Shown: one piece after another, positions 1-64,000 of the stretch
How positions within the stretch are numbered: position 1 is the stretch's first letter
Layout: each line of letters opens with the position of its first letter
Assembly (NCBI RefSeq): GCF_013401555.1
Contig: NZ_CP058552.1
Location: forward strand, 2,480,001 to 2,544,000
Length of the DNA stretch: 64,000 nt
Origin: Paenibacillus sp. E222
Lineage (GTDB): Bacteria > Bacillota > Bacilli > Paenibacillales > Paenibacillaceae
Direction of reading: 5' to 3'
Translations under genes and position numbers: made by a program
The notes under the pieces: model-generated
Databases searched by the model: none
Told to the model about the DNA's origin: nothing
What the model saw: the letters and a program-made list of their open reading frames with translations, nothing else

Positions 1-6
1 AGACAT
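1..6 (-). CDS. Start of a truncated minus-strand gene at the window edge
   Basis: Only a start codon and one further codon (Met-Ser) are inside the window. The minus strand reads AGGAGG, seven bases, then ATG at 6..4, a textbook ribosome binding site in Bacillales spacing. The rest of the gene lies to the left, so its identity cannot be judged. Confidence 0.55.
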
Positions 7-383
7 GTTGTATCCTCCTATTCTTAACCGGAATCGAGTTGTGTGTAGGACTTACTTACAGAACTACATAGAAAAGATGCGGTCATCTGCCGCTTCTTAT
101 TATGGACTAACTCTTATTTACCCGGTGCAGCCTTCGCTGCGTACGTAAAGCAAATTTTTCATCAAAATGAGTCTTGTGACTCTATATGCATTGGGGACTG
201 CGAACAGTCTCGAAATGTGAAAAAAATTACAACTCTATATATGATCAACACTCGAATAAGTCATGACAAAATATCGACATTTCAAAGCGATCACCTACTC
301 ATTATAAACCTCGTGTCCCGGGGGTTCAATACACTGGGAAGAAAAAGGAGTTAAGGGGGAACGCGGAAACAGGCAAAGATGAC
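7..383. other. Intergenic stretch with no recognised gene
   Basis: This region separates the minus-strand gene at the left edge from the erpA promoter. It is AT-rich and has no open frame with a convincing ribosome binding site on either strand. It presumably holds the promoter of the leftward gene, but I could not pick a confident -35/-10 pair for it. Confidence 0.5.
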
Positions 384-412
384 TTGAGCCCCTTGACGGG
401 GTGGAGTATAAT
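384..412 (+). promoter_or_regulatory. Predicted sigma-A promoter of the Fe-S carrier gene
   Basis: TTGAGC at 384-389 and a perfect TATAAT at 407-412 are separated by 17 bp. Transcription would begin near 419, so the palindromic element at 437-602 would lie inside a leader of about 220 nt before the coding region at 637. Confidence 0.55.
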
Positions 413-436
413 TTAAAGAAGAGTTAACGAAAGTTT

Positions 437-602
437 GTTCAAAAAGTACGCTTTTGATTACGAAGGATGCCTAGCGGCATCTCAGCGTCGAATATGGGAT
501 TCAGCCGAAATGTCCGTTGCTCACGTAGTTTTGCCTACGCTCCGCTACTCCATTTCTATCTTCATCCTATCTTCTTGGTACTGAAAAGCGCCCTTTTTGA
601 AC
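437..602 (+). repeat. 166-bp element bounded by imperfect inverted repeats
   Basis: The left end (437-455) and right end (584-602) are inverted copies, GTTCAAAAAG then two variable bases then CGCTTTT, matching at 17 of 19 positions. The interior contains a short palindrome, GATGCC-TAGC-GGCATC. The element is single copy in this window and differs in sequence from the palindromic family found at 2755, 4772 and elsewhere, but like that family it sits just upstream of a plus-strand start codon (35 bp). It may be a miniature mobile element or a structured leader. Confidence 0.5.
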
Positions 603-636
603 ATGATTTTATATGAAAAAAGGAGAGTGACCTGGC

Positions 637-993
637 ATGATTAGCATCAGCGAAACAGCTGCAGACAGATTGAAAGAAATGCTTGCACAGCAAGAGACAC
701 CTGGTATGTTCTTGCGTCTGGGCGTAGCACCGGGAGGTTGTACCGGATTTTCGTACGCCATGGGCTTTGACGATAAAGAGTCCGATGAGGACCTCTATAT
801 GGATATTCAGAATATGAAGGTTGTTGTAGAGAAGGAAAACCTGAAGTATTTGAATGGACTGGAAATTGATTTTGAAGAATCCGGTATGTCCGGCGGTTTC
901 ACCATTCATAACCCCAACGCAGTAGCAACATGCGGCTGTGGTTCATCCTTCCGTACGAGAGAAGAAGCAGGCGTACCGGATAAAGATTGTTAA
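637..993 (+). CDS. erpA: A-type iron-sulfur cluster carrier/insertion protein (HesB/IscA/ErpA family)
   Basis: A 118-residue protein with the A-type carrier fold. It shows the first cluster cysteine in GGCTGFSY (about residue 35) and the C-terminal CGCG pair in ATCGCGSSF (about residues 104-106), the three cysteines that bind a transient Fe-S cluster for delivery to apoproteins. Length is typical of the family. The start follows AAGGAG with an 11-base spacer. It is monocistronic, closed by a strong terminator. In B. subtilis the related gene is yutM (sufA-like). Which A-type subfamily this is cannot be settled from sequence alone, so the symbol is tentative. Function in the cytosol is inferred from the family. 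Confidence 0.85.
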   Translation: MISISETAADRLKEMLAQQETPGMFLRLGVAPGGCTGFSYAMGFDDKESDEDLYMDIQNMKVVVEKENLKYLNGLEIDFEESGMSGGFTIHNPNAVATCGCGSSFRTREEAGVPDKDC

Positions 994-1006
994 TAGTTGT
1001 GAATCG

Positions 1007-1060
1007 CGACCTCTATAGCGGATTAGTCTTGTACTAATTACGTTATGGAGGTCTTTTTTT
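1007..1060 (+). terminator. Rho-independent terminator of erpA
   Basis: A long hairpin pairs GACCTC near 1008 with GAGGTC at 1048-1053, with an inner stem GATTAGT/ACTAAT. It is followed directly by seven T. It lies just after the erpA stop codon. Confidence 0.85.
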
Positions 1061-1134
1061 GCGTGGTGGTTTGGTATGTACTTTGGTTGTTCATATTAAG
1101 GGGGAACCTGGACGCTTTTTATAGAGAGGTGAAG

Positions 1135-1163
1135 TTGACAATTTATGTTGTAACTAATATAGT
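1135..1163 (+). promoter_or_regulatory. Sigma-A promoter of the SDR-like oxidoreductase gene
   Basis: Consensus TTGACA at 1135-1140 is followed after 17 bp by TATAGT at 1158-1163. The -10 element lies inside the perfect palindrome at 1149-1167, which suggests repressor control. Confidence 0.75.
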
Positions 1164-1167
1164 TACA
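1149..1167. promoter_or_regulatory. Palindromic operator overlapping the -10 box
   Basis: Eight-base arms TGTAACTA and TAGTTACA are separated by ATA, an exact inverted repeat covering the -10 element. GTAAC-type palindromes at this position are typical of HxlR/MarR-family redox or quinone-sensing repressors that control similar NAD(P)-binding proteins. The regulator gene is not next to it, so the regulator's identity is inferred. Confidence 0.6.
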
Positions 1168-1206
1168 TTATGAAATTTAACAGAGCCTAATCACAAAGGA
1201 GAGATT

Positions 1207-1851
1207 ATGATGAAGATTGGAATCATTGGCGCGACAGGCAAAGCAGGTAATTTGATTTTGAAAGAAGCGTTGGATAGAGGGCATGAAGTGACAGCAATCG
1301 TTCGTAATGCATCTAAGGTAGAAGATAAAAGTCTGAATGTACTTGAAAAGGATGTATTCGACCTCACGGCAGAGGATGCCAAATCATTCGACGTGATCGT
1401 TAATGCATTCGGTGCACCTGCCGGGAAAGAGAATCTGCATGTAGAGGCAGGACAAGCCTTGATTAACATTCTGAAAGAGGCGCCGAATACTCGTCTGATC
1501 GTTGTTGGTGGTGCAGGCAGTCTGTTCACGGATGAAACAAAAACATTGCGAGTAGTCGATTCTCCAGGATTCCCTGATGCATACAAAGCAACAGCAACCA
1601 ACCAGGGTAAAAACTTGCAGGATCTGCAAGCTTCTTCAGGTATCCAGTGGACGTTCCTTAGCCCGGCGGGATTTTTTAATCCAGAGGGTGTACGCACAGG
1701 CAAATATCAATCGGGTAAAGATCAGATTCTGATGAACAGTGAAGGCAACAGCTACATCAGCTATGCTGACTATGCCATCGCTTTGATTGATGAGATCGAG
1801 AACCCGCAGCATCAGAACGAACGCTTTACGGTTGTAGGCGAAGTGAAGTAA
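1207..1851 (+). CDS. NAD(P)-binding atypical SDR / NmrA-like oxidoreductase
   Basis: A 214-residue Rossmann-fold protein starting with the dinucleotide-binding motif GATGKAG (residues 9-15), which marks the atypical SDR (NAD(P)H-binding, YwnB/YhfK-like) group. It lacks the classical YxxxK catalytic pair in the usual place, as expected for this group, whose members bind cofactor and are often induced by oxidative or electrophile stress. Two consecutive ATG codons are possible starts (1207, 1210), preceded by AAAGGAGAG. It is a single gene with its own promoter, a palindromic operator and a terminator. The substrate is unknown. Stress-induced regulation is inferred from the operator. Confidence 0.8.
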   Translation: MMKIGIIGATGKAGNLILKEALDRGHEVTAIVRNASKVEDKSLNVLEKDVFDLTAEDAKSFDVIVNAFGAPAGKENLHVEAGQALINILKEAPNTRLIVVGGAGSLFTDETKTLRVVDSPGFPDAYKATATNQGKNLQDLQASSGIQWTFLSPAGFFNPEGVRTGKYQSGKDQILMNSEGNSYISYADYAIALIDEIENPQHQNERFTVVGEVK

Positions 1852-1870
1852 TTGAATTGAACTGAAAGAT

Positions 1871-1914
1871 GAAAAATGGACGCCAATCATAATGATGATT
1901 AGCGTCCATTTTTT
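1871..1914. terminator. Bidirectional terminator between convergent genes
   Basis: A near-perfect hairpin pairs GAAAAATGGACGC with GCGTCCATTTTTT across a small loop. The A-rich left flank and T-rich right flank let it serve both the SDR gene (plus) and the convergent gene ending at 1947 (minus). Confidence 0.8.
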
Positions 1915-1946
1915 CTTATGAAGTTGTAGTTCAATAATTTTCGAAG

Positions 1947-2456
1947 CTAGTGAGGTGTAACATCATCTATATTTGGATTTGCTATCAATTCTACGGACTC
2001 TGCCGACTCGATACTTTCAACACCTTCTACAACCTCAACGAGTCCTACAGCCAATGTAGTGACTGCGGCAGCGGCAATTAGATTCTTGGCCCCGAGCTTT
2101 ACTCTCTCCATATCCTCGTCTTTCATGCCAACAACCACATCTTTGCCACCGTTATACACATACTTAGCTGATAAAACTACGCCTTTAGCTGTATTAGAAA
2201 CAGCTCCTCCAATATCGGCAAGTCCCGCATCTAACGTTGTATTGTCTTTTCTGATCACACCACTCGCCATATCATATGTACCGCTAGCAAGTTGTCCTAC
2301 CGTTTTCCCTGTATTAATCGTAGCTTTTTCTACACCATTACCAATTTTTTTAATGAATGGACTCCCAGTAAGTTCTCCGGCCACTCGTACGGTGCCGCCA
2401 AGTACTTTTCCGGTAACTTCTCCAGCAAACTGACCCAATTCTTTTAAAAATCCCAT
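1947..2456 (-). CDS. Protein of unknown function, glycine-rich amphipathic
   Basis: A 169-residue protein that I do not recognise. The start at 2456 (MGFLKELGQ) is preferred over an upstream ATG because AAAGGTGGGG sits eight bases before it. Residues 1-115 are rich in glycine, alanine and threonine with GxxxG-like spacing, resembling amphipathic helices that pack against each other or a membrane. Residues around 126-142 form a hydrophobic alanine-rich segment, followed by an acidic, glutamate-rich tail. It stands alone between convergent and divergent neighbours. It might be a stress or spore-associated protein, but nothing in the sequence proves a role. Confidence 0.7.
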   Translation of the reverse strand: MGFLKELGQFAGEVTGKVLGGTVRVAGELTGSPFIKKIGNGVEKATINTGKTVGQLASGTYDMASGVIRKDNTTLDAGLADIGGAVSNTAKGVVLSAKYVYNGGKDVVVGMKDEDMERVKLGAKNLIAAAAVTTLAVGLVEVVEGVESIESAESVELIANPNIDDVTPH

Positions 2457-2664
2457 ATATTCCCCACCTTTGAAATAAGGTTGCACATGTGCTGTCTGAA
2501 TCTTTTATCTTAATTATATAAGTATATGAGCGATAAGACTATTTACGTTCAGATTCATCAAGCGTTCCTAGTTAACAGAAACCAATCCAACGAATTCGAT
2601 CTAACCTATCTAGCCGAACTGAACTAGCTTAACGCAACTACCCATACAAACTCACTACAACTAT

Positions 2665-2707
2665 CAAAAAAAGGCGCTACTCCCCAACGGAAGTAGCGCT
2701 TTTTCTT
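2665..2707 (-). terminator. Terminator downstream of the GH53 galactanase gene
   Basis: A hairpin pairs GGCGCTACT with AGTAGCGC over a short loop. Read on the minus strand it ends in seven T, so it can stop transcription coming from the galactanase gene about 230 bp upstream, after passage through the palindromic repeat at 2755-2911. Confidence 0.6.
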
Positions 2708-2754
2708 TTTACTACCCCAAATTCCTACTTAACACATTTTAGAAGTGTCTCATA

Positions 2755-2911
2755 AGCAGCCAACGTAGTGAAGGGAACGGAATCGATTCTGAAGAAGCGG
2801 TAGCGTTCGCCTTTATCCCCGGATTTTGTCCTATGGAATAGGACATTCAAAAAATCGGGGGATAACAGTGATCGAAAGAACGATCCGTAACCGTAACGGC
2901 CACCTGCTGCT
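2755..2911 (+). repeat. Long palindromic intergenic element, copy A (short form)
   Basis: Core arms TTATCCCCGGATTTT and AAAATCGGGGGATAA flank a perfect apical hairpin, GTCCTAT-GGA-ATAGGAC (2828-2844). Outer arms AGCAGC/GCTGCT close the structure. It shares the blocks AGCGTTCGCCTTTATCCCC and GGGGATAACAGTGATCG with copies at 4772, 34272, 44048, 54511 and 63450. Unlike those, this copy lies 23 bp downstream of a minus-strand gene end instead of in front of a start codon. Confidence 0.75.
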
Positions 2912-2933
2912 CACCAGTCACTTATTCCCGTGT

Positions 2934-3983
2934 TTAGTCGATAAATCCTTCCATTACTGCCGTTGGCATCATATTCGACTGCCATGCGCCTTTGCCGTAC
3001 CCGCCGTTATAACCTGGTGTAGCCTGAGGCTCCCAGTAGAATACACCTTTACCTTTGCCATTAGGCAGGTTGCGGATTTGGTTTTTCATCGACGCAACGA
3101 AGCTTTTGCCTGCCGCTGCCTGATTATTATCCATGCCTATTTCAGAAACGATAATTTCCTTACCATACCGGTTGATCAGATCCTTGGCGTTGTTCACAGC
3201 ATTGGTGACAGCGGTGTTCCAGCCGGAAGCGGAAGGATAGAGGGACATGGCAATCATGTCAAAGTTGGCACCGTTATTGATCAGTCCACCGATATTCCAT
3301 ACAAAGAGGGCATTATCATCTCCGCCCGCCAAGTGAACGATTGTTTTGGTGTTGGTGCTGATGGACTTCACGGCATTGTGGCCCGTGTTCACCAGCCATG
3401 CATAATTTTTCATGTTGGTGGATGCTTTTCCGTCTTCCCATAACATACCGTTGCTTGTTTCGTTACCGATTTGTACCCAGTCCGGGGTTACACCTTTGCT
3501 CTGCATGGCCATCATAACTTCACGCGTGTGATTCCATACAGCGTCCATCAGCTGCTGGAACGTGTAGTTTTTCCAGGCCGCAGGTTTCGTTTGTTGACCC
3601 GGGTCAGCCCAGGAATCGCTGTAGTGCAGGGTCAGCATGACACTCATGCCTGCATTTTTGGCACGCAGGGCCAGAGCAGCTGCACGATCTTTGTTCATGT
3701 AACCGTTTCCATAATCATTCGAAGGATTAACAAAGACACGAATACGAACGGAATTGATCTGGTAATCATTTTTCAAAATATCAATAATATCACGCTGCAC
3801 GCCGTTTTTGTCTTTCCATTTGTAGCCTTGCGCTTCCATCCCGGGCACCCAACTGATATCGGCTCCTTTGGCGAAGCTCGGTGCTGCACTGGCATGCTGA
3901 CCTGCGGGCAGCATAATGGAGGTGAATAACAAAACAAAGACCAGAGCGATGGATGTTTTGAAACCCCTTACATTTTTGAACAT
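2934..3983 (-). CDS. ganB: Secreted arabinogalactan endo-beta-1,4-galactanase (GH53)
   Basis: A 349-residue GH53 enzyme that hydrolyses beta-1,4-galactan side chains of pectin outside the cell. The start at 3983 is set by GAGGAGG nine bases upstream and yields a typical signal peptide: basic MFKNVRGFK, a hydrophobic core, then cleavage after ASA near residue 33. In the mature (beta/alpha)8 barrel the acid/base glutamate is E175 in QIGNE and the nucleophile is E281 in IIVSEIG, with the family's long N-terminal GADISWVPGME segment. Length fits single-domain bacterial galactanases. No importer or beta-galactosidase gene is adjacent, so it appears to be a lone secreted enzyme here. The ganB symbol follows the B. 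subtilis homologue. Confidence 0.88.
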   Translation of the reverse strand: MFKNVRGFKTSIALVFVLLFTSIMLPAGQHASAAPSFAKGADISWVPGMEAQGYKWKDKNGVQRDIIDILKNDYQINSVRIRVFVNPSNDYGNGYMNKDRAAALALRAKNAGMSVMLTLHYSDSWADPGQQTKPAAWKNYTFQQLMDAVWNHTREVMMAMQSKGVTPDWVQIGNETSNGMLWEDGKASTNMKNYAWLVNTGHNAVKSISTNTKTIVHLAGGDDNALFVWNIGGLINNGANFDMIAMSLYPSASGWNTAVTNAVNNAKDLINRYGKEIIVSEIGMDNNQAAAGKSFVASMKNQIRNLPNGKGKGVFYWEPQATPGYNGGYGKGAWQSNMMPTAVMEGFID

Positions 3984-4111
3984 TACAATATGCCTCCTCG
4001 AATATGGGTTGAGTTGCAACCTAATTATAGCGAGTATTGTTTGCTCAGCTACAGGGTTCATTTCCAATATTTTGGTTGTTTTTTCAACCTCTCCCGAAAA
4101 AAGACAAAACA

Positions 4112-4135
4112 AAAAGCCGTCCGAAGACGGCTTTT
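4112..4135 (-). terminator. Perfect 10-bp stem terminator
   Basis: AAAAGCCGTC-CGAA-GACGGCTTTT. On the minus strand the stem has a TTCG tetraloop and is followed by TTTTTGTTTTG. It would end leftward transcription from the small gene at 4330-4557 before the galactanase promoter. The 194 bp between that gene and this hairpin carry no supported gene, only an AGGAGGTG on the minus strand near 4255 that no credible frame uses. Confidence 0.75.
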
Positions 4136-4329
4136 CTACCCGTGGCGCTTTTTGAAACCTTGATCCGTATCCCGCGCCTCCACCAGAATCAGTTTATTTT
4201 GAGCTAGTGGATCGGGTAAGGGACACGTTCAACATGTGATTAGATATGTTGACGCACCTCCTTTCCTTGTGGCAAGAGTATACAACACTCTTTTCCGGAA
4301 AGCTAGTCTTTTTTTATATTTACGCAAAA

Positions 4330-4557
4330 TTATTTTTCGGTTTGGAACATCGTGATATCCCGGTCATAATGGCTCTTCGTACCGTTATCGTTGCGAATTC
4401 TCACGCTGTCTTCGCTGATCTGCTCTACGATGCCACGACCCACTTCACAATATACGCCAGCCGGATCTTCCTGCCATGCAGTTACTGTGCATTGGGATAG
4501 TGCAGCTGTGAAAAACTCTATATTTTTTTGTAACGTTCTAGGTTTGTTCGATTTCAT
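4330..4557 (-). CDS. Small protein of unknown function (75 aa)
   Basis: A 75-residue soluble, mixed-charge protein starting at 4557 after AAAGGAG with a six-base spacer. A longer frame upstream lacks a binding site. It has alternating hydrophobic residues in the second half (VYCEVGRGIVEQISEDSVRI), suggesting a small beta-barrel, and two cysteines. No family was recognised. It stands alone, reading away from ppk, with a terminator downstream. Confidence 0.65.
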   Translation of the reverse strand: MKSNKPRTLQKNIEFFTAALSQCTVTAWQEDPAGVYCEVGRGIVEQISEDSVRIRNDNGTKSHYDRDITMFQTEK

Positions 4558-4771
4558 TATATACTCCTTTAACAAAAACAATTTTAGAATGTGGACAGTA
4601 ACCGGACATTTTACACTGTAGATCACTTTACTCTGTCTCCTGCTCTTTGTAAAGGGATGGAAAAAGTTATCGGCATGAGGTATCATTTACATAAATTTTA
4701 CATAGCGTTTACACTACGCTGACGCTTGTAGCCAATCACGAATAGTACAATTATATTAGCATCTATAAAAA

Positions 4772-4950
4772 ATTGAACTAAACATTTACACGAGAACGGA
4801 GAGGACAGAAAAAACCTGTAGAAGCAAAGCGTTCGCCTTTATCCCCGGATTTTCTCCATTGAAAAAGGAAATAAAAAAATCTGGGGATAACAGCGATCGG
4901 AAGGTTGTTCTGTCATCGGAGTGGAAAGTGTAAATACTCTTTAGTTCAAT
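4772..4950 (+). repeat. Long palindromic intergenic element, copy B (short form), upstream of ppk
   Basis: Outer inverted ends ATTGAACTAAA (4772) and TTTAGTTCAAT (4940-4950) enclose TTTACAC/GTGTAAA, GACAGAA/TTCTGTC and AACCT/AGGTT pairs, then the core TTATCCCCGGATTTT with AAAATCTGGGGATAA. The whole unit can fold into one imperfect hairpin about 179 nt long. It ends 44 bp before the ppk start codon, so it would probably be in the ppk leader or promoter region. Confidence 0.8.
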
Positions 4951-4994
4951 TTATCTAACCAAGAATAGATATGTAACAAATTCGGAGGCCATAC

Positions 4995-7076
4995 ATGCAT
5001 AGAGATGTCAAAACAGGTAACTACGTTAACCGTGATTTAAGTTGGGTGGAATTCAATCGTCGTGTGCTCCAGGAGGCTCAAGATCCAACGACACCTCTGC
5101 TGGAACGCATGAGGTTTCTTGGTATTGTTGCCAGTAATCTGGACGAGTTCGTAAGTGTAAGGGTAGCGGAGACGAAAGAGAAGATCAAGGCTGGATTTAC
5201 GCAAAAGGATTTTACGGGCTACACCCCTTCCGGGTTGTACCGCAGATTGATTAAACGAACGGGGACCATGGTCGCCGAGCAATATAAAACCTATCGGGAG
5301 CTCATTCGTCTTCTCGCCAAGAAAGGCGTGCATTTTCAGGAATATACCGATCTGAATATGACGCAACAGCGAGCAATGGACCAATATTTTCATGATATCA
5401 TTTTTCCGGTATTAACACCGATGGCGATCGATTCGAGCCGGCCATTCCCACTGGTACACAATAAGTCTGTATATCTTTCCGTGATGCTGCAGAAGGAAGA
5501 AGAGCAGGAGGGCGAGCCATTTTTGGCTATTGTTCAGGTTCCCTCTAATCTGCCGCGCGTGGTTCAGGTGCCTTTAAGGGCGAATAGTAAAAAGAAAACG
5601 TTCATTTTGATCGAAGATCTCATCAAACATCATATTCATACCTTATTCAGCGGATATGTGCCGCTGGCTGTTCAGGAATTCAGGGTGACCCGCAATGCGG
5701 ATCTTTCCATTAATGAAGAAGAAGCCGAGGATTTACTTGAGGCGATCGAGAAGGAGCTGCGGCGCAGACGCCGGGGAGCACCAGTACGACTGGAAATTTG
5801 CAAGGATTTTCGCCCGGATGCGTTGCTGGAGCTGCAGGAAGAGTTCGATATTCAAGACCCTGTGTACGAGATCGATGGACCGCTGGATTTGAGCTTTCTG
5901 GCCGGGTTTGTAGATAGTTTGGATGGTTTCTCTCATCTGAAATATAGTCCGGTGCAGCCTGTGTATCCTCTGGAGTTTCTTCCTCGGGAAAGTCACTTCG
6001 AACTGCTGCGTAAACGGGACGTGCTCGTGCATCATCCATACGAATCGTTCGAACCGGTAACGGACTTTATTGTGGAAGCTTCGGAAGATCCACGCGTGAT
6101 GGCGATCAAAATGACGTTATATCGGGTGAATGGGGATTCCCGTCTGATCCCTGCACTGGCTCATGCAGCCGAGAGCGGCAAACAGGTAACGGTTGTTGTT
6201 GAATTAAAAGCCAGATTTGATGAAGAGCGGAATATTGCATGGGCCCGCACGCTGGAGAAGGCAGGTTGTCATGTCGTATATGGATTGGTCGGCTTAAAGA
6301 CCCATGCCAAGATTATTCTCGTCGTACGCAGGGAACAGAGTGGTCTGAGAAGGTACGTGCATGTTGGAACAGGTAACTATAATGAAAGTACAGCCAAAGT
6401 GTACACCGATGTAGGACTGTTTACCTCCAATCCCATCATTGGTGAGGACGCATCGGAATTGTTTAATGAGATTACCGGATATTCAGGACCCAAAGCGTTG
6501 CAGGCATTCCGCGTCGCCCCTGACGGCATGAAGGATGAACTGTTCGCGCTCATTCGTCGGGAAAGGGAACATGCCTTCAAGGGAAGACCGTCCAGAATTA
6601 TTGCCAAAATCAATTCCTTATCCCATCAGGATATCATTGATGAATTGTATCTGGCATCTCAAGCTGGAGTGCAGATCGATCTGATCGTGCGCGGTGTATG
6701 CTGCTTGCGTCCGGGGGTAGAGGGACTTAGTGAGAATATTCGGGTGATCAGCATCGTGGATCGGTTTCTGGAACACTCCAGACTGTTTTATTTTGAAAAT
6801 AGCGGGAACCCGGATGTGTATCTGTCCAGCGCAGACTGGATGACCCGGAATTTGAAGCGAAGAATAGAACTGATGTGTCCCGTGTTTGATCCGGAGCTGA
6901 AAAAGATGCTTGTCGACATATTGAATCTGTCGCTCATGGATAATGTGAAGGCCAGAGAGCTCATGCCTGGCGGCAATTATGTTTTTGTACAAAATGAAAA
7001 GCCCCCGCTGAGAAGTCAGACGGAGGCGATGGGCATTATCCCTTGGAAGCCTGCTGAATGGAGTGCGTTAACGTAA
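4995..7076 (+). CDS. ppk: Polyphosphate kinase 1
   Basis: A 693-residue PPK1 that reversibly makes inorganic polyphosphate from ATP. It has the family order: N-terminal helical domain (NRDLSWVEFNRRVLQEA), head domain, then two PLD-like catalytic domains. The autophosphorylated histidine is in KTHAKI at about residue 437, preceded by the phosphate-binding arginine region KARFDEERN and followed by GTGNYNESTA. Length equals the family norm. The start follows CGGAGG with a seven-base spacer. Its 3' end overlaps that of ppx on the other strand by 41 bp, pairing the synthesis and degradation genes convergently. Copy B of the palindromic element lies directly upstream. Confidence 0.97.
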   Translation: MHRDVKTGNYVNRDLSWVEFNRRVLQEAQDPTTPLLERMRFLGIVASNLDEFVSVRVAETKEKIKAGFTQKDFTGYTPSGLYRRLIKRTGTMVAEQYKTYRELIRLLAKKGVHFQEYTDLNMTQQRAMDQYFHDIIFPVLTPMAIDSSRPFPLVHNKSVYLSVMLQKEEEQEGEPFLAIVQVPSNLPRVVQVPLRANSKKKTFILIEDLIKHHIHTLFSGYVPLAVQEFRVTRNADLSINEEEAEDLLEAIEKELRRRRRGAPVRLEICKDFRPDALLELQEEFDIQDPVYEIDGPLDLSFLAGFVDSLDGFSHLKYSPVQPVYPLEFLPRESHFELLRKRDVLVHHPYESFEPVTDFIVEASEDPRVMAIKMTLYRVNGDSRLIPALAHAAESGKQVTVVVELKARFDEERNIAWARTLEKAGCHVVYGLVGLKTHAKIILVVRREQSGLRRYVHVGTGNYNESTAKVYTDVGLFTSNPIIGEDASELFNEITGYSGPKALQAFRVAPDGMKDELFALIRREREHAFKGRPSRIIAKINSLSHQDIIDELYLASQAGVQIDLIVRGVCCLRPGVEGLSENIRVISIVDRFLEHSRLFYFENSGNPDVYLSSADWMTRNLKRRIELMCPVFDPELKKMLVDILNLSLMDNVKARELMPGGNYVFVQNEKPPLRSQTEAMGIIPWKPAEWSALT

Positions 7077-8562
7077 CTCCCCAAGCTTCCTGTAAATCCT
7101 TGACGGCATCGTCAAGGCCACTGAGTTCCAGTAACGGCTCGGCTGTACAGATGAATTGCATCTGCAGCGAGTCGTTTTCTTTTGTTGCCTTTATAGCGGT
7201 AATACTTTCAGAACGATTAATCGCTTCAGTCACGCGCAGCAGAGAGCCTAAGCGATGGGCATGCCGTTCGTCCGAATCCTTGAGAATGTCCCTGTGCTTA
7301 TGCAGCAGCTGGGGCGTTCTTTTTTTGGGATGATAATCGGCTGCAATGGCACTCAGGATGGTCTCCCGGTGAGATAGTCCGTAGATGCTTGCATTCATGA
7401 TCCAATAGGCCGAGTGCTGGGGATACCGGAAGTAGTTAATCTGTTTTCCAGCCATGTGCAGCATGGAGACCGTGTACAGAATCCGGGCATCTGCTGGATC
7501 GGGAGCACTACCTTGCAGGGCAGTATACAGGGTGAGCGCATCATGGTGAATCCGATTCAGGCGTTTCTCCGGAATGGGTGGGCCAAAATGAATGAAGTTG
7601 CGAATGCTGTCCCGCAGCGCATCTGGCACGACCGGCTTACCTTCAGCCAGGAGATCCCTTAGCAAACCATCCCGTAATCCCGCTCCGCTCACGACATAAC
7701 GATCCCCCTGGATGATTCGGAAGACCGTCCGCAATATGAGTACACCTGGAACAATAATGTCGGCACGATCCTTAGCCAGTCCGGGTACTTTCTTGCGCTG
7801 TGCCGAGGTTAGATGTGGCAAAGAACGAGCAATATTTTCCATCTCTTCTGCACCGATTTCATAATGATGCGTAACCGGTAATGAGTATTGCGTTCTCTTC
7901 TGCTCAATTTTGGCCAGTGTACGCATGGTGCCCCCAAGTCCAATAAGAGGTAGTCCGGGATGTTGTCTGATCCAATCCAGACCGCTCAATGCCTGTATAA
8001 CTTCATTACATAGCGCAGCCGCATTTGCTTCAGTCCACTGATCTTCCCCACCATAACGGGCATGTGAGTTAACCGCACCGATAGGCAGAGAGATGCTGTG
8101 CAGTCTTGTTCGATTACGGAATACAGTGATCTCGGTACTGCCGCCGCCAATATCCACGACATAACCATCCGCGAGATCAATCGATTGGGTGACACCAAGG
8201 AAACCGTAATAGGCTTCCTGATCACCGGATACACATTCGATAGTAAGTCCCGTTTCAGCTTCCAACCAACCTATAATTTCTGGAGCATTGCCTGCATTCC
8301 GAATGGCAGCCGTCGCTGCAGCGCGGATAAGCTTGGTTTGATAAGCTTCGCAAGTAGCCCTGAATTGTCGCAAAATCGTAATGGCCTTGTCCAGTGAATG
8401 TCGCAGGATGGTTCCGTCTTGTTCAACCACATTGCTTAGACGAGCGGCATATTTGTCTTCATGAATGATACGGTAGGCTCCATCCTGATCGAGTTCATAA
8501 ATAACCAGACGAATGGAATTGGAGCCGATATCGATAATTCCGAGTATTTCGTTATGTGTCAT
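7036..8562 (-). CDS. ppx: Exopolyphosphatase (Ppx/GppA family)
   Basis: A 508-residue enzyme that removes terminal phosphates from polyphosphate (and possibly the gamma or 5' phosphate of pppGpp). It has an ASKHA-fold N-terminal half with the phosphate loops GIIDIGSNSIRL (residues 8-19) and DIGGGSTEI (about 143-151) and a C-terminal HD-like helical domain, so it is the long form of the family. The start follows AAGGAG with a six-base spacer. It is the second gene of a minus-strand unit, 26 bp after the small membrane protein gene. The tail-to-tail 41-bp overlap with ppk means the two mRNAs share complementary 3' ends. Confidence 0.93.
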   Translation of the reverse strand: MTHNEILGIIDIGSNSIRLVIYELDQDGAYRIIHEDKYAARLSNVVEQDGTILRHSLDKAITILRQFRATCEAYQTKLIRAAATAAIRNAGNAPEIIGWLEAETGLTIECVSGDQEAYYGFLGVTQSIDLADGYVVDIGGGSTEITVFRNRTRLHSISLPIGAVNSHARYGGEDQWTEANAAALCNEVIQALSGLDWIRQHPGLPLIGLGGTMRTLAKIEQKRTQYSLPVTHHYEIGAEEMENIARSLPHLTSAQRKKVPGLAKDRADIIVPGVLILRTVFRIIQGDRYVVSGAGLRDGLLRDLLAEGKPVVPDALRDSIRNFIHFGPPIPEKRLNRIHHDALTLYTALQGSAPDPADARILYTVSMLHMAGKQINYFRYPQHSAYWIMNASIYGLSHRETILSAIAADYHPKKRTPQLLHKHRDILKDSDERHAHRLGSLLRVTEAINRSESITAIKATKENDSLQMQFICTAEPLLELSGLDDAVKDLQEAWGVTLTHSIQQASKG

Positions 8563-8588
8563 AAGAATCTCCTTCTACAGAGGTTAAT

Positions 8589-8843
8589 CTACCCGATTTT
8601 CAGCAAGGCAGCCATGGCTTCCGGTGAACCCGGAGGCGTCGAGGAGAAGGGCGTGGTCAGCATGACCACAATGATGAAGACGATAAAACAAGCAAACAGA
8701 ATACAACTTACAGCAAAACCGCGATTGCTTTTCTTCATAAACAGTCGAATACCTGTAACGAATAGAAGTACCGTAATGGCTACCAGAACGATAGAAATTG
8801 CAAAATAGGCTACGCCGTACAGTGATTTAAAAAATGATTCCAT
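8589..8843 (-). CDS. Small two-helix membrane protein
   Basis: An 84-residue protein with two clear transmembrane segments (about residues 10-32 and 44-64) separated by a short basic loop MKKSNRG, ending in a proline-rich tail. The start at 8843 follows AAGGAG with a 12-base spacer. It lies 26 bp upstream of ppx on the same strand, so the two are probably co-transcribed. A link to polyphosphate metabolism is only suggested by this position. No family was recognised. Confidence 0.72.
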   Translation of the reverse strand: MESFFKSLYGVAYFAISIVLVAITVLLFVTGIRLFMKKSNRGFAVSCILFACFIVFIIVVMLTTPFSSTPPGSPEAMAALLKIG

Positions 8844-9079
8844 GTCTTCTGAACGCTCCTTAGATCCTCATATTTAAGCCTCTCCAAACCATTCCTTAGT
8901 AGCATACGATAGATTGATGCGTTTGAAAAGCAAACCAGGCGCCTGTTCCGGCCTTGAACCAAGCTGATGGACTATATCAACGGAAAAGGGGCCCCAGCCT
9001 TGGACAGACATCCAAGAAAGCACGGCTTCTGTTGAGTATGTATAAGGAAGGACTATTGTTCACGAAAGGAGATCAACCC

Positions 9080-9739
9080 ATGTCGAGACAGCTTGCAAGC
9101 AAATGGCTGAAGACAGCGGCGCTGTTGAAATACCCGGTAGCTGCTGTCCACATTCCACAGACGAAGGCGTTCAACTCGGGGAATCTGCTAAACATGCTTA
9201 GTCATCATGGAATGGTGTATATCAAACCTGTTGTCGGTGGTGGTGGTTACGGTGTCATTAGAGTATCAGCAAGCGGAGGAACCTATCGGTACACCCATAT
9301 GAAAATAACCCGTTCTTTTACTCAGTTTAATCAGATGTACCGCTCCCTAATCCGTGTAAAAGCCAGACGGAGATACCTGATTCAGCAAGGCATTCATTTG
9401 GCGACCATTCAAGGCAGACCTGTCGATTACAGAGTCAAAGTCGTCAAGACGGAAAGAGGCTGGGTATTCCGTTCTATGGTGGGACGGCTCGCTCGTCCAG
9501 GGCTGGTCGTGACCAATCTTAGCAAAGGAGGAACGATGCTGTCCGGTAGGAGAGCGCTCGCTCTGTCCCTACCTCATATTTCAGGAAAACATAAACGTCG
9601 CGAGATGCGTTCACTGACACTCACCTGTACGAATATCATGGAACGTCAGTTCCCGGGTGTGGGGCAGCTTGGTTTCGATTATGGACTGGATTATTCAGGG
9701 AAAATATGGATTTTGGAAGTGAACACCAGACCGCAATGA
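9080..9739 (+). CDS. YheC/YheD-family ATP-grasp protein (spore coat associated), short form
   Basis: A 219-residue ATP-grasp protein of the YheC/YheD family, associated with the B. subtilis spore coat. AAAGGAG eight bases before ATG 9080 fixes the start. The open frame continues upstream to a TTG without a binding site. Conserved blocks are the glycine-rich loop KPVVGGGGYGVI, the lysine/arginine strand RVKVVKTERGW and the metal-binding C-terminal LGFDYGLDYSGKIWILEVNTRP. The protein stops one residue after the N-x-R-P motif, so the short C-terminal helix most relatives have is missing. This may be a natural short variant. The ligated substrate is unknown for the family. Confidence 0.82.
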   Translation: MSRQLASKWLKTAALLKYPVAAVHIPQTKAFNSGNLLNMLSHHGMVYIKPVVGGGGYGVIRVSASGGTYRYTHMKITRSFTQFNQMYRSLIRVKARRRYLIQQGIHLATIQGRPVDYRVKVVKTERGWVFRSMVGRLARPGLVVTNLSKGGTMLSGRRALALSLPHISGKHKRREMRSLTLTCTNIMERQFPGVGQLGFDYGLDYSGKIWILEVNTRPQ

Positions 9740-9920
9740 AAATGGTTCAAAAATCTAAAAAAATCCAAAGAAAATCCGATACTAATATAGTAGGAAACTA
9801 GAATGAAAAACGTTTGAATTTTAACAATTAAGGGTAATTTACTCGCATCAACTCTTGAAACTATGAATTTATTCTAAAAAAAATGCTCTGATAATCGTTC
9901 TGTTCGATAGGCTGCGGTCC

Positions 9921-10020
9921 TGTGTATAAATACTGTCCACACTATCCACGTTGATCAATCAACATTTTTACCATTTATCAACAAACTATACACAGGATTT
10001 CCACATGACATTGTGGATAA
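9921..10020. promoter_or_regulatory. Cluster of DnaA boxes upstream of sda
   Basis: Two perfect DnaA boxes occur on the minus strand: TGTGTATAA at 9921-9929 and TGTGGATAA at 10012-10020. Between them are two single-mismatch boxes on the plus strand, TTATCAACA at 9975-9983 and CTATACACA at 9986-9994, and weaker ones at 9933-9941, 9942-9950 and 9997-10005. In B. subtilis the sda promoter is bound and activated by DnaA, so this cluster is expected to couple Sda synthesis to replication status. The rest of the interval 9740-9920 is AT-rich and shows nothing else. Confidence 0.8.
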
Positions 10021-10023
10021 CAA

Positions 10024-10058
10024 GAACGCTTGTTCTCTTTATAAATCTCTGATATGAT
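10024..10058 (+). promoter_or_regulatory. sda promoter with an overlapping LexA-like box
   Basis: TTGTTC at 10030-10035 and TATGAT at 10053-10058 are spaced 17 bp, placing +1 near 10065. The inverted repeat GAACGCTTGTTC (10024-10035) matches the GAAC-N4-GTTC core of the Bacillus SOS box and covers the -35 element. Regulation by LexA is an inference. The match to the fuller consensus is imperfect in the central bases. Confidence 0.6.
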
Positions 10059-10095
10059 AGTTTTGAGGAAAAAAAAGGAAAGGTTGTGGCGGGAA

Positions 10096-10239
10096 ATGGC
10101 TATGTTATCCGATGAGATGTTGTTGGATTCCTACCATAAGGCGATTGAGTTGAATCTCGAACGAGATTTCATCGCACTGCTGTTGGCAGAAATCCATAAG
10201 CGCAAACTGGGTACCGACGTATCTGCCATTCTTCACTAG
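10096..10239 (+). CDS. sda: Sporulation checkpoint inhibitor Sda
   Basis: A 47-residue helical-hairpin protein matching Sda: LSDEMLLDSYHKAIELN, then LERDFIALLLAEIHKR, close to B. subtilis Sda throughout. Sda binds the dimerisation domain of the sporulation kinase KinA and blocks phosphorelay signalling when replication is incomplete or blocked. ATG 10096 is chosen because the promoter predicts a start of transcription near 10065, which excludes the upstream ATG at 10054, and because it gives the usual length. Spacing from AAAGG is rather long (12 bases), and an in-frame TTG at 10084 is a possible alternative. The upstream DnaA-box cluster supports the identification. Confidence 0.93.
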   Translation: MAMLSDEMLLDSYHKAIELNLERDFIALLLAEIHKRKLGTDVSAILH

Positions 10240-10260
10240 AGATCCTCATTGCAGGCAATG

Positions 10261-10512
10261 TTACAGGTTTCCGGACATGTCCCATAGATTGACAGGCCAT
10301 AGCGTGCTTGTCTGACATTGGTGACAGTACATCATATGATTGCAAACGTTTTCGGCTTCGTCTGCCATGTCAGAGGAAGTGTGAATGACGTAGGGGCTGT
10401 ACGGTCCGGTGTAATCGTCCAATTTGCCGCATTCTGACAGTCCCTGAAGGCAGTGGGGACAAGCCTGCTCCGGTACAACCAGACCGTTACACAGCGGGCA
10501 TATATAAGACAA
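10261..10512 (-). CDS. Small zinc-ribbon-like protein of unknown function
   Basis: An 83-residue protein with paired cysteine motifs CPLC and CPHC near the N-terminus, and a further CNHMMYCHQC cluster near residues 60-70, together suggesting one or two bound zinc ions. The start is a TTG at 10512 with AGGAGG seven bases upstream. An ATG further upstream lies inside the hairpin and has no binding site. The gene converges on sda and may be transcribed through from the sda side. The SD sequence is part of the 3' arm of a strong hairpin (10514-10560), so translation may be controlled by folding. Possible role: small nucleic-acid or protein-binding factor, not determined. Confidence 0.7.
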   Translation of the reverse strand: MSYICPLCNGLVVPEQACPHCLQGLSECGKLDDYTGPYSPYVIHTSSDMADEAENVCNHMMYCHQCQTSTLWPVNLWDMSGNL

Positions 10513-10513
10513 G

Positions 10514-10560
10514 GGTATCCCTCCTGATATTGAATTCATTCAGGAGTAAGATACCCTTTT
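10514..10560. terminator. Hairpin: plus-strand terminator overlapping a minus-strand ribosome binding site
   Basis: GGGTATC plus CTCCTGA pairs with TCAGGAG plus GATACCC, and the plus strand continues with six T, giving a Rho-independent terminator for rightward transcription from sda. On the minus strand the same stem is the 5' leader of the zinc-ribbon gene and contains its AGGAGG immediately before the TTG start. Confidence 0.7.
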
Positions 10561-10596
10561 TTGTGTCTTTTATGTTCTATATCATTCCATAAGGAA

Positions 10597-11598
10597 TTAG
10601 CGCTTCATGTTACTGCTGTGTCCCGGGGACAACTTGGCGTCTGGGTCGAAGTAAACCTTGGCATTGTTAACTGCGGTTGGTGCTTCACCAAATCCGACAG
10701 CAATCAGCTTCAGCTTGCCTGGATAAGTTGTAATATCTCCGGCAGCATAGATACCCGGAATGGAAGTTTCCATGCGGGAATCGACTACGATGGAATTGCT
10801 ATCAATTTCGATGCCCCATTCTGCGATAGGTCCCAGGGAAGAGACAAAGCCGAAATTGACGATTACATCATCGACTTCAATTTCCTGTGTTTCCTTCGTT
10901 TTGACGTGAGCCAAAGTAACCTTGGTAATGCTGTCTTCACCGTGAAGTTCCGTAATTTCGGTAGGTGTAACGATGTTTACCTTGGAATTCATCAGGTTTT
11001 CGACACTGTGCTCATGCGCGCGGAATTTGTCGCGGCGATGGATCAGGGTTACTTGCTCAGCGATCGGCTCGAGCATAAGCGCCCAGTCTACAGCGGAGTC
11101 ACCGCCACCGCTGATCAGTACTTTTTTGCCGGCAAAGGCGTTCAGGTCACTGATGAAGTAGTGCAGATTGTTTTTTTCGAATTTGGCCGCACCCTCAAGC
11201 TCCAGACGACGGGGTTCAAATGCACCCACACCTGCAGTGATAATTACGGCTTTGGCGTGATATTCATTCACATCAGTTTTAACGACGAAGTGACGTTCTT
11301 CTAATTTCTCAACCGATACAACCTTTTCCTCAAGACGGATGTTCGGGTTAAAATGGCTCATTTGCTCCACCAGATTATTCACCAGCTCCTGAGCAGTAAC
11401 TTTTGGGAACCCGGCTACATCATAGATGAATTTTTCGGGATAGAGGGCGGCAAGTTGTCCACCAAGTTGTGGCATACTTTCAACCAGCGTAACAGATGCC
11501 TGACGCATCCCTCCGTAAAACGCGGCGAACAGACCCGCAGGGCCGCCACCAATAATAAGTAAATCGGTCATGTCATGACCGGCAGTTTGTGCAGTCAA
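10597..11598 (-). CDS. Ferredoxin/flavodoxin-NADP+ reductase (YumC type)
   Basis: A 333-residue thioredoxin-reductase-like flavoprotein lacking the redox CxxC, which identifies it as the YumC-type FNR. It passes electrons between NADPH and ferredoxin or flavodoxin. FAD binding: [11 protein letters not shown] (residues 17-27) and [10 protein letters not shown] near the C-terminus. NADPH binding: [12 protein letters not shown]. The stretch [16 protein letters not shown] is almost identical to B. subtilis YumC. The start is probably TTG 11598 after AAAGGTG with a ten-base spacer. An internal ATG at residue 10 is possible. It is a single gene divergent from ndh, as in the yumB-yumC locus of B. 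subtilis, with its own promoter. Confidence 0.92.
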
Positions 11599-11697
11599 GA
11601 ATCAACAACACCTTTCTTATTTTTAATAGGTAGGTAACAGAAATAATAAAGCCGGGTACGTATGGTAACCAGCGTTTGTTGCTGAACTGTCTTTCTC

Positions 11698-11725
11698 ATT
11701 ATAAACGGTGTAAACTGGGTTGCAA
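11698..11725 (-). promoter_or_regulatory. Promoter of the ferredoxin-NADP reductase gene
   Basis: On the minus strand TTGCAA (11725-11720) and TATAAT (11703-11698) are separated by 16 bp, about 100 bp upstream of the start codon. Confidence 0.55.
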
Positions 11726-11930
11726 AGTTGGCAGTTTGATGAATCTGGGAACAATAGATGAAGATCAGGTGAGAATAGGATGAAATTGGAAATGAAAGGT
11801 TATGAAAAATAACAAAAAAAACCTTGATCTTTGCCAGAAATACAGATATCCTTGACCTGTACTATGTGTTTTTTTGTCTAATTTAGCCTCAATTTGTAAT
11901 GTGAAGACAATACCCGCGTTTTGTTGAATC

Positions 11931-11948
11931 TTGTGTATAATTTCACAA
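11931..11948 (+). promoter_or_regulatory. Rex-like operator containing a TATAAT box, upstream of ndh
   Basis: TTGTGTATAATTTCACAA is a one-mismatch copy of the 18-bp Rex consensus (TTGTGAA-N4-TTCACAA). Rex is the NADH/NAD+-sensing repressor that controls ndh in B. subtilis. The embedded TATAAT (11936-11941) could be the -10 element, although a good -35 is not visible. The rest of the 508-bp interval 11599-12106 is AT-rich, with about 160 nt between this site and the ndh start. Confidence 0.65.
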
Positions 11949-12106
11949 TTTTAATCGATAACTTGCATGCAAAAAGTTCAAATAAATTCGCGAAGTTAAC
12001 ATTTGTCGTCATAATGGATAAGACCTCATCAATATGGGTAAGTAAGAGCCTTTTTACAACAAAACAATCGAATGGCTGATGCAATGAAACCGGAAGGGGT
12101 ATAGAC

Positions 12107-13300
12107 ATGAGCAGTATTCCCAAAATCGTCATCCTCGGCGCGGGCTATGGCGGGATTCTGACAGCCCAGCGGCTGCAGAAGGAATTGAACTATAACGAGG
12201 CCGATGTCACATTGGTGAACCGGCATGATTATCATTATATCACTACACATCTACATATGCCGGCTGCCGGCACAGATACCATTGAACATGCAAGGGTTCC
12301 GATTTCGAAGCTGATTGACGAGTTCAAGATTGATCTGGTCAAATCTTCGGTGAAGGAGATCCGCCTGCAGGATCGGAAGATTATTCTGGAGGATGGCACG
12401 TTATCTTATGATTATCTGATTATTGGATTGGGTGGAGAACCGGAGACCTTCGGTATTCCAGGCATGCTCGATCATGCCATGACAATTCGCAGCATTAACT
12501 CGGTCAGAATGATTCGCGAGCATATCGAATATCAGTTTGCCATGTACAAAAACGATAATAAACGTAACCGCATTCGTTTTGTTGTGGGTGGGGCTGGTTT
12601 CAGTGGTGTCGAATTCGTGGCTGAACTTGCGGATCGCATTCCTCAGCTATGCAAGGAATTCGACGTGAATCCCAAAAATGTGCACATCTATAATGTGGAA
12701 GCAGCGCCTTCAGCTCTGCCGGGCTTTGATCCGGAACTGGTTGAGCATGCAATGAACGTGCTGAAGAAAAAAGGTGTTACTTTCAAAATCGGTGTTCCGA
12801 TCAAGCAATGTCTGCCAGACGGAGTCATTGTGGGCGAAGGAGAAAAAATCGATGCAGCAACGGTCGTATGGACCGGCGGTATTCGGGGAAATGCCCTGCT
12901 TGAGCAGGCAGGCCTTGAAGTGATGCGTGGACGGGTGAAGGTTGATGAATTCCTTCGTGCCCCAGGGCATGAGCATGTCTATGTCATCGGTGACAATTCA
13001 CTGGTGTTCAACAACGAAGGGCGCCCATATCCACCTACAGCTCAGATCGCGATGCAGCAAGGTGTTAACTGCGCCAAAAACGTTGTCGCTGCCATCCGTA
13101 AAAAGCAGCCACAGCCTTTTGTGTTTACAAGTAAAGGTACAGTTGCGTCACTGGGGAAAGGCGAAGCTATCGCTGTCGTAGGCGGCAAGAAATACAAGGG
13201 ATGGAAGGCGGCTCAGCTGAAAAAGCTGGTGGATCTCCGGTACTTGTTTATCATCGGTGGCATTCCCTTGGTACTGAAGAAAGGGCGGTTTTTTGGATGA
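12107..13300 (+). CDS. ndh: Type II NADH:quinone oxidoreductase
   Basis: A 397-residue single-subunit, non-proton-pumping NADH dehydrogenase that reduces menaquinone at the inner face of the membrane. Two Rossmann motifs are visible: FAD site GAGYGGILTA (residues 11-20) and NADH site GGAGFSGVEF (about 162-171). The quinone-site motif AQIAMQQG appears near residue 310, after GDNSLVF. Length and the C-terminal hydrophobic amphipathic end match YumB/Ndh. The start ATG follows GGAAGGGG. The next gene overlaps its stop codon (ATGA), so the two are translationally coupled. A Rex-like operator upstream suggests regulation by the NADH/NAD+ ratio. Confidence 0.92.
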   Translation: MSSIPKIVILGAGYGGILTAQRLQKELNYNEADVTLVNRHDYHYITTHLHMPAAGTDTIEHARVPISKLIDEFKIDLVKSSVKEIRLQDRKIILEDGTLSYDYLIIGLGGEPETFGIPGMLDHAMTIRSINSVRMIREHIEYQFAMYKNDNKRNRIRFVVGGAGFSGVEFVAELADRIPQLCKEFDVNPKNVHIYNVEAAPSALPGFDPELVEHAMNVLKKKGVTFKIGVPIKQCLPDGVIVGEGEKIDAATVVWTGGIRGNALLEQAGLEVMRGRVKVDEFLRAPGHEHVYVIGDNSLVFNNEGRPYPPTAQIAMQQGVNCAKNVVAAIRKKQPQPFVFTSKGTVASLGKGEAIAVVGGKKYKGWKAAQLKKLVDLRYLFIIGGIPLVLKKGRFFG

Positions 13301-13551
13301 GACATTGCAGTGTTCAGGTCAGAGGACTACTCACACGCGAAGAACTGGATCGGTACAACGCCCTGATGCAGGTTGGCGGTTATCTGGAGGAACAGGATCA
13401 GTATGATCTGGCTTATATCGTTCAGAAGGAAGTTGATATTCTCATTTTGCCTGCTATTGAGCGGCTTAAGGAGAAGGGACGTGACCGTGACCGGGCAACA
13501 GCTGAGTTTTTGGAGTCTCTGAAAGCGGTTGATGAAGAGGATCAGGATTAA
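13297..13551 (+). CDS. Small helical protein coupled to ndh, unknown function
   Basis: An 84-residue, strongly charged, probably all-helical soluble protein (RGLLTREELDRYNAL, then EVDILILPAIERLKEKGRDRDR). Its ATG (13297) overlaps the ndh stop codon as ATGA, which indicates translational coupling and a related role, for instance in NADH dehydrogenase expression or assembly. It ends in an acidic tail, DEEDQD. No family was recognised. Confidence 0.75.
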   Translation: MRHCSVQVRGLLTREELDRYNALMQVGGYLEEQDQYDLAYIVQKEVDILILPAIERLKEKGRDRDRATAEFLESLKAVDEEDQD

Positions 13552-13623
13552 GCAATCACGTTTATTCAAAAGAACCCGAGTCATCCATTTATGATTGAAC
13601 ATTTCATATTCATTCGAAAAAGT

Positions 13624-13673
13624 AAAAGCACCACTGACCCTATCCTTAATGGAGGTGTCGCGGTGCTTTTTGT
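13624..13673. terminator. Bidirectional terminator between the ndh operon and hemQ
   Basis: AAAAGCACC (13624-13632) pairs with GGTGCTTTT (13662-13670), with partial inner pairing. A and T flanks on both sides suit the convergent genes that end on either side. Confidence 0.65.
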
Positions 13674-13685
13674 GATTTATCCAAT

Positions 13686-14432
13686 TTACAGCTTGAGCAT
13701 ATCTTCCAATGTTGCTTCGTTCAGCAGACTTCCCACATAGAACGAGCCGAATTCGCCATAACGGGCACTGACTTCGTCAAAGCGCATCTCGTAAACGAGC
13801 TTCTTGAACTGAAGTGCATCATCCGCAAACAACGTAACGCCCCATTCCCAGTCATCGAAACCAACGGAACCGGTAATGATTTGTTTCACTTTGCCAGCGT
13901 AACTGCGGCCAATCATGCCGTGGCTGCGCATCATCGTACGGCGTTCGTCCATCGACAGCATGTACCAGTTATCGTTCAGCTCACGTTTTTTGTTCATTGG
14001 GTAGAAGCAGATATATTGCCGCTGTGGCAGGACCGGTTTGAGACGAGCGATGATTTCCGGGTTCTGCATAGGGTCTTCGCCCTCTTTGCCAAGATAATTG
14101 CTCAGTTCCACTACACTGACATAAGAATATGATTTGGTGGTGTATTGGGCAAACATCGTTTTGTTGAACGCGTTCTCAACAGCCTTCAGATCTTCCAGCG
14201 TTTCACGCAAGTGCATCATGACAAGGTCAGCCTTCTGTCCCACAACGGTATATACGACAGTGCTTCCTTTGGATGAATCCTCTACTGCTTTCCATTCCTT
14301 CCAGAACGCCTGAAGCTCGTCCAGGGCTACGGCGCGTTCCTCATCATCGGCTGCTTTCCAGGCGGCCCAGTTAATCGAGCGGAAGTCATGCAGGGCGTAC
14401 CAGCCCTCCAATGTTGATGCGGCTTCGTTCAT
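13686..14432 (-). CDS. hemQ: Coproheme decarboxylase HemQ
   Basis: A 248-residue member of the chlorite dismutase-like superfamily. It carries out the last step of the Gram-positive coproporphyrin-dependent heme pathway, oxidative decarboxylation of coproheme to heme b. The catalytic tyrosine is in [14 protein letters not shown] and the proximal heme-ligand histidine in [10 protein letters not shown]. Length is typical. The start ATG is preceded by AGGAGG with a ten-base spacer. It is monocistronic and convergent with the ndh unit. Heme produced here would feed the cytochrome b of SdhC, encoded further along, but that is a general link only. Confidence 0.95.
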
Positions 14433-14662
14433 TGAATTGATTCCTCCTGCAGGTTATATTTCCAAATCCCGGTAAGGGACGGTTGAGTACTTTATCGTCT
14501 TCATTGTATCCCAACAGGAAGCAGAAGGGCAAATGAAGAGAAGGTGAATATAGGGAAATTTGTCCAGAAAGTTCGTTGCTTCGCCACATTTTTTGCGGTA
14601 CACTATCTACTATCCGTAGTAAGAGAAACCGATTCAGTGAAAGAAGAGGTGAACGTCACCCG

Positions 14663-14956
14663 ATGCAGTTTATACCTGTGCTGGTATTGATGGTGTTATT
14701 TTTCGTTATGATGTTTGGTATCGGTTTCATTCTGAATATGCTGATGAAGACAACCTGGTTTCCTTCCTATCTGTTCATTATTGTCATTCTGCCTGTCGTC
14801 GTGTATTCCTTATGGGATCATACGGCATCGCTGATGTCGCATCTGGGTTCTTTCCATATTGTAGACTATATGACGGGCGTAGCTGGACTTGCTGGAGCGG
14901 TCATCAGTGGCTGGGCCATTCGCAAACTTCGCCTGGGTGGGTACAAAATGTTTTAA
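14663..14956 (+). CDS. yuiB: YuiB-like small membrane protein
   Basis: A 97-residue integral membrane protein with three predicted hydrophobic segments (about residues 3-27, 34-50 and 65-85) and a basic C-terminus. It resembles B. subtilis YuiB (N-terminal VLMVLFFVMMFGIGFILNM), whose gene is also near yumB/yumC. The start at 14663 is chosen for AGAGGTG upstream. A longer frame starting with TTG has no binding site. Function is unknown in the family. Confidence 0.72.
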   Translation: MQFIPVLVLMVLFFVMMFGIGFILNMLMKTTWFPSYLFIIVILPVVVYSLWDHTASLMSHLGSFHIVDYMTGVAGLAGAVISGWAIRKLRLGGYKMF

Positions 14957-15000
14957 TCAGCTACCCAAATGGCAGCAAACGCTGTACTGCATTTTCCATA

Positions 15001-15052
15001 AAGGTCTTGCCTTTGTCGTAAACGCTTACGAGTGCAAAGGGAAGGCTTTTTG
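15001..15052 (+). terminator. Terminator after yuiB
   Basis: A nested hairpin: CTTTG plus TCGTAA pairs with TTACGA plus CAAAG around an ACGC loop, flanked by partly paired CCTTGCC/GGGAAGG and followed by CTTTTT. It lies about 45 bp after the stop codon. Confidence 0.65.
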
Positions 15053-15205
15053 GCATGCATCCCAAAAATGTGCATGATCATTCGGACATGTCTCATATAT
15101 ATGTGTATAACATTTTCTCCATATGTTCACTTGTGTTCTATGGCTGTAGCTTTTATAGTAATCTAGCAACTCTACGAAAACGTGAATGCTGTCGACCTAG
15201 GACGA

Positions 15206-15242
15206 AACGGAGCGAGAACAGGTCCGTTTTTTACCTGTTTTT
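15206..15242 (+). terminator. Two overlapping, mutually exclusive hairpins ahead of the dnaB promoter
   Basis: AACGGA (15206-15211) pairs with TCCGTT (15223-15228) followed by T4. Alternatively AACAGGT (15217-15223) pairs with ACCTGTT (15233-15239) followed by T3. The stems share base 15223 and cannot both form fully. Either would act as a terminator. The rest of the 355-bp interval holds only the yuiB terminator and the dnaB promoter. Confidence 0.45.
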
Positions 15243-15270
15243 GAGCATTTGAGGATCGGACATTTATGAT
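15241..15270 (+). promoter_or_regulatory. Predicted dnaB promoter
   Basis: TTGAGC at 15241-15246 and TATGAT at 15265-15270 are spaced 18 bp, about 40 bp upstream of the dnaB start codon. Confidence 0.45.
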
Positions 15271-15311
15271 AGAATAGATAAACATACTTTTGGGGAGAAG
15301 GAGATCAAGCT

Positions 15312-16847
15312 ATGCGCATGAAGAATTTGCACCATTATACTGAACATCATCGCTATTGCGTATACAGGGAGTTTGGACTTAGTGCCCTGGATGACCGCAT
15401 GCTCACCGGAGCGTATCAGCCAATGGTAGGTGCCTTTGCGATAGGCTTGTATCGATTGCTGTTTCAGCATCTTCCCGGTGAACAGGTCGGTTACTCGCCG
15501 CTTGAACAGCAACGGAGGCTGTTCATGACGCTGGGACTTGAGCCCAGCGAGAAAGGGCGCAAGTATTTGGTGGAGCAGGCATCCAAGCTTGAAGCCGTTG
15601 GTTTGCTTCAGACTTCACGGCTGTATATTCCGGAAAATGACGACTACATTTATGAATATGAGCTGCAGCCTCCGCTCTCTCCGGCAGAATTTTTCCGTAC
15701 ACAGCATTTGACACTGCTGCTTCGTGACAAAATTGGCAAGTTCGCCGTACTCTCACTGCGTTCCGGTTTTTCGGCGATAGAGAGCGGTGATGCGCCTTAC
15801 CCGGCAGCGAATAAAGAGAATATTTCCGTTCCTTTTTACGATATATTTGAATTGAATACGCATGTCATCGATTATGAACTGGAGCAGGCGTTGTCGGAAG
15901 TGTCGACTTCGGCTCAGCGCAGCGGGATCAATGGAGCAGTTGAAGAGAACAGTCTGAATTATGCCGACATTATATTGCGTTTTCCGCGTGAGTCGGTCAA
16001 TCGCCGTCATGTGGAGCAATTGCGGTTCGATCACGAACAGCTCGGCATTGTGAATTATGTCGTGAACAAATTCAATCTCAGCGTACAGGATGTATGTCGT
16101 TTGCTGGATGAAGATGATATCTTTAACTCACAAGGCCAGCTTGTGCTGGATGACCTTCAACACAAGGCAAGCCTGCAGTTCAGACAGACCAAGAAGCGAC
16201 ATGAGCAGCAGACGGTACAGGCAGCGAAGGTTGTTGCTCTCAGACAGCATATGGAGGAGCCTGAACGGAAAGAGGATTCCGGTGAACCGCCTGTTGAACA
16301 TGTGGTACAGATGGAATATTACGTCGAAGTGCCTCCGCAATTTTCGACCAAGTGTGATATTCATCAATATAATATGATGCTGCGTAATGAGCCCTACACA
16401 CGATTGCTTCAGACGTTCTTCCCTGGTGCCGTGCCGGACAACCTGGTGGACATTTTTGAGAAGATCGACCTCAGCTACAAGCTGCCAGGTGAAGTAATCA
16501 ATGTACTGATTCATTACTTGATGGCATTGCTTGTATCCGGCGGCGAGCAAAGAATTAACCGTAACTTCGTTGAGGCTATTGCCTCCAACATGCTGCTCAA
16601 GCAGGTGAATTCCTATGAGAAGGCGGTACAATACATTCGAGACCAAGCCAAGGTCAAAGGCAAACAGGCTGCTGGTGCAGCTGGAACCCGTTCCCGTACA
16701 TACGGCAAAGGAACCAAAGCCAAACCCGAAATTCCGATTGTACAAGACATAGGTGCCGACGGCGATGCCGTATCCGAAGAAGAGTTCGAAGAGATGATGA
16801 GGTTTGCCCAGCAGATGCAAGCAAGCAAACAAAAGGGAACTTCATAA
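15312..16847 (+). CDS. dnaB: Replication initiation and membrane attachment protein DnaB
   Basis: A 511-residue Bacillales-type DnaB (not the DnaB helicase), which works with DnaD and DnaI to load the replicative helicase at oriC and at restart sites and links the origin to the membrane. It has the N-terminal winged-helix region (residues 10-110), a second DnaB/DnaD-type helical domain around residues 370-460, and a basic then acidic tail. AAGGAG with an eight-base spacer supports ATG 15312. In B. subtilis dnaB is followed at once by dnaI. Here a terminator comes directly after dnaB and dnaI lies about 25 kb away at 42068, beyond the glycan island. Confidence 0.9.
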   Translation: MRMKNLHHYTEHHRYCVYREFGLSALDDRMLTGAYQPMVGAFAIGLYRLLFQHLPGEQVGYSPLEQQRRLFMTLGLEPSEKGRKYLVEQASKLEAVGLLQTSRLYIPENDDYIYEYELQPPLSPAEFFRTQHLTLLLRDKIGKFAVLSLRSGFSAIESGDAPYPAANKENISVPFYDIFELNTHVIDYELEQALSEVSTSAQRSGINGAVEENSLNYADIILRFPRESVNRRHVEQLRFDHEQLGIVNYVVNKFNLSVQDVCRLLDEDDIFNSQGQLVLDDLQHKASLQFRQTKKRHEQQTVQAAKVVALRQHMEEPERKEDSGEPPVEHVVQMEYYVEVPPQFSTKCDIHQYNMMLRNEPYTRLLQTFFPGAVPDNLVDIFEKIDLSYKLPGEVINVLIHYLMALLVSGGEQRINRNFVEAIASNMLLKQVNSYEKAVQYIRDQAKVKGKQAAGAAGTRSRTYGKGTKAKPEIPIVQDIGADGDAVSEEEFEEMMRFAQQMQASKQKGTS

Positions 16848-16866
16848 CAATTCATAATATACACCT

Positions 16867-16910
16867 AAAAGGCGAGTCACCTAAATCAAAGGAGACTTGC
16901 CTTTTATTCT
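16867..16910 (+). terminator. Terminator of dnaB
   Basis: AAAAGGCGAGTC pairs with GACTTGCCTTTT around a 13-base loop, followed by ATTCTTTC. It lies 20 bp after the dnaB stop and separates it from the regulator gene. Confidence 0.75.
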
Positions 16911-16933
16911 TTCAAAGAAAAGAGGGACTCCCG

Positions 16934-17905
16934 ATGGCAAAATGGGATAACATGCTGTCCATGCTTTGGATGCTGAGATCCGGAAGAAAGCTCACCGCCG
17001 CTCAGATCGCGGACAGTTTGGAGATTAGCGTCCGCACTGTGTATCGATATATCGACGCATTATGCGCAAGTGGCGTGCCGGTCGTTGCGGAATCGGGCCA
17101 TGATGGTGGTATTCATATTCTGGAAAATTTCAAGGAAACGCCATTGTTCTTTAACGCTGTAGAGTTGAAGGCGCTTGTGGATGCGTTTAAATTTGCCCAA
17201 GGTGCTGGCTATCCTTATGTGCAAGAGCTGGAGTACGCGCTGAAGAAGGTGGAGAATGGACTGCACGAGGAGCAGCGCCACGATCTGTCACGCAAGCAGA
17301 GCAGCTTGGACGTGGTCTCTTCAGCGCGTCCGCCTTCAGTCGTTCCGTTGTTGCGGGAGTTGGAACAAGCGACGAATGACGGGCGAACGGTCCGTATCTT
17401 CTATCGGAAAGCGAATGCGGAGCAGGCTTACGAACGTGAAGTCGATCCATATGGGCTAGCGTATGACCGAAACGAATGGTACGCTGTCGCGTTCTGCCAT
17501 CGGTCGCAGGCAATGCGGACGTTTCGCGTCGAACGAATCGAACGACTGGAGACAACCGAAGTTAGGTTTGACAAGCCGGAGACTTTCTCTGCGTCCGCGT
17601 TTTTCTGTGAGCAGTCCAACCAGAGACGGGAGGCAGATGGACCGTTGACGGTAATCCGTATTGAGGGACAGCCTGACACGCTTAATGCGGTTTGCGGCCA
17701 CTGGCATCTGCGCCACTATTTGACGGAACGAACCGATCGGGAGGCACGGTTTCTGATCGATGCTCCGACGATGAACAAGTACCTTCCGACATATCTCATG
17801 ACCTTCGGCACGGGCATTCGCATCCGCGAACCACTGGAGTTGAAGCAGCGGATTCAGGAAATGGCATACGGTATCGCCAAACATTATGAAAACGATGCGG
17901 ATTGA
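16934..17905 (+). CDS. HTH-WYL transcriptional regulator (YafY/DeoR-like)
   Basis: A 323-residue regulator with an N-terminal HTH_11 winged helix (residues 1-60, containing LTAAQIADSLEISVRTVYRYIDAL) and a WYL domain from about residue 145, with EWYAVAFCHRS and the ligand-sensing RTFRVERI, ending in a WCX-type C-terminal region. Such proteins bind small ligands or nucleic acid through the WYL fold. AAGAGGG precedes the start. It is followed after about 115 bp by a DinB-like gene on the same strand, a common pairing in Bacillales, so it may control that gene. It is the first gene beyond dnaB and could mark the left side of inserted DNA. Confidence 0.85.
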   Translation: MAKWDNMLSMLWMLRSGRKLTAAQIADSLEISVRTVYRYIDALCASGVPVVAESGHDGGIHILENFKETPLFFNAVELKALVDAFKFAQGAGYPYVQELEYALKKVENGLHEEQRHDLSRKQSSLDVVSSARPPSVVPLLRELEQATNDGRTVRIFYRKANAEQAYEREVDPYGLAYDRNEWYAVAFCHRSQAMRTFRVERIERLETTEVRFDKPETFSASAFFCEQSNQRREADGPLTVIRIEGQPDTLNAVCGHWHLRHYLTERTDREARFLIDAPTMNKYLPTYLMTFGTGIRIREPLELKQRIQEMAYGIAKHYENDAD

Positions 17906-18020
17906 ATTTCTGGATGGAAGTTCGCTGACAACAGCTGTCAGCGAACTTATTATACGATTGAGTCAATTCTAAGGAAGCCAAGCGCCAAACCATGCGAAGA
18001 AGGGAAAGGTGAATTTATCG

Positions 18021-18539
18021 ATGCTTCAACAACCATACCGACTGTATGACTATCATGTTTGGGCAAACGATCGATTGTTTGCACACCTGGAGCAACTCCC
18101 GAAGGAAGTATTCCATGCGGAAGTGACGAGCGTGTTCCCATCCTTAGCACAAACATGTGCACATATGTACTTGTTTGAACAGCTCTATATGCTCGTGCTC
18201 GCGGAAGTTCCGAACGAGGAGATTTTCCCGAAAATCTCAGGCTGGACAGAGGAAGCACAGGGCAAAACCGTGAATGAGATGCGGGAGCTGTTTGGCAGCG
18301 TTGCCGAACGTTTCCGCGATTTACTACGGCATACGCCTGACCCGGACAAAAAAATGACAATCGAGCATCCGAAATACGGTAAAATGGAAACACGTTTTTC
18401 CGACATTCTACAGCATGTTGTCAACCACGGGACGTATCACCGGGGCAATGTGACCGCGATGTTGAGACAGCAAGGTTATAGCGGTGTGCCAACCGATTAT
18501 ATATTTTATTTGTTGGAACAGCAGAAAGTTCAAGGGTAG
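18021..18539 (+). CDS. DinB-family metal-binding protein
   Basis: A 172-residue four-helix-bundle protein of the DinB/YfiT superfamily, a metal-dependent fold used by thiol S-transferases and many uncharacterised stress proteins. The conserved helix-4 motif HVVNHGTYHRGNV gives the H-x3-H metal ligands, and the first histidine lies in the N-terminal YHVWANDRL helix. The start at 18021 follows AAAGGTG by nine bases. A GTG within that motif is not used. The gene follows the WYL regulator on the same strand. The substrate is unknown. The DinB name here does not refer to DNA polymerase IV. Confidence 0.82.
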   Translation: MLQQPYRLYDYHVWANDRLFAHLEQLPKEVFHAEVTSVFPSLAQTCAHMYLFEQLYMLVLAEVPNEEIFPKISGWTEEAQGKTVNEMRELFGSVAERFRDLLRHTPDPDKKMTIEHPKYGKMETRFSDILQHVVNHGTYHRGNVTAMLRQQGYSGVPTDYIFYLLEQQKVQG

Positions 18540-18554
18540 TGCCAAACATAAATT

Positions 18555-18598
18555 AGGCCCTTCCGACTTCCTGTAGGGAAGCGAAAGGGCTGGATTTT
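18555..18598. terminator. Shared terminator between DinB-like and GH85 genes
   Basis: AGGCCCTTCCGACTTCC pairs imperfectly with GGGAAGCGAAAGGGCT around TGTA. On the plus strand it is followed by GGATTTTTC. The convergent GH85 gene ends 48 bp away, so the hairpin probably serves both directions. Confidence 0.6.
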
Positions 18599-18645
18599 TC
18601 TATTGTTTTCTCGGCGCCTAGAAGTCGGTTTAACCTTGTGACCTT

Positions 18646-21402
18646 TTATCGCAGAATTGTCGTTGCTTTATTGCCGGCATAATCTTCGATAACGAGCTTC
18701 AGGGAGCTGGTGCTGGACGCAGGCGTGAATGTCAGTTCGCTCAGCTTCGTTCTGCCCCGAATGATATAAGGGAATTTCTGTGAAACGTAAGTTACTCCGA
18801 ATTCGCGTGCCACCTCATTTTCATAGACATAGATTTTGTACCAATCCTCCAAATCAGGCAATGCGAGGGTGTACTTTCCATCCTTTACCGTCACCTTTTC
18901 CTTGGCATATGGTGTAATCTGAGTATCTGCCAGTTGTCCGGTCGTTGTGACTGGATTCTGTTTGCCAATGGCAATATCCAGGACGTAATGTTCACCATTG
19001 GTCGGAAGGCCTGTCAGAATGGCAGACTGTTTTCCTTTTTTGACCTGAAGTGTCTTGGTGAAAGGTTCCTTCGTGTACTCCGTTTGGAGTGTAAGCTGAA
19101 TCGGATCTTTACCTTGGTTCTTCTTCGGGTTTTTCCAACGGACAATAGCATCGCCATTGTTCTTGAATTTCACATCAATGTCCTGAACAGCTGCATTCAG
19201 ATCATAGGACAGGACGGTTGCTTCACTCTCGGTACCATCTGCGCCTACAGCACGAATGGACAGTTCGCCAGCGGGATGTTTGAGCGTTTTAATATAAAAT
19301 GTGGAGTCATACACGCCGCCGACATAAGCGCCGTTCTCATACAGATTATATTGCTTAACCTTCGAATAGTCCTCGATATCCCATTCGACAACCAACTCAT
19401 CGGTGTTGGTCAGTGCTTTGGTAATATGGAATCCCGTTGGAGCATTCGGTTTGGCGGCAGAACCGTCGGATATACGAATCTCACCAATGTTCATCTGATA
19501 TTTTTCAATCGTAGTGCCGTTAGGGTCGAAGGATAGACCAAAAGCTGCAACAGTCTTCCCTTGGTATGCACTCAGATCGAGTGAAGTGGTCTTCCAGCCT
19601 GACGTGTGCTGACCTGAATTGGGCACTTTGACTTTGACCACTTTGGTCGGTTCATCCTCGAAGATCAGTCCGATATACATGGAGGAAGCGTCGTTGACAG
19701 ACGGTTTGTTATAGGTGAGTTCCAGTTTGGATTGGGCGTTGATCGACAGATCCGTCTTGTACAGACGAAGGAAATTGTCCGCATTTAGACTTCCGTTCAC
19801 GACAAGAGAACTGCCGCCAGTGAACGCACCAACGGAATCATACGTATAACGAGAACCTTTTTCATAGGTTGGACCATAGTCAAAGTCAACAGTGAGTTTG
19901 TCACCTTGACTATCCATCCACCACTGCCAGGTGACCGGGATATCCTGAATATTAATATTGGACCATTCGGTTGCATTGGAGACGGTTCCGCCCTCATAAT
20001 ATTTCAGACCGTGGCCTGTATTGAAGTTGGTCACAAAATTGGAGCCATGAATAACGGAGCGTTCGGTGAGGTAAGCGGCGATGCCGTCCCACTTTGCACC
20101 AGAAGCATATACATCGGACAGATCGACGGATGCCGTACGGCGTGCGTTGGTTGGGTCCTGATTCGGACCTGACCACCAAGCGCGGTCACGCACAAAGGTC
20201 ATCCATTGGTACTCATCTTCGGCTCTATGATTCGTGCTGCCATCGCCCATTTCTTCATCCAGGGCATTGTGGGTAAAGTCAGCACCAAGCGTTGCAATAC
20301 TGTTCATAGGCTGACCGTTCTCGTCCAGATTGTTACGCAGATCGTAGAGCTGCTTCCAACGACCAAACTGGTCATTTCCACCTTCGACACCGGCAAATAC
20401 CGTTTCCAGTGGATCAAGACCCAAATCTAGGGCATGATCGCGCGAATCTCGCAGCATGTCATGGTTCCACACGTAATTCAGGAAGATCGAATCGGAGACT
20501 CTGCCTAATGCAGAATCTTGCACAAAAGGACTGTTGAGTCCGTTAAACTGGTTTTGGTATTGAATTTTGCCCGTTGTATTGATGGTGAAGTCATACCACT
20601 GAACATATAGTCCTTCGTCTCTTAAATACTTCATGAATTTCTTGTAGGAAGCGATGTCTTCAGGCGCAACGCCTTTGGCAACCTCTTCCTGATTGAAGAA
20701 GTATCCGTCGTAATTATAATACTTTGCCATCTCGACCAGCTTTGCAGCGACAGGGAAATTCCCTTCTTCATCCTGCACAAGCATCTGCTTGTAGGTTTGT
20801 GGTCCACGATCATTGTCTGAGAAGAAGATGTTGGCGATGGAACGGACACCGTTTTTGTGTGCAGCATTGGTGTACGCTGGATTCGGAATGTTCAAAATGC
20901 CAAACTCAAAGTACTTTTCCGTCCATTCCTTATTGGGGTCATACAATTCCTCAGGCACGCCAGCAGAAGCCATACCATGCCAATAGCTGTAATAGTCTGT
21001 GTACTGCCAATAATTAAAGAGGTATTCGCTGAATTCATTGGTGTAAGGAGTGCTGCCAAAGAATGAATTGCCATAATCGCCACTCATCGTAAAGAGCTGG
21101 GTGTCCGGGCTGAGTTCGGGATAAGCCTGCGTGGCCGCAAAGGCATCGTTACGTGGCTGCAAAGGTACATGAGCACGAAGCAGATCACCATGGATATCAC
21201 TTTCGGGTGTCCAATTCAGAATCTGGGCAGCGGTGTAGCCATGCTGGTAAGGCTGGTTTACTCCCTTGGCGCTATCACCTGTATAAGGGAGCGTGTCTCC
21301 GGCATAAACGGATGTGGCAATGACTTGTCCAAGTAGAGCCGAAGTGAGAACCATTGCGGTTACTTTGGGGATAAGGCCTTTGGGTTTGTGTTTGCGTGTC
21401 AT
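18646..21402 (-). CDS. Secreted endo-beta-N-acetylglucosaminidase (GH85)
   Basis: A 918-residue secreted enzyme that cuts the GlcNAc-beta-1,4-GlcNAc core of N-glycans. Signal peptide: basic MTRKHKPKG, a hydrophobic stretch, cleavage after VYA near residue 34. The GH85 barrel spans roughly residues 75-430, with the substrate-assisted pair N237 and E239 in YDGYFFNQE, equivalent to the Asn/Glu pair of Endo-A and Endo-M. Residues about 480-650 form a carbohydrate-binding-like beta-sandwich and 660-918 further Ig/FN3-like modules. There is no LPXTG sorting signal or SLH domain, so it should be released. AAGGAGG six bases upstream sets the start. It is divergent from the two-component genes and carries the same cre-like site as the importer operon. 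Confidence 0.88.
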   Translation of the reverse strand: MTRKHKPKGLIPKVTAMVLTSALLGQVIATSVYAGDTLPYTGDSAKGVNQPYQHGYTAAQILNWTPESDIHGDLLRAHVPLQPRNDAFAATQAYPELSPDTQLFTMSGDYGNSFFGSTPYTNEFSEYLFNYWQYTDYYSYWHGMASAGVPEELYDPNKEWTEKYFEFGILNIPNPAYTNAAHKNGVRSIANIFFSDNDRGPQTYKQMLVQDEEGNFPVAAKLVEMAKYYNYDGYFFNQEEVAKGVAPEDIASYKKFMKYLRDEGLYVQWYDFTINTTGKIQYQNQFNGLNSPFVQDSALGRVSDSIFLNYVWNHDMLRDSRDHALDLGLDPLETVFAGVEGGNDQFGRWKQLYDLRNNLDENGQPMNSIATLGADFTHNALDEEMGDGSTNHRAEDEYQWMTFVRDRAWWSGPNQDPTNARRTASVDLSDVYASGAKWDGIAAYLTERSVIHGSNFVTNFNTGHGLKYYEGGTVSNATEWSNINIQDIPVTWQWWMDSQGDKLTVDFDYGPTYEKGSRYTYDSVGAFTGGSSLVVNGSLNADNFLRLYKTDLSINAQSKLELTYNKPSVNDASSMYIGLIFEDEPTKVVKVKVPNSGQHTSGWKTTSLDLSAYQGKTVAAFGLSFDPNGTTIEKYQMNIGEIRISDGSAAKPNAPTGFHITKALTNTDELVVEWDIEDYSKVKQYNLYENGAYVGGVYDSTFYIKTLKHPAGELSIRAVGADGTESEATVLSYDLNAAVQDIDVKFKNNGDAIVRWKNPKKNQGKDPIQLTLQTEYTKEPFTKTLQVKKGKQSAILTGLPTNGEHYVLDIAIGKQNPVTTTGQLADTQITPYAKEKVTVKDGKYTLALPDLEDWYKIYVYENEVAREFGVTYVSQKFPYIIRGRTKLSELTFTPASSTSSLKLVIEDYAGNKATTILR

Positions 21403-21480
21403 GCTGTTCCTCCTTCAAGTCGAATAAGAAAGTAAGGTATTCTTTTACACAAAAATAAACTTATGGTTAACGATAGGGCA

Positions 21481-21494
21481 TGAAAGCATTTTCA
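21481..21494 (-). promoter_or_regulatory. cre-like CcpA site upstream of GH85
   Basis: On the minus strand it reads TGAAAATGCTTTCA, one mismatch from the Bacillus cre consensus. The identical 14-mer, in the same orientation relative to its gene, occurs at 25165-25178 upstream of the importer operon, embedded in a 17-base identity. Confidence 0.6.
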
Positions 21495-21498
21495 AATA

Positions 21499-21533
21499 GG
21501 GCGAAATTAAAGAAACACAGGTATAAACTAAAG
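21499..21533 (-). promoter_or_regulatory. Tandem direct repeats, candidate response-regulator site
   Basis: Two similar 14-mers, GGGCGAAATTAAAG (21499-21512) and GGTATAAACTAAAG (21520-21533), are offset by exactly 21 bp, two helical turns. This is the arrangement expected for a dimeric AraC-type regulator. A related motif is found upstream of the importer gene near 25129. The remaining part of the divergent region carries no gene. Confidence 0.45.
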
Positions 21534-21615
21534 AAAAGTTCCAGGTGACAAGTTAATGTCAGAAGGCAGATGATATACTTTAGACAGGAAAACAGCATCG
21601 GGGGGAACATGTGAC

Positions 21616-23445
21616 TTGAGAATTGTTAGCGTTTACAAAAATTTCTTTAAAAATAATATGTTTATGAAGATGCTGTTCATCTTCTCCATGATTTCGATTG
21701 TAACGATTATTACCTTGTCCTATATCATTTTCCTGTCAGTGTCCGATGCCACGATTCGCCGAGAGCTGGCGATCCAGAAAGCGGCTATGGAGAGTGTTGA
21801 CCGATATATTCATCAGCAGTATGAATCGGTGCAAAACATGGTGAGAGATATGCATCAGAATGAGGCCTTATCAGCCAATATCACCTACCTGATGAATCAC
21901 ACGTACGCCGAGTATGTACAGCATCTGACGAATGGCTATTATGCGAATCAGGATGATTATTCAGCTGATGTACTGAAACATTTTCAGAATATCATGGATC
22001 GCAATTCGGATATCAATCAAGTGATGTTATATAGTGCTGAGCGACAGGATCTGTCCAGCTTCAATCAACATAAGCAGTTCAGAAAGCTAAACACCAATGT
22101 GGCTCATTCCTATATTCCTGACGTGATGGCGATGGAGACACCGAATATCAGCGCACCAAACTATTGGATTCGTAAAGAAATTGATCAATGGGACCCGGCG
22201 CTGTATGCGATTCGGGTGCCTATCAACGATACACAGACCCTTCGAAATTTGGGACAGTTCCTTGTGTTCTTTGACTCAGCAGGTATTGGCAACGCTTTGG
22301 ATAGTTATGAAAGTAATCTCAAGGGAGAAATTGTGGTGCTGTCAGCCAAGGGTACGGTATTGTTCGATTCCAACAGTAACTATTACGGCAAGAAGTACCC
22401 GTATATCAATGTGGCCGATTCCCTGTTTGATCAGACGGATATGGACTCGATGAAAAAGGAGCGAAATATGTATGTGAACAAGTTTGTCTCGGCGGATCAG
22501 GGATATGTGGTCGTTGGCACGGTTCCTGTGGATGAGATGGCTGAGGCCTACGCGGGTACACGCAATACAATCGTTTCGATTAGCATCATATGTATCCTGT
22601 TTGCGGTGCTGGTTCCGGCGTTTTTCATCATTAATTTTGCCAAACGCACCCGCAGAATCATTCGTTTCACCCAAAGGGTGAAATATGGCAACCTGACAGC
22701 ACGCATCGATGATGCCCGTGATGATGAGCTCGGACAGATCTCGCACAGTTTCAACGATATGCTGGATGAACTTAATCAATATATTGAGCGCGTCTACAAA
22801 GCCGAGATCAAACAAAAGGAGACAGAACTGGTCGCTCTCCAGGCACGGATTAATCCTCACTTTCTCTATAACACGCTGGAAGTCATTCGAATGAGGGCGA
22901 TTTCGCAGGGGGCGAAGGATGTTGGAGAGATGATTTACAGTTTATCCGTGTTATTCAAGAGCCTTGTTCAACAGAAGAAAAATTATACGCTCAAGGATGA
23001 GATGGAAGCTTGCCGTTTATATCTGGAATTGTTCCGAATCCGGTATAAGGATATTTTCATGTACTCTATTCAGTTGGACCCTGTGCATAACCAGCATCCG
23101 GTTGTCAAGCTATCCCTGCAGCCGATTATTGAGAACTATGTGGTGCACGGCATTCAGACAGAACGTTCGGATAATCAATTAACGATCGTTGTTGAAGAAC
23201 TGGGAGACGCTTTGCAGGTAGAGGTCAGAGATAATGGCAAAGGCATTGAGCCTGAACGCCTGAATGAAATTTTAGAAGAACTGGAACGTCCGGAAGAGTC
23301 GGGTAAAATGTTTGGACTGCGCAGCGTACACACCCGTTTGCGTTTCCTGTATGGACCGGAATTCGGCATCACGATAGAAAGTACACTTGGAGAAGGAACC
23401 CTGATCAGGGTACGTTATCCTCATACAGAAGGGACAGGTATTTAA
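21616..23445 (+). CDS. YesM/LytS-type sensor histidine kinase
   Basis: A 609-residue membrane kinase. A short cytoplasmic N-terminus and first transmembrane helix (about residues 18-40) are followed by an extracellular Cache-like sensor region (about 45-295), a second helix (about 303-325), a HAMP domain (about 327-380), the His_kinase motif ARINPHFLYNT with phospho-acceptor H415, and a HATPase domain (DNGKGIEP). This is the class paired with AraC-type regulators at sugar-uptake loci. The start is TTG 21616. Nearby ATG and GTG codons run straight into stops. It is followed one base later by its response regulator gene. The sensed ligand is presumably an oligosaccharide or the loaded binding protein, which is inferred from context. 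Confidence 0.9.
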   Translation: MRIVSVYKNFFKNNMFMKMLFIFSMISIVTIITLSYIIFLSVSDATIRRELAIQKAAMESVDRYIHQQYESVQNMVRDMHQNEALSANITYLMNHTYAEYVQHLTNGYYANQDDYSADVLKHFQNIMDRNSDINQVMLYSAERQDLSSFNQHKQFRKLNTNVAHSYIPDVMAMETPNISAPNYWIRKEIDQWDPALYAIRVPINDTQTLRNLGQFLVFFDSAGIGNALDSYESNLKGEIVVLSAKGTVLFDSNSNYYGKKYPYINVADSLFDQTDMDSMKKERNMYVNKFVSADQGYVVVGTVPVDEMAEAYAGTRNTIVSISIICILFAVLVPAFFIINFAKRTRRIIRFTQRVKYGNLTARIDDARDDELGQISHSFNDMLDELNQYIERVYKAEIKQKETELVALQARINPHFLYNTLEVIRMRAISQGAKDVGEMIYSLSVLFKSLVQQKKNYTLKDEMEACRLYLELFRIRYKDIFMYSIQLDPVHNQHPVVKLSLQPIIENYVVHGIQTERSDNQLTIVVEELGDALQVEVRDNGKGIEPERLNEILEELERPEESGKMFGLRSVHTRLRFLYGPEFGITIESTLGEGTLIRVRYPHTEGTGI

Positions 23446-23446
23446 T

Positions 23447-24961
23447 ATGTACAAGGTATTTATAGTGGATGATGAACCGTTCATCATTGAAGGGTTGTAC
23501 GATATTTTGGATTGGTCGTCGTTCGATATGGAAATTGTAAGCCATGCCGGCAATGGACAGGCCGCATTAAACGCCTTGTCCGCGCAGCCTGTGGACATAC
23601 TGATCACCGATATTTCCATGCCATTCATGAATGGTCTGGATCTGATTCGGGAAGCAAGGCAATTGCAGCCTGACATCAAGGTAATTATTCTAAGTGGTTT
23701 TAATGAGTTTGAATATTTGAAAGAGGGCATGCAGCTGGGTATCGAAAATTACCTGCTCAAACCGATCAATGTGGAGGAACTGGAATCGACGCTTCGCAAT
23801 ACTGCTTCCAAGCTGGACCATACGTTGTCTCCTCAAACAGATGATGCTTATGGTGTTCAGATTCTGAAAGACAACATCCTTCATCGATGGCTGACGGGAC
23901 AGATCGCGGCCACGGAATTCGAGGAACGGGCGCAGTTCTTGAATCTTTCGCTGGATGCACCTGATGTTGCAGTAGCAATACTGCGCACTAAAGGAGAAGC
24001 ATCCGGCATGTTCGAGCGAGTGGAGGACATGCTGAAGGATAAGTCCTATGTGAATATATTCCATGACATCGACGGAGATATTGTCATTGTTGCCAATATG
24101 CATGCAGGCGAGGACGAGAAAAAGAAATTTATGGAGTGCCTTCAGGCATTATCCGCTGCGCTGTGTGAGACACATCCTGCTGTTCTGATTGGGGCAGGAA
24201 GTCTGATGCGCGGACTCCACCATGCTCCTGCAAGCTATCAGGAGGCGAAAAAGGCGCTCCAGTATGTGATGATCTATCCCAATCTCAAAGTGATCGATCA
24301 TGCCATATTGGAGAAGGGTGGAAGCTCTGCTTCTTCCTTCTCGATCGATTGGAAGGAGTACGCGAAGCTCATTCTATCCCGTAATGCAGAGCTGCTTGCG
24401 GAGCGAATTCGGGTTGATTTTGAACAGCACCGCGACGGGGTTACTCCGGCTGAGTTGCAGAACATCGCACTGGAAGTGGTCATTCGCTTCAAGATGGAAT
24501 TGGAGGGCATCAAACATTCCGATGAATCGGCTATTTACCAACGTGGTCTTCGCCTTGTATTGGACAGCGGAACCTTTGATGAACTCGTGCAGGCGTTGCA
24601 GCAGGTTGGTTCAGAGACGATACAGTCTCTGCTTCAGGATTTAAAGAATCCAATCGTCAACCAGGTGCTTCAACATATTGACAAACATTACGCAGAAGAG
24701 CTTTCCCTGAAGCTGCTGGGTGCTCACTATCATCTTCATCCGGTATATTTGGGACAACTGTTCCACAAGGAGACGGGGGAGACTTTTGCCGAATATATCA
24801 ATAAATACCGGATCGAACGTGCCAAGGAACAGCTGCGCAATTCGAATCTGAAAGTGCATGAGATCGCAAGGAATGTGGGGTACTGGGAAACCGGATATTT
24901 CTATAAACAGTTCCGCAAGTATGTGGGAATTTCACCAACCGATTTTAAGGTTTTTGGATAA
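23447..24961 (+). CDS. YesN-type response regulator with AraC DNA-binding domain
   Basis: A 504-residue regulator with an N-terminal receiver domain (FIVDDEPFI, phospho-acceptor D55 in DILITDISMP, lysine in YLLKPIN), a linker domain of about 250 residues, and a C-terminal AraC domain with two HTH units (SLKLLGAHYHLHPVYLGQLF and IARNVGYWETGYFYKQF). It starts one base after the kinase stop codon, so the pair is co-expressed. Adjacent importer genes and repeated DNA motifs upstream of GH85 and of the binding protein make it the likely activator of the glycan genes. Confidence 0.92.
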   Translation: MYKVFIVDDEPFIIEGLYDILDWSSFDMEIVSHAGNGQAALNALSAQPVDILITDISMPFMNGLDLIREARQLQPDIKVIILSGFNEFEYLKEGMQLGIENYLLKPINVEELESTLRNTASKLDHTLSPQTDDAYGVQILKDNILHRWLTGQIAATEFEERAQFLNLSLDAPDVAVAILRTKGEASGMFERVEDMLKDKSYVNIFHDIDGDIVIVANMHAGEDEKKKFMECLQALSAALCETHPAVLIGAGSLMRGLHHAPASYQEAKKALQYVMIYPNLKVIDHAILEKGGSSASSFSIDWKEYAKLILSRNAELLAERIRVDFEQHRDGVTPAELQNIALEVVIRFKMELEGIKHSDESAIYQRGLRLVLDSGTFDELVQALQQVGSETIQSLLQDLKNPIVNQVLQHIDKHYAEELSLKLLGAHYHLHPVYLGQLFHKETGETFAEYINKYRIERAKEQLRNSNLKVHEIARNVGYWETGYFYKQFRKYVGISPTDFKVFG

Positions 24962-25089
24962 TTTACAGTGGATCACCGATTGGACCAGTGGACTGAACTA
25001 AATGAGACATTCTGGGGACAGGAGGGCATGCAATGGAGTTGGTGCCAAATGTTACTCAGCATGTCTTTTTGATGTAAGCGATTTATTCA

Positions 25090-25137
25090 AATCGGTACAA
25101 ATTCATGAATCGGTACTGATTTCTCTTTAATTTGTAC
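25090..25137 (+). promoter_or_regulatory. Direct repeats upstream of the importer operon, candidate response-regulator site
   Basis: AATCGGTAC occurs exactly at 25090-25098 and 25108-25116 (18-bp period) and a degenerate copy AATTTGTAC at 25129-25137. The last copy extends to CTTTAATTTGTACC, resembling the repeats upstream of GH85 read on the minus strand. This suggests binding by the adjacent AraC-type response regulator. Confidence 0.45.
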
Positions 25138-25164
25138 CTCGAAATATTAAGTTTATCTTCTTTT

Positions 25165-25178
25165 TGAAAATGCTTTCA
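25165..25178 (+). promoter_or_regulatory. cre-like CcpA site upstream of the importer operon
   Basis: TGAAAATGCTTTCA, one mismatch from the cre consensus and identical to the site upstream of GH85. It lies about 66 bp before the binding-protein start codon. No convincing -35/-10 pair could be chosen around it, so whether it overlaps the promoter is open. Confidence 0.6.
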
Positions 25179-25243
25179 TTCGATAAGGTTAAAGCAGTTA
25201 GTTTGTACAGCTAAAGGGAACACGAAAAGGGAGGATCAAGGAA

Positions 25244-26716
25244 ATGAGTAAACAAAGAAAAAGTTTTTCTCTCGTTCTTGCATTGTTGATGGCGGTTACA
25301 CTCGTTCTTAGCGCCTGTGGAGGAAGCAAGGATGCTTCAGAATCAGGGGAAGCAGGAGAGGCTCCTGTCGAGCTGATCTGGTACACCATTGGTACCCCTC
25401 AGAAAGATGTTAATAAAGTGATGGAAGAAGTCAGCAAGTACACGAAAGAAAAAATCAATGCCACAGTTACAATGAAAATGGTTGACTGGGGTGACTATCC
25501 GCAAAAGATGCAAGTTAACGTAGCATCCGGTGAGCCAATGGACATCCTGTTCACCTCTTCAGGCGGATTCGATTATGTTCAAAATGCTAGAAAGGGCGCA
25601 TTCCTTGAGCTTGATGATTTGCTCCCTAAATATGGTCAGGACCTTATTAAAACGATTGATCCTGCATTCCTGAGCGGTTCGAAAGTAGACGGACACAATT
25701 ACGGTATTCCGGCCAACAAAGAGCTGCCTCAACAAGAGGTATGGCGTTTCAACAAAACGCTGCTTGATAAATACAAAATGGACATCTCCAATATCCGTAC
25801 GTTGGACAGTCTGGAGCCTTTGCTCAAAACGATCAAGGAAAATGAGCCAAGCGTGACTCCATTTGGAATGGATAAAAACTTCGTTCCTTATGTGCCTTAC
25901 GACTACGTCATTCAGAACTTGCCAATGGCAATCAAACTGGATACGACGGATTACAAGATCGTGAACATTCTGGATACTCCGGAAATGAAAGCAGCACTCA
26001 AAACGATGAGCAAATACTACAAAGCTGGTTATGTATCACCAGAGGCAGCAACAACAGGCTCCACCAATGACCTGACCACATCAGGCAACTGGTTCCTGGA
26101 TCGTGCACAGACACAACCGCTCGCGGACAACCAATGGTCAGCAAGCTACGGATATCCGGTAGTTTCCACACCAGCTAGTGACGCGATCATCACCAACACG
26201 TCTGTACAAGGTTCGATCATGGCTATCTCGGCCAACTCTGAATATCCGGAGAAAGCAATGGAGTTCCTGAACCTGTTGAATACAGATCCAGTGCTGCGCA
26301 ATATGGTTGATTCCGGTATTGAGGGCGTTCACTACAAAAAAGTGGATGACACGCACATGGAAAATCTGGCTGAATCCAAGAACTATGATATGCCTTCTTA
26401 CTCCCTCGGTAACAACATGTTGTTGTATCTGAACAACAATGACCCGGATAACAAATGGGATGAGTTCAAGAAATTTAATGCAGAGGGTGTAAATTCCCCA
26501 ATTCTGAGCTTTAACTTTGACTCCAGCAAAGTGTCGTCGGAACTGACAGCAGTGCAGAATGTCAAAGAGCAATACTGGGCCGCATTGATGACAGGTACGC
26601 TGGACCCAGAGAACAATTTGGAGCAAGTGATTGAGAAGTTCAATCAAGCCGGACTTGAAAAAGTGATGGCTGAAGCCCAAACCCAGCTTGATGCCTGGAG
26701 AGCGGCAAATAAGTAA
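25244..26716 (+). CDS. ABC sugar importer, lipoprotein substrate-binding protein
   Basis: A 490-residue binding protein with a lipoprotein signal peptide: KQRK, hydrophobic core, lipobox LSAC with C25 as the lipidated cysteine. The remainder is a two-lobe oligosaccharide-binding fold with a DUF3502-like C-terminal part, the class that includes LipO and the pneumococcal N-glycan receptor NgtS. It would capture oligosaccharides outside the membrane. GGGAGG and AAGGAA precede the start. A strong terminator follows, so this gene should be expressed above the permeases. N-glycan specificity is inferred from the neighbouring GH85, GH38 and GH125 genes. Confidence 0.88.
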   Translation: MSKQRKSFSLVLALLMAVTLVLSACGGSKDASESGEAGEAPVELIWYTIGTPQKDVNKVMEEVSKYTKEKINATVTMKMVDWGDYPQKMQVNVASGEPMDILFTSSGGFDYVQNARKGAFLELDDLLPKYGQDLIKTIDPAFLSGSKVDGHNYGIPANKELPQQEVWRFNKTLLDKYKMDISNIRTLDSLEPLLKTIKENEPSVTPFGMDKNFVPYVPYDYVIQNLPMAIKLDTTDYKIVNILDTPEMKAALKTMSKYYKAGYVSPEAATTGSTNDLTTSGNWFLDRAQTQPLADNQWSASYGYPVVSTPASDAIITNTSVQGSIMAISANSEYPEKAMEFLNLLNTDPVLRNMVDSGIEGVHYKKVDDTHMENLAESKNYDMPSYSLGNNMLLYLNNNDPDNKWDEFKKFNAEGVNSPILSFNFDSSKVSSELTAVQNVKEQYWAALMTGTLDPENNLEQVIEKFNQAGLEKVMAEAQTQLDAWRAANK

Positions 26717-26727
26717 GGGTAAATTCA

Positions 26728-26765
26728 GGGATCGGGCCGCTGCTTGTTGCGCCCGATCCTTTTTC
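26728..26765 (+). terminator. Intra-operon terminator after the binding-protein gene
   Basis: GGATCGGGC (26729-26737) pairs perfectly with GCCCGATCC (26751-26759), followed by TTTTTC. Partial read-through would give the usual excess of binding protein over permeases. Confidence 0.8.
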
Positions 26766-26791
26766 ATTCAAGCCTGAAGGAGGATCTCCAT

Positions 26792-27721
26792 ATGACCGCA
26801 TTTTTGAAAAATCTGATTAGAAACCGAGTCATGCTGTTCATGGTGCTGCCAGGCGCCATCTGGTTCTTCTTCTTCTCCTACTTGCCATTGGTGGGTACAG
26901 TAGCCGCATTCAAACAATATCGTTTCAGCCGCGAAGGCTTCTGGGCCAGTCTGATGAAGAGCGAATGGGTGGGTTGGGATAACTTTAAATTCCTGTTCAG
27001 CACCAACGATGCTTGGCTCATTACTCGAAACACGCTTTTTTATAACCTTGCGATTATATTTCTGGGGCTGGTATTCGCTGTAGGTTTGGCGATTCTGCTC
27101 TCGGAGCTGGTCAATAAACGATTGGCCAAATTGTATCAAACAGGTATGTTCCTGCCGTATTTCCTCTCCTGGGTTATTGTCGGTTACTTCGCGTTCAGCT
27201 TCCTGAGCATGGACCGGGGGATGTTGAACCAGATTATTGGGTGGTTCGGTGTGGAACCGATTCAGTGGTATTCGGAAGCGAAGTATTGGCCGTATATCCT
27301 GGTGTTCGTAGCTCTGTGGAAAACGATCGGGTACAACAGCATTGTCTATCTCGCTTCCATTCTGGGGATTGATCGGTCGCTGTATGAGGCAGCCATGATC
27401 GATGGAGCCAATAAGTGGCAGCAGATTCGCAACATTACGATTCCTTTGCTCTCACCGATCATTATTATTATGACGTTACTGGCTGTGGGTCGCATCTTCT
27501 ATGCCGACTTCGGTCTCTTCTATCAGGTTCCAAGGGATTCGGGTACGTTGTATGCCGTTACCAATGTTATTGATACGTATGTGTATCGTGGCTTGAAAAC
27601 AAGTGGTGAGATTGGCATGAGTACCGCTGCCGGATTGTATCAATCCGTTGTAGGCTTTGTGCTCGTTATCATTTCCAACTACGTAGTACGCAAAATCGAT
27701 AAAGATAGCAGCCTATTCTAG
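26792..27721 (+). CDS. ABC sugar importer permease (LplB-like)
   Basis: A 309-residue inner-membrane permease with about six transmembrane helices. The ATPase-contacting EAA loop reads EAAMIDGANKWQQ near residue 200. AAGGAGG eight bases before ATG 26792 sets the start. It follows the binding-protein gene after its terminator and is followed after 24 bp by the second permease. No ATP-binding subunit gene is nearby, so a shared MsmX-type ATPase from elsewhere must energise it. Confidence 0.92.
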   Translation: MTAFLKNLIRNRVMLFMVLPGAIWFFFFSYLPLVGTVAAFKQYRFSREGFWASLMKSEWVGWDNFKFLFSTNDAWLITRNTLFYNLAIIFLGLVFAVGLAILLSELVNKRLAKLYQTGMFLPYFLSWVIVGYFAFSFLSMDRGMLNQIIGWFGVEPIQWYSEAKYWPYILVFVALWKTIGYNSIVYLASILGIDRSLYEAAMIDGANKWQQIRNITIPLLSPIIIIMTLLAVGRIFYADFGLFYQVPRDSGTLYAVTNVIDTYVYRGLKTSGEIGMSTAAGLYQSVVGFVLVIISNYVVRKIDKDSSLF

Positions 27722-27745
27722 GATAAGAGAAAGGAGTGAACCACT

Positions 27746-28660
27746 GTGGCTCAAATCGTAAAAAAACGCGACTTCTATCATGTATCCAATGGCTGGAATG
27801 TCATTATGAATATTTTGGCCGGACTATTCGCTTTAATCTGTGTATTTCCTTTCGTGTTTGTAGTGATCATCTCGTTCACGGACGAGAAAGCACTGGCCCG
27901 TGACGGGTATCGACTGATTCCGAAGGAATGGAGTCTCGCAGCCTATCAGTTTGTGTGGCAGAGTGGAGACACGCTGCTGCGTGCTTATGGGGTAACCATT
28001 CTCGTGACGGTGCTGGGTACCATCATCAGTCTGATTCTAATGTCGCTGTATGCTTATGCAATTTCCCGCAAGAGTTTCCGTTATCGGAGATTTTTCTCCA
28101 TATTTGCCATTCTGACCATGTTGTTCAACGGCGGGATGATTCCGACCTATATGGTCGTATCCCAACTTCTTCATTTAAAAGATAGCATATGGGCACTGGT
28201 TCTGCCGCTTGCAATGAATGCCTTCTATATCATGATCCTGCGTACGTTCTATTCAACCAGTGTGCCGGATGCAGTCATTGAATCCGCGAAAATTGATGGA
28301 GCCGGAGAATTCTATACGTTTATGAAAATTGTCATTCCATTATCGCTGCCAGGGCTTGCGACAATCGGATTGTTCAGTACGCTCGGTTATTGGAACGATT
28401 GGTTCAATGCACTGTTATATATCGATAATCCCAACCTCGTACCGCTGCAATCGATGCTGATGCGGATCGAGTCCAGCATCCAGTTCATCCAGCAGAACTC
28501 GGCGAACAGCTCGATGAGTCTGGCGGCGATGCAATCCATCCCGCAGGATACTTCACGGATGGCCATGGTGGTTCTCGCCACGTTGCCGATTATTTTCGCA
28601 TATCCGTTCTTCCAGCGTTACTTTGTACAAGGTCTGACGGTCGGAGCTGTCAAAGAGTAA
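27746..28660 (+). CDS. ABC sugar importer permease (LplC/CUT1-like)
   Basis: A 304-residue permease with six predicted transmembrane helices and the EAA loop variant ESAKIDGAGEFYT near residue 180, ending in the CUT1-type terminal segment KRYF-like QRYFVQGLTVGAVKE. The start is a GTG with AAAGGAG nine bases upstream. It pairs with the preceding permease. The genes downstream encode cytoplasmic glycosidases, indicating intact import of oligosaccharides before breakdown. Confidence 0.92.
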   Translation: MAQIVKKRDFYHVSNGWNVIMNILAGLFALICVFPFVFVVIISFTDEKALARDGYRLIPKEWSLAAYQFVWQSGDTLLRAYGVTILVTVLGTIISLILMSLYAYAISRKSFRYRRFFSIFAILTMLFNGGMIPTYMVVSQLLHLKDSIWALVLPLAMNAFYIMILRTFYSTSVPDAVIESAKIDGAGEFYTFMKIVIPLSLPGLATIGLFSTLGYWNDWFNALLYIDNPNLVPLQSMLMRIESSIQFIQQNSANSSMSLAAMQSIPQDTSRMAMVVLATLPIIFAYPFFQRYFVQGLTVGAVKE

Positions 28661-28694
28661 CCGAATCACTTCTATAGGGTGGAGGCGTTGAAGG

Positions 28695-31043
28695 ATGATG
28701 ATATATAAGGACAAAAGCAAATCCGTAGAAGAGCGAGTAGAACATCTGCTGAGCTTAATGACGACGGAAGAAAAGGCGGGTCAGCTCATCCAGCCTTTTG
28801 GTTGGCAGACATATACGAATGATCAGGGGAACATTACGCTGAATGAATCCTTTAAGCAGCAGGTGGAAAACGGGGGCGTAGGCTCCCTGTACGGTGCACT
28901 TCGTGCAGATCCATGGACGGGTGTTACGCTTGAAAATGGACTGTCTGCCAGAGAAGGGGCAGAAGCAGTAAACCTTATTCAGCGTCATGCTGTAGAGCAG
29001 TCCAGACTGGGGATTCCCATTCTGATCGGAGAGGAATGCTCGCACGGACATATGGCGATTGATGGTACGGTCTATCCGGTTCCCCTGCTCTTGGGAAGTA
29101 CCTGGAATGTGGATCTGTACCGTGACATGTGCCGGGCGGTCGCTCGCGAGACGCGTGCTCAAGGTGGTGCGGTAACGTATTCTCCGGTGCTGGATGTTGT
29201 ACGTGATCCACGCTGGGGGCGTACCGAGGAATGCTTTGGCGAAGACCCGTATCTTATTGGTGAGCTAGCTGTTGCTTCCGTGCAAGGACTTCAGGGCGAG
29301 CGTTTGGACCAAGAGGAAGCGGTAGCGGCTACACTGAAACACTTTGTCGGTTATGGCAGCTCGGAAGGTGGACGCAATGCGGGACCGGTGCATATGGGCT
29401 GGCGTGAGCTGCTGGAAGTAGATCTGTATCCGTTCCGCAAAGCTGTTGAAGCAGGCGCTCAATCCATTATGCCGGCTTATAACGAAATCGACGGTATCCC
29501 GTGTACGGTTAATACGGAGCTGCTGGATGACGTTCTGCGAAAAGATTGGGGCTTTGACGGTCTGGTGATTACGGACTGCGGTGCCATCAACATGCTCGCA
29601 AGTGGGCATGATGTGGCGTCAGATGGATTGGAAGCATCCGTACAGGCCATTCAGGCAGGTATTGATATGGAAATGTCCGGTGAGATGTTTGGACAATATC
29701 TGGTGCAAGCGATCTCGGAAGGCAAACTTGAAATGCATGTACTGGATCAGGCTGTCCGCCGTGTGCTGGCACTGAAATTCAAGCTGGGATTATTCGAGCA
29801 GCCTTATGTGGATGCCGATCGAGCGGCAGAAGTCATTGGCAGTGAAGAACATATTCAACTGGCACGCCAATTGGCTGCAGAAGGTGTGGTCTTGCTCAAA
29901 AATGAAGCTGCAACGTTACCTCTGTCGACGGCAACAGCGGGCCGAATTGCTGTTATTGGTCCTAATGCAGACCAAGCCTACAACCAGTTGGGCGATTATA
30001 CTTCCCCCCAACCGAAGTCCAAAGTGGCTACGGTGCTGGATGGCATCCGCAGTAAGCTTGCTATAAGTGAGAGTGGGCAAGAAGAGGAGGACTCAGATGG
30101 ACATTCGAATGCTGGTGATCAGGTGCTCTATGCACCGGGATGTCGCATCAAGGGTGATTCAAGAGAAGGGTTCGAGCACGCAATAGAAACTGCACGTCAG
30201 GCCGATACGGTCATCATGGTCGTTGGCGGCTCGAGTGCCCGTGATTTTGGTGAAGGAACGATCGATCTGAAGACAGGTGCTTCAAATGTGTCCGATAACT
30301 CATGGAATGATATGGAGTGTGGAGAAGGCATTGACCGCATGACGCTTGGGCTTGCAGGAGTCCAGCTGGAGCTGATTCAAGAGATTCACAAGCTTGGCAA
30401 AACACTTGTCATTGTTTATATCAACGGTCGCCCGATCACCGAGCCTTGGGTGGATGAACATGCCGATGCCATTCTGGAAGCATGGTACCCAGGCCAAGAG
30501 GGTGGGCATGCCATTGCGGACATCTTGTTCGGTGAAGTGAATCCGTCCGGCAAACTGACGATATCTATTCCGAAGCATGTGGGTCAATTACCGATCTACT
30601 ACAATGGCAAACGTTCACGCGGCAAGCGTTATTTGGAAGAGGATCTGGAGCCTCGTTATCCATTCGGATATGGACTTAGCTATACTACTTTTGATTACAG
30701 TGAGCCGAAGCTAAGTACAGAATCGATGACGGCCGACGAGACTGTCACCGTATCAGTGGAAGTCACCAATACGGGTTCTTGCAGAGGTGCAGAAGTCATT
30801 CAGATGTATGTATCTGACGTGGTCAGCCGTGTAGCACGCCCAGCCAAAGAACTGAAGGGGTTTGAAAAAGTGATTTTGGAACCTGGAGAGACGAAGACGG
30901 TAGCCTTCCATATTGGAGCGGAGCAGCTGCAATATATTGGTCGTGATCTCACGCCTGTCGTTGAACCAGGACAATTCCATATTCATATCGGAAGACATGT
31001 GAACGATACGCAGTTCGCCGAGCTGACGGTAGAGGAGGCGTAA
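28695..31043 (+). CDS. Cytoplasmic GH3 family beta-glycosidase
   Basis: A 782-residue GH3 enzyme without signal peptide. The N-terminal barrel carries KHFVGYG and the nucleophile D294 in GLVITDCGA. The alpha/beta sandwich follows (AIGPNADQAYNQLGDYTS-like region), and a fibronectin III-like domain closes the protein (ALEVTNTGSCRGAEVIQ-like end). The pattern is that of beta-glucosidase/beta-xylosidase GH3 members, not of NagZ-type beta-N-acetylglucosaminidases. Its role in N-glycan use is uncertain: it may remove a beta-linked sugar from the imported glycan or the final core disaccharide. Two adjacent ATG codons are possible starts. The next gene starts four bases after its stop. Confidence 0.88.
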   Translation: MMIYKDKSKSVEERVEHLLSLMTTEEKAGQLIQPFGWQTYTNDQGNITLNESFKQQVENGGVGSLYGALRADPWTGVTLENGLSAREGAEAVNLIQRHAVEQSRLGIPILIGEECSHGHMAIDGTVYPVPLLLGSTWNVDLYRDMCRAVARETRAQGGAVTYSPVLDVVRDPRWGRTEECFGEDPYLIGELAVASVQGLQGERLDQEEAVAATLKHFVGYGSSEGGRNAGPVHMGWRELLEVDLYPFRKAVEAGAQSIMPAYNEIDGIPCTVNTELLDDVLRKDWGFDGLVITDCGAINMLASGHDVASDGLEASVQAIQAGIDMEMSGEMFGQYLVQAISEGKLEMHVLDQAVRRVLALKFKLGLFEQPYVDADRAAEVIGSEEHIQLARQLAAEGVVLLKNEAATLPLSTATAGRIAVIGPNADQAYNQLGDYTSPQPKSKVATVLDGIRSKLAISESGQEEEDSDGHSNAGDQVLYAPGCRIKGDSREGFEHAIETARQADTVIMVVGGSSARDFGEGTIDLKTGASNVSDNSWNDMECGEGIDRMTLGLAGVQLELIQEIHKLGKTLVIVYINGRPITEPWVDEHADAILEAWYPGQEGGHAIADILFGEVNPSGKLTISIPKHVGQLPIYYNGKRSRGKRYLEEDLEPRYPFGYGLSYTTFDYSEPKLSTESMTADETVTVSVEVTNTGSCRGAEVIQMYVSDVVSRVARPAKELKGFEKVILEPGETKTVAFHIGAEQLQYIGRDLTPVVEPGQFHIHIGRHVNDTQFAELTVEEA

Positions 31044-31047
31044 GGAA

Positions 31048-34000
31048 ATGGAACGCATCAGACGATTTATTCGCGAGTTGTCCGAACGTCAGTGGTTGGA
31101 GCAAATGGAGCTGCGCAGCTGGGACATCAGCCGCGCTTATTATAAAGTACCAGGACAATACGAGGATCAGAAGGCTTATCCAGAAGGGGAGGGATTGAAT
31201 CGTTTCCCGAGTGATCAGGGAACGACTTATTTCTTCCGTACACGGCTGGATGTACCTGCCTCCTGGCAGAAAGAACCTTACGGACTTGTATTTGAATCCG
31301 GTGGGGAAGGCTTGCTTCGGGTGAATGGACATTCCTATCAGGGGCTGGATCGTAATCATACGTATGTCACACTCGACCCTTCCCGAATAGGGGCTCAGCC
31401 TGAACTTGAGATTGAGTTATTCGATCCGGTACCCGAACCTGTTGATCCATTGAATCAACAGGCGGTTATTCAGCCGCCGATTACATCGATCAGAAGTTTG
31501 CTGGTGCGACCGAATGAACCTGTTCGCAGTCTGATGTACACGGTCACCATTGTGCGTGATTCCGCGGTGCTGCTGCCGGAAAGTGATTTTCGCCGGGTGC
31601 GCCTGCTGGAAGCGATCTATCGGGCGATGGATCAATTTGTAGGCCTGGCAGAAGAGGCTGTCAAGCAGGGGAATGACATCCACAGTATCGAAGATAGATT
31701 GATCCATGAAGTGCGGGAGATTGGTGGAAACGCCGAAGGCTTGGAGCATATGGTGGGGCAATCGCACATCGATATTGCCTGGTTGTGGCCTGTACGTGAG
31801 ACGGTGCGCAAGACCAGTCGTACATTCTCCACGGTGGATGCACTCATGAATGAATATCCGGATTATGTTTATTCCCAGAGCCAGCCTTTGCTGTACGCTT
31901 TTCTGAAGGAGCATGATCCCGAGCTGTATGAACGGGTGAAGAAACGCATTGCGGAAGGACGCTGGGAACTAGTTGGCGGGATGTGGGTTGAGCCGGATCT
32001 GAACATTCCGAGCGGGGAATCCCTGATTCGTCAGATGTTATATGGTCAGCGCTTCTATATGGAGGAGTTCGGCAAAACATCACAGATTGAATGGCTGCCA
32101 GATACATTTGGTTATTGTGCTTCCCTGCCTCAGATCCTGAAGCATGGCAATGTGGAGTACTTCATGACGACCAAGCTCGGATGGAATGATACGAACGTAT
32201 TTCCATATGATCTGTTCCACTGGGTAGGCATTGATGGCACGTCCATCCTGTCTTATCTCAATCATGGTGTTAACGAGCATACCTTGCCGAAGGATATTCA
32301 TGATCATTGGCAGTCATACCGTGAGAAGGCGGCGCATCCTGAGCATATGCTTCTGTACGGGCATGGCGATGGTGGCGGCGGCGTGACGCGAGAGATGTTG
32401 GAGTACGTGGACCGTTCCGAGTTGATGGTGGGCCAACCGAAGAATGGTTATAGTACCGCCGGAGCCTTTTTTGACGGAATCGAGAAGGCGCAGCCTGATC
32501 TTCCGAAGTGGCATGGCGACTTGTATCTGGAACTTCACCGGGGTACCTATACGACCCATGGCCGCAATAAGCGCAACAATCGGAAGGCTGAGGTGCTTTA
32601 TCGCGAAGCGGAGCTCTGGAACACACTTGCCCTACCGGATATGGAGCCGCAGCAGGATGCTGAAGTACGTTCGGCGCTGCATGATGGATGGAAGCTGATT
32701 TTGCTGAATCAATTCCATGATATTATCCCTGGTTCGGCCATAACGGAATCCTATGTAACGTCGGATGAGGAGTATATTCGGGTATTCGAATTGGGTAGAG
32801 AAGGACTGAATCAAGGTGTTGCTGCATTAACGAGGGGAATTAATACGCAGGGGCCAGAGGGTTCTGTTCCTTATGTTGTGTTCAACAGCCTTGGCTGGAA
32901 TCGAAGTGAAGTCGTTCAACTTCATATGCACGATGGATTGGATCGCTACGTCATTGATGAAGAAGGTCAGCGTTTGCGCATGGATCGGGAAGATGGCGAA
33001 ATTTCGGTTCTGGTGACGGATATTCCAGCCTTTGGTCATAAGACGATTTGGCTCGTACCGGAAAATGCAAAAGAAACAAATGTACGGGAAATGGCGAGCA
33101 TTGCTGGGCAAAAGAACTTTACAGATACATGGGAAACCGAGTATTACCAAGTTCAGTTTAACGAGCTTGGCGAGATATCCCGCTTGTGGGACAAGACAGC
33201 AGAACGCGAGATTCTGAAGCCAGGTGAACGCGGCAATCAATTTCACTTTTTCCATGACCGTCCGACGCTCTGGGATGCCTGGGATATCGACAGCCGTTAT
33301 GAGGCTCAGGTTGCTGGAGAAGTGGAGCTCTTGGAGAAAAAACTGGTTTTGGCAGGTACTACGAAGGACGTACTTCGTTTTCAGTGGAAGCTTCATCAGT
33401 CTGTGATTACACAGGATATGGTGTTCTATCATGACAATCGACGGATCGATTTCAAAACCCATGTAAGCTGGAATGAAGATCATAAATTGCTCAAAGTGGG
33501 CTTCCCGATCGATATAGTGACTTCCAAAGCAACCTATGAAATTCCATTTGGTGCATTGGAGCGTCCAACTCATCGCAACACGAGTTGGGAGCAGGCTCAG
33601 TATGAAGTGTGCGGACACCGCTTCGCAGATGTCGCCGAGCACGGATATGGCGTCAGTCTACTTAATGATTGCAAATATGGATACGACGTACAAGGAAGCA
33701 CGATTCGCCTTTCCTTGTTGCGTGCACCGAGATGGCCTGACCGGACTGCGGATATTGGAGAACATGATTTCACCTATTCCCTGTATCCACATGAAGGCGA
33801 CTGGAGAAGTGCACATACGGTACGTCAGGCAGCCGAATTGAACCATGAAGTGCCTGTGCATCAAGTGGAGCAAATGCAACAGCCGCAGCAAGTGCAACCG
33901 ATGAAACAGGTGCAGCAGAGTCAGAGCAAAGGGGCTGAAGTCGAACCAACAGTAACTGTGGCATACTCACGCCCAGCAAGTGGCTCATGGATTAATTTCG

Positions 34001-34239
34001 ACAGCCAACATGTCATTCTGGACACGGTCAAACCGGCAGAGGATGGACACGGCACCGTACTTCGTTTCTATGAGTCATCAGGCAAACGCGAAAGCATCAC
34101 ATTACAATGGCCGCATGCCTTTGAGCAAGCATATCACTCCAACGCTCTGGAAGAACCGATCAAACCACTGGCCCATACCAAAGGCCAGATTACATTATCT
34201 TTTAAACCTTACGAAATACAAACCGTGCTACTGCGGTAA
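31048..34239 (+). CDS. Alpha-mannosidase, GH38 (large, class II-like)
   Basis: A 1063-residue cytoplasmic alpha-mannosidase. The N-terminal beta-sandwich (residues 1-240) precedes the catalytic domain, with the zinc-site motif GQSHIDIAWLWP, the nucleophile D352 in WLPDTFGYC, and GHGDGGGG. A middle helical region and C-terminal beta domains follow. Near residues 938-962 there is a glutamine-rich linker (HQVEQMQQPQQVQ and PMKQVQQSQS), unusual inside a bacterial glycosidase. It would trim alpha-1,2/1,3/1,6 mannose from imported oligosaccharides. The start ATG lies four bases after the GH3 stop, and its SD is within the end of GH3, indicating coupling. A 284-bp gap with repeat copy C follows. Confidence 0.92.
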   Translation: MERIRRFIRELSERQWLEQMELRSWDISRAYYKVPGQYEDQKAYPEGEGLNRFPSDQGTTYFFRTRLDVPASWQKEPYGLVFESGGEGLLRVNGHSYQGLDRNHTYVTLDPSRIGAQPELEIELFDPVPEPVDPLNQQAVIQPPITSIRSLLVRPNEPVRSLMYTVTIVRDSAVLLPESDFRRVRLLEAIYRAMDQFVGLAEEAVKQGNDIHSIEDRLIHEVREIGGNAEGLEHMVGQSHIDIAWLWPVRETVRKTSRTFSTVDALMNEYPDYVYSQSQPLLYAFLKEHDPELYERVKKRIAEGRWELVGGMWVEPDLNIPSGESLIRQMLYGQRFYMEEFGKTSQIEWLPDTFGYCASLPQILKHGNVEYFMTTKLGWNDTNVFPYDLFHWVGIDGTSILSYLNHGVNEHTLPKDIHDHWQSYREKAAHPEHMLLYGHGDGGGGVTREMLEYVDRSELMVGQPKNGYSTAGAFFDGIEKAQPDLPKWHGDLYLELHRGTYTTHGRNKRNNRKAEVLYREAELWNTLALPDMEPQQDAEVRSALHDGWKLILLNQFHDIIPGSAITESYVTSDEEYIRVFELGREGLNQGVAALTRGINTQGPEGSVPYVVFNSLGWNRSEVVQLHMHDGLDRYVIDEEGQRLRMDREDGEISVLVTDIPAFGHKTIWLVPENAKETNVREMASIAGQKNFTDTWETEYYQVQFNELGEISRLWDKTAEREILKPGERGNQFHFFHDRPTLWDAWDIDSRYEAQVAGEVELLEKKLVLAGTTKDVLRFQWKLHQSVITQDMVFYHDNRRIDFKTHVSWNEDHKLLKVGFPIDIVTSKATYEIPFGALERPTHRNTSWEQAQYEVCGHRFADVAEHGYGVSLLNDCKYGYDVQGSTIRLSLLRAPRWPDRTADIGEHDFTYSLYPHEGDWRSAHTVRQAAELNHEVPVHQVEQMQQPQQVQPMKQVQQSQSKGAEVEPTVTVAYSRPASGSWINFDSQHVILDTVKPAEDGHGTVLRFYESSGKRESITLQWPHAFEQAYHSNALEEPIKPLAHTKGQITLSFKPYEIQTVLLR

Positions 34240-34271
34240 ACCTTTTTGAAATATTTTGAGCTATATAGGAG

Positions 34272-34475
34272 TAAACGTATTTACACGATAGAGGGCAGAA
34301 AGAATTCGAAGAAGCGAAGCGTTCGCCTCAAAAGCTTTCTGAAAGAAAGCTACATCGGAAGCATACGCTATCCCCGGATTTTACCCTTTAGAAAAGGGAA
34401 TCAAAAAATCTGGGGATAACAGCGATCGGAGGATATTTCTGACCGCGCAGTGGTCCCGTGTAAATTTTTTGTTTC
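34272..34475 (+). repeat. Long palindromic intergenic element, copy C (long form), inside the glycan operon
   Basis: Core TTATCCCC-type arms (TATCCCCGGATTTT with AAAATCTGGGGATA) flank the apical stem CCCTTT-AGA-AAAGGG. The long form carries an added block, AGCTTTCTGAAAGAAAGCT, that makes its own hairpin, then CATCGGAAGCATACGCT. Ends are TATTTACAC and GTGTAAAT. It separates the first GH38 gene from GH125 and ends about 49 bp before the GH125 start. Confidence 0.8.
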
Positions 34476-34523
34476 ATCCTCAATAGCTACACCATTCAAT
34501 TTGTTTAAGGAGTGCACTCATTC

Positions 34524-35843
34524 ATGGAACAATTCAGACTACCCAAAATACCGATGCCACCTGTTGCATTGCCACAAGCCGTACAGGCTGTAATGGAAGA
34601 AGCAGAGCAGAAGCTGGCGCATCGACCGAAGCTGCTTCAACTATTCAAGAACTGTTTCCCGAATACGATTGAAACAACAACGAAATTAATGGATGACGGC
34701 ACAACCTTTGTCATCACTGGCGATATTCCAGCTTCCTGGCTGCGTGATTCCGTGGAGCAAGTGGTGCATTACATTCCATTTGCCAAGGAAGATCAAGACC
34801 TGCAACGCATTATTGGCGGTCTGATCAAGCGTCACATCCAGTACGTTCATATTGATCCATATGCTAACGCCTTTAACGAGACAGCCAATGACTGGCACTG
34901 GAACACCACCGACGTGACCGAGATGTCACCTTGGGTGTGGGAGCGCAAATTCGAAATTGATTCCTTGTGCTTTGTCGTGCGTCTCGCTTATTTATATTGG
35001 AAAGAAACCGAACTGACGGATATTTTCGATTCCAGCTTCAAAGCCGCCATGCGCAAAATCGTAGATCTGTTCAAGGTGGAGCAGCATCACATGGAGCAAT
35101 CACCATACAGCTTTACCCGCAATAACGGTATTGCTACGGATTCAATCCGCAATAACGGACGAGGCATGCCCGTCAATTACACAGGCATGATCTGGTCTGG
35201 TTTCCGTTCCAGTGATGATGCGTGTGATTTCCATTACAACATTCCAGGCAATATGTTTGCCGTCGTTGCCCTGCGTCAGATGCAGGAGTTCGCGGAGTGG
35301 GTATTCCGGGATATGGAGTTCCTGCAGGAACTTAAGGATCTGGAAGCCGAAGTAGATCATGGTATCCAGCTGTACGGTATTTACCGTCATCCTGAATTTG
35401 GCCCGATCTATGCTTATGAGACGGATGGATTCGGCAACTACTGCCTGATGGACGATGCGGGTACACCGGGACTGATGTCTATTCCTTATCTTGGTTACGT
35501 CACAGCGGATGATCCGATCTATCAGAATACGAGACGTTTTGCGCTCAGCAAAGAGAATCCGTTCTATTATGAAGGCAAAGTTGCCAAAGGAATCGGCAGC
35601 CCGCATACACCGCCGGATTACATCTGGCATATGGGTCTGTCCATGCAAGGATTGACGGCCCAGTCTGCTGAAGAGAAGCTCGAAATCATTCGGATGCTGG
35701 AAGCAACGGATGCGGATACAGGATATATGCATGAAGGTTTCCATGCCGACGATCCGACGATTTTTACGAGAAAATGGTTTGCTTGGTCCAACAGCCTGTT
35801 CTCCCAGTTGGTCTATAAATCCATGAAGGATGGTTTGCTATGA
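34524..35843 (+). CDS. Exo-alpha-1,6-mannosidase, GH125
   Basis: A 439-residue cytoplasmic GH125 enzyme with an (alpha/alpha)6 fold that releases non-reducing alpha-1,6-mannose, as on the N-glycan core. The substrate-binding motif DIPASWLRDS is at about residues 69-78, the likely catalytic acid in IWSGFRSSDDACDF, and the base region in MHEGFHADDPTIFTRKWFAW. The length matches pneumococcal and clostridial GH125. The ATG at 34524 is preferred. A GTG at 34512 overlaps the SD AAGGAG. Its stop codon overlaps the start of the next gene (ATGA). GH125 is essentially restricted to N-glycan or mannan use, which gives strong support to the proposed role of this cluster. Confidence 0.93.
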   Translation: MEQFRLPKIPMPPVALPQAVQAVMEEAEQKLAHRPKLLQLFKNCFPNTIETTTKLMDDGTTFVITGDIPASWLRDSVEQVVHYIPFAKEDQDLQRIIGGLIKRHIQYVHIDPYANAFNETANDWHWNTTDVTEMSPWVWERKFEIDSLCFVVRLAYLYWKETELTDIFDSSFKAAMRKIVDLFKVEQHHMEQSPYSFTRNNGIATDSIRNNGRGMPVNYTGMIWSGFRSSDDACDFHYNIPGNMFAVVALRQMQEFAEWVFRDMEFLQELKDLEAEVDHGIQLYGIYRHPEFGPIYAYETDGFGNYCLMDDAGTPGLMSIPYLGYVTADDPIYQNTRRFALSKENPFYYEGKVAKGIGSPHTPPDYIWHMGLSMQGLTAQSAEEKLEIIRMLEATDADTGYMHEGFHADDPTIFTRKWFAWSNSLFSQLVYKSMKDGLL

Positions 35844-38800
35844 GCAGCGCACAGGTGAAGAGAACCAAGTTGATTATTTTCTCTGATCCAACGTTTCCAG
35901 TGGAGGGTACTTTGCCAACGCAAGGTGCTCTTGATTCATGGAAAGCATCGGAAGAGATCATCGTTGTGGGCGCGGATGAATTGGCTTCGGCTTTGAGCAC
36001 AGCGGCAGGTGAAGGGTGTTTCGTGAACCTGCATGCGCCTTATTTTCCAAAATCCGCTTGGACCGCAATTGCAGCTTTTCTTCATCAGGGCGGAAGCCTG
36101 ATCAGTGTTGGCGGTGCACCATTCAAACGTCCTGTTCGTCAGGAGAATGGGGCATGGATTTCCGAGTCGGAACAAACGGCGTATCACCAGGAGCTTTATA
36201 TTCATGAGGCATTAAAGGTATCCGCAGCCAAAGTGGATTCACTAATTTCCTCAGAAGATATTTCACTCCTTGCAGGCAAAGAGGGACTGTTCGAGAGTGC
36301 GGATACGTGGAATCTGGTACCTCATACAACCAAAACAAGCGATTTGCCACATCAAATGGGTTCCTCAGGTCCGATGAGCACGCAGATTTCTCCGCTGCTT
36401 CGCGGCCGCAGCAAGGATGGTCGCAGCATCGCTGCCCCAATCGTATTATGGGAAAACTCCCGCAGTACGTTTGCCGGTTCGCGCTGGCTGTTTGTGCATC
36501 TGCCTTTGACGGCTGCTTTCTGGGAACAGAACGGAGCAGCTGAAATGGTGAACTGGGCGCAGTATTGCGCCAAAGGTGTAACCGAGCTATCTCTGAAGCC
36601 GAACTATGCTGCATATGATTTGGGTGAACGAGCCTCACTGATCCTCCAAACCCAAATTCTACAGCGTGCGGGCAGCAGAAGAAGTGAGCCGGAACTTTGG
36701 ACCATTGATTTAACCGTTGAACGGGAAGATCGCACAAACGGCACGGTAGAGAAGGTATGGAATCATCAACTGGAGATGGAACTTTCCGGCGAACAGCGTT
36801 TTGAACGGATTCTTCTTCCGTTTTCAATCGAGAGCGGGCTGTACCGAATCATCGGTCGTGTTCAGGCACCGGATGGAGAAGTTCGCATACTGCGGCAGGG
36901 CTTCTGGGGTCAGGACGCAGCTTTGCTCGCAGAAGGGGGAGTCATAACACGCAGCAGAGATTATTTTATCAAAGACGGTCGTCCGCTGCCTGTTGTTGGT
37001 ATGACCTACATGACCTCGGACGTGGCACGGAAATTCCTGTTCCTTCCCAATGCGGATGTATGGGATCGGGATATGGCACAGATGGCGAAAGCCGGCATTA
37101 ACTGGATTCGGACCGGAATTTGGACTGCCTATCGCAACATGATGCAGGTGGATGGTCATATGTCCGAGGATGTACTGCGTGCTATTGATGCGTTCCTGTT
37201 AACGGCAAAACGGCATGGCCTTCAAGTGACGTTCACCTTTTTCTCTTTTACACCCGAGACGTGGGAAGGAACAAATCCATATTTGGACCCGCAGAGCGTA
37301 GATGCACAGAAACGCTTCATTCGCAGCATTGTGAGTCGTCACAGACATTCCACACATGTGGACTGGGACTTGATTAATGAACCGTCGATGTTTGATCCTG
37401 TGCGCATATTCTCCGATGGGCCACGTTCGGCAAGAGATTCATATGAGCAGCAGGCGTTTATCGCGTGGCTTCAGCAGCGGCATCAGACGATTGAAGCGTT
37501 GCAGGAGGCATGGAACATGTCACCTAAGCAGCTCCCTGACTTTACAGCAGCAGTCATTCCTGAACCGGAAGAGATCAATTTCGATGTACAGGATATGCAC
37601 AAGGCTAAAAAAGGAACACGCTGGCTTGATTACTGTCTCTTCTCGATGGAGATGCATAATGTTTGGGCGAGAGAGCTTGTAGGCACGATCAAGGATCTTG
37701 TTCCCCATCATCTGGTTACCGTGGGACAGGATGAAGCTCTCGGAGCACAGCGGCCTTCACCGTTCTTCTACGAGAGTGAAGTGGATTATACAACCGTGCA
37801 TTCCTGGTGGCTCAACGATGACCTGATCTGGGACGGTATTTTCGCCAAAACACCACATAAACCCAATCTCATTCAGGAGACAGGCATCATGTATGTGGAA
37901 ACCCCGGATGGCCGGGCCAAACGCACAGAGGAAGAGCTTCACAGCATTCTGGAGCGCAAATACGCCTATGCCTTCTCAACAGGCGGAGCCGGAGCAGTGC
38001 AATGGATCTGGAATACGAACTTCTATATGGATAATGCCAATGAATCTCATATTGGAGCGCTGAGAGCGGACGGTACAGAAAAACCTGAAGCCGATGTGTC
38101 TTACGATTTTGGCCGATTCATGGAGCAGATTCGAGACCTGTTTACTGATCGTGAGCTGGAGGACATTGCGGTGGTCTTCCCGTATTCCAACGACTTCTCG
38201 AACCGTTCCCTGGCCTACGATGCAACCACAAAATTGACGCGTGTGATGGCTTATGAGCTGAAGCAGCCATTCCGGGCTGTATCCGAGTATCATCTGGAAG
38301 CATTGAAGCAGCAACCTCCGAAGCTGATCATGGTTCCGAGTCCTCACAACATGGACAGCGATGCGTTAAGCGAGCTATTGAACTTCGCGGAGAATGAAGG
38401 AGCTACGCTGCTTATTACGGGCCCGCTCGGGTTGGATGCTTATTGGAAAACAAGTGATCGGGTAGATCATCTTGTTGGCCAGCGCAGTCTGGGCAACGTA
38501 CAGCGAGAAGAAATGCTGAATATTAACGGGGTGAATCACCGCGTCACGTATGGTCGTCGCCGGATTGCCGAGGTGGCGAAGGAAACGTTGCTTCATGCGG
38601 AGAATCATACACCTGATGAAGTAGTCGTACTACCATTAGGCAACGGCAAGTTGATCTGGAGCCCGCTGCCGCTGGAGCTGAACAGCCGGGATGAGCCGCT
38701 GGCTGACCTGTATCGATATGCGTCAGAAGTGGCTGGTATTGAAAATGAACTGGAATGGATATCTGGCGGTGATCTGGCAGGGATTTATGGACGGAAGCTG

Positions 38801-39013
38801 AGCTTTCCGAAAGGCAATCTATACGTATTTGTATCGGAGTTCGCTTTGAATCATGAGGTGAAAGTCAGAGATACACGTACGGGAGCCATATATACGTTCC
38901 TGTTGGAGAAAAATCGCTCCGTGCTGTTTGCCACAGATGCGGCCGGACAGCTGCAAGCCGTATATCGACCGGATGAAGTAGAGATTGTACAACAAGAGGT
39001 AGAGGGGGAATAA
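35840..39013 (+). CDS. Large clan GH-A glycosidase, candidate beta-mannosidase
   Basis: A 1057-residue cytoplasmic enzyme of a type I cannot place in one family. Residues 1-230 resemble a GATase-like Rossmann domain and about 250-350 a beta-sandwich. A TIM barrel spans roughly 375-720, with clan GH-A glutamates E514 (WDLINEPS, acid/base) and E680 (LIQETG, nucleophile), 166 residues apart. A second GATase-like domain (about 755-880) and a C-terminal beta region follow, as in GH42/GH164-like enzymes. Its start overlaps the GH125 stop (ATGA). Since GH85 products end in Man-beta-1,4-GlcNAc and no other beta-mannosidase or phosphorylase is visible, this is the best candidate for that step. The assignment is an inference. 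Confidence 0.72.
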   Translation: MSSAQVKRTKLIIFSDPTFPVEGTLPTQGALDSWKASEEIIVVGADELASALSTAAGEGCFVNLHAPYFPKSAWTAIAAFLHQGGSLISVGGAPFKRPVRQENGAWISESEQTAYHQELYIHEALKVSAAKVDSLISSEDISLLAGKEGLFESADTWNLVPHTTKTSDLPHQMGSSGPMSTQISPLLRGRSKDGRSIAAPIVLWENSRSTFAGSRWLFVHLPLTAAFWEQNGAAEMVNWAQYCAKGVTELSLKPNYAAYDLGERASLILQTQILQRAGSRRSEPELWTIDLTVEREDRTNGTVEKVWNHQLEMELSGEQRFERILLPFSIESGLYRIIGRVQAPDGEVRILRQGFWGQDAALLAEGGVITRSRDYFIKDGRPLPVVGMTYMTSDVARKFLFLPNADVWDRDMAQMAKAGINWIRTGIWTAYRNMMQVDGHMSEDVLRAIDAFLLTAKRHGLQVTFTFFSFTPETWEGTNPYLDPQSVDAQKRFIRSIVSRHRHSTHVDWDLINEPSMFDPVRIFSDGPRSARDSYEQQAFIAWLQQRHQTIEALQEAWNMSPKQLPDFTAAVIPEPEEINFDVQDMHKAKKGTRWLDYCLFSMEMHNVWARELVGTIKDLVPHHLVTVGQDEALGAQRPSPFFYESEVDYTTVHSWWLNDDLIWDGIFAKTPHKPNLIQETGIMYVETPDGRAKRTEEELHSILERKYAYAFSTGGAGAVQWIWNTNFYMDNANESHIGALRADGTEKPEADVSYDFGRFMEQIRDLFTDRELEDIAVVFPYSNDFSNRSLAYDATTKLTRVMAYELKQPFRAVSEYHLEALKQQPPKLIMVPSPHNMDSDALSELLNFAENEGATLLITGPLGLDAYWKTSDRVDHLVGQRSLGNVQREEMLNINGVNHRVTYGRRRIAEVAKETLLHAENHTPDEVVVLPLGNGKLIWSPLPLELNSRDEPLADLYRYASEVAGIENELEWISGGDLAGIYGRKLSFPKGNLYVFVSEFALNHEVKVRDTRTGAIYTFLLEKNRSVLFATDAAGQLQAVYRPDEVEIVQQEVEGE

Positions 39014-39017
39014 TACA

Positions 39018-41837
39018 ATGACCAAACCAACAAGCAAATCGAAAAGAGCGCATATTATTTCTCATACGCACTGGGATCGGGAATGGTATTTGCCGTATGA
39101 GAAGCATCATATGCGATTGGTGCAGCTGGTGGATGCCTTGCTGGATCAGCTCGATCAGGGGCCGGATTTTAAAAGCTTTTACCTGGACGGCCAGACAATC
39201 ATCATCGATGACTATCTTCAGGTTAGACCGGAGCAGAAGGAACGGCTGGAGAAGCATATTCGTGATGGCCGGATTGTCATTGGGCCCTGGTATATTTTGC
39301 AGGATGCCTTCCTGACCAGTGGTGAAGCAAACGTACGTAATATGCAGGTCGGACATCGGGATGCCAAACGTTACGGAACACCTTCAAAGGTCGGATACTT
39401 CCCGGATACGTTCGGGCTTGTAGGACAGACACCGCAGCTTATGCTGCAATCGGGCATCGATAATGTCTTTTTCGGGCGAGGCGTGAAACCAACGGGCTTC
39501 AACAACATGGTGTCTGACGATGGATACGAATCCAGTTTCTCAGAGCTGATGTGGGAAGGTCCGGATGGATCTAAAGTGCTTGGTGTTTTATTCGCCAACT
39601 GGTACTCTAACGGGAATGAGGTTCCGGTGGACGAAGCTTCAGCTCGCAAGTTCTGGGAAACCAAGCTGGCTGACGCGGAGAAATATGCATCGACCAATGA
39701 ATTGCTGTACATGAACGGATGTGATCACCAGCCAATTCAGAAGGATCTGCCTGAAGCCATCCGTATGGCTGAACAATTGTATCCCGATATCGAGTTTGTT
39801 CACTCCAACTTCCCGGACTATCTGTCCGCGTTGAAAGCATCTGCGGTTCAGGAGCTGTCTGTTGTAAAAGGAGAGCTGCGCAGCCAGCGTACCGATGGCT
39901 GGGGCACTCTGGTGAACACCGCTTCTGCACGCGTTTATCTGAAACAGATGAACCAACTGGGCCAAGCCATGTTGGAAAAAGTAGCTGAGCCGCTGGCTTC
40001 GTTCGCGCATCTGCTAGGTCATCCATATCCGCATGATCAGTTTACCTATGCGTGGAAAACGTTGATGCAGAATCATCCGCATGACAGCATCTGTGGCTGT
40101 AGCGTAGACGAGGTGCATCGCGAGATGGTCACCCGGTTTGATAAGAGCCGTCATGTGGCTGAGGCCCTGATTGAGGATAGCACCAGCCAAATCGCTGCAG
40201 CTGTGGATACTTCAACATTTGAACGATATGGTGAGGAAGCGCGGCCTGTGGTTGTGTTTAACACATCGGGATGGGAGCGCAGCGGTGTAGTTCAGATTGA
40301 ACTGGATGCGGCCCGTTTGTACTTCCGCGATGGTTTCTCATTGGAAGATATGGCAGCCAAAATGAACGCCATCGACCTGGCAGGTCGTATATTGGTGGAT
40401 GAAGAAGGCAAACCAGTTCCGTGTACGGTAGAGGATCTGGGTCTGCAATTCGGCTATGATCTGCCGGATGATCGATTCCGTCAGCCATATAGCTGCCGTC
40501 GGGTCAGCATTACGTTTGAAGCAGAGAATGTGCCTGCACTTGGCCTGAAGACGTATGCTTTGGTTCGTATGGACAGCAATGCTGCGAGTGATTCAAATGC
40601 TGCTGGGGAGTCTGTGGATAACACTACGAATTCAAATACACTGCTGCGTGGTGAACGTGGCATGGAAAATGAATATTTTATCGTAAATATTTCAGACAAC
40701 GGGTCGTTTGAACTTACAGATAAACGGACAGGCCGGACGTATAAAGATCTTGGCGTGTATGAAAATGTCGGTGATATCGGCAATGAGTACATGTTCAAGC
40801 AACCGGAAAATGAAGTGGCATTGACTACGAAGGATCTTCGGGCAGAAATTCGGGTTATTGAAGATGCGCCTTACAGAGCTTCGTACGAAATTGTTCATCA
40901 TTGGGAAATTCCTGAATCCGCTGATGAAACGCTTGATCGTGAGCAGCGGGAACTGATTTATTATCCACATCGTAAAGCGCAACGTTCCAAACAAATGATT
41001 AGGCTCAAGATCCGAACCATTGTGTCGTTAAGCCGCAGTGGAAAAGGTATCAAGCTCGAAACAACTTTCAACAATCAGGCGAAGGATCATCGGGTACGGG
41101 CACTCTTCCCGACGGATCTGACATCGGCTGTTCATCACGTTGACTCGATGTTCGAAATTGCTACTCGCGATAATACGCCTGCACCGGAATGGCAGAATCC
41201 GAGCAATACCCAGCATCAGCAAAGTTTTGTTGATGTGAGTGAGGATCAGGCTGGATTGGTTGTAGCCAATCTGGGTCTGAATGAATATGAGGTTCTTGAG
41301 GATGGACGGAATACGATTGCCGTAACACTGCTTCGTGCCGTGGGAGAACTTGGAGACTGGGGATTGTTCCCTACACCGGAAGCTCAGTGTCTCGGTGAGC
41401 ATTCCTTCCAGCTGGAGATTATCCCTCATGACGGGAACGGAGCAACATCCGGAGCGTACATTGAAGCTTACCAGTTCCAGATTCCATGGACTTTGGCTCA
41501 GACGACCGTACATCCGGGATTCCTGACACCAAGCAACACACCTTTTGCGTGGCAAGGGGACGGTCTTGCGTTTTCTTCACTGAAGGTGAACGAGGATTCG
41601 GGTGATCTGATGTTGCGTTGGTATAATATGGGGTCCAATACAACTGAGTTGAAGTTTGCTGCTTCTGAGTCCATCCCGCAAGCATTGGAAGATGCATATC
41701 AGAGCAACATTCTGGAGGAAGAGACAGGCAAACTGAATGCTTCGATGGTAAATGAATCTTCCACTGCCTTGACTAGCAAAGAATGGGCTCTTCAAGCGGG
41801 ACCTTGTGAGATTGTTACGGTGGGGCTGCGTCGTTAA
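39018..41837 (+). CDS. Alpha-mannosidase, GH38 (MngB/SpGH38-like)
   Basis: A 939-residue second GH38, lacking the long N-terminal domain of the first and so of the MngB/SpGH38 type. It has the zinc-binding start HIISHTHWDREWYLP (about residues 12-26), the nucleophile D130 in GYFPDTFGL, and NHPHDSICGCSVDEVH later in the catalytic domain. There is no signal peptide, so it works on imported glycans. SpGH38 removes alpha-1,3-linked mannose from the core, which would complement GH125. A serine/asparagine-rich loop (about residues 525-545, DSNAASDSNAAGESVDN) is present. It starts four bases after the previous stop and is the last gene of the operon. No terminator is obvious directly after it. Confidence 0.92.
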   Translation: MTKPTSKSKRAHIISHTHWDREWYLPYEKHHMRLVQLVDALLDQLDQGPDFKSFYLDGQTIIIDDYLQVRPEQKERLEKHIRDGRIVIGPWYILQDAFLTSGEANVRNMQVGHRDAKRYGTPSKVGYFPDTFGLVGQTPQLMLQSGIDNVFFGRGVKPTGFNNMVSDDGYESSFSELMWEGPDGSKVLGVLFANWYSNGNEVPVDEASARKFWETKLADAEKYASTNELLYMNGCDHQPIQKDLPEAIRMAEQLYPDIEFVHSNFPDYLSALKASAVQELSVVKGELRSQRTDGWGTLVNTASARVYLKQMNQLGQAMLEKVAEPLASFAHLLGHPYPHDQFTYAWKTLMQNHPHDSICGCSVDEVHREMVTRFDKSRHVAEALIEDSTSQIAAAVDTSTFERYGEEARPVVVFNTSGWERSGVVQIELDAARLYFRDGFSLEDMAAKMNAIDLAGRILVDEEGKPVPCTVEDLGLQFGYDLPDDRFRQPYSCRRVSITFEAENVPALGLKTYALVRMDSNAASDSNAAGESVDNTTNSNTLLRGERGMENEYFIVNISDNGSFELTDKRTGRTYKDLGVYENVGDIGNEYMFKQPENEVALTTKDLRAEIRVIEDAPYRASYEIVHHWEIPESADETLDREQRELIYYPHRKAQRSKQMIRLKIRTIVSLSRSGKGIKLETTFNNQAKDHRVRALFPTDLTSAVHHVDSMFEIATRDNTPAPEWQNPSNTQHQQSFVDVSEDQAGLVVANLGLNEYEVLEDGRNTIAVTLLRAVGELGDWGLFPTPEAQCLGEHSFQLEIIPHDGNGATSGAYIEAYQFQIPWTLAQTTVHPGFLTPSNTPFAWQGDGLAFSSLKVNEDSGDLMLRWYNMGSNTTELKFAASESIPQALEDAYQSNILEEETGKLNASMVNESSTALTSKEWALQAGPCEIVTVGLRR

Positions 41838-41953
41838 TTTTCCAAGCGTGATCGGATCAATTCTTTGTGTAGTGTCTAACCGAAGTTCTGCGTACTGTCA
41901 TGGAATGGATAATGCTTTTTCCAGCTGAACATGTTGAGTTATTCCTCAAGTTT

Positions 41954-42041
41954 ATATAGAATGAACAGTAGAATTACAAGCGATCGAAGGTTACCCTGCC
42001 ATCATGATGGTCATCGTAAAATTCAATTGTTCATTCTATAT
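41954..42041 (+). repeat. Deletion relic of the palindromic element (copy G) with perfect 14-bp inverted ends, upstream of dnaI
   Basis: ATATAGAATGAACA (41954-41967) and TGTTCATTCTATAT (42028-42041) are exact inverted repeats around 60 bp. The interior AGCGATCGAAGGTTACCCTG, then CCATC, matches the right half of copies B, D and F (AGCGATCGGAAGGTT, CTGTCATC). The left half and the core stem are missing. It lies at the right edge of the glycan island and ends 27 bp before the dnaI start. The interval 41838-41953 contains nothing recognisable. Confidence 0.6.
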
Positions 42042-42067
42042 TGAAACTATTAAGGGGGCTTGAAGCC

Positions 42068-43018
42068 ATGGAATCCTTGGGAGGACTGCTTCAGCAGCTG
42101 AATCCTTCCTTTCGTGAACAGTCGCGGCGGATTGCGGCGGATTTGATGGAAGATCCGTACGTACGCGAATTCCGCACAGGTCATCCTGAACTGAAAGATG
42201 CACAGCTTATTACCGATCTGAGCAAGCTGTATCAGTATGCCAAAGATTCGAAGAACTGTGCGAACTGTCCGGGGCTCGACAACTGTCCTAACGATTTCCA
42301 GGGTCACTTTTGCAAACTGGAAGTAGAGCATTTTAACGGTAAACCCGAAATTATAGATAAAAAAGCACCTTGTTCCAAACATATCGCCCGGCAAAATGAG
42401 CATGTCATCAAGCAGAGAATCCGCAGTTTCTATGTGGACGAGCGTGCGCTCAATGCAGGATATAACGATGTGGAAATTATGGGCAAGGATCGGATGCGTG
42501 CTCCGGCGGTGAACCAGGTTCTGCGTTATATTAACGACACCAAGGAGAATGGATTATCTCCGCAAGGACTGTTTTTGGAAGGATCATTTGGAACGGGCAA
42601 GACGTTTCTGATGTGTTATCTGCTGCATGAACTCGCGGTTGTGGGCCACACAGGTGTTATTATCTACATGCCTGATTTTGTGGAGGATCTGAAATCCATG
42701 ATTAGTGAAGGAAACAAGCTGAAGGAAACGACGGATATTCTGAAAAGCTGTGATCTGCTCATCTTTGATGATATTGGGGCAGAGAATCTGAACCCATGGG
42801 TTCGGGATCATGTGATGGGTTCCATTCTGAACTACCGTATGAATCGCAAACCTACATTTTACACGTCCAACTATAACTTGGATGGGCTGGAGAAACATCT
42901 TAGCTTCACCAGCAGGGATGGCGAGGAAATGAACAAAGGCCAGCGTTTGATGGACCGGATTCGTCCGTTTGTTGATGTCATCTCGGTTCGGGGTGAGAAT
43001 CAACGGGGCAAACGTTAA
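42068..43018 (+). CDS. dnaI: Primosomal protein DnaI, helicase loader
   Basis: A 316-residue AAA+ ATPase that loads the DnaC replicative helicase together with DnaB and DnaD. The N-terminal zinc-binding region has cysteines in CANCPGLDNCPNDFQGHFC and a further CSKH. The AAA+ domain has Walker A GSFGTGKT (residues 172-179), Walker B LLIFDDIGAE and the sensor region FYTSNYNLDGL. The start ATG 42068 follows AAGGGGG with a nine-base spacer, in preference to an in-frame TTG at 42041 without a site. Its usual partner dnaB is about 25 kb to the left in this window. Confidence 0.94.
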   Translation: MESLGGLLQQLNPSFREQSRRIAADLMEDPYVREFRTGHPELKDAQLITDLSKLYQYAKDSKNCANCPGLDNCPNDFQGHFCKLEVEHFNGKPEIIDKKAPCSKHIARQNEHVIKQRIRSFYVDERALNAGYNDVEIMGKDRMRAPAVNQVLRYINDTKENGLSPQGLFLEGSFGTGKTFLMCYLLHELAVVGHTGVIIYMPDFVEDLKSMISEGNKLKETTDILKSCDLLIFDDIGAENLNPWVRDHVMGSILNYRMNRKPTFYTSNYNLDGLEKHLSFTSRDGEEMNKGQRLMDRIRPFVDVISVRGENQRGKR

Positions 43019-43068
43019 TTTCTATTTATGTTACCGATCTGATCTATTTTTTACTCCTATAGTCCAAA

Positions 43069-43108
43069 AAAAGCCTGGCTTTCGCATTGTAGCGAAAACC
43101 GGGCTTTT
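43069..43108. terminator. Bidirectional terminator after dnaI
   Basis: AAAAGCCTGGCTTTCGC pairs with GCGAAAACCGGGCTTTT around ATTGT, with A and T tracts on both sides. It serves dnaI (plus) and the 51-aa gene (minus). Confidence 0.8.
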
Positions 43109-43133
43109 CTGGCCTGCGTGCAGCCTGAAGTTC

Positions 43134-43289
43134 CTATTCGGTGATAAATTTGAAAATAACCATTCCGAAAAAGATAACCGTCATCAGGCCGGCCATGCCA
43201 GCAACACCCGCGATCAGATCAAACAGATCGTTACGGGGTTCCTCGTTCACATGTTCACGCGGGTCGTTGATCCGCACATTTGCATCCAT
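43134..43289 (-). CDS. 51-residue single-pass membrane peptide
   Basis: A short gene with a perfect ribosome binding site, AAGGAGG then seven bases then ATG at 43289. The peptide begins MDANVRINDPREHVNEEPRN, a charged soluble head, continues with a hydrophobic segment of about 25 residues (DLIAGVAGMAGLMTVIFFGM and onward), and ends KFITE. It is convergent with dnaI and shares its terminator. A one-helix membrane peptide with an acidic/basic head could be a regulator of a larger membrane complex. No family was recognised. Confidence 0.72.
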   Translation of the reverse strand: MDANVRINDPREHVNEEPRNDLFDLIAGVAGMAGLMTVIFFGMVIFKFITE

Positions 43290-43552
43290 GGTATTGCCTC
43301 CTTATGGGGATAACAGCTTGCCCTTACAGGGAGCTGAAGCCCGGAGTAATTTTAGTATACTTGGAAAAGAAAGCGTTTGTAAAGATTTTGCAGCGAACCT
43401 GCAAGTTCTTCAATTGTGAAGATTTGATGTTGGGAAGATGAACATTGATCCGTTCATTTCACAACATTAGAGTAGCTGTGTTATACTGGAAGTGTCGTTC
43501 GCGACGTTACAGGTTAAAATAAACCGTAAGTATATATAAGGAGGACAATTTC

Positions 43553-43870
43553 ATGGCTATTGTTAACGTATCCGATCAATCCTTCAACGCTGAAGTCGAA
43601 GGCGAAGGAACGGTTCTTGTTGATTTCTGGGCGCCTTGGTGTGGTCCTTGTAAAATGCTCGCTCCAATCCTGGAAGAGCTGTCCACCGAAGTTGGCGATG
43701 CAGTGAAAATTGCTAAAGTCAATGTGGACGAAAATCCGGAATCCGCTTCCCGCTTCGGCGTAATGAGCATTCCAACATTGATCTTCTTCAAAGATGGTCA
43801 ACCGGTTGATAAAGTGGTTGGTCTGAATTCGAAAGATGCTCTCAAAGGAATTATCGAAAAACACCAATAA
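43553..43870 (+). CDS. trxA: Thioredoxin
   Basis: A 105-residue thioredoxin with the active site WCGPC (cysteines 30 and 33), the cis-proline loop SIPT and the central aspartate in LVDFWAPW. It reduces protein disulfides in the cytosol using thioredoxin reductase. AAGGAGG precedes the start. It is a single gene with a terminator. No regulatory motif was evident upstream. Confidence 0.97.
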   Translation: MAIVNVSDQSFNAEVEGEGTVLVDFWAPWCGPCKMLAPILEELSTEVGDAVKIAKVNVDENPESASRFGVMSIPTLIFFKDGQPVDKVVGLNSKDALKGIIEKHQ

Positions 43871-43888
43871 TTGACCAAGATTTCACAT

Positions 43889-43918
43889 ACGCCTCCGGTT
43901 ATGCGCCGGGGGCGTTTT
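43889..43918 (+). terminator. Terminator of trxA
   Basis: ACGCCTCCGG pairs with CCGGGGGCGT around a five- to six-base loop, followed by TTTT. Confidence 0.75.
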
Positions 43919-44047
43919 GCGTCGAAACCTTTCATATAGGACAATATAAGATATAATTATTTTTACATGATAACGTAGGTGCAGATCCGATCTGTAGAAC
44001 CGCAGTGCATGTATTTATCCCAAGACTTGTTTTCCCTTATATATTAA

Positions 44048-44250
44048 TGGAACTAATTATTTACACAGTAACGGAGAAGACAGAAAAAACCTGGAAAAGC
44101 GAAGCGTTCGCCTAAAGCTTTCTGAAAGAAAGCTGCATCGGAAGCATTCGCTATCACCGGATTTTCCCTTTGCAAAAAGGAATCGAAAAAATCTGGGGAT
44201 CACAGCGATCGGAAGATGGTAGTGCAATCGGAGTGGTAACAGTGTAACCT
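44048..44250 (+). repeat. Long palindromic intergenic element, copy D (long form), upstream of uvrC
   Basis: Ends TATTTACAC and GTGTAA, GACAGAA block, the long-form insert AGCTTTCTGAAAGAAAGCT and GCATCGGAAGCATTCGCT, core TATCACCGGATTTT with AAATCTGGGGAT, apical CCTTT/AAAGG stem. It ends about 41 bp before the uvrC start codon. With the trxA terminator it fills most of the 420-bp gap. The part between (43919-44047) holds nothing recognised. Confidence 0.8.
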
Positions 44251-44290
44251 TTTATTTATACTTTTTTCGGGAAGGAGGACCCACCGAATT

Positions 44291-46381
44291 ATGGATGAAT
44301 TCATTACAAACGTACAGGAGCAGGAGAAGGCACTGGAGCAGATCCGCCACAAGCTGGCTTTGCTGCCTGACATGTCTGGCTGCTACCTGATGAAAAACAG
44401 TGAAGGTACCATTATCTATGTAGGTAAAGCGAAAGTGCTGAAGAATCGCGTAAGATCATATTTTATCGGCAGTCATAATGGGAAGACACAGCGCCTGGTG
44501 TCCGAAATCCGTGATTTCGAATATATCGTTACCGGCAGTAATATGGAAGCACTCATTCTGGAGTGTAACCTGATCAAGAAGCATATGCCGCGGTATAACG
44601 TGTTGCTCAAGGATGACAAGACATTCCCTTACCTTAAAATTACGAATGAAAAGCATCCCCGTCTCGAAGTGACCCGGCGGGTGCTCAAAGATAAAGCCAA
44701 ATACTTCGGACCTTATCCGAATTCATATGCGGCACACCAAACGAAAAAGCTGCTTGACCGGATGTATCCGTTACGCAAATGCGGCGTGATGCCGAAGGAA
44801 GTTTGCCTGTATTATCATATGGGACAGTGCCTCGCTCCCTGCGTGCAAGAAGTGGGCAAGGAGCAGTATGATGAGATCTCCCAAGAGATCAGTTCATTTT
44901 TGAGTGGCGGGCATGAGGAGATCAAAAAGGATTTACAGCGTAAAATGCAGGAAGCGGCTGAGGATCTATATTTTGAACGTGCCAAGGAACTTCGGGATCA
45001 GGTCATTGCCATTGATGCGATGATGGAAAAACAGAAAATTACGATGGCGGATGCCAGAGACCGCGATGTGTTTGGTTTTGCCATTGATAAAGGCTGGATG
45101 TGTGTCCAGATTCTATATATGCGTCAGGGGAAAATGATCGAACGACACGTATCAACGTTCCCGTTTTACGGTGAGGCATACAGTGACTTTATGTCTTACG
45201 TGACCCAGTATTACAGTGATAATCCAGCGTTGCCACAGGAAATCTTACTGCCGGAAATGCCAAAAGATCTGGCAGCGGGTGACAGTGGTGCGGATGATAT
45301 ATCCGATGCTGATGGAGCGGTACCTGCGGCGGTGACAATCGAGTCAGAAGAGGCAACGGGATTGGCGCAAGATTCTGCGGTTGAGCTGCGTGTAGCCGAG
45401 TCCCGTGCATCTTATGGTGATATCCAACCCGAAGCAGCGACGGAAGAAGCTGCGATGGTTAACCAGGACGACGCTGTTGCTCAGGAAGATGTATCGGCTG
45501 ATAAACAGCCTCCAGGCTTCGAAGATCCTTCTCAGGTCGCAGCAGCATTGCAGGAATGGCTGGAAATTAAAGTCCATATTCCGCAGCGTGGATTGAAACG
45601 CCAGATGATCACCATGGCCGTGGATAACGCACGTGTTGCACTGGAAGAGAAGTTCCGCCTGATTGAGCGGAATGAAGAACGGACATCAAAAGCTGCGGAA
45701 GGACTGGGACGCTTTATTGGACTGGATCAGCTTCACCGTATTGAAGCGTTTGATAACTCGAACATCCAGGGAACGAATCCGGTATCTGCCATGATTGTAT
45801 TTACGGATGGTAAACCGGATAAGAAAGAATATCGGAAGTACAAGGTACGTTCGGTTGAAGGCCCGGATGATTATGAAACGATGCGTGAGGTCATCCGTCG
45901 TCGTTACGAACGGGTGTTGAAGGAAAACTTAACCCAGCCTGACCTGATCGTGGTCGATGGAGGTAAAGGTCAGATTTCGGCAGCCGTGGACATTCTGGAA
46001 AATGAATTGGGATTGTTTATTCCGGTATGTGGACTGGTGAAGGATGCGAAGCACAAGACCTCACAGTTGATGATCGGCAACCCGCCGGAAGTCATCTCCT
46101 TGCCGCGTGACAGTCAGGAGTTCTACCTGTTGCAGCGGATTCAGGAAGAGGTCCACCGTTTTGCGATTTCGTTCCATCGCGAGCAGCGTGGGAAATCGAT
46201 GGTGACTTCCCGTCTGGATGCTATTCCGGGGATCGGAGAAAAGCGGCGCAAGCTGCTGCTGAAGCATTTTGGCTCTTTACGCAAAATAAAAGAGGCCAGC
46301 GTCGAAGACTTCCGGCCTCTATCTATTGGTGACAAGCTTGCGAATCAGATTATTGCAGCACTTCGTGATGAGGAGTCGTGA
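44291..46381 (+). CDS. uvrC: Excinuclease ABC subunit C
   Basis: A 696-residue nucleotide-excision repair nuclease that makes both incisions around a lesion with UvrA and UvrB. N-terminal GIY-YIG domain ([19 protein letters not shown]), cysteine-rich region, UvrBC coiled coil ([17 protein letters not shown]), then the RNase H-like C-terminal nuclease ([23 protein letters not shown]) and a terminal HhH pair ([18 protein letters not shown]). Between residues about 323 and 415 it has a strongly acidic alanine/glutamate/aspartate-rich insertion, making it some 90 residues longer than usual. AAGGAGG precedes the start by 12 bases. Its 3' end overlaps the opposite CPBP gene by 32 bp. Confidence 0.96.
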
Positions 46382-48047
46382 CATACGGCTTCTCTTTTTG
46401 TTTTGGATTCATTTTGTAAATGACATAACCAACGATGGCCGGAAGCACAATCCAGAAGAGTCCGGCGGAAATGTTCAGAGCATCACCCATGAAGATCAGG
46501 CTTAGCCCCATCAACAGGCTGTCAAAGATAACATGGGCGAATACAACGGCGATGAAGCCGTGACGCAGCATGATCAGACTGAACAAGAGTCCGATGACCG
46601 TAAGCTCTATTGGACGTGTGATGACCGGATAGATCGGGTACAGGGTGTGTCCCAGAGCCCAGATCAATGTTGGGATGAGGCAGGCAATGAACGTATTGCG
46701 TACAACCTTCTGCATCATGCGAATTCCGAACAGACGATAGACTGCTTCCTCACCAATCCCGGCCATCCAGGCCATAATCGGGAAGATCCAGGCATAACTC
46801 ATGTTATAAGTGGACTGGTCAGCCGATGTTGTTGACCAGCTTCCAATACTGCGCTCCAAAATAAAGAACAGTACGGATTGCACACCCAGCAGAATCAACG
46901 CCCATAAGTAACCTGTATACATACTGTGCAGCACATATTTGCCGTATCCGGGTTCTTTGGCCCGAGGCCAAGGATTCAGACCAATTTTGCGCCACATGCC
47001 GTCACCGGCAACGAGTGACAGATAGATGGTTGCACTCATGACCAGCGTTATCCCAGCCTGCATTACCATCAGGAAGGTCAGCATAAAGTTAGACAGCCCT
47101 TGCGCCTGAAAGAGTGGAATCATGTTCAGTGTGCCAATCACAGAAGCCGCAAAGTATATCAGAGACAGAACGATTCCGCGTTTGAACGAGGTATGTGCTC
47201 TGGTCAGAATACTGTAGATGATCGCGAGCACGCCAAGCACAAAGGTAAGAAAAGCATAACCACCGTAAGTCATCCAGTTGGCTTGCCGAGTCTGATTTTC
47301 TACATAGTCGGTATGGGAGGTAGGGACTGAGAATACCGATTCGAAGGAGCGAACGGCTCCGTTTTCAAATGTAAAGTTCAGTTCCAGCTTGGAATCCCCA
47401 ATTTGCTTTTCATTATCCGTGTATTTCAGCCCCGCTTCTTCTTCACGGGTGTCCAGCTGAAGTTTTGGCACATTATACCCGAATTCGCCAAGGACGCCAG
47501 CGGCAAGCTGCTCTTTTTCATTTAAGGAAAGGTTATCTTCAGCTAAACGTTGGGCAGCATTCACTTTGCTTTTGTCCTGCTCAGCCTCAATGGATGCATA
47601 CAGGGAAGAAGGGAGTTCGCGCTTGAAACCGACAACTTTTCCTGTTCTCATATGTACGTCAACATTCAAATAACCGCCTTTGTCCTGATCAGGCAAACGA
47701 ACGCGGTACACATCGTAAGGATAGGTTGTTTCCCATTTCTTGTTATAGGTTTCTAACTGTTTGGTTTTCGCCATATACCCATAAATATCGGAATGGGTTT
47801 GGTACGTCACAAGCTCGTTTCCGGTATTCGTCGGAAGGGTATAGTCAGGTAGAGAAGCTGCAAAAGATCGTGCCGACTCCGCTGCTTTCTCCTTGCTTAT
47901 GAAGGAAGTAGACTGGATATCAGTCGTTTGCGATGAGGTGGCAGGGAAGATTTGAAAAACGAAAAACAGAATCAGGCCAATCGCCGCAAGCAACCCTAAA
48001 CGCTTGAAGTTAGCTTTGAGTACCAAAGGCTGCCCTAAGGGATTCAT
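46350..48047 (-). CDS. CPBP family intramembrane glutamic protease
   Basis: A 565-residue membrane protein. The N-terminal transmembrane anchor is followed by an extracytoplasmic region of about 200 residues with PepSY-like repeats, then eight or so transmembrane helices forming an ABI/CPBP protease domain. Motif 1 is [10 protein letters not shown] (EExxxR), motif 2 the GHTLYPIYP segment and motif 3 the [12 protein letters not shown] segment, which supply the catalytic glutamates and histidines. Members process membrane or isoprenylated proteins or confer bacteriocin immunity. The substrate here is unknown. AAAGGAGG precedes the start. It is convergent with uvrC and divergent from ktrB. Confidence 0.85.
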
Positions 48048-48248
48048 TTAATGTTGTTCCTCCTTTATTAATATGGATATTAAAGTAAAGATAGCACAGC
48101 CCAAGCTCCGAATGCCAATGGCGAAACGAGAAGCGGTGCAAATGCATGAAAACGAATGAAAATGACCGAAACAATCCGATCTATCCGTCGCCATATCTGA
48201 GTTTTTCCCTTTTTGACGGAATTCGATGCTATTTACACAAAAATCGTT

Positions 48249-48277
48249 TTGTATACAAACGTCACAGCGCTTATAAT
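48249..48277 (+). promoter_or_regulatory. Predicted ktrB promoter
   Basis: TTGTAT at 48249-48254 and a perfect TATAAT at 48272-48277 are 17 bp apart. Transcription would start near 48284, leaving a leader of about 230 nt before the coding region. Confidence 0.6.
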
Positions 48278-48396
48278 TTTGAATCAAATGTCCCATATTC
48301 CGCATGTCTTTAGGCGAACAAGGGAACGAATAGAATGTATCAAAGGTATTCCAACCTAATGTATATGTATTACAGCGAAAATCATACATGTTTACG

Positions 48397-48493
48397 CTCC
48401 GAAATGGGCTTTCCAAGTGCTTGGCTATTCCGTCAAGTGATATGGAAAAGCGCTTCGGAGAAAGGCTCCACATCGTGGAGTCATTTTCTTTTT
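48397..48493 (+). promoter_or_regulatory. Structured leader of ktrB with terminator-like second hairpin
   Basis: CTCCGAA (48397-48403) pairs with TTCGGAG (48454-48460), and inside it TTTCCA (48410-48415) pairs with TGGAAA (48443-48448), making a 64-nt hairpin. Directly after it GGCTCCAC pairs with GTGGAGTC (48464-48482), followed by ATTTTCTTTTT, a terminator-like element 20-50 nt before the start codon. I see no match to the ydaO (c-di-AMP) riboswitch core. The arrangement suggests attenuation. Confidence 0.4.
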
Positions 48494-48515
48494 GGCAGAG
48501 GTGGATGATACTCAA

Positions 48516-49856
48516 GTGAAAATGAATGTTCAATGGATGCGTCTATCACCACCCCGAATTCTGGTCCTGGGGTTCGCGGGTATTATATTGCTCGGGACAC
48601 TTCTGTTGATGCTCCCGGCATCCAGTCGAAGCGGAGTCAGCCTTCCTTTTATTGATGCACTCTTTACTGCGACTTCCGCAGTCTGTGTAACGGGGCTGGT
48701 TGTAGTGGATACAGGTACTCATTTTTCGACGTTGGGTCAGATCGTAATTGCAATCCTGATTCAAATTGGCGGGCTTGGCTTTATGACGATGTCGACACTG
48801 GTGGCGATTGCATTTAAACGCCGGATCTCTCTGCGTGAGCGGTTGATTTTGCAGGAAGCGATGAACCAGAGTACGATGGAGGGGATCGTCCGCCTAATTC
48901 GCAAGGTTGTGATGTACTCGCTCATACTCGAAGGCATATGTGGCACGTTGTTCGCCATTCGCTGGTCGTTCGATATGCCAATGGGGCAGGCCATCTATTA
49001 TGGATATTGGCATGCGATCTCCATGTTCAACAATGCCGGGTTTGACATGTTCGGAGAATTCCGCAGCTTTACGGGGTATGTGTATGATCCGCTCGTGAAT
49101 TTTACAGCCATGTTCCTGATTATTTCAGGCGGTATCGGTTTTGTTGTGCTGTCCGATCTGGTGGAGTATCGGAGGACGAAGAAGCTGTCGCTGCATTCCA
49201 AAGTGGTGCTGTTGACAACCGGTTTGTTGATCGTATTTGGAGCACTGGTGATCTTTGTGTTTGAATTCAGCAATCCCCGGACATTGGGTGGTCTGAACTG
49301 GGGGGGCAAAATTCTCGGTTCGTTCTTCCAGTCGGTAACCCCGCGAACAGCAGGGGCGAATACGGTAGACATTGCTGGCCTGAGGCAGGCAACGCAATTT
49401 TTCATTATTATATTGATGTTTATTGGTGCTTCCCCCGGTTCTACCGGAGGCGGCATTAAAACAACCACGTTCATGATTATGGCCGGAGCAGTTATTGCCA
49501 TGATGCGGGGACGGGAAGATATCGTCTTTTTCAGATATCGGCTTCTACAGGAACGCATTTTCAAAGCACTGACGATTACGCTGCTTGCTCTGTTGCTCAT
49601 TATTGCCGTTACGATGGTGCTTAGTACGACGGAAGACAGCAGTTTTTTGATGATATTATTTGAGACGACATCCGCCTTCGGTACTGTAGGTTTATCTATG
49701 GGGCTTACACTGAAGCTGACCACGATCGGCAAACTTTTGATCTGTTTCACCATGTTTGCAGGGCGTCTTGGACCGATTACGCTCGCGTATGCACTCGGAC
49801 AGAAAAAGGGTAAAGAATTGTACAGGTATCCGGAAGGCAAAATGATTATTGGATAA
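48516..49856 (+). CDS. ktrB: Potassium uptake transporter, KtrB/TrkH membrane subunit
   Basis: A 446-residue sodium-dependent potassium transporter of the Trk/Ktr/HKT superfamily with four M1-P-M2 repeats. Selectivity-filter loops are visible: SAVCVTGLVVVDTG, FNNAGFDMFG, VTPRTAGANT and SAFGTVGLSMG, each with the key glycine. The start is ambiguous: GTG 48516 has AGAGGTGG 11 bases upstream and is chosen. ATG 48522 is possible, and a TTG at 48492 has no binding site. It is followed after 17 bp by ktrA, its gating subunit. A long structured leader precedes it. Confidence 0.92.
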   Translation: MKMNVQWMRLSPPRILVLGFAGIILLGTLLLMLPASSRSGVSLPFIDALFTATSAVCVTGLVVVDTGTHFSTLGQIVIAILIQIGGLGFMTMSTLVAIAFKRRISLRERLILQEAMNQSTMEGIVRLIRKVVMYSLILEGICGTLFAIRWSFDMPMGQAIYYGYWHAISMFNNAGFDMFGEFRSFTGYVYDPLVNFTAMFLIISGGIGFVVLSDLVEYRRTKKLSLHSKVVLLTTGLLIVFGALVIFVFEFSNPRTLGGLNWGGKILGSFFQSVTPRTAGANTVDIAGLRQATQFFIIILMFIGASPGSTGGGIKTTTFMIMAGAVIAMMRGREDIVFFRYRLLQERIFKALTITLLALLLIIAVTMVLSTTEDSSFLMILFETTSAFGTVGLSMGLTLKLTTIGKLLICFTMFAGRLGPITLAYALGQKKGKELYRYPEGKMIIG

Positions 49857-49873
49857 GGGGTTCGTGAAGAACA

Positions 49874-50545
49874 ATGAAAACACAGCAGTTTGCGGTAATT
49901 GGGCTTGGGCGCTTTGGCTCCAGTCTGGCACAGGAATTAATGGAGCTTGGGTATGAAGTGCTGGGGATCGATAAAAATGAAGAAGTCGTCGAAGACATGA
50001 GCGAATTGGTCACCCATGCCGTCGTCGCGGATTCCACTGATGAGGAAGTGCTGCGCTCCCTCGGCATCCGTAATTTTGACTGCTGTATCGTTGCCATCGG
50101 GGCTGATATCCAGACCAGCATTCTCACTGCTATTTTACTGAAGGAACTCGGTGTAAAGACAGTTGTGGCCAAAGCCATTTCCGTTCTTCACGGACGGGCA
50201 CTGGACAAGCTGGGAATCGATCGTGTGGTTTATCCTGAGCGTGATATGGGAATCCGGGTTGCCCATCAGCTTGTTACCCCGAATCTGCTGGATTATATCG
50301 AATTGTCCGATGATTACAGTATTGTGGAGATGAAGGTTCCAGCCTGTCTGCATAATAAAACGCTATCCACTCTGAATGCACGGGTACGCTTTGGCTGCAG
50401 CATTGTAGCCTTGCAAAAGGAAGCCGGAGTCATTATTGCCCCGACTGCACTGGACTCGCTTCAGATGGGTGATATCATGGTAATTATCGGCATGAATGAT
50501 GACATTGACCGTTTTGAGGAAGAAGTGATCAGCCAGGAGAGCTAG
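49874..50545 (+). CDS. ktrA: Potassium uptake regulator KtrA (RCK protein)
   Basis: A 223-residue cytosolic gating subunit that forms an octameric ring on KtrB. The RCK_N Rossmann domain binds ATP/ADP with GLGRFGSSLA (residues 10-19) and the conserved aspartate in LGIDKNEE. The RCK_C domain (about residues 140-220, ending MGDIMVIIGMNDDIDRF) is the type that binds c-di-AMP. The 17-bp spacing to ktrB shows an operon. The SD is weak (AAGGGG), so translational coupling to ktrB is plausible. Confidence 0.94.
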   Translation: MKTQQFAVIGLGRFGSSLAQELMELGYEVLGIDKNEEVVEDMSELVTHAVVADSTDEEVLRSLGIRNFDCCIVAIGADIQTSILTAILLKELGVKTVVAKAISVLHGRALDKLGIDRVVYPERDMGIRVAHQLVTPNLLDYIELSDDYSIVEMKVPACLHNKTLSTLNARVRFGCSIVALQKEAGVIIAPTALDSLQMGDIMVIIGMNDDIDRFEEEVISQES

Positions 50546-50601
50546 ATCTGAATCTATGAATTGGAATGCTGAGCATTGAACTCGGCTGATTGATATGAAT
50601 G

Positions 50602-51525
50602 CTAAGGCGTCGTTGTCCTCCGTGAGGGCAGCGGCGCCTTTGCTGTAAAGAGGGCAGCCGTTTCCCTGACCCACTGTCTGGAGGTCTGGCTGAGGTTTTC
50701 CTTTTCCCCATAGATCATGCAGGTTGTGCGCCGTGTCTGTTGCAGCTGCGGCAGATATACCGAGACGAGGTCATTGTCCGCAAGCAATTGAGGGCGGAGG
50801 TACGACTTGGGCAACAGGGCTGCTGCTTTGCAGGTAGGCAGAAGACGGACAATCGCTTCAAAGGAGTCAATCTCCATGCGAATATCCGGCATTACGGCGC
50901 AGCGCTGGAACAGGTCGTCGGTTAATTTGCGATACCAGGTTCCTTTGGAGAACGTAATCATCGGCAGATCTTGCAAATGCTCCATTCCGGCTTCTTTACC
51001 CGATAGGGGATGCGTTAAAGGCACAACCAGCTCCAGATGATCATCAAAGAGCGGCACACAGTTCAGCCCGGCTTCACTAATAGAAGAGGCAACGATGCCT
51101 ACATCAGCTTTTTTATCCCGCACAAAAGAGACAATTTCATGCGTTTTCCCCGTCACCAGTTTGATTTCCGCATTCGGATGTTTCTCCATAAAGGCATTTA
51201 CCAGCGGCGGCAACGTGGTTTGAAGCGTTGTCAGACTGGCTCCAAGTGTAATGGAGCTTTGTTCTTCGTCCTTGTACTGGGCCAGCATGGTCAGAAATTT
51301 TTGTTGCTGCTGTTTCTGCTCTACCGCGAAAGTGTAGGCGAACTGGCCTACGCTGGTTAATTCGAGTCGTTTACCACGGCGATGAAAGAGCGCTACGCCG
51401 AGCTCATCCTCCAATTTGGAGATTTTGCGAGACAGCGCGGGCTGTGACAGATTCAGCAATTTCGATGCACGGTTCAGACTGGACTGCTCTACAACCGCCG
51501 CAAAAGCGTTTAATTCCTCGAACAT
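50602..51525 (-). CDS. LysR family transcriptional regulator, divergent from sdhC
   Basis: A 307-residue LysR regulator: N-terminal winged HTH (residues 1-60, NRASKLLNLSQPALSRKISKLE) and a periplasmic-binding-protein-like effector domain (ITLGASLTTLQTTLPPLV onward). The start at 51525 follows AAGAGG with a nine-base spacer. A longer frame upstream has no site. It is divergent from sdhCAB, and the shared 312-bp interval holds a TTATAAC-N12-GTTATAA dyad, so it may control succinate dehydrogenase in the manner of CcpC-like carbon-flow regulators. The effector is unknown. Confidence 0.9.
   Translation of the reverse strand: MFEELNAFAAVVEQSSLNRASKLLNLSQPALSRKISKLEDELGVALFHRRGKRLELTSVGQFAYTFAVEQKQQQQKFLTMLAQYKDEEQSSITLGASLTTLQTTLPPLVNAFMEKHPNAEIKLVTGKTHEIVSFVRDKKADVGIVASSISEAGLNCVPLFDDHLELVVPLTHPLSGKEAGMEHLQDLPMITFSKGTWYRKLTDDLFQRCAVMPDIRMEIDSFEAIVRLLPTCKAAALLPKSYLRPQLLADNDLVSVYLPQLQQTRRTTCMIYGEKENLSQTSRQWVRETAALFTAKAPLPSRRTTTP
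50604..50642. terminator. Hairpin at the convergent ktrA/LysR end
   Basis: AAGGCG plus CG pairs with CG plus CGCCTT across an imperfect stem. It overlaps the last codons of the LysR gene and could end ktrA transcription, though the T tract is weak. Confidence 0.35.
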
Positions 51526-51625
51526 GAGCACTAACCTCTTTTCTAATGAACGTATGAATGTACTTTGCGTGAGGCATCTCCTTGTCAAATATTTCTTCAT
51601 GTTGTATGGCCTGCACGACCGATGT

Positions 51626-51651
51626 TTATAACTTATACCTATAGGTTATAA
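51626..51651. promoter_or_regulatory. Dyad in the LysR/sdhC intergenic region
   Basis: TTATAAC (51626-51632) and GTTATAA (51645-51651) form a perfect inverted repeat with a 12-bp spacer that contains a second perfect palindrome, ACCTATAGGT (51637-51646). The location between a LysR gene and its divergent neighbour is typical of a LysR operator. Confidence 0.5.
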
Positions 51652-51751
51652 CATTTAATAATTATATTGCAATTCCCTTATAAGAAAAAAAGGAGTAACA
51701 TGAATCGTGACACAAGTTGTTCACACCTGAAGAAAACGGAACAATTTGTCG

Positions 51752-51772
51752 AACCTTTCCTTGGGAAAGGTT
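51752..51772 (+). promoter_or_regulatory. Stable hairpin in the sdhC leader
   Basis: AACCTTTCC-TTG-GGAAAGGTT, nine perfect base pairs and a three-base loop. It lies between an upstream in-frame ATG with a good SD (51700) and the usual sdhC start (51838). There is no T tract, so it is not a terminator. Confidence 0.4.
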
Positions 51773-51837
51773 TGTGTCATGATAAGCGAATTTTATTTAT
51801 GAAAACGTTGTATTTAGCGAAAGGGGATCGACATTTT

Positions 51838-52506
51838 ATGAAAGGGTTTTACTCCAGAAAGCTGCACTCCTTGCTTGGCGTCATTCCGCTCAGTCTGTTT
51901 TTCATTGAGCATATGGTGACGAACTTCTCGGCAGTTGAAGGCGGCAAAGAAGGCTTTAACGATGCAGTTGCATTTCTGAATGGCCTGCCGCTCGTAATTG
52001 TACTTGAAACGCTTCTCATCTGGTTGCCGCTGTTCTATCACGGTGTATATGGTTTGTACATTGCCTATCAGGCCAAGCCTAACGTGGGACGTTTTGGCAA
52101 TGAGCGCAACTGGCGCTATACGTTGCAGCGCGTCAGCGGTGTCATTACGTTTGTGTTCGTCATCTGGCATATTTGGGAGACTCGTTTCCAGGTTGCGCTG
52201 GGGAATGTCACACACGAAGAGCTTGGCGGTGTCATACACGGCATCGTGATGAACCCGGTAACGTTTATTTTGTATCTGATCAGTGTGGTTGCGGCATCCT
52301 ATCACTTTGCCAACGGTTTGTGGTCGTTTCTGGTTAGCTGGGGAATTACCGTCGGTCCGCGTGCGCAGCGTGTATCTTCCTACATTTGCATGAGCTTGTT
52401 TGCTATTGTAGCTCTCATGTTTATTGCATCGCTGCTTGCTTTCCGGAGCATGGATTTCCAGGTAGCCACTTCGATGATTGACGCAGTTAAAACAGTTCTG
52501 ATTTAA
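51838..52506 (+). CDS. sdhC: Succinate dehydrogenase cytochrome b558 subunit
   Basis: A 222-residue membrane anchor with five transmembrane helices, binding heme b and passing electrons from SdhB to menaquinone. It begins MKGFYSRKLHSLLGV and contains the helix motif FVIWHIWETRFQ, typical of Bacillus/Paenibacillus SdhC. The start at 51838 follows AAAGGGG with an 11-base spacer. An in-frame ATG at 51700 with AAAGGAG four bases upstream could add 46 residues. sdhA follows after 43 bp. HemQ, encoded at 13.7-14.4 kb, supplies heme of the type this subunit needs. Confidence 0.93.
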   Translation: MKGFYSRKLHSLLGVIPLSLFFIEHMVTNFSAVEGGKEGFNDAVAFLNGLPLVIVLETLLIWLPLFYHGVYGLYIAYQAKPNVGRFGNERNWRYTLQRVSGVITFVFVIWHIWETRFQVALGNVTHEELGGVIHGIVMNPVTFILYLISVVAASYHFANGLWSFLVSWGITVGPRAQRVSSYICMSLFAIVALMFIASLLAFRSMDFQVATSMIDAVKTVLI

Positions 52507-52549
52507 GCATTTGGACTTTAAATGCTGACTTATAAGGGAGTGAACAGCA

Positions 52550-54292
52550 ATGGCATCATCTAATGTAATTATTGTGGGCGGAGGTCTCGCGGGATTGATG
52601 GCGGCGATCAAATCGGCTGAAGCCGGAGTCCATGTTCATTTATTTTCACTGGTTCCCGTTAAAAGATCCCACTCCGTATGTGCCCAGGGCGGTATCAACG
52701 GTGCTGTAAATACCAAGGGTGAGGGCGACTCCCCATGGGTACACTTTGACGATACCGTATATGGCGGTGACTTTTTGGCGAATCAGCCTCCAGTCAAAGC
52801 GATGTGTGAAGCGGCACCAGGCATCATTCACTTGATGGACCGGATGGGCGTAATGTTTAACCGGACACCGGAAGGTTTGCTTGATTTCCGTCGTTTCGGC
52901 GGAACGAAGCATCACCGTACAGCGTTTGCCGGTGCAACGACAGGACAACAATTGCTCTACGCGTTGGATGAGCAGGTGCGTCGCTGGGAAGCGGCCGGTC
53001 TCGTGACCAAGTATGAGAACTGGGAGTTCCTGCAGGCAGTTATTGATGACGAAGGCATCTGCCGCGGGATTGTAGCACAGGATCTGAAAACGATGAAGGT
53101 ACAAACGTTCCCGGCAGAAGCAGTTATTCTGGCGAGCGGCGGCCCTGGCATTATTTTCGGTAAAACAACCAACTCGGTTATCAATACAGGTACTGCCGCA
53201 AGTGCGGTGTATCAGCAAGGTGTAAATTACGCGAACGGTGAGTTCATTCAGATTCACCCGACAGCCATTCCAGGCGATGACAAGCTGCGTCTGATGTCCG
53301 AATCGGCTCGTGGTGAAGGTGGACGGATCTGGACGTACAAAGACGGTAAACCTTGGTACTTCCTCGAAGAGAAGTATCCGTCATACGGTAACCTTGTTCC
53401 GCGTGATATCGCGACGCGCGAAATTTTCAGCGTCTGCGTGGATATGGGCCTCGGCGTGAACGGCGAGAACATGGTCTACCTTGACCTGTCACACAAAGAT
53501 CCGAAGGAGCTGGATGTGAAGCTCGGCGGAATCATTGAGATCTATGAGAAGTTCATGGGTGATGACCCACGCAAAATCCCGATGAAAATCTTCCCGGCAG
53601 TGCATTATTCCATGGGCGGCATGTGGGTAGATTATAACCAAATGACCAACATTCCAGGACTGTTCGCAGCTGGTGAATGTGAATACCAATATCATGGTGC
53701 GAACCGTCTCGGTGCGAATTCCCTGGTATCGGCAATCTACGGTGGTATGGTGGCTGGACCGAAAGCGGTTGAATATATTAAAGGACTCAAAAAATCGTCC
53801 GCAGATATCAGTTCTTCTGTATTCGATGGTTATGCCAAGCGCCAAACTGATAAATACGAAGGCATCCTGAACATGCAGGGCAATGAAAATGCTTATGTCA
53901 TTCACAAAGAGCTTGGCGAGTGGATGACGGCGAACATGACGGTGGTACGCTACAACGATAAGCTGGAAGCGACTATCGGCAAAATCAAGGAATTGAAAGA
54001 GCGCTACGGCAAAATCAACATGTACGACACTTCTGGTTGGAACAACCCGGGTGCAGCATTTACCCGCCAGCTGTGGAATATGCTTGAACTGGCAGAAGCG
54101 ATGACGTTGGGCGCACTGCTGCGTAACGAAAGCCGTGGAGCGCACTACAAACCGGATTTCACCGAACGGAATGACGAGGAATTCCTGAAAACAACGATCG
54201 CAAGTTGGTCGAAGGAAGGTCCAAAAATTTCGTACGAGCCTGTAGACGTTTCCCTGATCCCACCACGGATCCGGGACTACTCGAAGGATTAA
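52550..54292 (+). CDS. sdhA: Succinate dehydrogenase flavoprotein subunit
   Basis: A 580-residue catalytic subunit oxidising succinate to fumarate at the cytoplasmic side of the membrane. FAD binding GGGLAGLMAAI (residues 9-19), covalent flavin histidine in HSVCAQGGINGAV (near residue 42), the succinate-binding HPTAIPG region, and the catalytic arginine region SESARGEGG. AAGGGAGTGA precedes the start. In most Bacillales sdhB follows within a few bases. Here 433 bp with a palindromic element intervene. Confidence 0.97.
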   Translation: MASSNVIIVGGGLAGLMAAIKSAEAGVHVHLFSLVPVKRSHSVCAQGGINGAVNTKGEGDSPWVHFDDTVYGGDFLANQPPVKAMCEAAPGIIHLMDRMGVMFNRTPEGLLDFRRFGGTKHHRTAFAGATTGQQLLYALDEQVRRWEAAGLVTKYENWEFLQAVIDDEGICRGIVAQDLKTMKVQTFPAEAVILASGGPGIIFGKTTNSVINTGTAASAVYQQGVNYANGEFIQIHPTAIPGDDKLRLMSESARGEGGRIWTYKDGKPWYFLEEKYPSYGNLVPRDIATREIFSVCVDMGLGVNGENMVYLDLSHKDPKELDVKLGGIIEIYEKFMGDDPRKIPMKIFPAVHYSMGGMWVDYNQMTNIPGLFAAGECEYQYHGANRLGANSLVSAIYGGMVAGPKAVEYIKGLKKSSADISSSVFDGYAKRQTDKYEGILNMQGNENAYVIHKELGEWMTANMTVVRYNDKLEATIGKIKELKERYGKINMYDTSGWNNPGAAFTRQLWNMLELAEAMTLGALLRNESRGAHYKPDFTERNDEEFLKTTIASWSKEGPKISYEPVDVSLIPPRIRDYSKD

Positions 54293-54510
54293 GTAAAGCG
54301 AAATTTCGGTCTATTAATAAAGTTAATGACTTAGCAACTTAACGGAAAAGAAGTAGACACATAGAGGCAAAGCGTACGCGGAGCTTCTCAATGTTACTAC
54401 TAACCAGAATGAATTATGGCTATTTTCAGTAAAGCGCCTTGCGATGCTTTAGAAACTAAATACTGCATCCAGTATGAATGGAGTGCAGTTTCCAGCAAAG
54501 TGACCCTGCT

Positions 54511-54660
54511 TGCACGACGTAGCGGAGGAAGCGGAAATGCCCAGAAGAAGCGAAGCGCTCGCCTTTATCACCGGATTTTAACCCTGGGAAGGGTTGATCA
54601 AAAAAATCCGGGGATAACAGCGATCAGAAGGGCATTCCGCTGCCGGAGCGCCACCCGTGC
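54511..54660 (+). repeat. Long palindromic intergenic element, copy E (short form), between sdhA and sdhB
   Basis: The core is the family's: TTATCACCGGATTTT with AAAATCCGGGGATAA and apex AACCCT/AGGGTT (54580-54595). The outer arms differ from other copies but pair with each other: GCACG/CGTGC and GCGGAAATGCCC/GGGCATTCCGC. The element lies inside the sdhCAB operon, ending 66 bp before sdhB. The preceding 54293-54510 holds no gene, only short inverted repeats such as ATACTG-CATC-CAGTAT. Confidence 0.8.
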
Positions 54661-54725
54661 ACCAAAAGAGTAACTTTGCGCATCAGCAACACCAATCATC
54701 GTCACTCAAAGGAGGGGACAACGAT

Positions 54726-55490
54726 ATGACGGACACAGCTACAGCAAAAAAAACCGTCAAGTTTATCATCACCCGTCAGGACAGCCCGGAGTCATCTTCG
54801 TACAACGAAGAGTTTGAGCTTCCGTACCGTCCCGGCATGAACGTTATTAGCGCCCTGATGGAGATCCAGCGGAACCCGGTTAATACAGAAGGCAAGTCCA
54901 TTGCCCCTGTCTGCTGGGAATCGAACTGTCTCGAAGAAGTCTGTGGAGCATGCTCCATGGTCATCAACGGCAAACCGCGTCAAGCGTGTGCTGCCCTGAT
55001 CGACAAGCTCGAACAGCCGGTTCGCATTGAACCGATGAAAACCTTCCCGGTGGTTCGTGACCTCGTCATCGACCGTACCCGGATGTTTAACGCCCTGAAA
55101 CGGGTTAAAGCGTGGATTCCGATTGACGGTACCTATGACCTCGGTCCAGGTCCGCGGATGCCTGAGAAGAAACGTCAGTGGGCTTATGAGCTGTCCAAAT
55201 GTATGACATGTGGTGTATGCCTCGAGGCTTGCCCGAACGTCAATGAAAAGACAGACTTTATCGGTCCGGCTGCTCTTTCTCAAGTACGTCTGTTCAATGC
55301 TCACCCAACAGGGGAGATGAACGCTGAAGACCGCTTGGAAGCACTTATGGAAGACGGAGGTATTGAGGGCTGTGGTAACTCGCAGAACTGCGTACGCTCT
55401 TGTCCAAAAGGGATTCCATTGACAACTTCCATTGCCGAAATGAACAAACAAACGACCAAACATATGTTTAAACGCTGGTTGGGCGTGTAA
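54726..55490 (+). CDS. sdhB: Succinate dehydrogenase iron-sulfur subunit
   Basis: A 254-residue electron-transfer subunit with three clusters: the [2Fe-2S] motif CWESNCLEEVCGAC with a fourth cysteine at KPRQAC, the [4Fe-4S] motif CMTCGVCLEACP, and the [3Fe-4S] motif CGNSQNCVRSCPKG. AAAGGAGG ten bases before ATG 54726 fixes the start. An upstream ATG at 54657 lies within the repeat region. It is the last gene of sdhCAB, followed by a terminator. Confidence 0.97.
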   Translation: MTDTATAKKTVKFIITRQDSPESSSYNEEFELPYRPGMNVISALMEIQRNPVNTEGKSIAPVCWESNCLEEVCGACSMVINGKPRQACAALIDKLEQPVRIEPMKTFPVVRDLVIDRTRMFNALKRVKAWIPIDGTYDLGPGPRMPEKKRQWAYELSKCMTCGVCLEACPNVNEKTDFIGPAALSQVRLFNAHPTGEMNAEDRLEALMEDGGIEGCGNSQNCVRSCPKGIPLTTSIAEMNKQTTKHMFKRWLGV

Positions 55491-55556
55491 TCTATTCATA
55501 TCCATTGCAGAACATCGAATCTGCACCATTACAAGAAGTCGTGATCCTGGGCGCAT

Positions 55557-55584
55557 GAAGCCTAAGATTACGGCTTCTTTTTCT
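55557..55584 (+). terminator. Terminator of the sdh operon
   Basis: GAAGCC (55557-55562) pairs with GGCTTC (55572-55577), followed by TTTTTCT. Confidence 0.75.
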
Positions 55585-55666
55585 GTACTCGCAAAGGATC
55601 CGGGCTAGTCACATAGAATATGGTATACTAAGGGGATGGATTTGGGCGGAAGAAGGAGGGGGACGC

Positions 55667-56608
55667 ATGGGAGAAACACCGCGTGAGGGCAGCAAGATCT
55701 CGCCGCCCCAGCGCTCACAGTATGGATCTGATTCGGAGAACCCCATTTTTCCCGGGGAGGAAAAGGATCATGATCCCTCCCGGCGAAGTTTTTTGCTGCG
55801 CATGATCTTCATGACGGCGAGTGCCAGTTTGCTCACAGGAGGATACGCCTGGTTATGGGAGCCTCGTCATCTGGAGATCAAGCATGTTGAATTGAAATTG
55901 CCCAAGTTTCCAAAAGCATTCGAGGGACTGCGTGTAATTCAGTTCAGTGATGCACATCTAGGATTCCATACGGGGCTGAAACAAATGGAGAAGCTGGCTG
56001 AAACGATACGGGAGCAGCAGCCTGATCTGATTTGTTTTACCGGAGATATGGTTGAACGGGAAGCAGAACCGATGCGTGAATGTATTCCTGCACTGGCTTC
56101 AATGCAAGCGAAGTATGGCAAATATGCCGTATTGGGGAACCATGATTACCGAGGCCATCAGCAGCATGAAGTGGAGCTGATGTTTAAAGAGGCCGGGTTC
56201 ACGCTTCTTCGAAACAGCCATGTTCTGATTGAGCGAGGGGATTCACGTATTGCGATAGCAGGTTTGGATGACGCGCTTACGGGCAGACCTGATCCTGTTG
56301 CAGCCATGAAGGGATTGAGTAGAGAGGTCTGGAAACTGCTGCTTATGCATGAGCCCGATTATGCAGACATTGCAGCACCTTATGGTTTCGGACTACAGCT
56401 CTCTGGACACAGTCATGGCGGGCAGGTGCGTTTTCCCTGGATTGGGGCACTGACTACACCAAGAGGTTCACTAAAGTATATTCAAGGGTTATATTACGCA
56501 GGGGATAAGCATATGCCTGTCTATGTGAACCGTGGCTTTGGCATGACCCAACTGCCGATTCGCTTTTTGTGCAGGCCGGAATTGACTGTTTTTGAACTAA
56601 AGGGTTAA
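55667..56608 (+). CDS. Tat-exported metallophosphoesterase (YkuE-like)
   Basis: A 313-residue phosphoesterase with a long N-terminal extension and a twin-arginine signal, SRRSFLLRM (residues 38-46), followed by a hydrophobic stretch. This matches B. subtilis YkuE, which is exported by the Tat system. Metal-binding motifs are in order: FSDAHLG, GDMVE, GNHDYRG, MHEPD and GHSHGGQ. It would hydrolyse phosphodiesters or cell-wall lipid phosphates at the outer membrane face, but the substrate is unknown. AAGGAGG precedes the start. It is followed 39 bp later by a second phosphoesterase gene, probably co-transcribed. Confidence 0.87.
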   Translation: MGETPREGSKISPPQRSQYGSDSENPIFPGEEKDHDPSRRSFLLRMIFMTASASLLTGGYAWLWEPRHLEIKHVELKLPKFPKAFEGLRVIQFSDAHLGFHTGLKQMEKLAETIREQQPDLICFTGDMVEREAEPMRECIPALASMQAKYGKYAVLGNHDYRGHQQHEVELMFKEAGFTLLRNSHVLIERGDSRIAIAGLDDALTGRPDPVAAMKGLSREVWKLLLMHEPDYADIAAPYGFGLQLSGHSHGGQVRFPWIGALTTPRGSLKYIQGLYYAGDKHMPVYVNRGFGMTQLPIRFLCRPELTVFELKG

Positions 56609-56647
56609 CAACATAAAGAATATAGAGCATAAAGGGAGGTTAGCCAG

Positions 56648-57382
56648 ATGGAACGAATTGCGATTGTATCCGATATTCATGGCAACATGACTGCTTGGGA
56701 AGCGGTATTAAAAGATATTCGAAGTCGCGGATTGAAGCGAATCTTTTGTCTTGGCGACCTCGTTGGCAAGGGGCCTGATCCGGTACAGGTTGTAGATCTG
56801 GTGAGAGAGACATGTGAGCACGTCATCCGTGGCAACTGGGATGAGTTGGTTGCGGTTAATCAGGACAACGAGAATTTTACTTGGCAAGCGAAGCGGCTGG
56901 GTAAGGAGCGATTGGCATATCTGGAGAGCTTGCCTTTTAGCCACCAATTAGAGCTGAGTGGTCGTACGATCCGCTTGGTGCATGCCTCTCCTCAAAGTGT
57001 ATATCACCGTGTACAGCCGTGGGATGAGATCGAGAAAAGGTTAGCGATGTTCGAGCCTCCGGCAGATGAGCCTGAGTTCGGTGTGGCGGATGTCGTGGGA
57101 TATGGCGATGTGCATAACGCATACTTGCAGTTTATGAATGGGAAAATGCTGTTCAATGCAGGCAGTGTGGGTAACCCGCTTGATTTTACCCAGGCTTCTT
57201 ATTGTATCCTTGAAGGAGAGGACAGCAATGATCGGAATACCCCGTTCAATCTTCAATTTGTAAGGGTTCCTTATGATATTGAGCAGGAAGTAAAGGCTGC
57301 TCAGCAGGCTCAGGTGCCTTCGCTTGATTTCTATATCCGAGAGCTTCGTACAGGCGTTTATCGCGGGCTGCAAACGGATTAG
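56648..57382 (+). CDS. Cytoplasmic metallophosphoesterase (YfcE/calcineurin-like)
   Basis: A 244-residue protein without signal peptide. Motifs DIHGN (residues 9-13), GDLVGKGPDP, GNWDE and LVHASP give most of the di-metal site. The usual GHTH near the end is replaced by GYGDVHNA, so one ligand may differ. It resembles phosphoprotein phosphatase-like metallophosphatases found next to other phosphoesterases in Paenibacillus. AAAGGGAGG precedes the start. Function is unknown. Confidence 0.82.
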   Translation: MERIAIVSDIHGNMTAWEAVLKDIRSRGLKRIFCLGDLVGKGPDPVQVVDLVRETCEHVIRGNWDELVAVNQDNENFTWQAKRLGKERLAYLESLPFSHQLELSGRTIRLVHASPQSVYHRVQPWDEIEKRLAMFEPPADEPEFGVADVVGYGDVHNAYLQFMNGKMLFNAGSVGNPLDFTQASYCILEGEDSNDRNTPFNLQFVRVPYDIEQEVKAAQQAQVPSLDFYIRELRTGVYRGLQTD

Positions 57383-57562
57383 TTAGGTCAGGAATAAACC
57401 GCTGTAATGAATTGGCATACTAATGTTCGGGCTACTGAGCGTAGTATTGTAGAGCATAGTGATGTTTCATCGTTTATCCATGTATTTTATTTGCGCCGGA
57501 TCTACCTCAGAGCATGCTTGTCTTACCGGACTAGAACCCGTTAGGCAAAAGGAGCGATTGTC

Positions 57563-58195
57563 ATGCTGACCCGAAAAATGCTGGGCCAAGGATTGCCTGC
57601 TTTATGGACAGAGCGCCTTGTTCTTCGATCATTACGTCAGAGTGATTACAGCACATTGTCGGAGCTGTTTTCCGACCCGCAGGTGATCCGTTATGTAAAC
57701 AGGGGGAGTCAGCCCACACCAATCCGGGCTCGGCGATTATTGAATCAGATTCGCAGCAGCAGTGCCAAGCTGGATTCACTGCATTACGGCATCTGCTGGA
57801 AAGGCAGCGAACAGATCATCGGCATCACTTCATTTCAGCATTGGAACGAACAGAACGGTACCGCACAGATCGGATATATTCTGAACAGGTCCACCTGGGG
57901 TAAGGGAGTCGCGACTGAGGCAGTACAGCGTTTGCTGGAATTCGGTTTTGCCGAGCTTAATTTGTGCAAAGTGGAAGCCCGCTGTTACGAGGCAAATGTA
58001 TCATCCGAACGGGTTCTTTGCAAAAGCGGTATGATTTATGAACGGACCCTGCCCTCGTTTGTTTTGAATCATGAGGATGGTGAGACGCCGGATACTCTGC
58101 TGGATGTTAAGGTGTACAGTTTGTATCGTGAACAGCATGTTCGTTCTCATTGGGAGAATCGCCTGCAAACGTTGGTATCCGACAAGCACGAGTAA
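57563..58195 (+). CDS. GNAT family N-acetyltransferase (RimJ/RimL-like)
   Basis: A 210-residue acetyltransferase of the RimJ/RimL type: TERLVLRSLRQSDY at the start, the acetyl-CoA-binding loop STWGKGVATEAV (about residues 112-123), and the KVEARCYEANVSS strand typical of the family. It uses acetyl-CoA on an amine substrate that cannot be told from sequence. AAAAGGAG precedes the ATG. It stands alone. The 216 bp before the next hairpin hold nothing recognised. Confidence 0.87.
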   Translation: MLTRKMLGQGLPALWTERLVLRSLRQSDYSTLSELFSDPQVIRYVNRGSQPTPIRARRLLNQIRSSSAKLDSLHYGICWKGSEQIIGITSFQHWNEQNGTAQIGYILNRSTWGKGVATEAVQRLLEFGFAELNLCKVEARCYEANVSSERVLCKSGMIYERTLPSFVLNHEDGETPDTLLDVKVYSLYREQHVRSHWENRLQTLVSDKHE

Positions 58196-58411
58196 CATAG
58201 AATAGAGCATATTGCATCAATCCAAAGAGCGCCTTTCAATCAGAAAAATATAGATCGAAATGTTTCTATTGCCGAATAAAATGAAACAGCAGAGGTTTGA
58301 AACGAACTTCAATCATTTGTTACACAATTGAAATATAGCTGCAATTGAACTCTAACAGACAGCGGGTAAACTTATCTCATGACCCCCTTTTTGATAATAG
58401 ATTATGCTGTT

Positions 58412-58442
58412 GGGACCCGCGCTTAGCGGGTTCATTTTTTTT
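58412..58442 (+). terminator. Terminator downstream of the GNAT gene
   Basis: GACCCGC-GCTTA-GCGGGTT followed by CATTTTTTTT, about 215 bp after the GNAT stop codon. Confidence 0.7.
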
Positions 58443-58534
58443 GTCTATATAAGTTTAACTATGGAATTTCTACACCAACACTCCGATGACAGAACTTATA
58501 TAACATCTTTTTTTTATATTAGGATACAAAGAAA

Positions 58535-58566
58535 ACCCCCCACAGCGTTTTTACGCCGTGAGGGCT
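58535..58566 (-). terminator. Terminator of the PHP phosphatase gene
   Basis: On the minus strand CCCTCACGGCG pairs with CGCTGTGGGGG around a short A-rich loop, followed by GTTTTCTTTG, just past the stop codon at 58584. Confidence 0.65.
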
Positions 58567-58583
58567 ATTTTGGTGCTCTATGT

Positions 58584-59393
58584 TTAAAACGGTACAACTT
58601 GCATTTGTTTCTGCTTGAAGTATACCCATTCAGTGAATCCAATCTCTTGCAGACGTGTACGAACGTCATCCAGTTCATCGGCAACACGCTGCGGTTTGTG
58701 GGCATCTGATCCGAAGGTCACCTTCACTCCGTAATGATGCGCACGCTCCAGAATGGCATCGGACGGGTACCAGCCACCACTAAGCTTGGTTTTACCCGAC
58801 GTATTAATTTCAATAGCCACGTTCGATTCTGCAATGACCTGCAGCGTTTCATCAATGGCTTGATCTGCGATAATGTCCGAGAAAGGTGGGTAATTTCCTT
58901 TCATGGCATCAATATGTCCGAGAATCTGGAACATGCCGCTTCGGGCTGATTGCCGAATCAATGCATAGTAACGCTCTTTCACTTCAACCTTACGTGCAGC
59001 ACTTAATCCGTTCCAGCGGGTTTTGTTGAATATGCTGACATCTTCCGTATGATGAACTGAACCAATAATATAATCAAAAGGATATTGCCCCAGTGTATTG
59101 CGATACAATTCGGCATGCACAGGGAAATAGTCGGATTCAATGCCAAGAAGCACATCAATTTTGCCTGCGTATTCTTCCTTCAGAGCCAGTACTTCTTCCA
59201 CGTAATGACGCAATTCCGACTTGCCCATCGCGATCCGGGGAAATGCCTGCTCCTCGTCACTGCCGAAGTAAGGTGTATGATCCGAGATACCGATGACCTG
59301 AAGTCCAGACTGAATACCTGCCTCGATATAGTCGCGAATATTGCCGTCTGCATGACCACAACGAAAATGATGGGTGTGAAGATCAAATTTCAT
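58584..59393 (-). CDS. PHP-domain histidinol-phosphatase-like enzyme (HisJ/HisK family)
   Basis: A 269-residue PHP-superfamily phosphoesterase with trinuclear metal motifs DLHTHH (residues 4-9), GISDHT, GIESDYF, GSVHHTED, GHIDAMKG and FGSDAHKP. This pattern matches HisK/HisJ-type histidinol-phosphate phosphatase, the penultimate step of histidine synthesis, but no his genes are nearby, so a different phosphate ester is possible. AAAGGAAGG precedes the start. It follows the LysR gene on the same strand after 32 bp, so the two form a unit. Confidence 0.87.
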   Translation of the reverse strand: MKFDLHTHHFRCGHADGNIRDYIEAGIQSGLQVIGISDHTPYFGSDEEQAFPRIAMGKSELRHYVEEVLALKEEYAGKIDVLLGIESDYFPVHAELYRNTLGQYPFDYIIGSVHHTEDVSIFNKTRWNGLSAARKVEVKERYYALIRQSARSGMFQILGHIDAMKGNYPPFSDIIADQAIDETLQVIAESNVAIEINTSGKTKLSGGWYPSDAILERAHHYGVKVTFGSDAHKPQRVADELDDVRTRLQEIGFTEWVYFKQKQMQVVPF

Positions 59394-59425
59394 ATGGAAA
59401 TCCTTCCTTTCTCATGGCTCATTTA

Positions 59426-60328
59426 TCATTCTGAACTGATGAACTGGGTCTCCGGCATGCCTTTGAGATCGCTCAGGAATTGCTGCATGGCCGAATTCAC
59501 ATAACGACTTGATTTGTAGATGACTCCGACAGGGTGACTGACCTCCAGTTCACTGAGTGGAATCATGCGCAGTGTGCCTTGCCGCAACTCATGGGCAACG
59601 GATTGTTTGGATATAACGGCTGCCCCGAGATTGATCTCAACCATCCGTTTCACTTCCTCGCTGCTTGACAACTCCATAACGATATTGGGCTCAATATTAT
59701 GTTTTTTGAAAATGCCTTCCGTAAAGCGGCGCCCCACCGTATCCGGAGATAGCAAAATCAGAGGTGTGCTGCGCAGAACATCCACCGCGGCATGCTTTTG
59801 CTTCGCCAGTGGATGGAAAGGAGATACCACAAGCTCGAAAGTGTCATAATACAACACGGACGTATTCAGGTTAGGATTACGCTCCGTAAGATAACCGATA
59901 CCGATATCGACCATACCATTCTCGACCTGGGTATAGATCTGTGAAGAAGGCAGGGATTGGATACTGGTCTTGATGAGTGGAAATTGATCCTGAAAGTAGG
60001 ATAAGACCCGTGGCAAAATCTGAATGGCAATAGATGTGGTTGTACCGAGTCTGATATGTCCCTGAGGGGTCTCATCGAGATCCATCAGCTTCTGTTTCAG
60101 CTCTCCCACGATGTCCAGCATTCGTTCGGCATGTTGAAGAAATACCTGTCCGCGATCGGTGAGGGTGACCGGTTGGTTCCGATCGACAAGAACGGTGCTG
60201 AATTCATCCTCCAGGCTCTTGATCTGGGCCGAGACGGCGGGCTGGGTCAAATTTAGGAGTTCTCCGGCTTTGCGGAAACTCATCGTTTTCGAGATGGTAA
60301 TCAGCGTCTCCAGTTGACTGATATTCAT
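59426..60328 (-). CDS. LysR family transcriptional regulator
   Basis: A 300-residue LysR regulator: N-terminal HTH (MSFRKAGELLNLTQPAVSAQI, residues 15-36) and effector-binding domain beginning HIRLGTTTSIAI. The start at 60328 has AAGGAGG six bases upstream. It precedes the PHP phosphatase gene by 32 bp on the same strand, so it may control that gene or a distant target. The CysB/CynR-like effector domain gives no clear ligand. Confidence 0.9.
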   Translation of the reverse strand: MNISQLETLITISKTMSFRKAGELLNLTQPAVSAQIKSLEDEFSTVLVDRNQPVTLTDRGQVFLQHAERMLDIVGELKQKLMDLDETPQGHIRLGTTTSIAIQILPRVLSYFQDQFPLIKTSIQSLPSSQIYTQVENGMVDIGIGYLTERNPNLNTSVLYYDTFELVVSPFHPLAKQKHAAVDVLRSTPLILLSPDTVGRRFTEGIFKKHNIEPNIVMELSSSEEVKRMVEINLGAAVISKQSVAHELRQGTLRMIPLSELEVSHPVGVIYKSSRYVNSAMQQFLSDLKGMPETQFISSE

Positions 60329-60775
60329 GTATGGCCTCCTTGCACGCAAAATGTCTTCTGTCTATCCATAGGTGGAATCCCGTAACTGGTCATTATTCCG
60401 TTCCTTAAATTATAGGTGATTCAGGACAGCAGGGCAATGAAGGGAACATCATGGATTTGGGGAGGTCCATTAGAACGAGAAATTAATTTTATTTCAAGAA
60501 ATTAAATTTTTAACATTTTAAGAAACAGTAAAAAAGTCCTAAATGCCTTTTGCCATGCCTCTTCATGGCAATGGTTCTTGCAACAGATGCGAAAAGCCTC
60601 GATTTTTCGCTAGAATCAGCTATAAACATTTGCTCCGCGGATGACGATAAATTATAGTACACATGCCTTGCCGAATTCTTGGTGAATTCTTGTACGTGAT
60701 AAAGTATAATAAATTTATTGAATATGGGACTTTTGGTGTGTGACCAATAACCCAGTGTAAGGGGGACAATAGACA
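60329..60775. other. Intergenic region with two hairpins, no gene
   Basis: Between the divergent LysR and cheX genes. It contains the perfect hairpin TTGCCATG-CCTCTT-CATGGCAA (60550-60571) and a second one, GCGAAAA/TTTTCGC (60589-60610). Neither is followed by a T tract. A TATAAT near 60706-60711 may be part of the cheX promoter, but no good -35 stands 16-18 bp ahead of it. Confidence 0.45.
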
Positions 60776-61234
60776 GTGAAAGCGGAAGTGATTAATCCTT
60801 TCCTGGAATCCGCACGGAACGTATTCGAACAGCTCATCCAGGTTTCGCCTTCCACCGGGAGTCTTGGCGTGAAAAATGTGGAGTACATTGCAGACCATGT
60901 CTGGATCGTGATCGGAATGACTGGACAACTAAGCGGAAACATCGTGTTTGGAATACAAGAGTCGGTTGCATTGAAAATCGTTTCTGCCATGATGGGCGGC
61001 TTTGTCATTACTGAAATGGACGAAATGAGTAAAAGTGCTATTTCGGAACTTGGCAATATGATTAGCGGCAATGCAAGTACCATCCTGTCCAATCAGGGTG
61101 TCGTTGTTGATATTACACCTCCGCAAGTGATGAATTCTGAATATCTGACTTCCTTTAGTGCAACGAAGGCATTGAGCATTCCTTTGATGATGGACGGAAT
61201 CGGTGAGATGGATATTCAAGTGATGATCTCGTAG
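60776..61234 (+). CDS. cheX: CheX-like chemotaxis phosphatase
   Basis: A 152-residue protein of the CheC/CheX/FliY family, which dephosphorylates CheY-P. The catalytic motif E-x2-N is visible in SAISELGNMISGNAS (about residues 85-99), and the single copy fits CheX. The start is GTG 60776 with AAGGGGG 11 bases upstream. No other chemotaxis or flagellar gene is in the window, so it is an orphan here. Some CheX homologues serve other response regulators. Confidence 0.85.
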   Translation: MKAEVINPFLESARNVFEQLIQVSPSTGSLGVKNVEYIADHVWIVIGMTGQLSGNIVFGIQESVALKIVSAMMGGFVITEMDEMSKSAISELGNMISGNASTILSNQGVVVDITPPQVMNSEYLTSFSATKALSIPLMMDGIGEMDIQVMIS

Positions 61235-61290
61235 AATAGAACCATACGCCTCTAGGGGCAATATGTGTTCAATACGGGAGGACGTCGGGT

Positions 61291-62064
61291 ATGCTAAAAG
61301 ATCAGGTTGTTTTTATCACGGGTGCGTCGAGCGGAATTGGTGCGCTCTGTGCACAGATGCTGATAGAAGAAGGAGCCATCCCGATTCTGGCTGCCCGCTC
61401 GTGGGACAAGCTGGAAGAGATTGGTGCTTCGCTGAAAGGGCAGCATGAACTACTCACGTTAGACGTAACGAATAATGAGCAAGTTCAGATAGCCGTGGAT
61501 GCGATGTTGCAGAAATACGGACGAATCGATATTTTGCTGAATAACGCTGGTTACGGAAAATTTGCGGCCATGACGGATATGTCTGTGCAGGAATTCGATG
61601 AGATGATGGACGTTAATTACATGGGCATTGTTCGCTGTACCAAGGCAGTGCTGCCGCAGATGTTACAACGAGGCAGAGGACAGATCGTGAATGTAGCTTC
61701 CATGGCTGGCAAGATCGGAACTGCAAAATCTGCTTCATATACAGCAACCAAACACGCCGTACTTGGCTTCAGCAATGCCCTGCGCCAGGAACTTCGCAAG
61801 ACCGGAATCACGGTAACGACCATTAATCCCGGACCCATCGATACACCTTTCTTCCAACGGGCTGACCCCTCCGGTAACTATGTTAATAATGTACGCTGGA
61901 TGATGCTGAAGCCGGAAGAGGTTGCAGGGCATATGATCCGGGCGATGAAGAAGCGCAAGGAAGAAGTGAATCTGCCCAGACTGGCTTCGGCTGGAGTGTG
62001 GCTGTATCAGCTATTTCCGCGTCTTGCTGACAGGCTGTCGCACGGTGTAATGAATCAGAAGTAA
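61291..62064 (+). CDS. Short-chain dehydrogenase/reductase
   Basis: A 257-residue classical SDR with cofactor motif TGASSGIG (residues 10-17), NNAG (about 88-91), and the catalytic triad S in VASMAG plus YTATK (YxxxK). The arginine after the second strand (AARSWDK) suggests preference for NADP(H). It resembles YqjQ-type SDRs, whose substrates are unknown. CGGGAGG precedes the start. It follows cheX after 56 bp on the same strand, possibly in one transcript. Confidence 0.9.
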   Translation: MLKDQVVFITGASSGIGALCAQMLIEEGAIPILAARSWDKLEEIGASLKGQHELLTLDVTNNEQVQIAVDAMLQKYGRIDILLNNAGYGKFAAMTDMSVQEFDEMMDVNYMGIVRCTKAVLPQMLQRGRGQIVNVASMAGKIGTAKSASYTATKHAVLGFSNALRQELRKTGITVTTINPGPIDTPFFQRADPSGNYVNNVRWMMLKPEEVAGHMIRAMKKRKEEVNLPRLASAGVWLYQLFPRLADRLSHGVMNQK

Positions 62065-62143
62065 GATGCAACAATGGGCATCATATATCGGATAAGAGAA
62101 GGGCTCCGCCGAGGGGCTTTTCTTTTTTTTGTTAAATGTGAAA

Positions 62144-62187
62144 AACCGCCGCCTTGCTCTTCATCATTCAGAGCAAGGACGGCGGTT
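62144..62187 (-). terminator. Strong terminator of the helveticin J-like gene
   Basis: AACCGCCG plus CTTGCTCT pairs with AGAGCAAG plus CGGCGGTT around a nine-base loop. On the minus strand the stem is followed by TTTTTC. A weaker T-rich hairpin near 62100-62130 may end the SDR transcript on the plus strand. Confidence 0.8.
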
Positions 62188-62245
62188 GGGGAGGATCTTG
62201 GCGGAGTGACCAACGGTTATGTGTTATGCCTCTTTCAGCAGTCCG

Positions 62246-63238
62246 TTAGAAAATGCTATCGGGAACGTAGTATATTTTCTGCCCGTTCGCTTTATTGCCT
62301 GGATCGGTAACGATGGTGAAGTATACGTTCCCGTTCTTGGTCTGTACGCCCTCAATTTCATGTTTCCCGACATTTGTTATTTTCACAAGGGATTGGTAAG
62401 CACCTGAACTTGAAATCTTGGCAATCTGAGGAGTTTCCCCTTCTCCCCCGCCTGATGTAAATATTTGCGTTTTGCCCAGCAGGTCTACTCCCTGAAACGA
62501 TCCGTTGGGTCTGATAATGCCACTGCCCGACTGCGTGAAGCTGGAAACAGCGGCCTTCACCGCAGCTGCGCTGTCCATTCGAACCTGCTTGTTATTATCC
62601 AGAAGTTTGTTTAAAGCGACCGTGTCATAAATGGACCAGGTGACGGTGGTTTTGTCCTTCGTTTGTACGCGAAAAACGGTATAATTGCTATTGCCGCCTC
62701 CGTCCACACGCCGGGTTTCACCCAATTTCGAACCGGTTTTGTTGGCGTAATTCATATACGTGAACCGATGTAGATCGGTATAATCCACGGTTTTGCCTGC
62801 CGCGTATTGCAGTCTGGCTACCTGTAGTGACCAAAATTCAGGTTCCGAAGGATCGGCTTTTGAACTAAAATAAAAATAATTGGACCCATTGTACGTATAC
62901 ATATCCAGCGTTTGGCAATGACCGCTGTTCGTGATGGTCATTTTATCCACGTATACAGCGTCGCTGCCCTTTATGAGTAATCTGGAGAGGTGACATGTCC
63001 CGTCCACACGTTGCGTAACGTACACGTATTTATCCGCGATGTATGCCTTTTGCACAACACGGTCATGCTTGAGTCCTTTGAGATGGTATGCCAGTTTTGC
63101 CGAGGCGTTTACGGTTTTTCCCGGAGATGCGGCCATTGCAGGCAGAACAGACAAGCCAAATAACAGTAGTGCAAGAACAAAAGATGTTGTTATTTTCCAT
63201 TTTCTTTTCTTTAAGCTCAAGGATCGATTCTTAAACAT
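62246..63238 (-). CDS. Secreted helveticin J-like protein (class III bacteriocin family)
   Basis: A 330-residue secreted protein with a basic N-terminus (KNRSLSLKKRKWK), a hydrophobic signal core and a cleavage site after AMA near residue 36. The mature part consists of repeated short beta-strand blocks such as VVQKAYIADKYVYVTQRVDGTCHLSR, consistent with a beta-propeller, and resembles the helveticin J family of large bacteriocins. Two cysteines (in GTCHL and GHCQT) may form a disulfide. AAAGGAGG seven bases before ATG sets the start. It is monocistronic with a strong terminator. No immunity gene is adjacent. Antibacterial function is inferred from the family and is not certain. Confidence 0.6.
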   Translation of the reverse strand: MFKNRSLSLKKRKWKITTSFVLALLLFGLSVLPAMAASPGKTVNASAKLAYHLKGLKHDRVVQKAYIADKYVYVTQRVDGTCHLSRLLIKGSDAVYVDKMTITNSGHCQTLDMYTYNGSNYFYFSSKADPSEPEFWSLQVARLQYAAGKTVDYTDLHRFTYMNYANKTGSKLGETRRVDGGGNSNYTVFRVQTKDKTTVTWSIYDTVALNKLLDNNKQVRMDSAAAVKAAVSSFTQSGSGIIRPNGSFQGVDLLGKTQIFTSGGGEGETPQIAKISSSGAYQSLVKITNVGKHEIEGVQTKNGNVYFTIVTDPGNKANGQKIYYVPDSIF

Positions 63239-63449
63239 AGGTATACCTCCTTTAGAAAGATAATATGACTTTAAATATAAGCACCTCTAAAAACTATATC
63301 AAATAAATAATACTATATTTTCCAATTTAAAGAATCATTCTAAAACAAAAATTTCTGTCCCTGAATAAGATTTGGTCCACAGGCTTTTTTCGCATATAAT
63401 GAAAGGTAATGTGATGACAGGCTTCGGTTTTATTAGTACAAGCATGGAT

Positions 63450-63700
63450 ATATATGTTCAACTAAGCATTTACACGATAACGGAGAGGACAGAAATAATC
63501 TGAAGAAGCGAAGCTACTTCGAAAGCATACACTTCGCCTAAAAGCTTTCTAAAAGAAAGCAACATCGGAAGCATACGCTATCCCCGGATCTCCCCTTTTC
63601 AAAAAAGGATTCATTCAAAAAAATCTGGGGATAACAGCGATCGGAAGGTTGTTCTGTCATTGGAGTGTTAGTGTAAATATTGTTTAGTTGAATGTATATA
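63450..63700 (+). repeat. Long palindromic intergenic element, copy F (long form), upstream of the helicase gene
   Basis: The longest copy: outer ends TTCAACTAA and TTAGTTGAA, TTTACAC/GTGTAAA, GACAGAA/TTCTGTC, an added CTACTTCGAAAGCATACACT block, the long-form hairpin AGCTTTCTAAAAGAAAGC, and the core TATCCCCGGAT with ATCTGGGGATA with CCTTTT/AAAAGG at the apex. It ends 36 bp before the helicase ATG. The stretch 63239-63449 before it is AT-rich with no gene. Confidence 0.8.
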
Positions 63701-63735
63701 GCGTCATAACGAATAAATTTAAAGGATGGACATAC

Positions 63736-64000
63736 ATGACGAATCAAACATTTGCTTCAATTGGCGTAGAACAGGATCTTGAGGCTGTACTCGCCAGACA
63801 TGGCATCAACGAACCTTCACCGGTACAGGCACAGACGATCCCGGTTATTTTGGAAGGTCGCGATGTGGTTTCGAAATCTCAGACGGGAACAGGCAAGACG
63901 CTCGCTTATCTGCTGCCACTGCTGCAATCCATTAAAAGTGACGTAAAAGGGACACAGAAGCTCATCATAGCTCCTACTCAAGAGCTGGCGATGCAGATTG
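63736..64000 (+). CDS. DEAD-box ATP-dependent RNA helicase, 5' part
   Basis: The first 88 codons of a DEAD-box helicase cut by the window edge. The N-terminal phenylalanine and Q motif (FASIGVEQDLEAVL, then EPSPVQAQTIP), Walker A SQTGTGKT (motif I) and motif Ia PTQELAMQI are present. The ATG follows AAAGGATGG. Such helicases remodel RNA in ribosome assembly or mRNA decay. Which subtype (CshA, CshB, DbpA-like) cannot be decided from this part. Copy F of the palindromic element lies directly upstream. Confidence 0.92.
   Translation, partial: MTNQTFASIGVEQDLEAVLARHGINEPSPVQAQTIPVILEGRDVVSKSQTGTGKTLAYLLPLLQSIKSDVKGTQKLIIAPTQELAMQI

Follow-up and report, generated by a model that had tools for sequence, protein, structure and literature searches.

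A mobile, MITE-like structured repeat of Paenibacillus with a core probably selected as RNA and a likely second role as leader

The question raised by this locus is why one structured palindrome recurs, as six copies and a relic, in the intergenic regions of a 64,000-nucleotide stretch (the window) of the Paenibacillus sp. E222 genome. A sequence-only reading had proposed that it is either a MITE-like mobile repeat or a cis-acting leader. The evidence backs both halves together, rather than one alternative: the element is probably a MITE-like, mobile and structured intergenic repeat, with a core selected as RNA, and has a second role as a transcribed leader. Computation establishes a repeat family with a covarying structure, one-strand asymmetry in place, insertion of copies into other copies, and an orientation bias.

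All six copies were confirmed on the plus strand by a covariance model, R1, with E-values from 9e-39 to 7e-19 (Table 1). A search for GGGGATAACAGCGATCG with up to three mismatches gives eight matches in the window versus 0.16 expected by shuffling; six are on the plus strand within the copies, and two are echoes on the minus strand.

Table 1. Copies, relic and hairpin modules of the repeat in the window
Feature	Position	Strand	R1 bits	R1 E-value	Description
Copy 1	2754..2914	+	133.3	3.7e-30	type-2 subfamily (GTAGTGAAGGGAACGGAATCGATTCT / AGAACGATCCGTAACCGTAACGG)
Copy 2	4782..4939	+	167.4	9.1e-39	type-1, without module; repeat family D5
Copy 3	34277..34469	+	88.9	6.5e-19	with hairpin module
Module, copy 3	34331..34368	+			match to module sequence
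Relic	41953..42041 (about)	+			outer arms and 3′ interior strand (AGCGATCGAAGG.. at 41979); from sequence and fold
Copy 4	44057..44253	+	91.0	1.9e-19	with module
Module, copy 4	44114..44151	+			match to module sequence
Copy 5	54508..54666	+	145.7	2.7e-33	between sdhA and sdhB (ATG 54726)
Copy 6	63466..63682	+	98.4	2.6e-21	with module and extra partial module
Module, copy 6	63541..63578	+			match to module sequence

The earlier placement of the elements upstream of genes holds for copies 2 to 6 and the relic, all of which precede plus-strand genes. Copy 2, with outer inverted arms that reach about 4771 and about 4959, is 5′ of ppk (start 4995; Pfam), copy 3 of a GH125 mannosidase gene (ATG 34524; Pfam), the relic of dnaI (ATG 42068), copy 4 of uvrC (ATG 44291; Pfam), and copy 6 of a gene starting at 63736. 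The placement fails for copy 1, which ends about 20 bp past the stop codon of a GH53 gene (Pfam) on the minus strand, on the 3′ side of that gene, and is no leader. The earlier reading had missed the additional hairpin module of about 38 nt in copies 3, 4 and 6. The lower stem P2 of copy 4 no longer pairs, yet the copy persists. Copy 4 looks chimeric, with its 5′ half of type 1 and its 3′ half of type 3, the residue of a nested insertion; the relatives L161 and L162 keep a nested arrangement that accounts for it. The relic upstream of dnaI was rightly recognized. Its left arm, ..GAATTACA, runs straight into AGCGATCGAAGG, as expected of a copy from which the interior has been lost, and the R1 model gives no match to it.

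The repeat is found far beyond the window. At least 127 copies were detected in the 7.5-Mb genome, a lower bound given that 150 of 2499 first-look candidates were scored, and most matches are short (about 150–220 bp), non-coding and dispersed. The pattern GGGGATAACAGCGATCGGA, with up to two mismatches, occurs at 103 places genome-wide (54 plus, 49 minus) versus 0 for the reversed pattern. Further copies in related genomes, which the sequence-only reading had called for, are present in 75 of 75 genomes of the genus. The repeat also occurs in 160 of 197 genomes of the host's own bacterial family, which we take to be the Paenibacillaceae, and a class sample of 299 genomes gives 27 model matches, all 27 within that family. 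Rfam returned no match in the 64-kb window at gathering score and no relevant family at E up to 5, and a scan of 14 loci, 13 of them from relatives, returned RNase P only. Among the matches listed from the open-licence PMC literature, no account of this RNA family was found.

The core, about 130 nt long, contains the lower helix P2, an internal loop rich in purines (GAA/GGA), a three-way junction, two further helices, P3 (UCGC/GCGA) and the long P4 (UUAUCNCCGGAUUUU / AAAAUCUGGGGAUAA), and an apical stem. The interior fold is built around the three-way junction, with its GC-GNA-GC mini-hairpin, invariant unpaired bases and conserved mismatched loops. The sequence of the apical stem above P4 changes freely, and the claim that it nevertheless always pairs was borne out in the sequences inspected. 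The optional module of about 38 nt is beside the mini-hairpin, where it takes either of two positions, one in 19 and the other in 11 of the 33 longer copies. Outer inverted arms, cTATATAAGTTGAACTAAACATTTACAC / GTGTAAAT..AGTTCAACTTATATAg in the commonest subfamily, enclose the core, and the CTATATAAGTTGAACT.. arms of the common subfamily form terminal inverted repeats. The mini-hairpin resembles the very stable DNA hairpin GCGAAGC. The 5′ half is missing from about seven copies, and among 62 5′ cores one (5785502) is without a model match, besides two halves of nested copies. Truncation at the 5′ end was considered as a sign of retrotransposition and set aside, given that the truncated copies look like mixed internal deletions.

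Covariation was assessed in alignment A1, which comprises 53 of the 57 basic copies and excludes module-bearing and truncated ones. Changes on both sides occur in 36 of 44 pairs, and 90.3% of cells are paired versus 31–45% in slid registers; in the outer arms (P1) only 65.8% of cells are paired over all A1 copies. The covariation anticipated by the earlier reading is supported by the interior helices, where 28 of 36 pairs have two-sided changes, in 171 cells, whereas a phylogeny-aware null gives means of 9.2 pairs and 20 cells, with maxima of 16 and 45, and reaches the observed values in none of 200 runs. Both the mini-hairpin pair (GC47/AT5/GT1) and a long-range junction pair (GC46/AT5/GT2) covary.

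The mispairs distinguish the two strands. Interior G-U outnumbers A-C by 58:9, by 26:9 without the G-U-dominant pair, and by 14 pairs versus 1, compared to about 113:90 in simulation and to 25:23, with no asymmetry, in the outer arms. The same is seen in place at the sdhA-sdhB site, where a 26-row alignment (A4) places an element of the family at 25 syntenic loci in relatives; its sequences are of two types. In these 26 sequences 93.9% of interior cells are paired, 17 pairs have changed on both sides, and G-U outnumbers A-C by 21 to 1. Since G-U is so far above A-C in the interior, the core appears to be selected as a single strand, most simply RNA, and the outer arms seem to behave as DNA-level ends. 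The selected structure could also be that of single-stranded DNA, but the excess of G-U in situ favours RNA. Alternatively, the palindrome may be neutral, its pairing kept by quasi-palindrome correction through template switching and not by selection. Such correction would suit long imperfect palindromes with apical stems that change yet stay paired, but at the DNA level it should not yield G-U over A-C in the interior and not in the outer arms, and it leaves the covariation across the junction and the conserved mismatched loops unexplained, which makes it hardly credible.

Mobility is seen in copies that interrupt each other. Four independent copies read as nested in the apical loop of another copy, both in relatives (L161/L162 and L163/L173, with uninterrupted sites in L167 and L182) and in the E222 genome (at 3715064 and 6988005). 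The uvrC copy is absent or a mere remnant in sister species (L177, L171, L230, L176), and in G239 the element hitchhikes as cargo within an IS-like element. For L171 and L230, a second repeat family next to uvrC was considered and dropped, as a 17-base probe has 2 matches in the E222 genome versus 4 in a reversed control. With more than 100 dispersed copies, nested insertions, and presence or absence between sister species, the mobile half of the earlier proposal is upheld; judged from these comparisons, the element is mobile. No target-site duplication appears beyond the arms in the alignment rows inspected, where a TA duplication could be masked by the TATATA at each end, and the flank comparison yielded ragged deletions, tandem duplications and remnants instead of a clean empty chromosomal site. 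These comparisons turned up no transposase. Some left flanks happen to read ..tttTATA. The element recurs at shared loci among several low-copy species, at genes that, as named from protein starts, are acyl-CoA dehydrogenase-like, methyltransferase-like, Tex-like and ABC-binding-protein-like.

Position relative to genes was surveyed in a census of 106 of 110 pattern matches (four with four mismatches were dropped), which counts truncated copies, and the halves of nested copies separately, and in which at least two rows (380491 and 1722681) were given a neighbour outside the fetched stretch. The gene callers were home-made. A co-oriented downstream gene follows 88 of the 106 copies, so that the common orientation claimed from the window stands as a strong tendency genome-wide and not as a law. 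The median distance to the co-oriented start is about 57 nt, and 42 of the 88 starts are 20–59 nt downstream of the element. Of the 82 copies flanked by tandem genes, 71 share the direction of the genes and 11 oppose it (p 7e-12), and convergent sites account for 7 of 106. Together with the phylogeny-controlled covariation and the interior excess of G-U over A-C, the 71 versus 11 sense bias bears out the claim of a selected structured element.

Orientation in relatives was examined as well; one survey of loci covered the ten best copies of each genome. Among 39 loci of genus relatives, 22 are same/same and 5 opposite/opposite, and in low-copy species 20 of 26 are same/same (21 on the alternative strand of L145), with orthologs repeated in the count. 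Two other genera, represented by three genomes (G104, G142 and G239), offer 24 independent loci once six of thirty, which all stem from a single insertion sequence, are excluded. Same/same and same/opposite arrangements number 10 each, opposite/opposite 2 and opposite/same 1, and 1 locus is without callable neighbours. Therefore, given that 10 of these 24 loci separate convergent genes and follow a co-oriented one, "leader" does not fit every copy; copies in this position would fit a transcribed element, not a leader.

Two other sources of the bias were considered. Element orientation seems to track genes rather than replication forks: divergent and convergent regions have 14 leading versus 10 lagging copies, and tandem regions 69 versus 13 (Fisher p 0.011). 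The test is only suggestive because lagging genes occur in just 6 tandem cases, in which 4 copies run with the gene and 2 against it. The outer arms might instead bring or rebuild a promoter, with TATATA, which the common subfamily has at either end, as the -10 box and orientation following promoters. A suitably spaced -35-like box ahead of the left TATATA, with 4 or more of 6 bases matching, occurs in 3 of 51 copies versus 7.0 expected from shuffles; with -35-like boxes no commoner than in shuffles, this role for the ends was rejected, and the promoter explanation is most improbable.

No functional theme was found among the downstream genes: 80 of the 88 co-oriented proteins were scanned, giving 138 Pfam families, none with more than three members. 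A classical ligand-sensing riboswitch or protein-autoregulated leader that has multiplied would account for the conserved three-way junction with its invariant unpaired bases, and for the leader position, but the downstream genes have no pathway in common and Rfam gives no match, and we consider it very improbable. The element could also be a purely selfish MITE, in which the RNA-like structure, in a transcript or in single-stranded DNA, serves transposition only, and the sense position reflects insertion preference or weak purging without host benefit. Nested insertions, presence that varies between sister species, the lack of a gene theme, transport inside the IS-like element of G239, and convergent sites as numerous as tandem-sense sites in G104, G142 and G239 all speak for such an element. 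Set against these are the compensatory changes in situ, with G-U over A-C at 21:1 at sdhA-sdhB, the recurrence at shared loci among several low-copy species, and the 71:11 bias in the E222 genome, so that the purely selfish reading, while the strongest competitor, seems unlikely.

For a mobile repeat that doubles as a leader, copies would spread by a putative transposition route, landing also in the apical loops of other copies; in the genus they are retained mainly in sense orientation shortly before genes. Copies so placed would therefore be transcribed as 5′ leaders, and we infer such transcription and a folded leader that acts in cis. The putative effect would be generic rather than ligand-specific, with the element as a compact 5′-UTR block; possibly, and we suggest this tentatively, the block shields the mRNA against decay or keeps the start region independent of the sequence that precedes it. 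It is a bolder and rather doubtful idea that a single mobile leader rewired about 100 operons per genome in the genus into one post-transcriptional regulon with a common factor; the junction core would be recognized by this factor, for which an RNA-binding protein specific to the lineage, an RNase, the ribosome or RNA polymerase are candidates.

The data suggest a widespread, so far undescribed mRNA element. As a structured RNA family, it would reach very high numbers inside individual bacterial genomes, and it has no counterpart in Rfam. It also offers an unusually clear view of the path from mobile repeat to regulatory RNA: the outer arms change in the manner of DNA ends and the core in the manner of RNA, and old copies remain under constraint at their sites. 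Should mRNA decay or translation be governed by the leaders, the genus would share a hidden layer of gene expression.

Several known repeats can be compared with this family. MRSC-65-2 is described as a multi-copy motif with strong covariation, present dozens of times per genome and in diverse phyla; it forms one long stem with a UYCCGG repeat and was judged more like a selfish element (PMC11109978). By description only, the Paenibacillus element differs in that it is branched and seen only in one family.

The BOX elements of Streptococcus pneumoniae are modular (boxA, boxB, boxC), with stable RNA folds and past proliferation, and are transcribed as 5′ and 3′ operon extensions with effects on neighbouring genes; the same account also finds pneumococcal repeats overrepresented between convergent genes (PMC3049150). 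In the E222 genome copies are convergent in 7 of 106 cases, though in 10 of 24 in the two other genera, and, set side by side by description, the single optional module at two positions is only loosely like the boxA-boxB(n)-boxC arrangement. ERIC and Correia elements occur in Gram-negative groups, and we know of no junction with phylogeny-tested covariation in either. Both are imperfect palindromes that are transcribed and can alter mRNA stability, according to the same paper (PMC3049150).

Closest in kind are bcr1–bcr18 of the Bacillus cereus group, which are reported to be group-restricted and 100–400 bp long, with up to 130 copies of bcr1 per genome and bcr1–3 being MITE-like (PMC6542083, PMC3446304). 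Some copies are transcribed in UTRs, bcr3 transcripts are longer lived, bcr10 and bcr18 have conserved secondary structure in 5′ UTRs, and mobility is tied to a TTTAT motif (PMC6542083, PMC3446304). Compared by description only, the Paenibacillus family differs in range, given that all 27 model matches in 299 class genomes are within its own bacterial family, and in that high copy number is united in one repeat family with a strongly covarying fold, a three-way junction, an asymmetry between strands and a preference for the sense orientation.

The element spreads like a MITE, and selection preserves in it the features of a structured mRNA element. The repeated block noticed in the sequence-only reading is real; its 3' strand motif is found at 103 places in the E222 genome with up to two mismatches and a reversed control at none. 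The closest named relatives of this strain are P. taichungensis and Paenibacillus sp. OK003 (UvrC, 99%). An anchor allowed up to four mismatches, applied to a set of 60 genome stretches and 30 earlier loci, gave 110 matches in the sampled stretches, which a simple rule divides into 57 basic copies, 33 longer copies and 20 in which no 5' core could be recognised or the sequence was incomplete. An optional hairpin module of about 38 nt is present in 30 of the longer copies, at either of two positions (19 and 11); window copies 3 and 6 carry an irregular module, and one longer copy has none. Some copies share an internal deletion (see the table).

Coordinates of the window and of individual features
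Feature	Position	Remarks
Window	2,480,001-2,544,000	within a single 7.52-Mb contig
Spacer between sdhA and sdhB	window 54293-54725	long; contains copy 5
Two copies with a common internal deletion	2032173 and 6694270	similar deletion in the window relic
Nested insertion, own genome	about 3,715,064	outer stem degraded
Nested insertion, own genome	about 6,988,005	
Four weaker model matches in a row	G000 (E222 genome):C1:434483-435414, minus strand	250-260-bp spacing; possible tandem array of elements
Remnant 5' of uvrC	L176, about 9900-9960	outermost arms and part of P2; core lost
Different structured insert, uvrC site	L171 and L230 (P. tundrae, strain Root52), about 9650-9990	with GGAGTAGCGGAGCG
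Whole elements close together, low-copy species	G045:C66 29703-30305; L132/L137	

The fold was derived from an alignment of 53 basic copies, untruncated and without the module. Its consensus consists of nested helices, to which a pair scan added two features absent from the consensus fold: a two-pair mini-hairpin, GC-GNA-GC (G-C 47, A-T 5, G-T 1), and a long-range pair that closes the junction (G-C 46, A-T 5, G-T 2). Together with the outer arms, 44 pairs were scored; 36 of these show two-sided change somewhere, and standard pairs fill 90.3% of cells, compared with 31-45% after the partner strand has been shifted out of register. None of 500 shuffles reaches any of five pairing measures. Because shuffles ignore relatedness, a tree was inferred and 200 alignments were simulated on it, site by site from the consensus root. 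The selected pairing that had been proposed from stems that change sequence and still pair was borne out against this phylogeny-aware null: in a structure derived from the same sequences, 28 of 36 interior pairs and 171 cells show two-sided change and 95.8% of cells are paired, against simulated means of 9.2 pairs, 20 cells and 84% and maxima of 16, 45 and 89.6%.

The half-changed pairs bear on the molecule that folds. Were pairing needed in double-stranded DNA, G-T and A-C should be about equally frequent. The ratio of G-U to A-C is 58:9 in the interior, or 26:9 without the single pair where G-U is the norm, and 14 interior pairs lean to G-U and one to A-C; the outer arms, in contrast, give 25:23. 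The core therefore reads as one strand and the arms like DNA ends. Judged by these substitutions, the core would act as a single strand, most simply RNA, and the outer arms appear to behave as the ends of a DNA unit. A single DNA strand, once folded, would likewise be somewhat more tolerant of G-T, and the asymmetry could fit it too, with RNA as the simplest reading.

The same asymmetry is seen in place, at the site of copy 5 between sdhA and sdhB. Among 26 aligned sequences, 17 interior pairs have two-sided change, 93.9% of cells are paired and G-U to A-C is 21:1; the 19 rows of the window's own sequence type give 11 such pairs and 8:0. These rows are related to one another, and the figures thus count sequences rather than events. 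In sister species the element at this site belongs to either of two sequence types, which indicates that copy replacement or loss of a tandem copy also occurred; a tandem pair of copies is present in one species (L172).

Mobility is evident from elements inserted into other copies. Upstream of uvrC, two relatives (L161 and L162) have an older element whose apical loop contains a complete second one. Window copy 4 joins the inner element's 5' half to the outer element's 3' half, so that its most plausible origin is a later deletion in the nested arrangement. A second case occurs at L163 and L173, the latter without the outer 3' half, and its older copy is uninterrupted at L167 and L182; two further cases lie in the E222 genome. 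As read from the sequences, all four insertions seem to sit at the end of the outer element's apical stem or close to it, in the outer element's orientation. The common subfamily is bounded by cTATATA..TATATAg, and no duplication is visible there. In G239, a genome of another genus, six copies (five with identical model scores) are carried by an insertion sequence, on the strand opposite to its transposase. These insertion sequences, presumably IS1182-like, are near-identical with ends GGGGCTGTCCCA, and the element lies between one end and the transposase (L252, L255, L258, L261, L263, L246). At the uvrC site, the different insert of L171 and L230 also includes a hairpin plus AAGCTGCGTAAGCATCC, reminiscent of the module; a 17-base probe from it was not above control in the E222 genome.

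Further copies in related genomes, as anticipated, were found in all 75 genus genomes searched, many copy counts being "at least" values; five low-copy genomes hold 1 to 10 each. Within the host family, matches come from 160 of 197 genomes, spread over 13 of 19 genera, and three genomes of other genera carry 41, 118 and 60 copies. Across the class sample 27 of 299 genomes match, all in the same family, the kinship of 252 unmatched genomes being unlisted. Low-copy species keep the core motif, differ in much of the stem sequence and share certain occupied loci, several species having a copy at each (the genes there being named from their protein starts). At L122, L123, L124, L131 and L140, parts of the element's 3' strand are tandemly repeated downstream, for example in units with CCGATCCGCATTCGAAGCA.

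Neighbours of 106 copies in the E222 genome were classed with a home-made gene caller. Between tandem genes lie 82, 71 with the gene direction and 11 against it (p 7e-12); divergent regions hold 17 and convergent ones 7. For comparison, the intergenic regions of 100 bp or more that lack the element, taken from the same stretches, are 66 tandem, 22 divergent and 19 convergent. The approximate 3' end precedes a co-oriented start codon by a median of 57 nt, and by 20-59 nt in 42 of 88 copies, which would leave hardly any space for an intervening promoter in those. Both neighbours are co-oriented at 22 of 39 loci in genus relatives, with 5 opposed to both, and at 20 of 26 loci in low-copy species, several being mutual orthologs. 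For the two other genera, the best 10 copies of each of three genomes (G104, G142, G239) were classed and the six in the insertion sequence set aside. Of the other 24 loci (L237-L268), 10 are co-oriented with both genes, 2 opposed to both, 10 between convergent genes behind a co-oriented one, 1 the reverse and 1 without callable neighbours. Sense orientation thus recurs, but positions 3' of a gene are about as common as positions 5' of one. This agrees with a transcribed element and makes a 5'-leader role for every copy less likely; with 10 of 24 lying between convergent genes and sharing the upstream gene's direction, roles in the 3' UTR and as a leader are equally likely there.

In the proposed mechanism, the element would be transcribed within 5' UTRs and the folded leader would act in cis. 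The downstream genes are without a common theme, and an effect of a generic kind, such as shielding the transcript or insulating its start region, is therefore more likely than ligand sensing. The boldest reading, in which a common trans factor would make the carriers one regulon, is improbable. Rfam returned nothing for the element, and among the top-ranked matches of literature searches, which covered mainly open-licence papers, none described a family of this sort from Paenibacillus. Its closest known counterparts are the bcr repeats (PMC6542083, PMC3446304) and BOX elements (PMC3049150), and MRSC-65-2 (PMC11109978) illustrates that a multi-copy motif with covariation may be classed as a selfish element.
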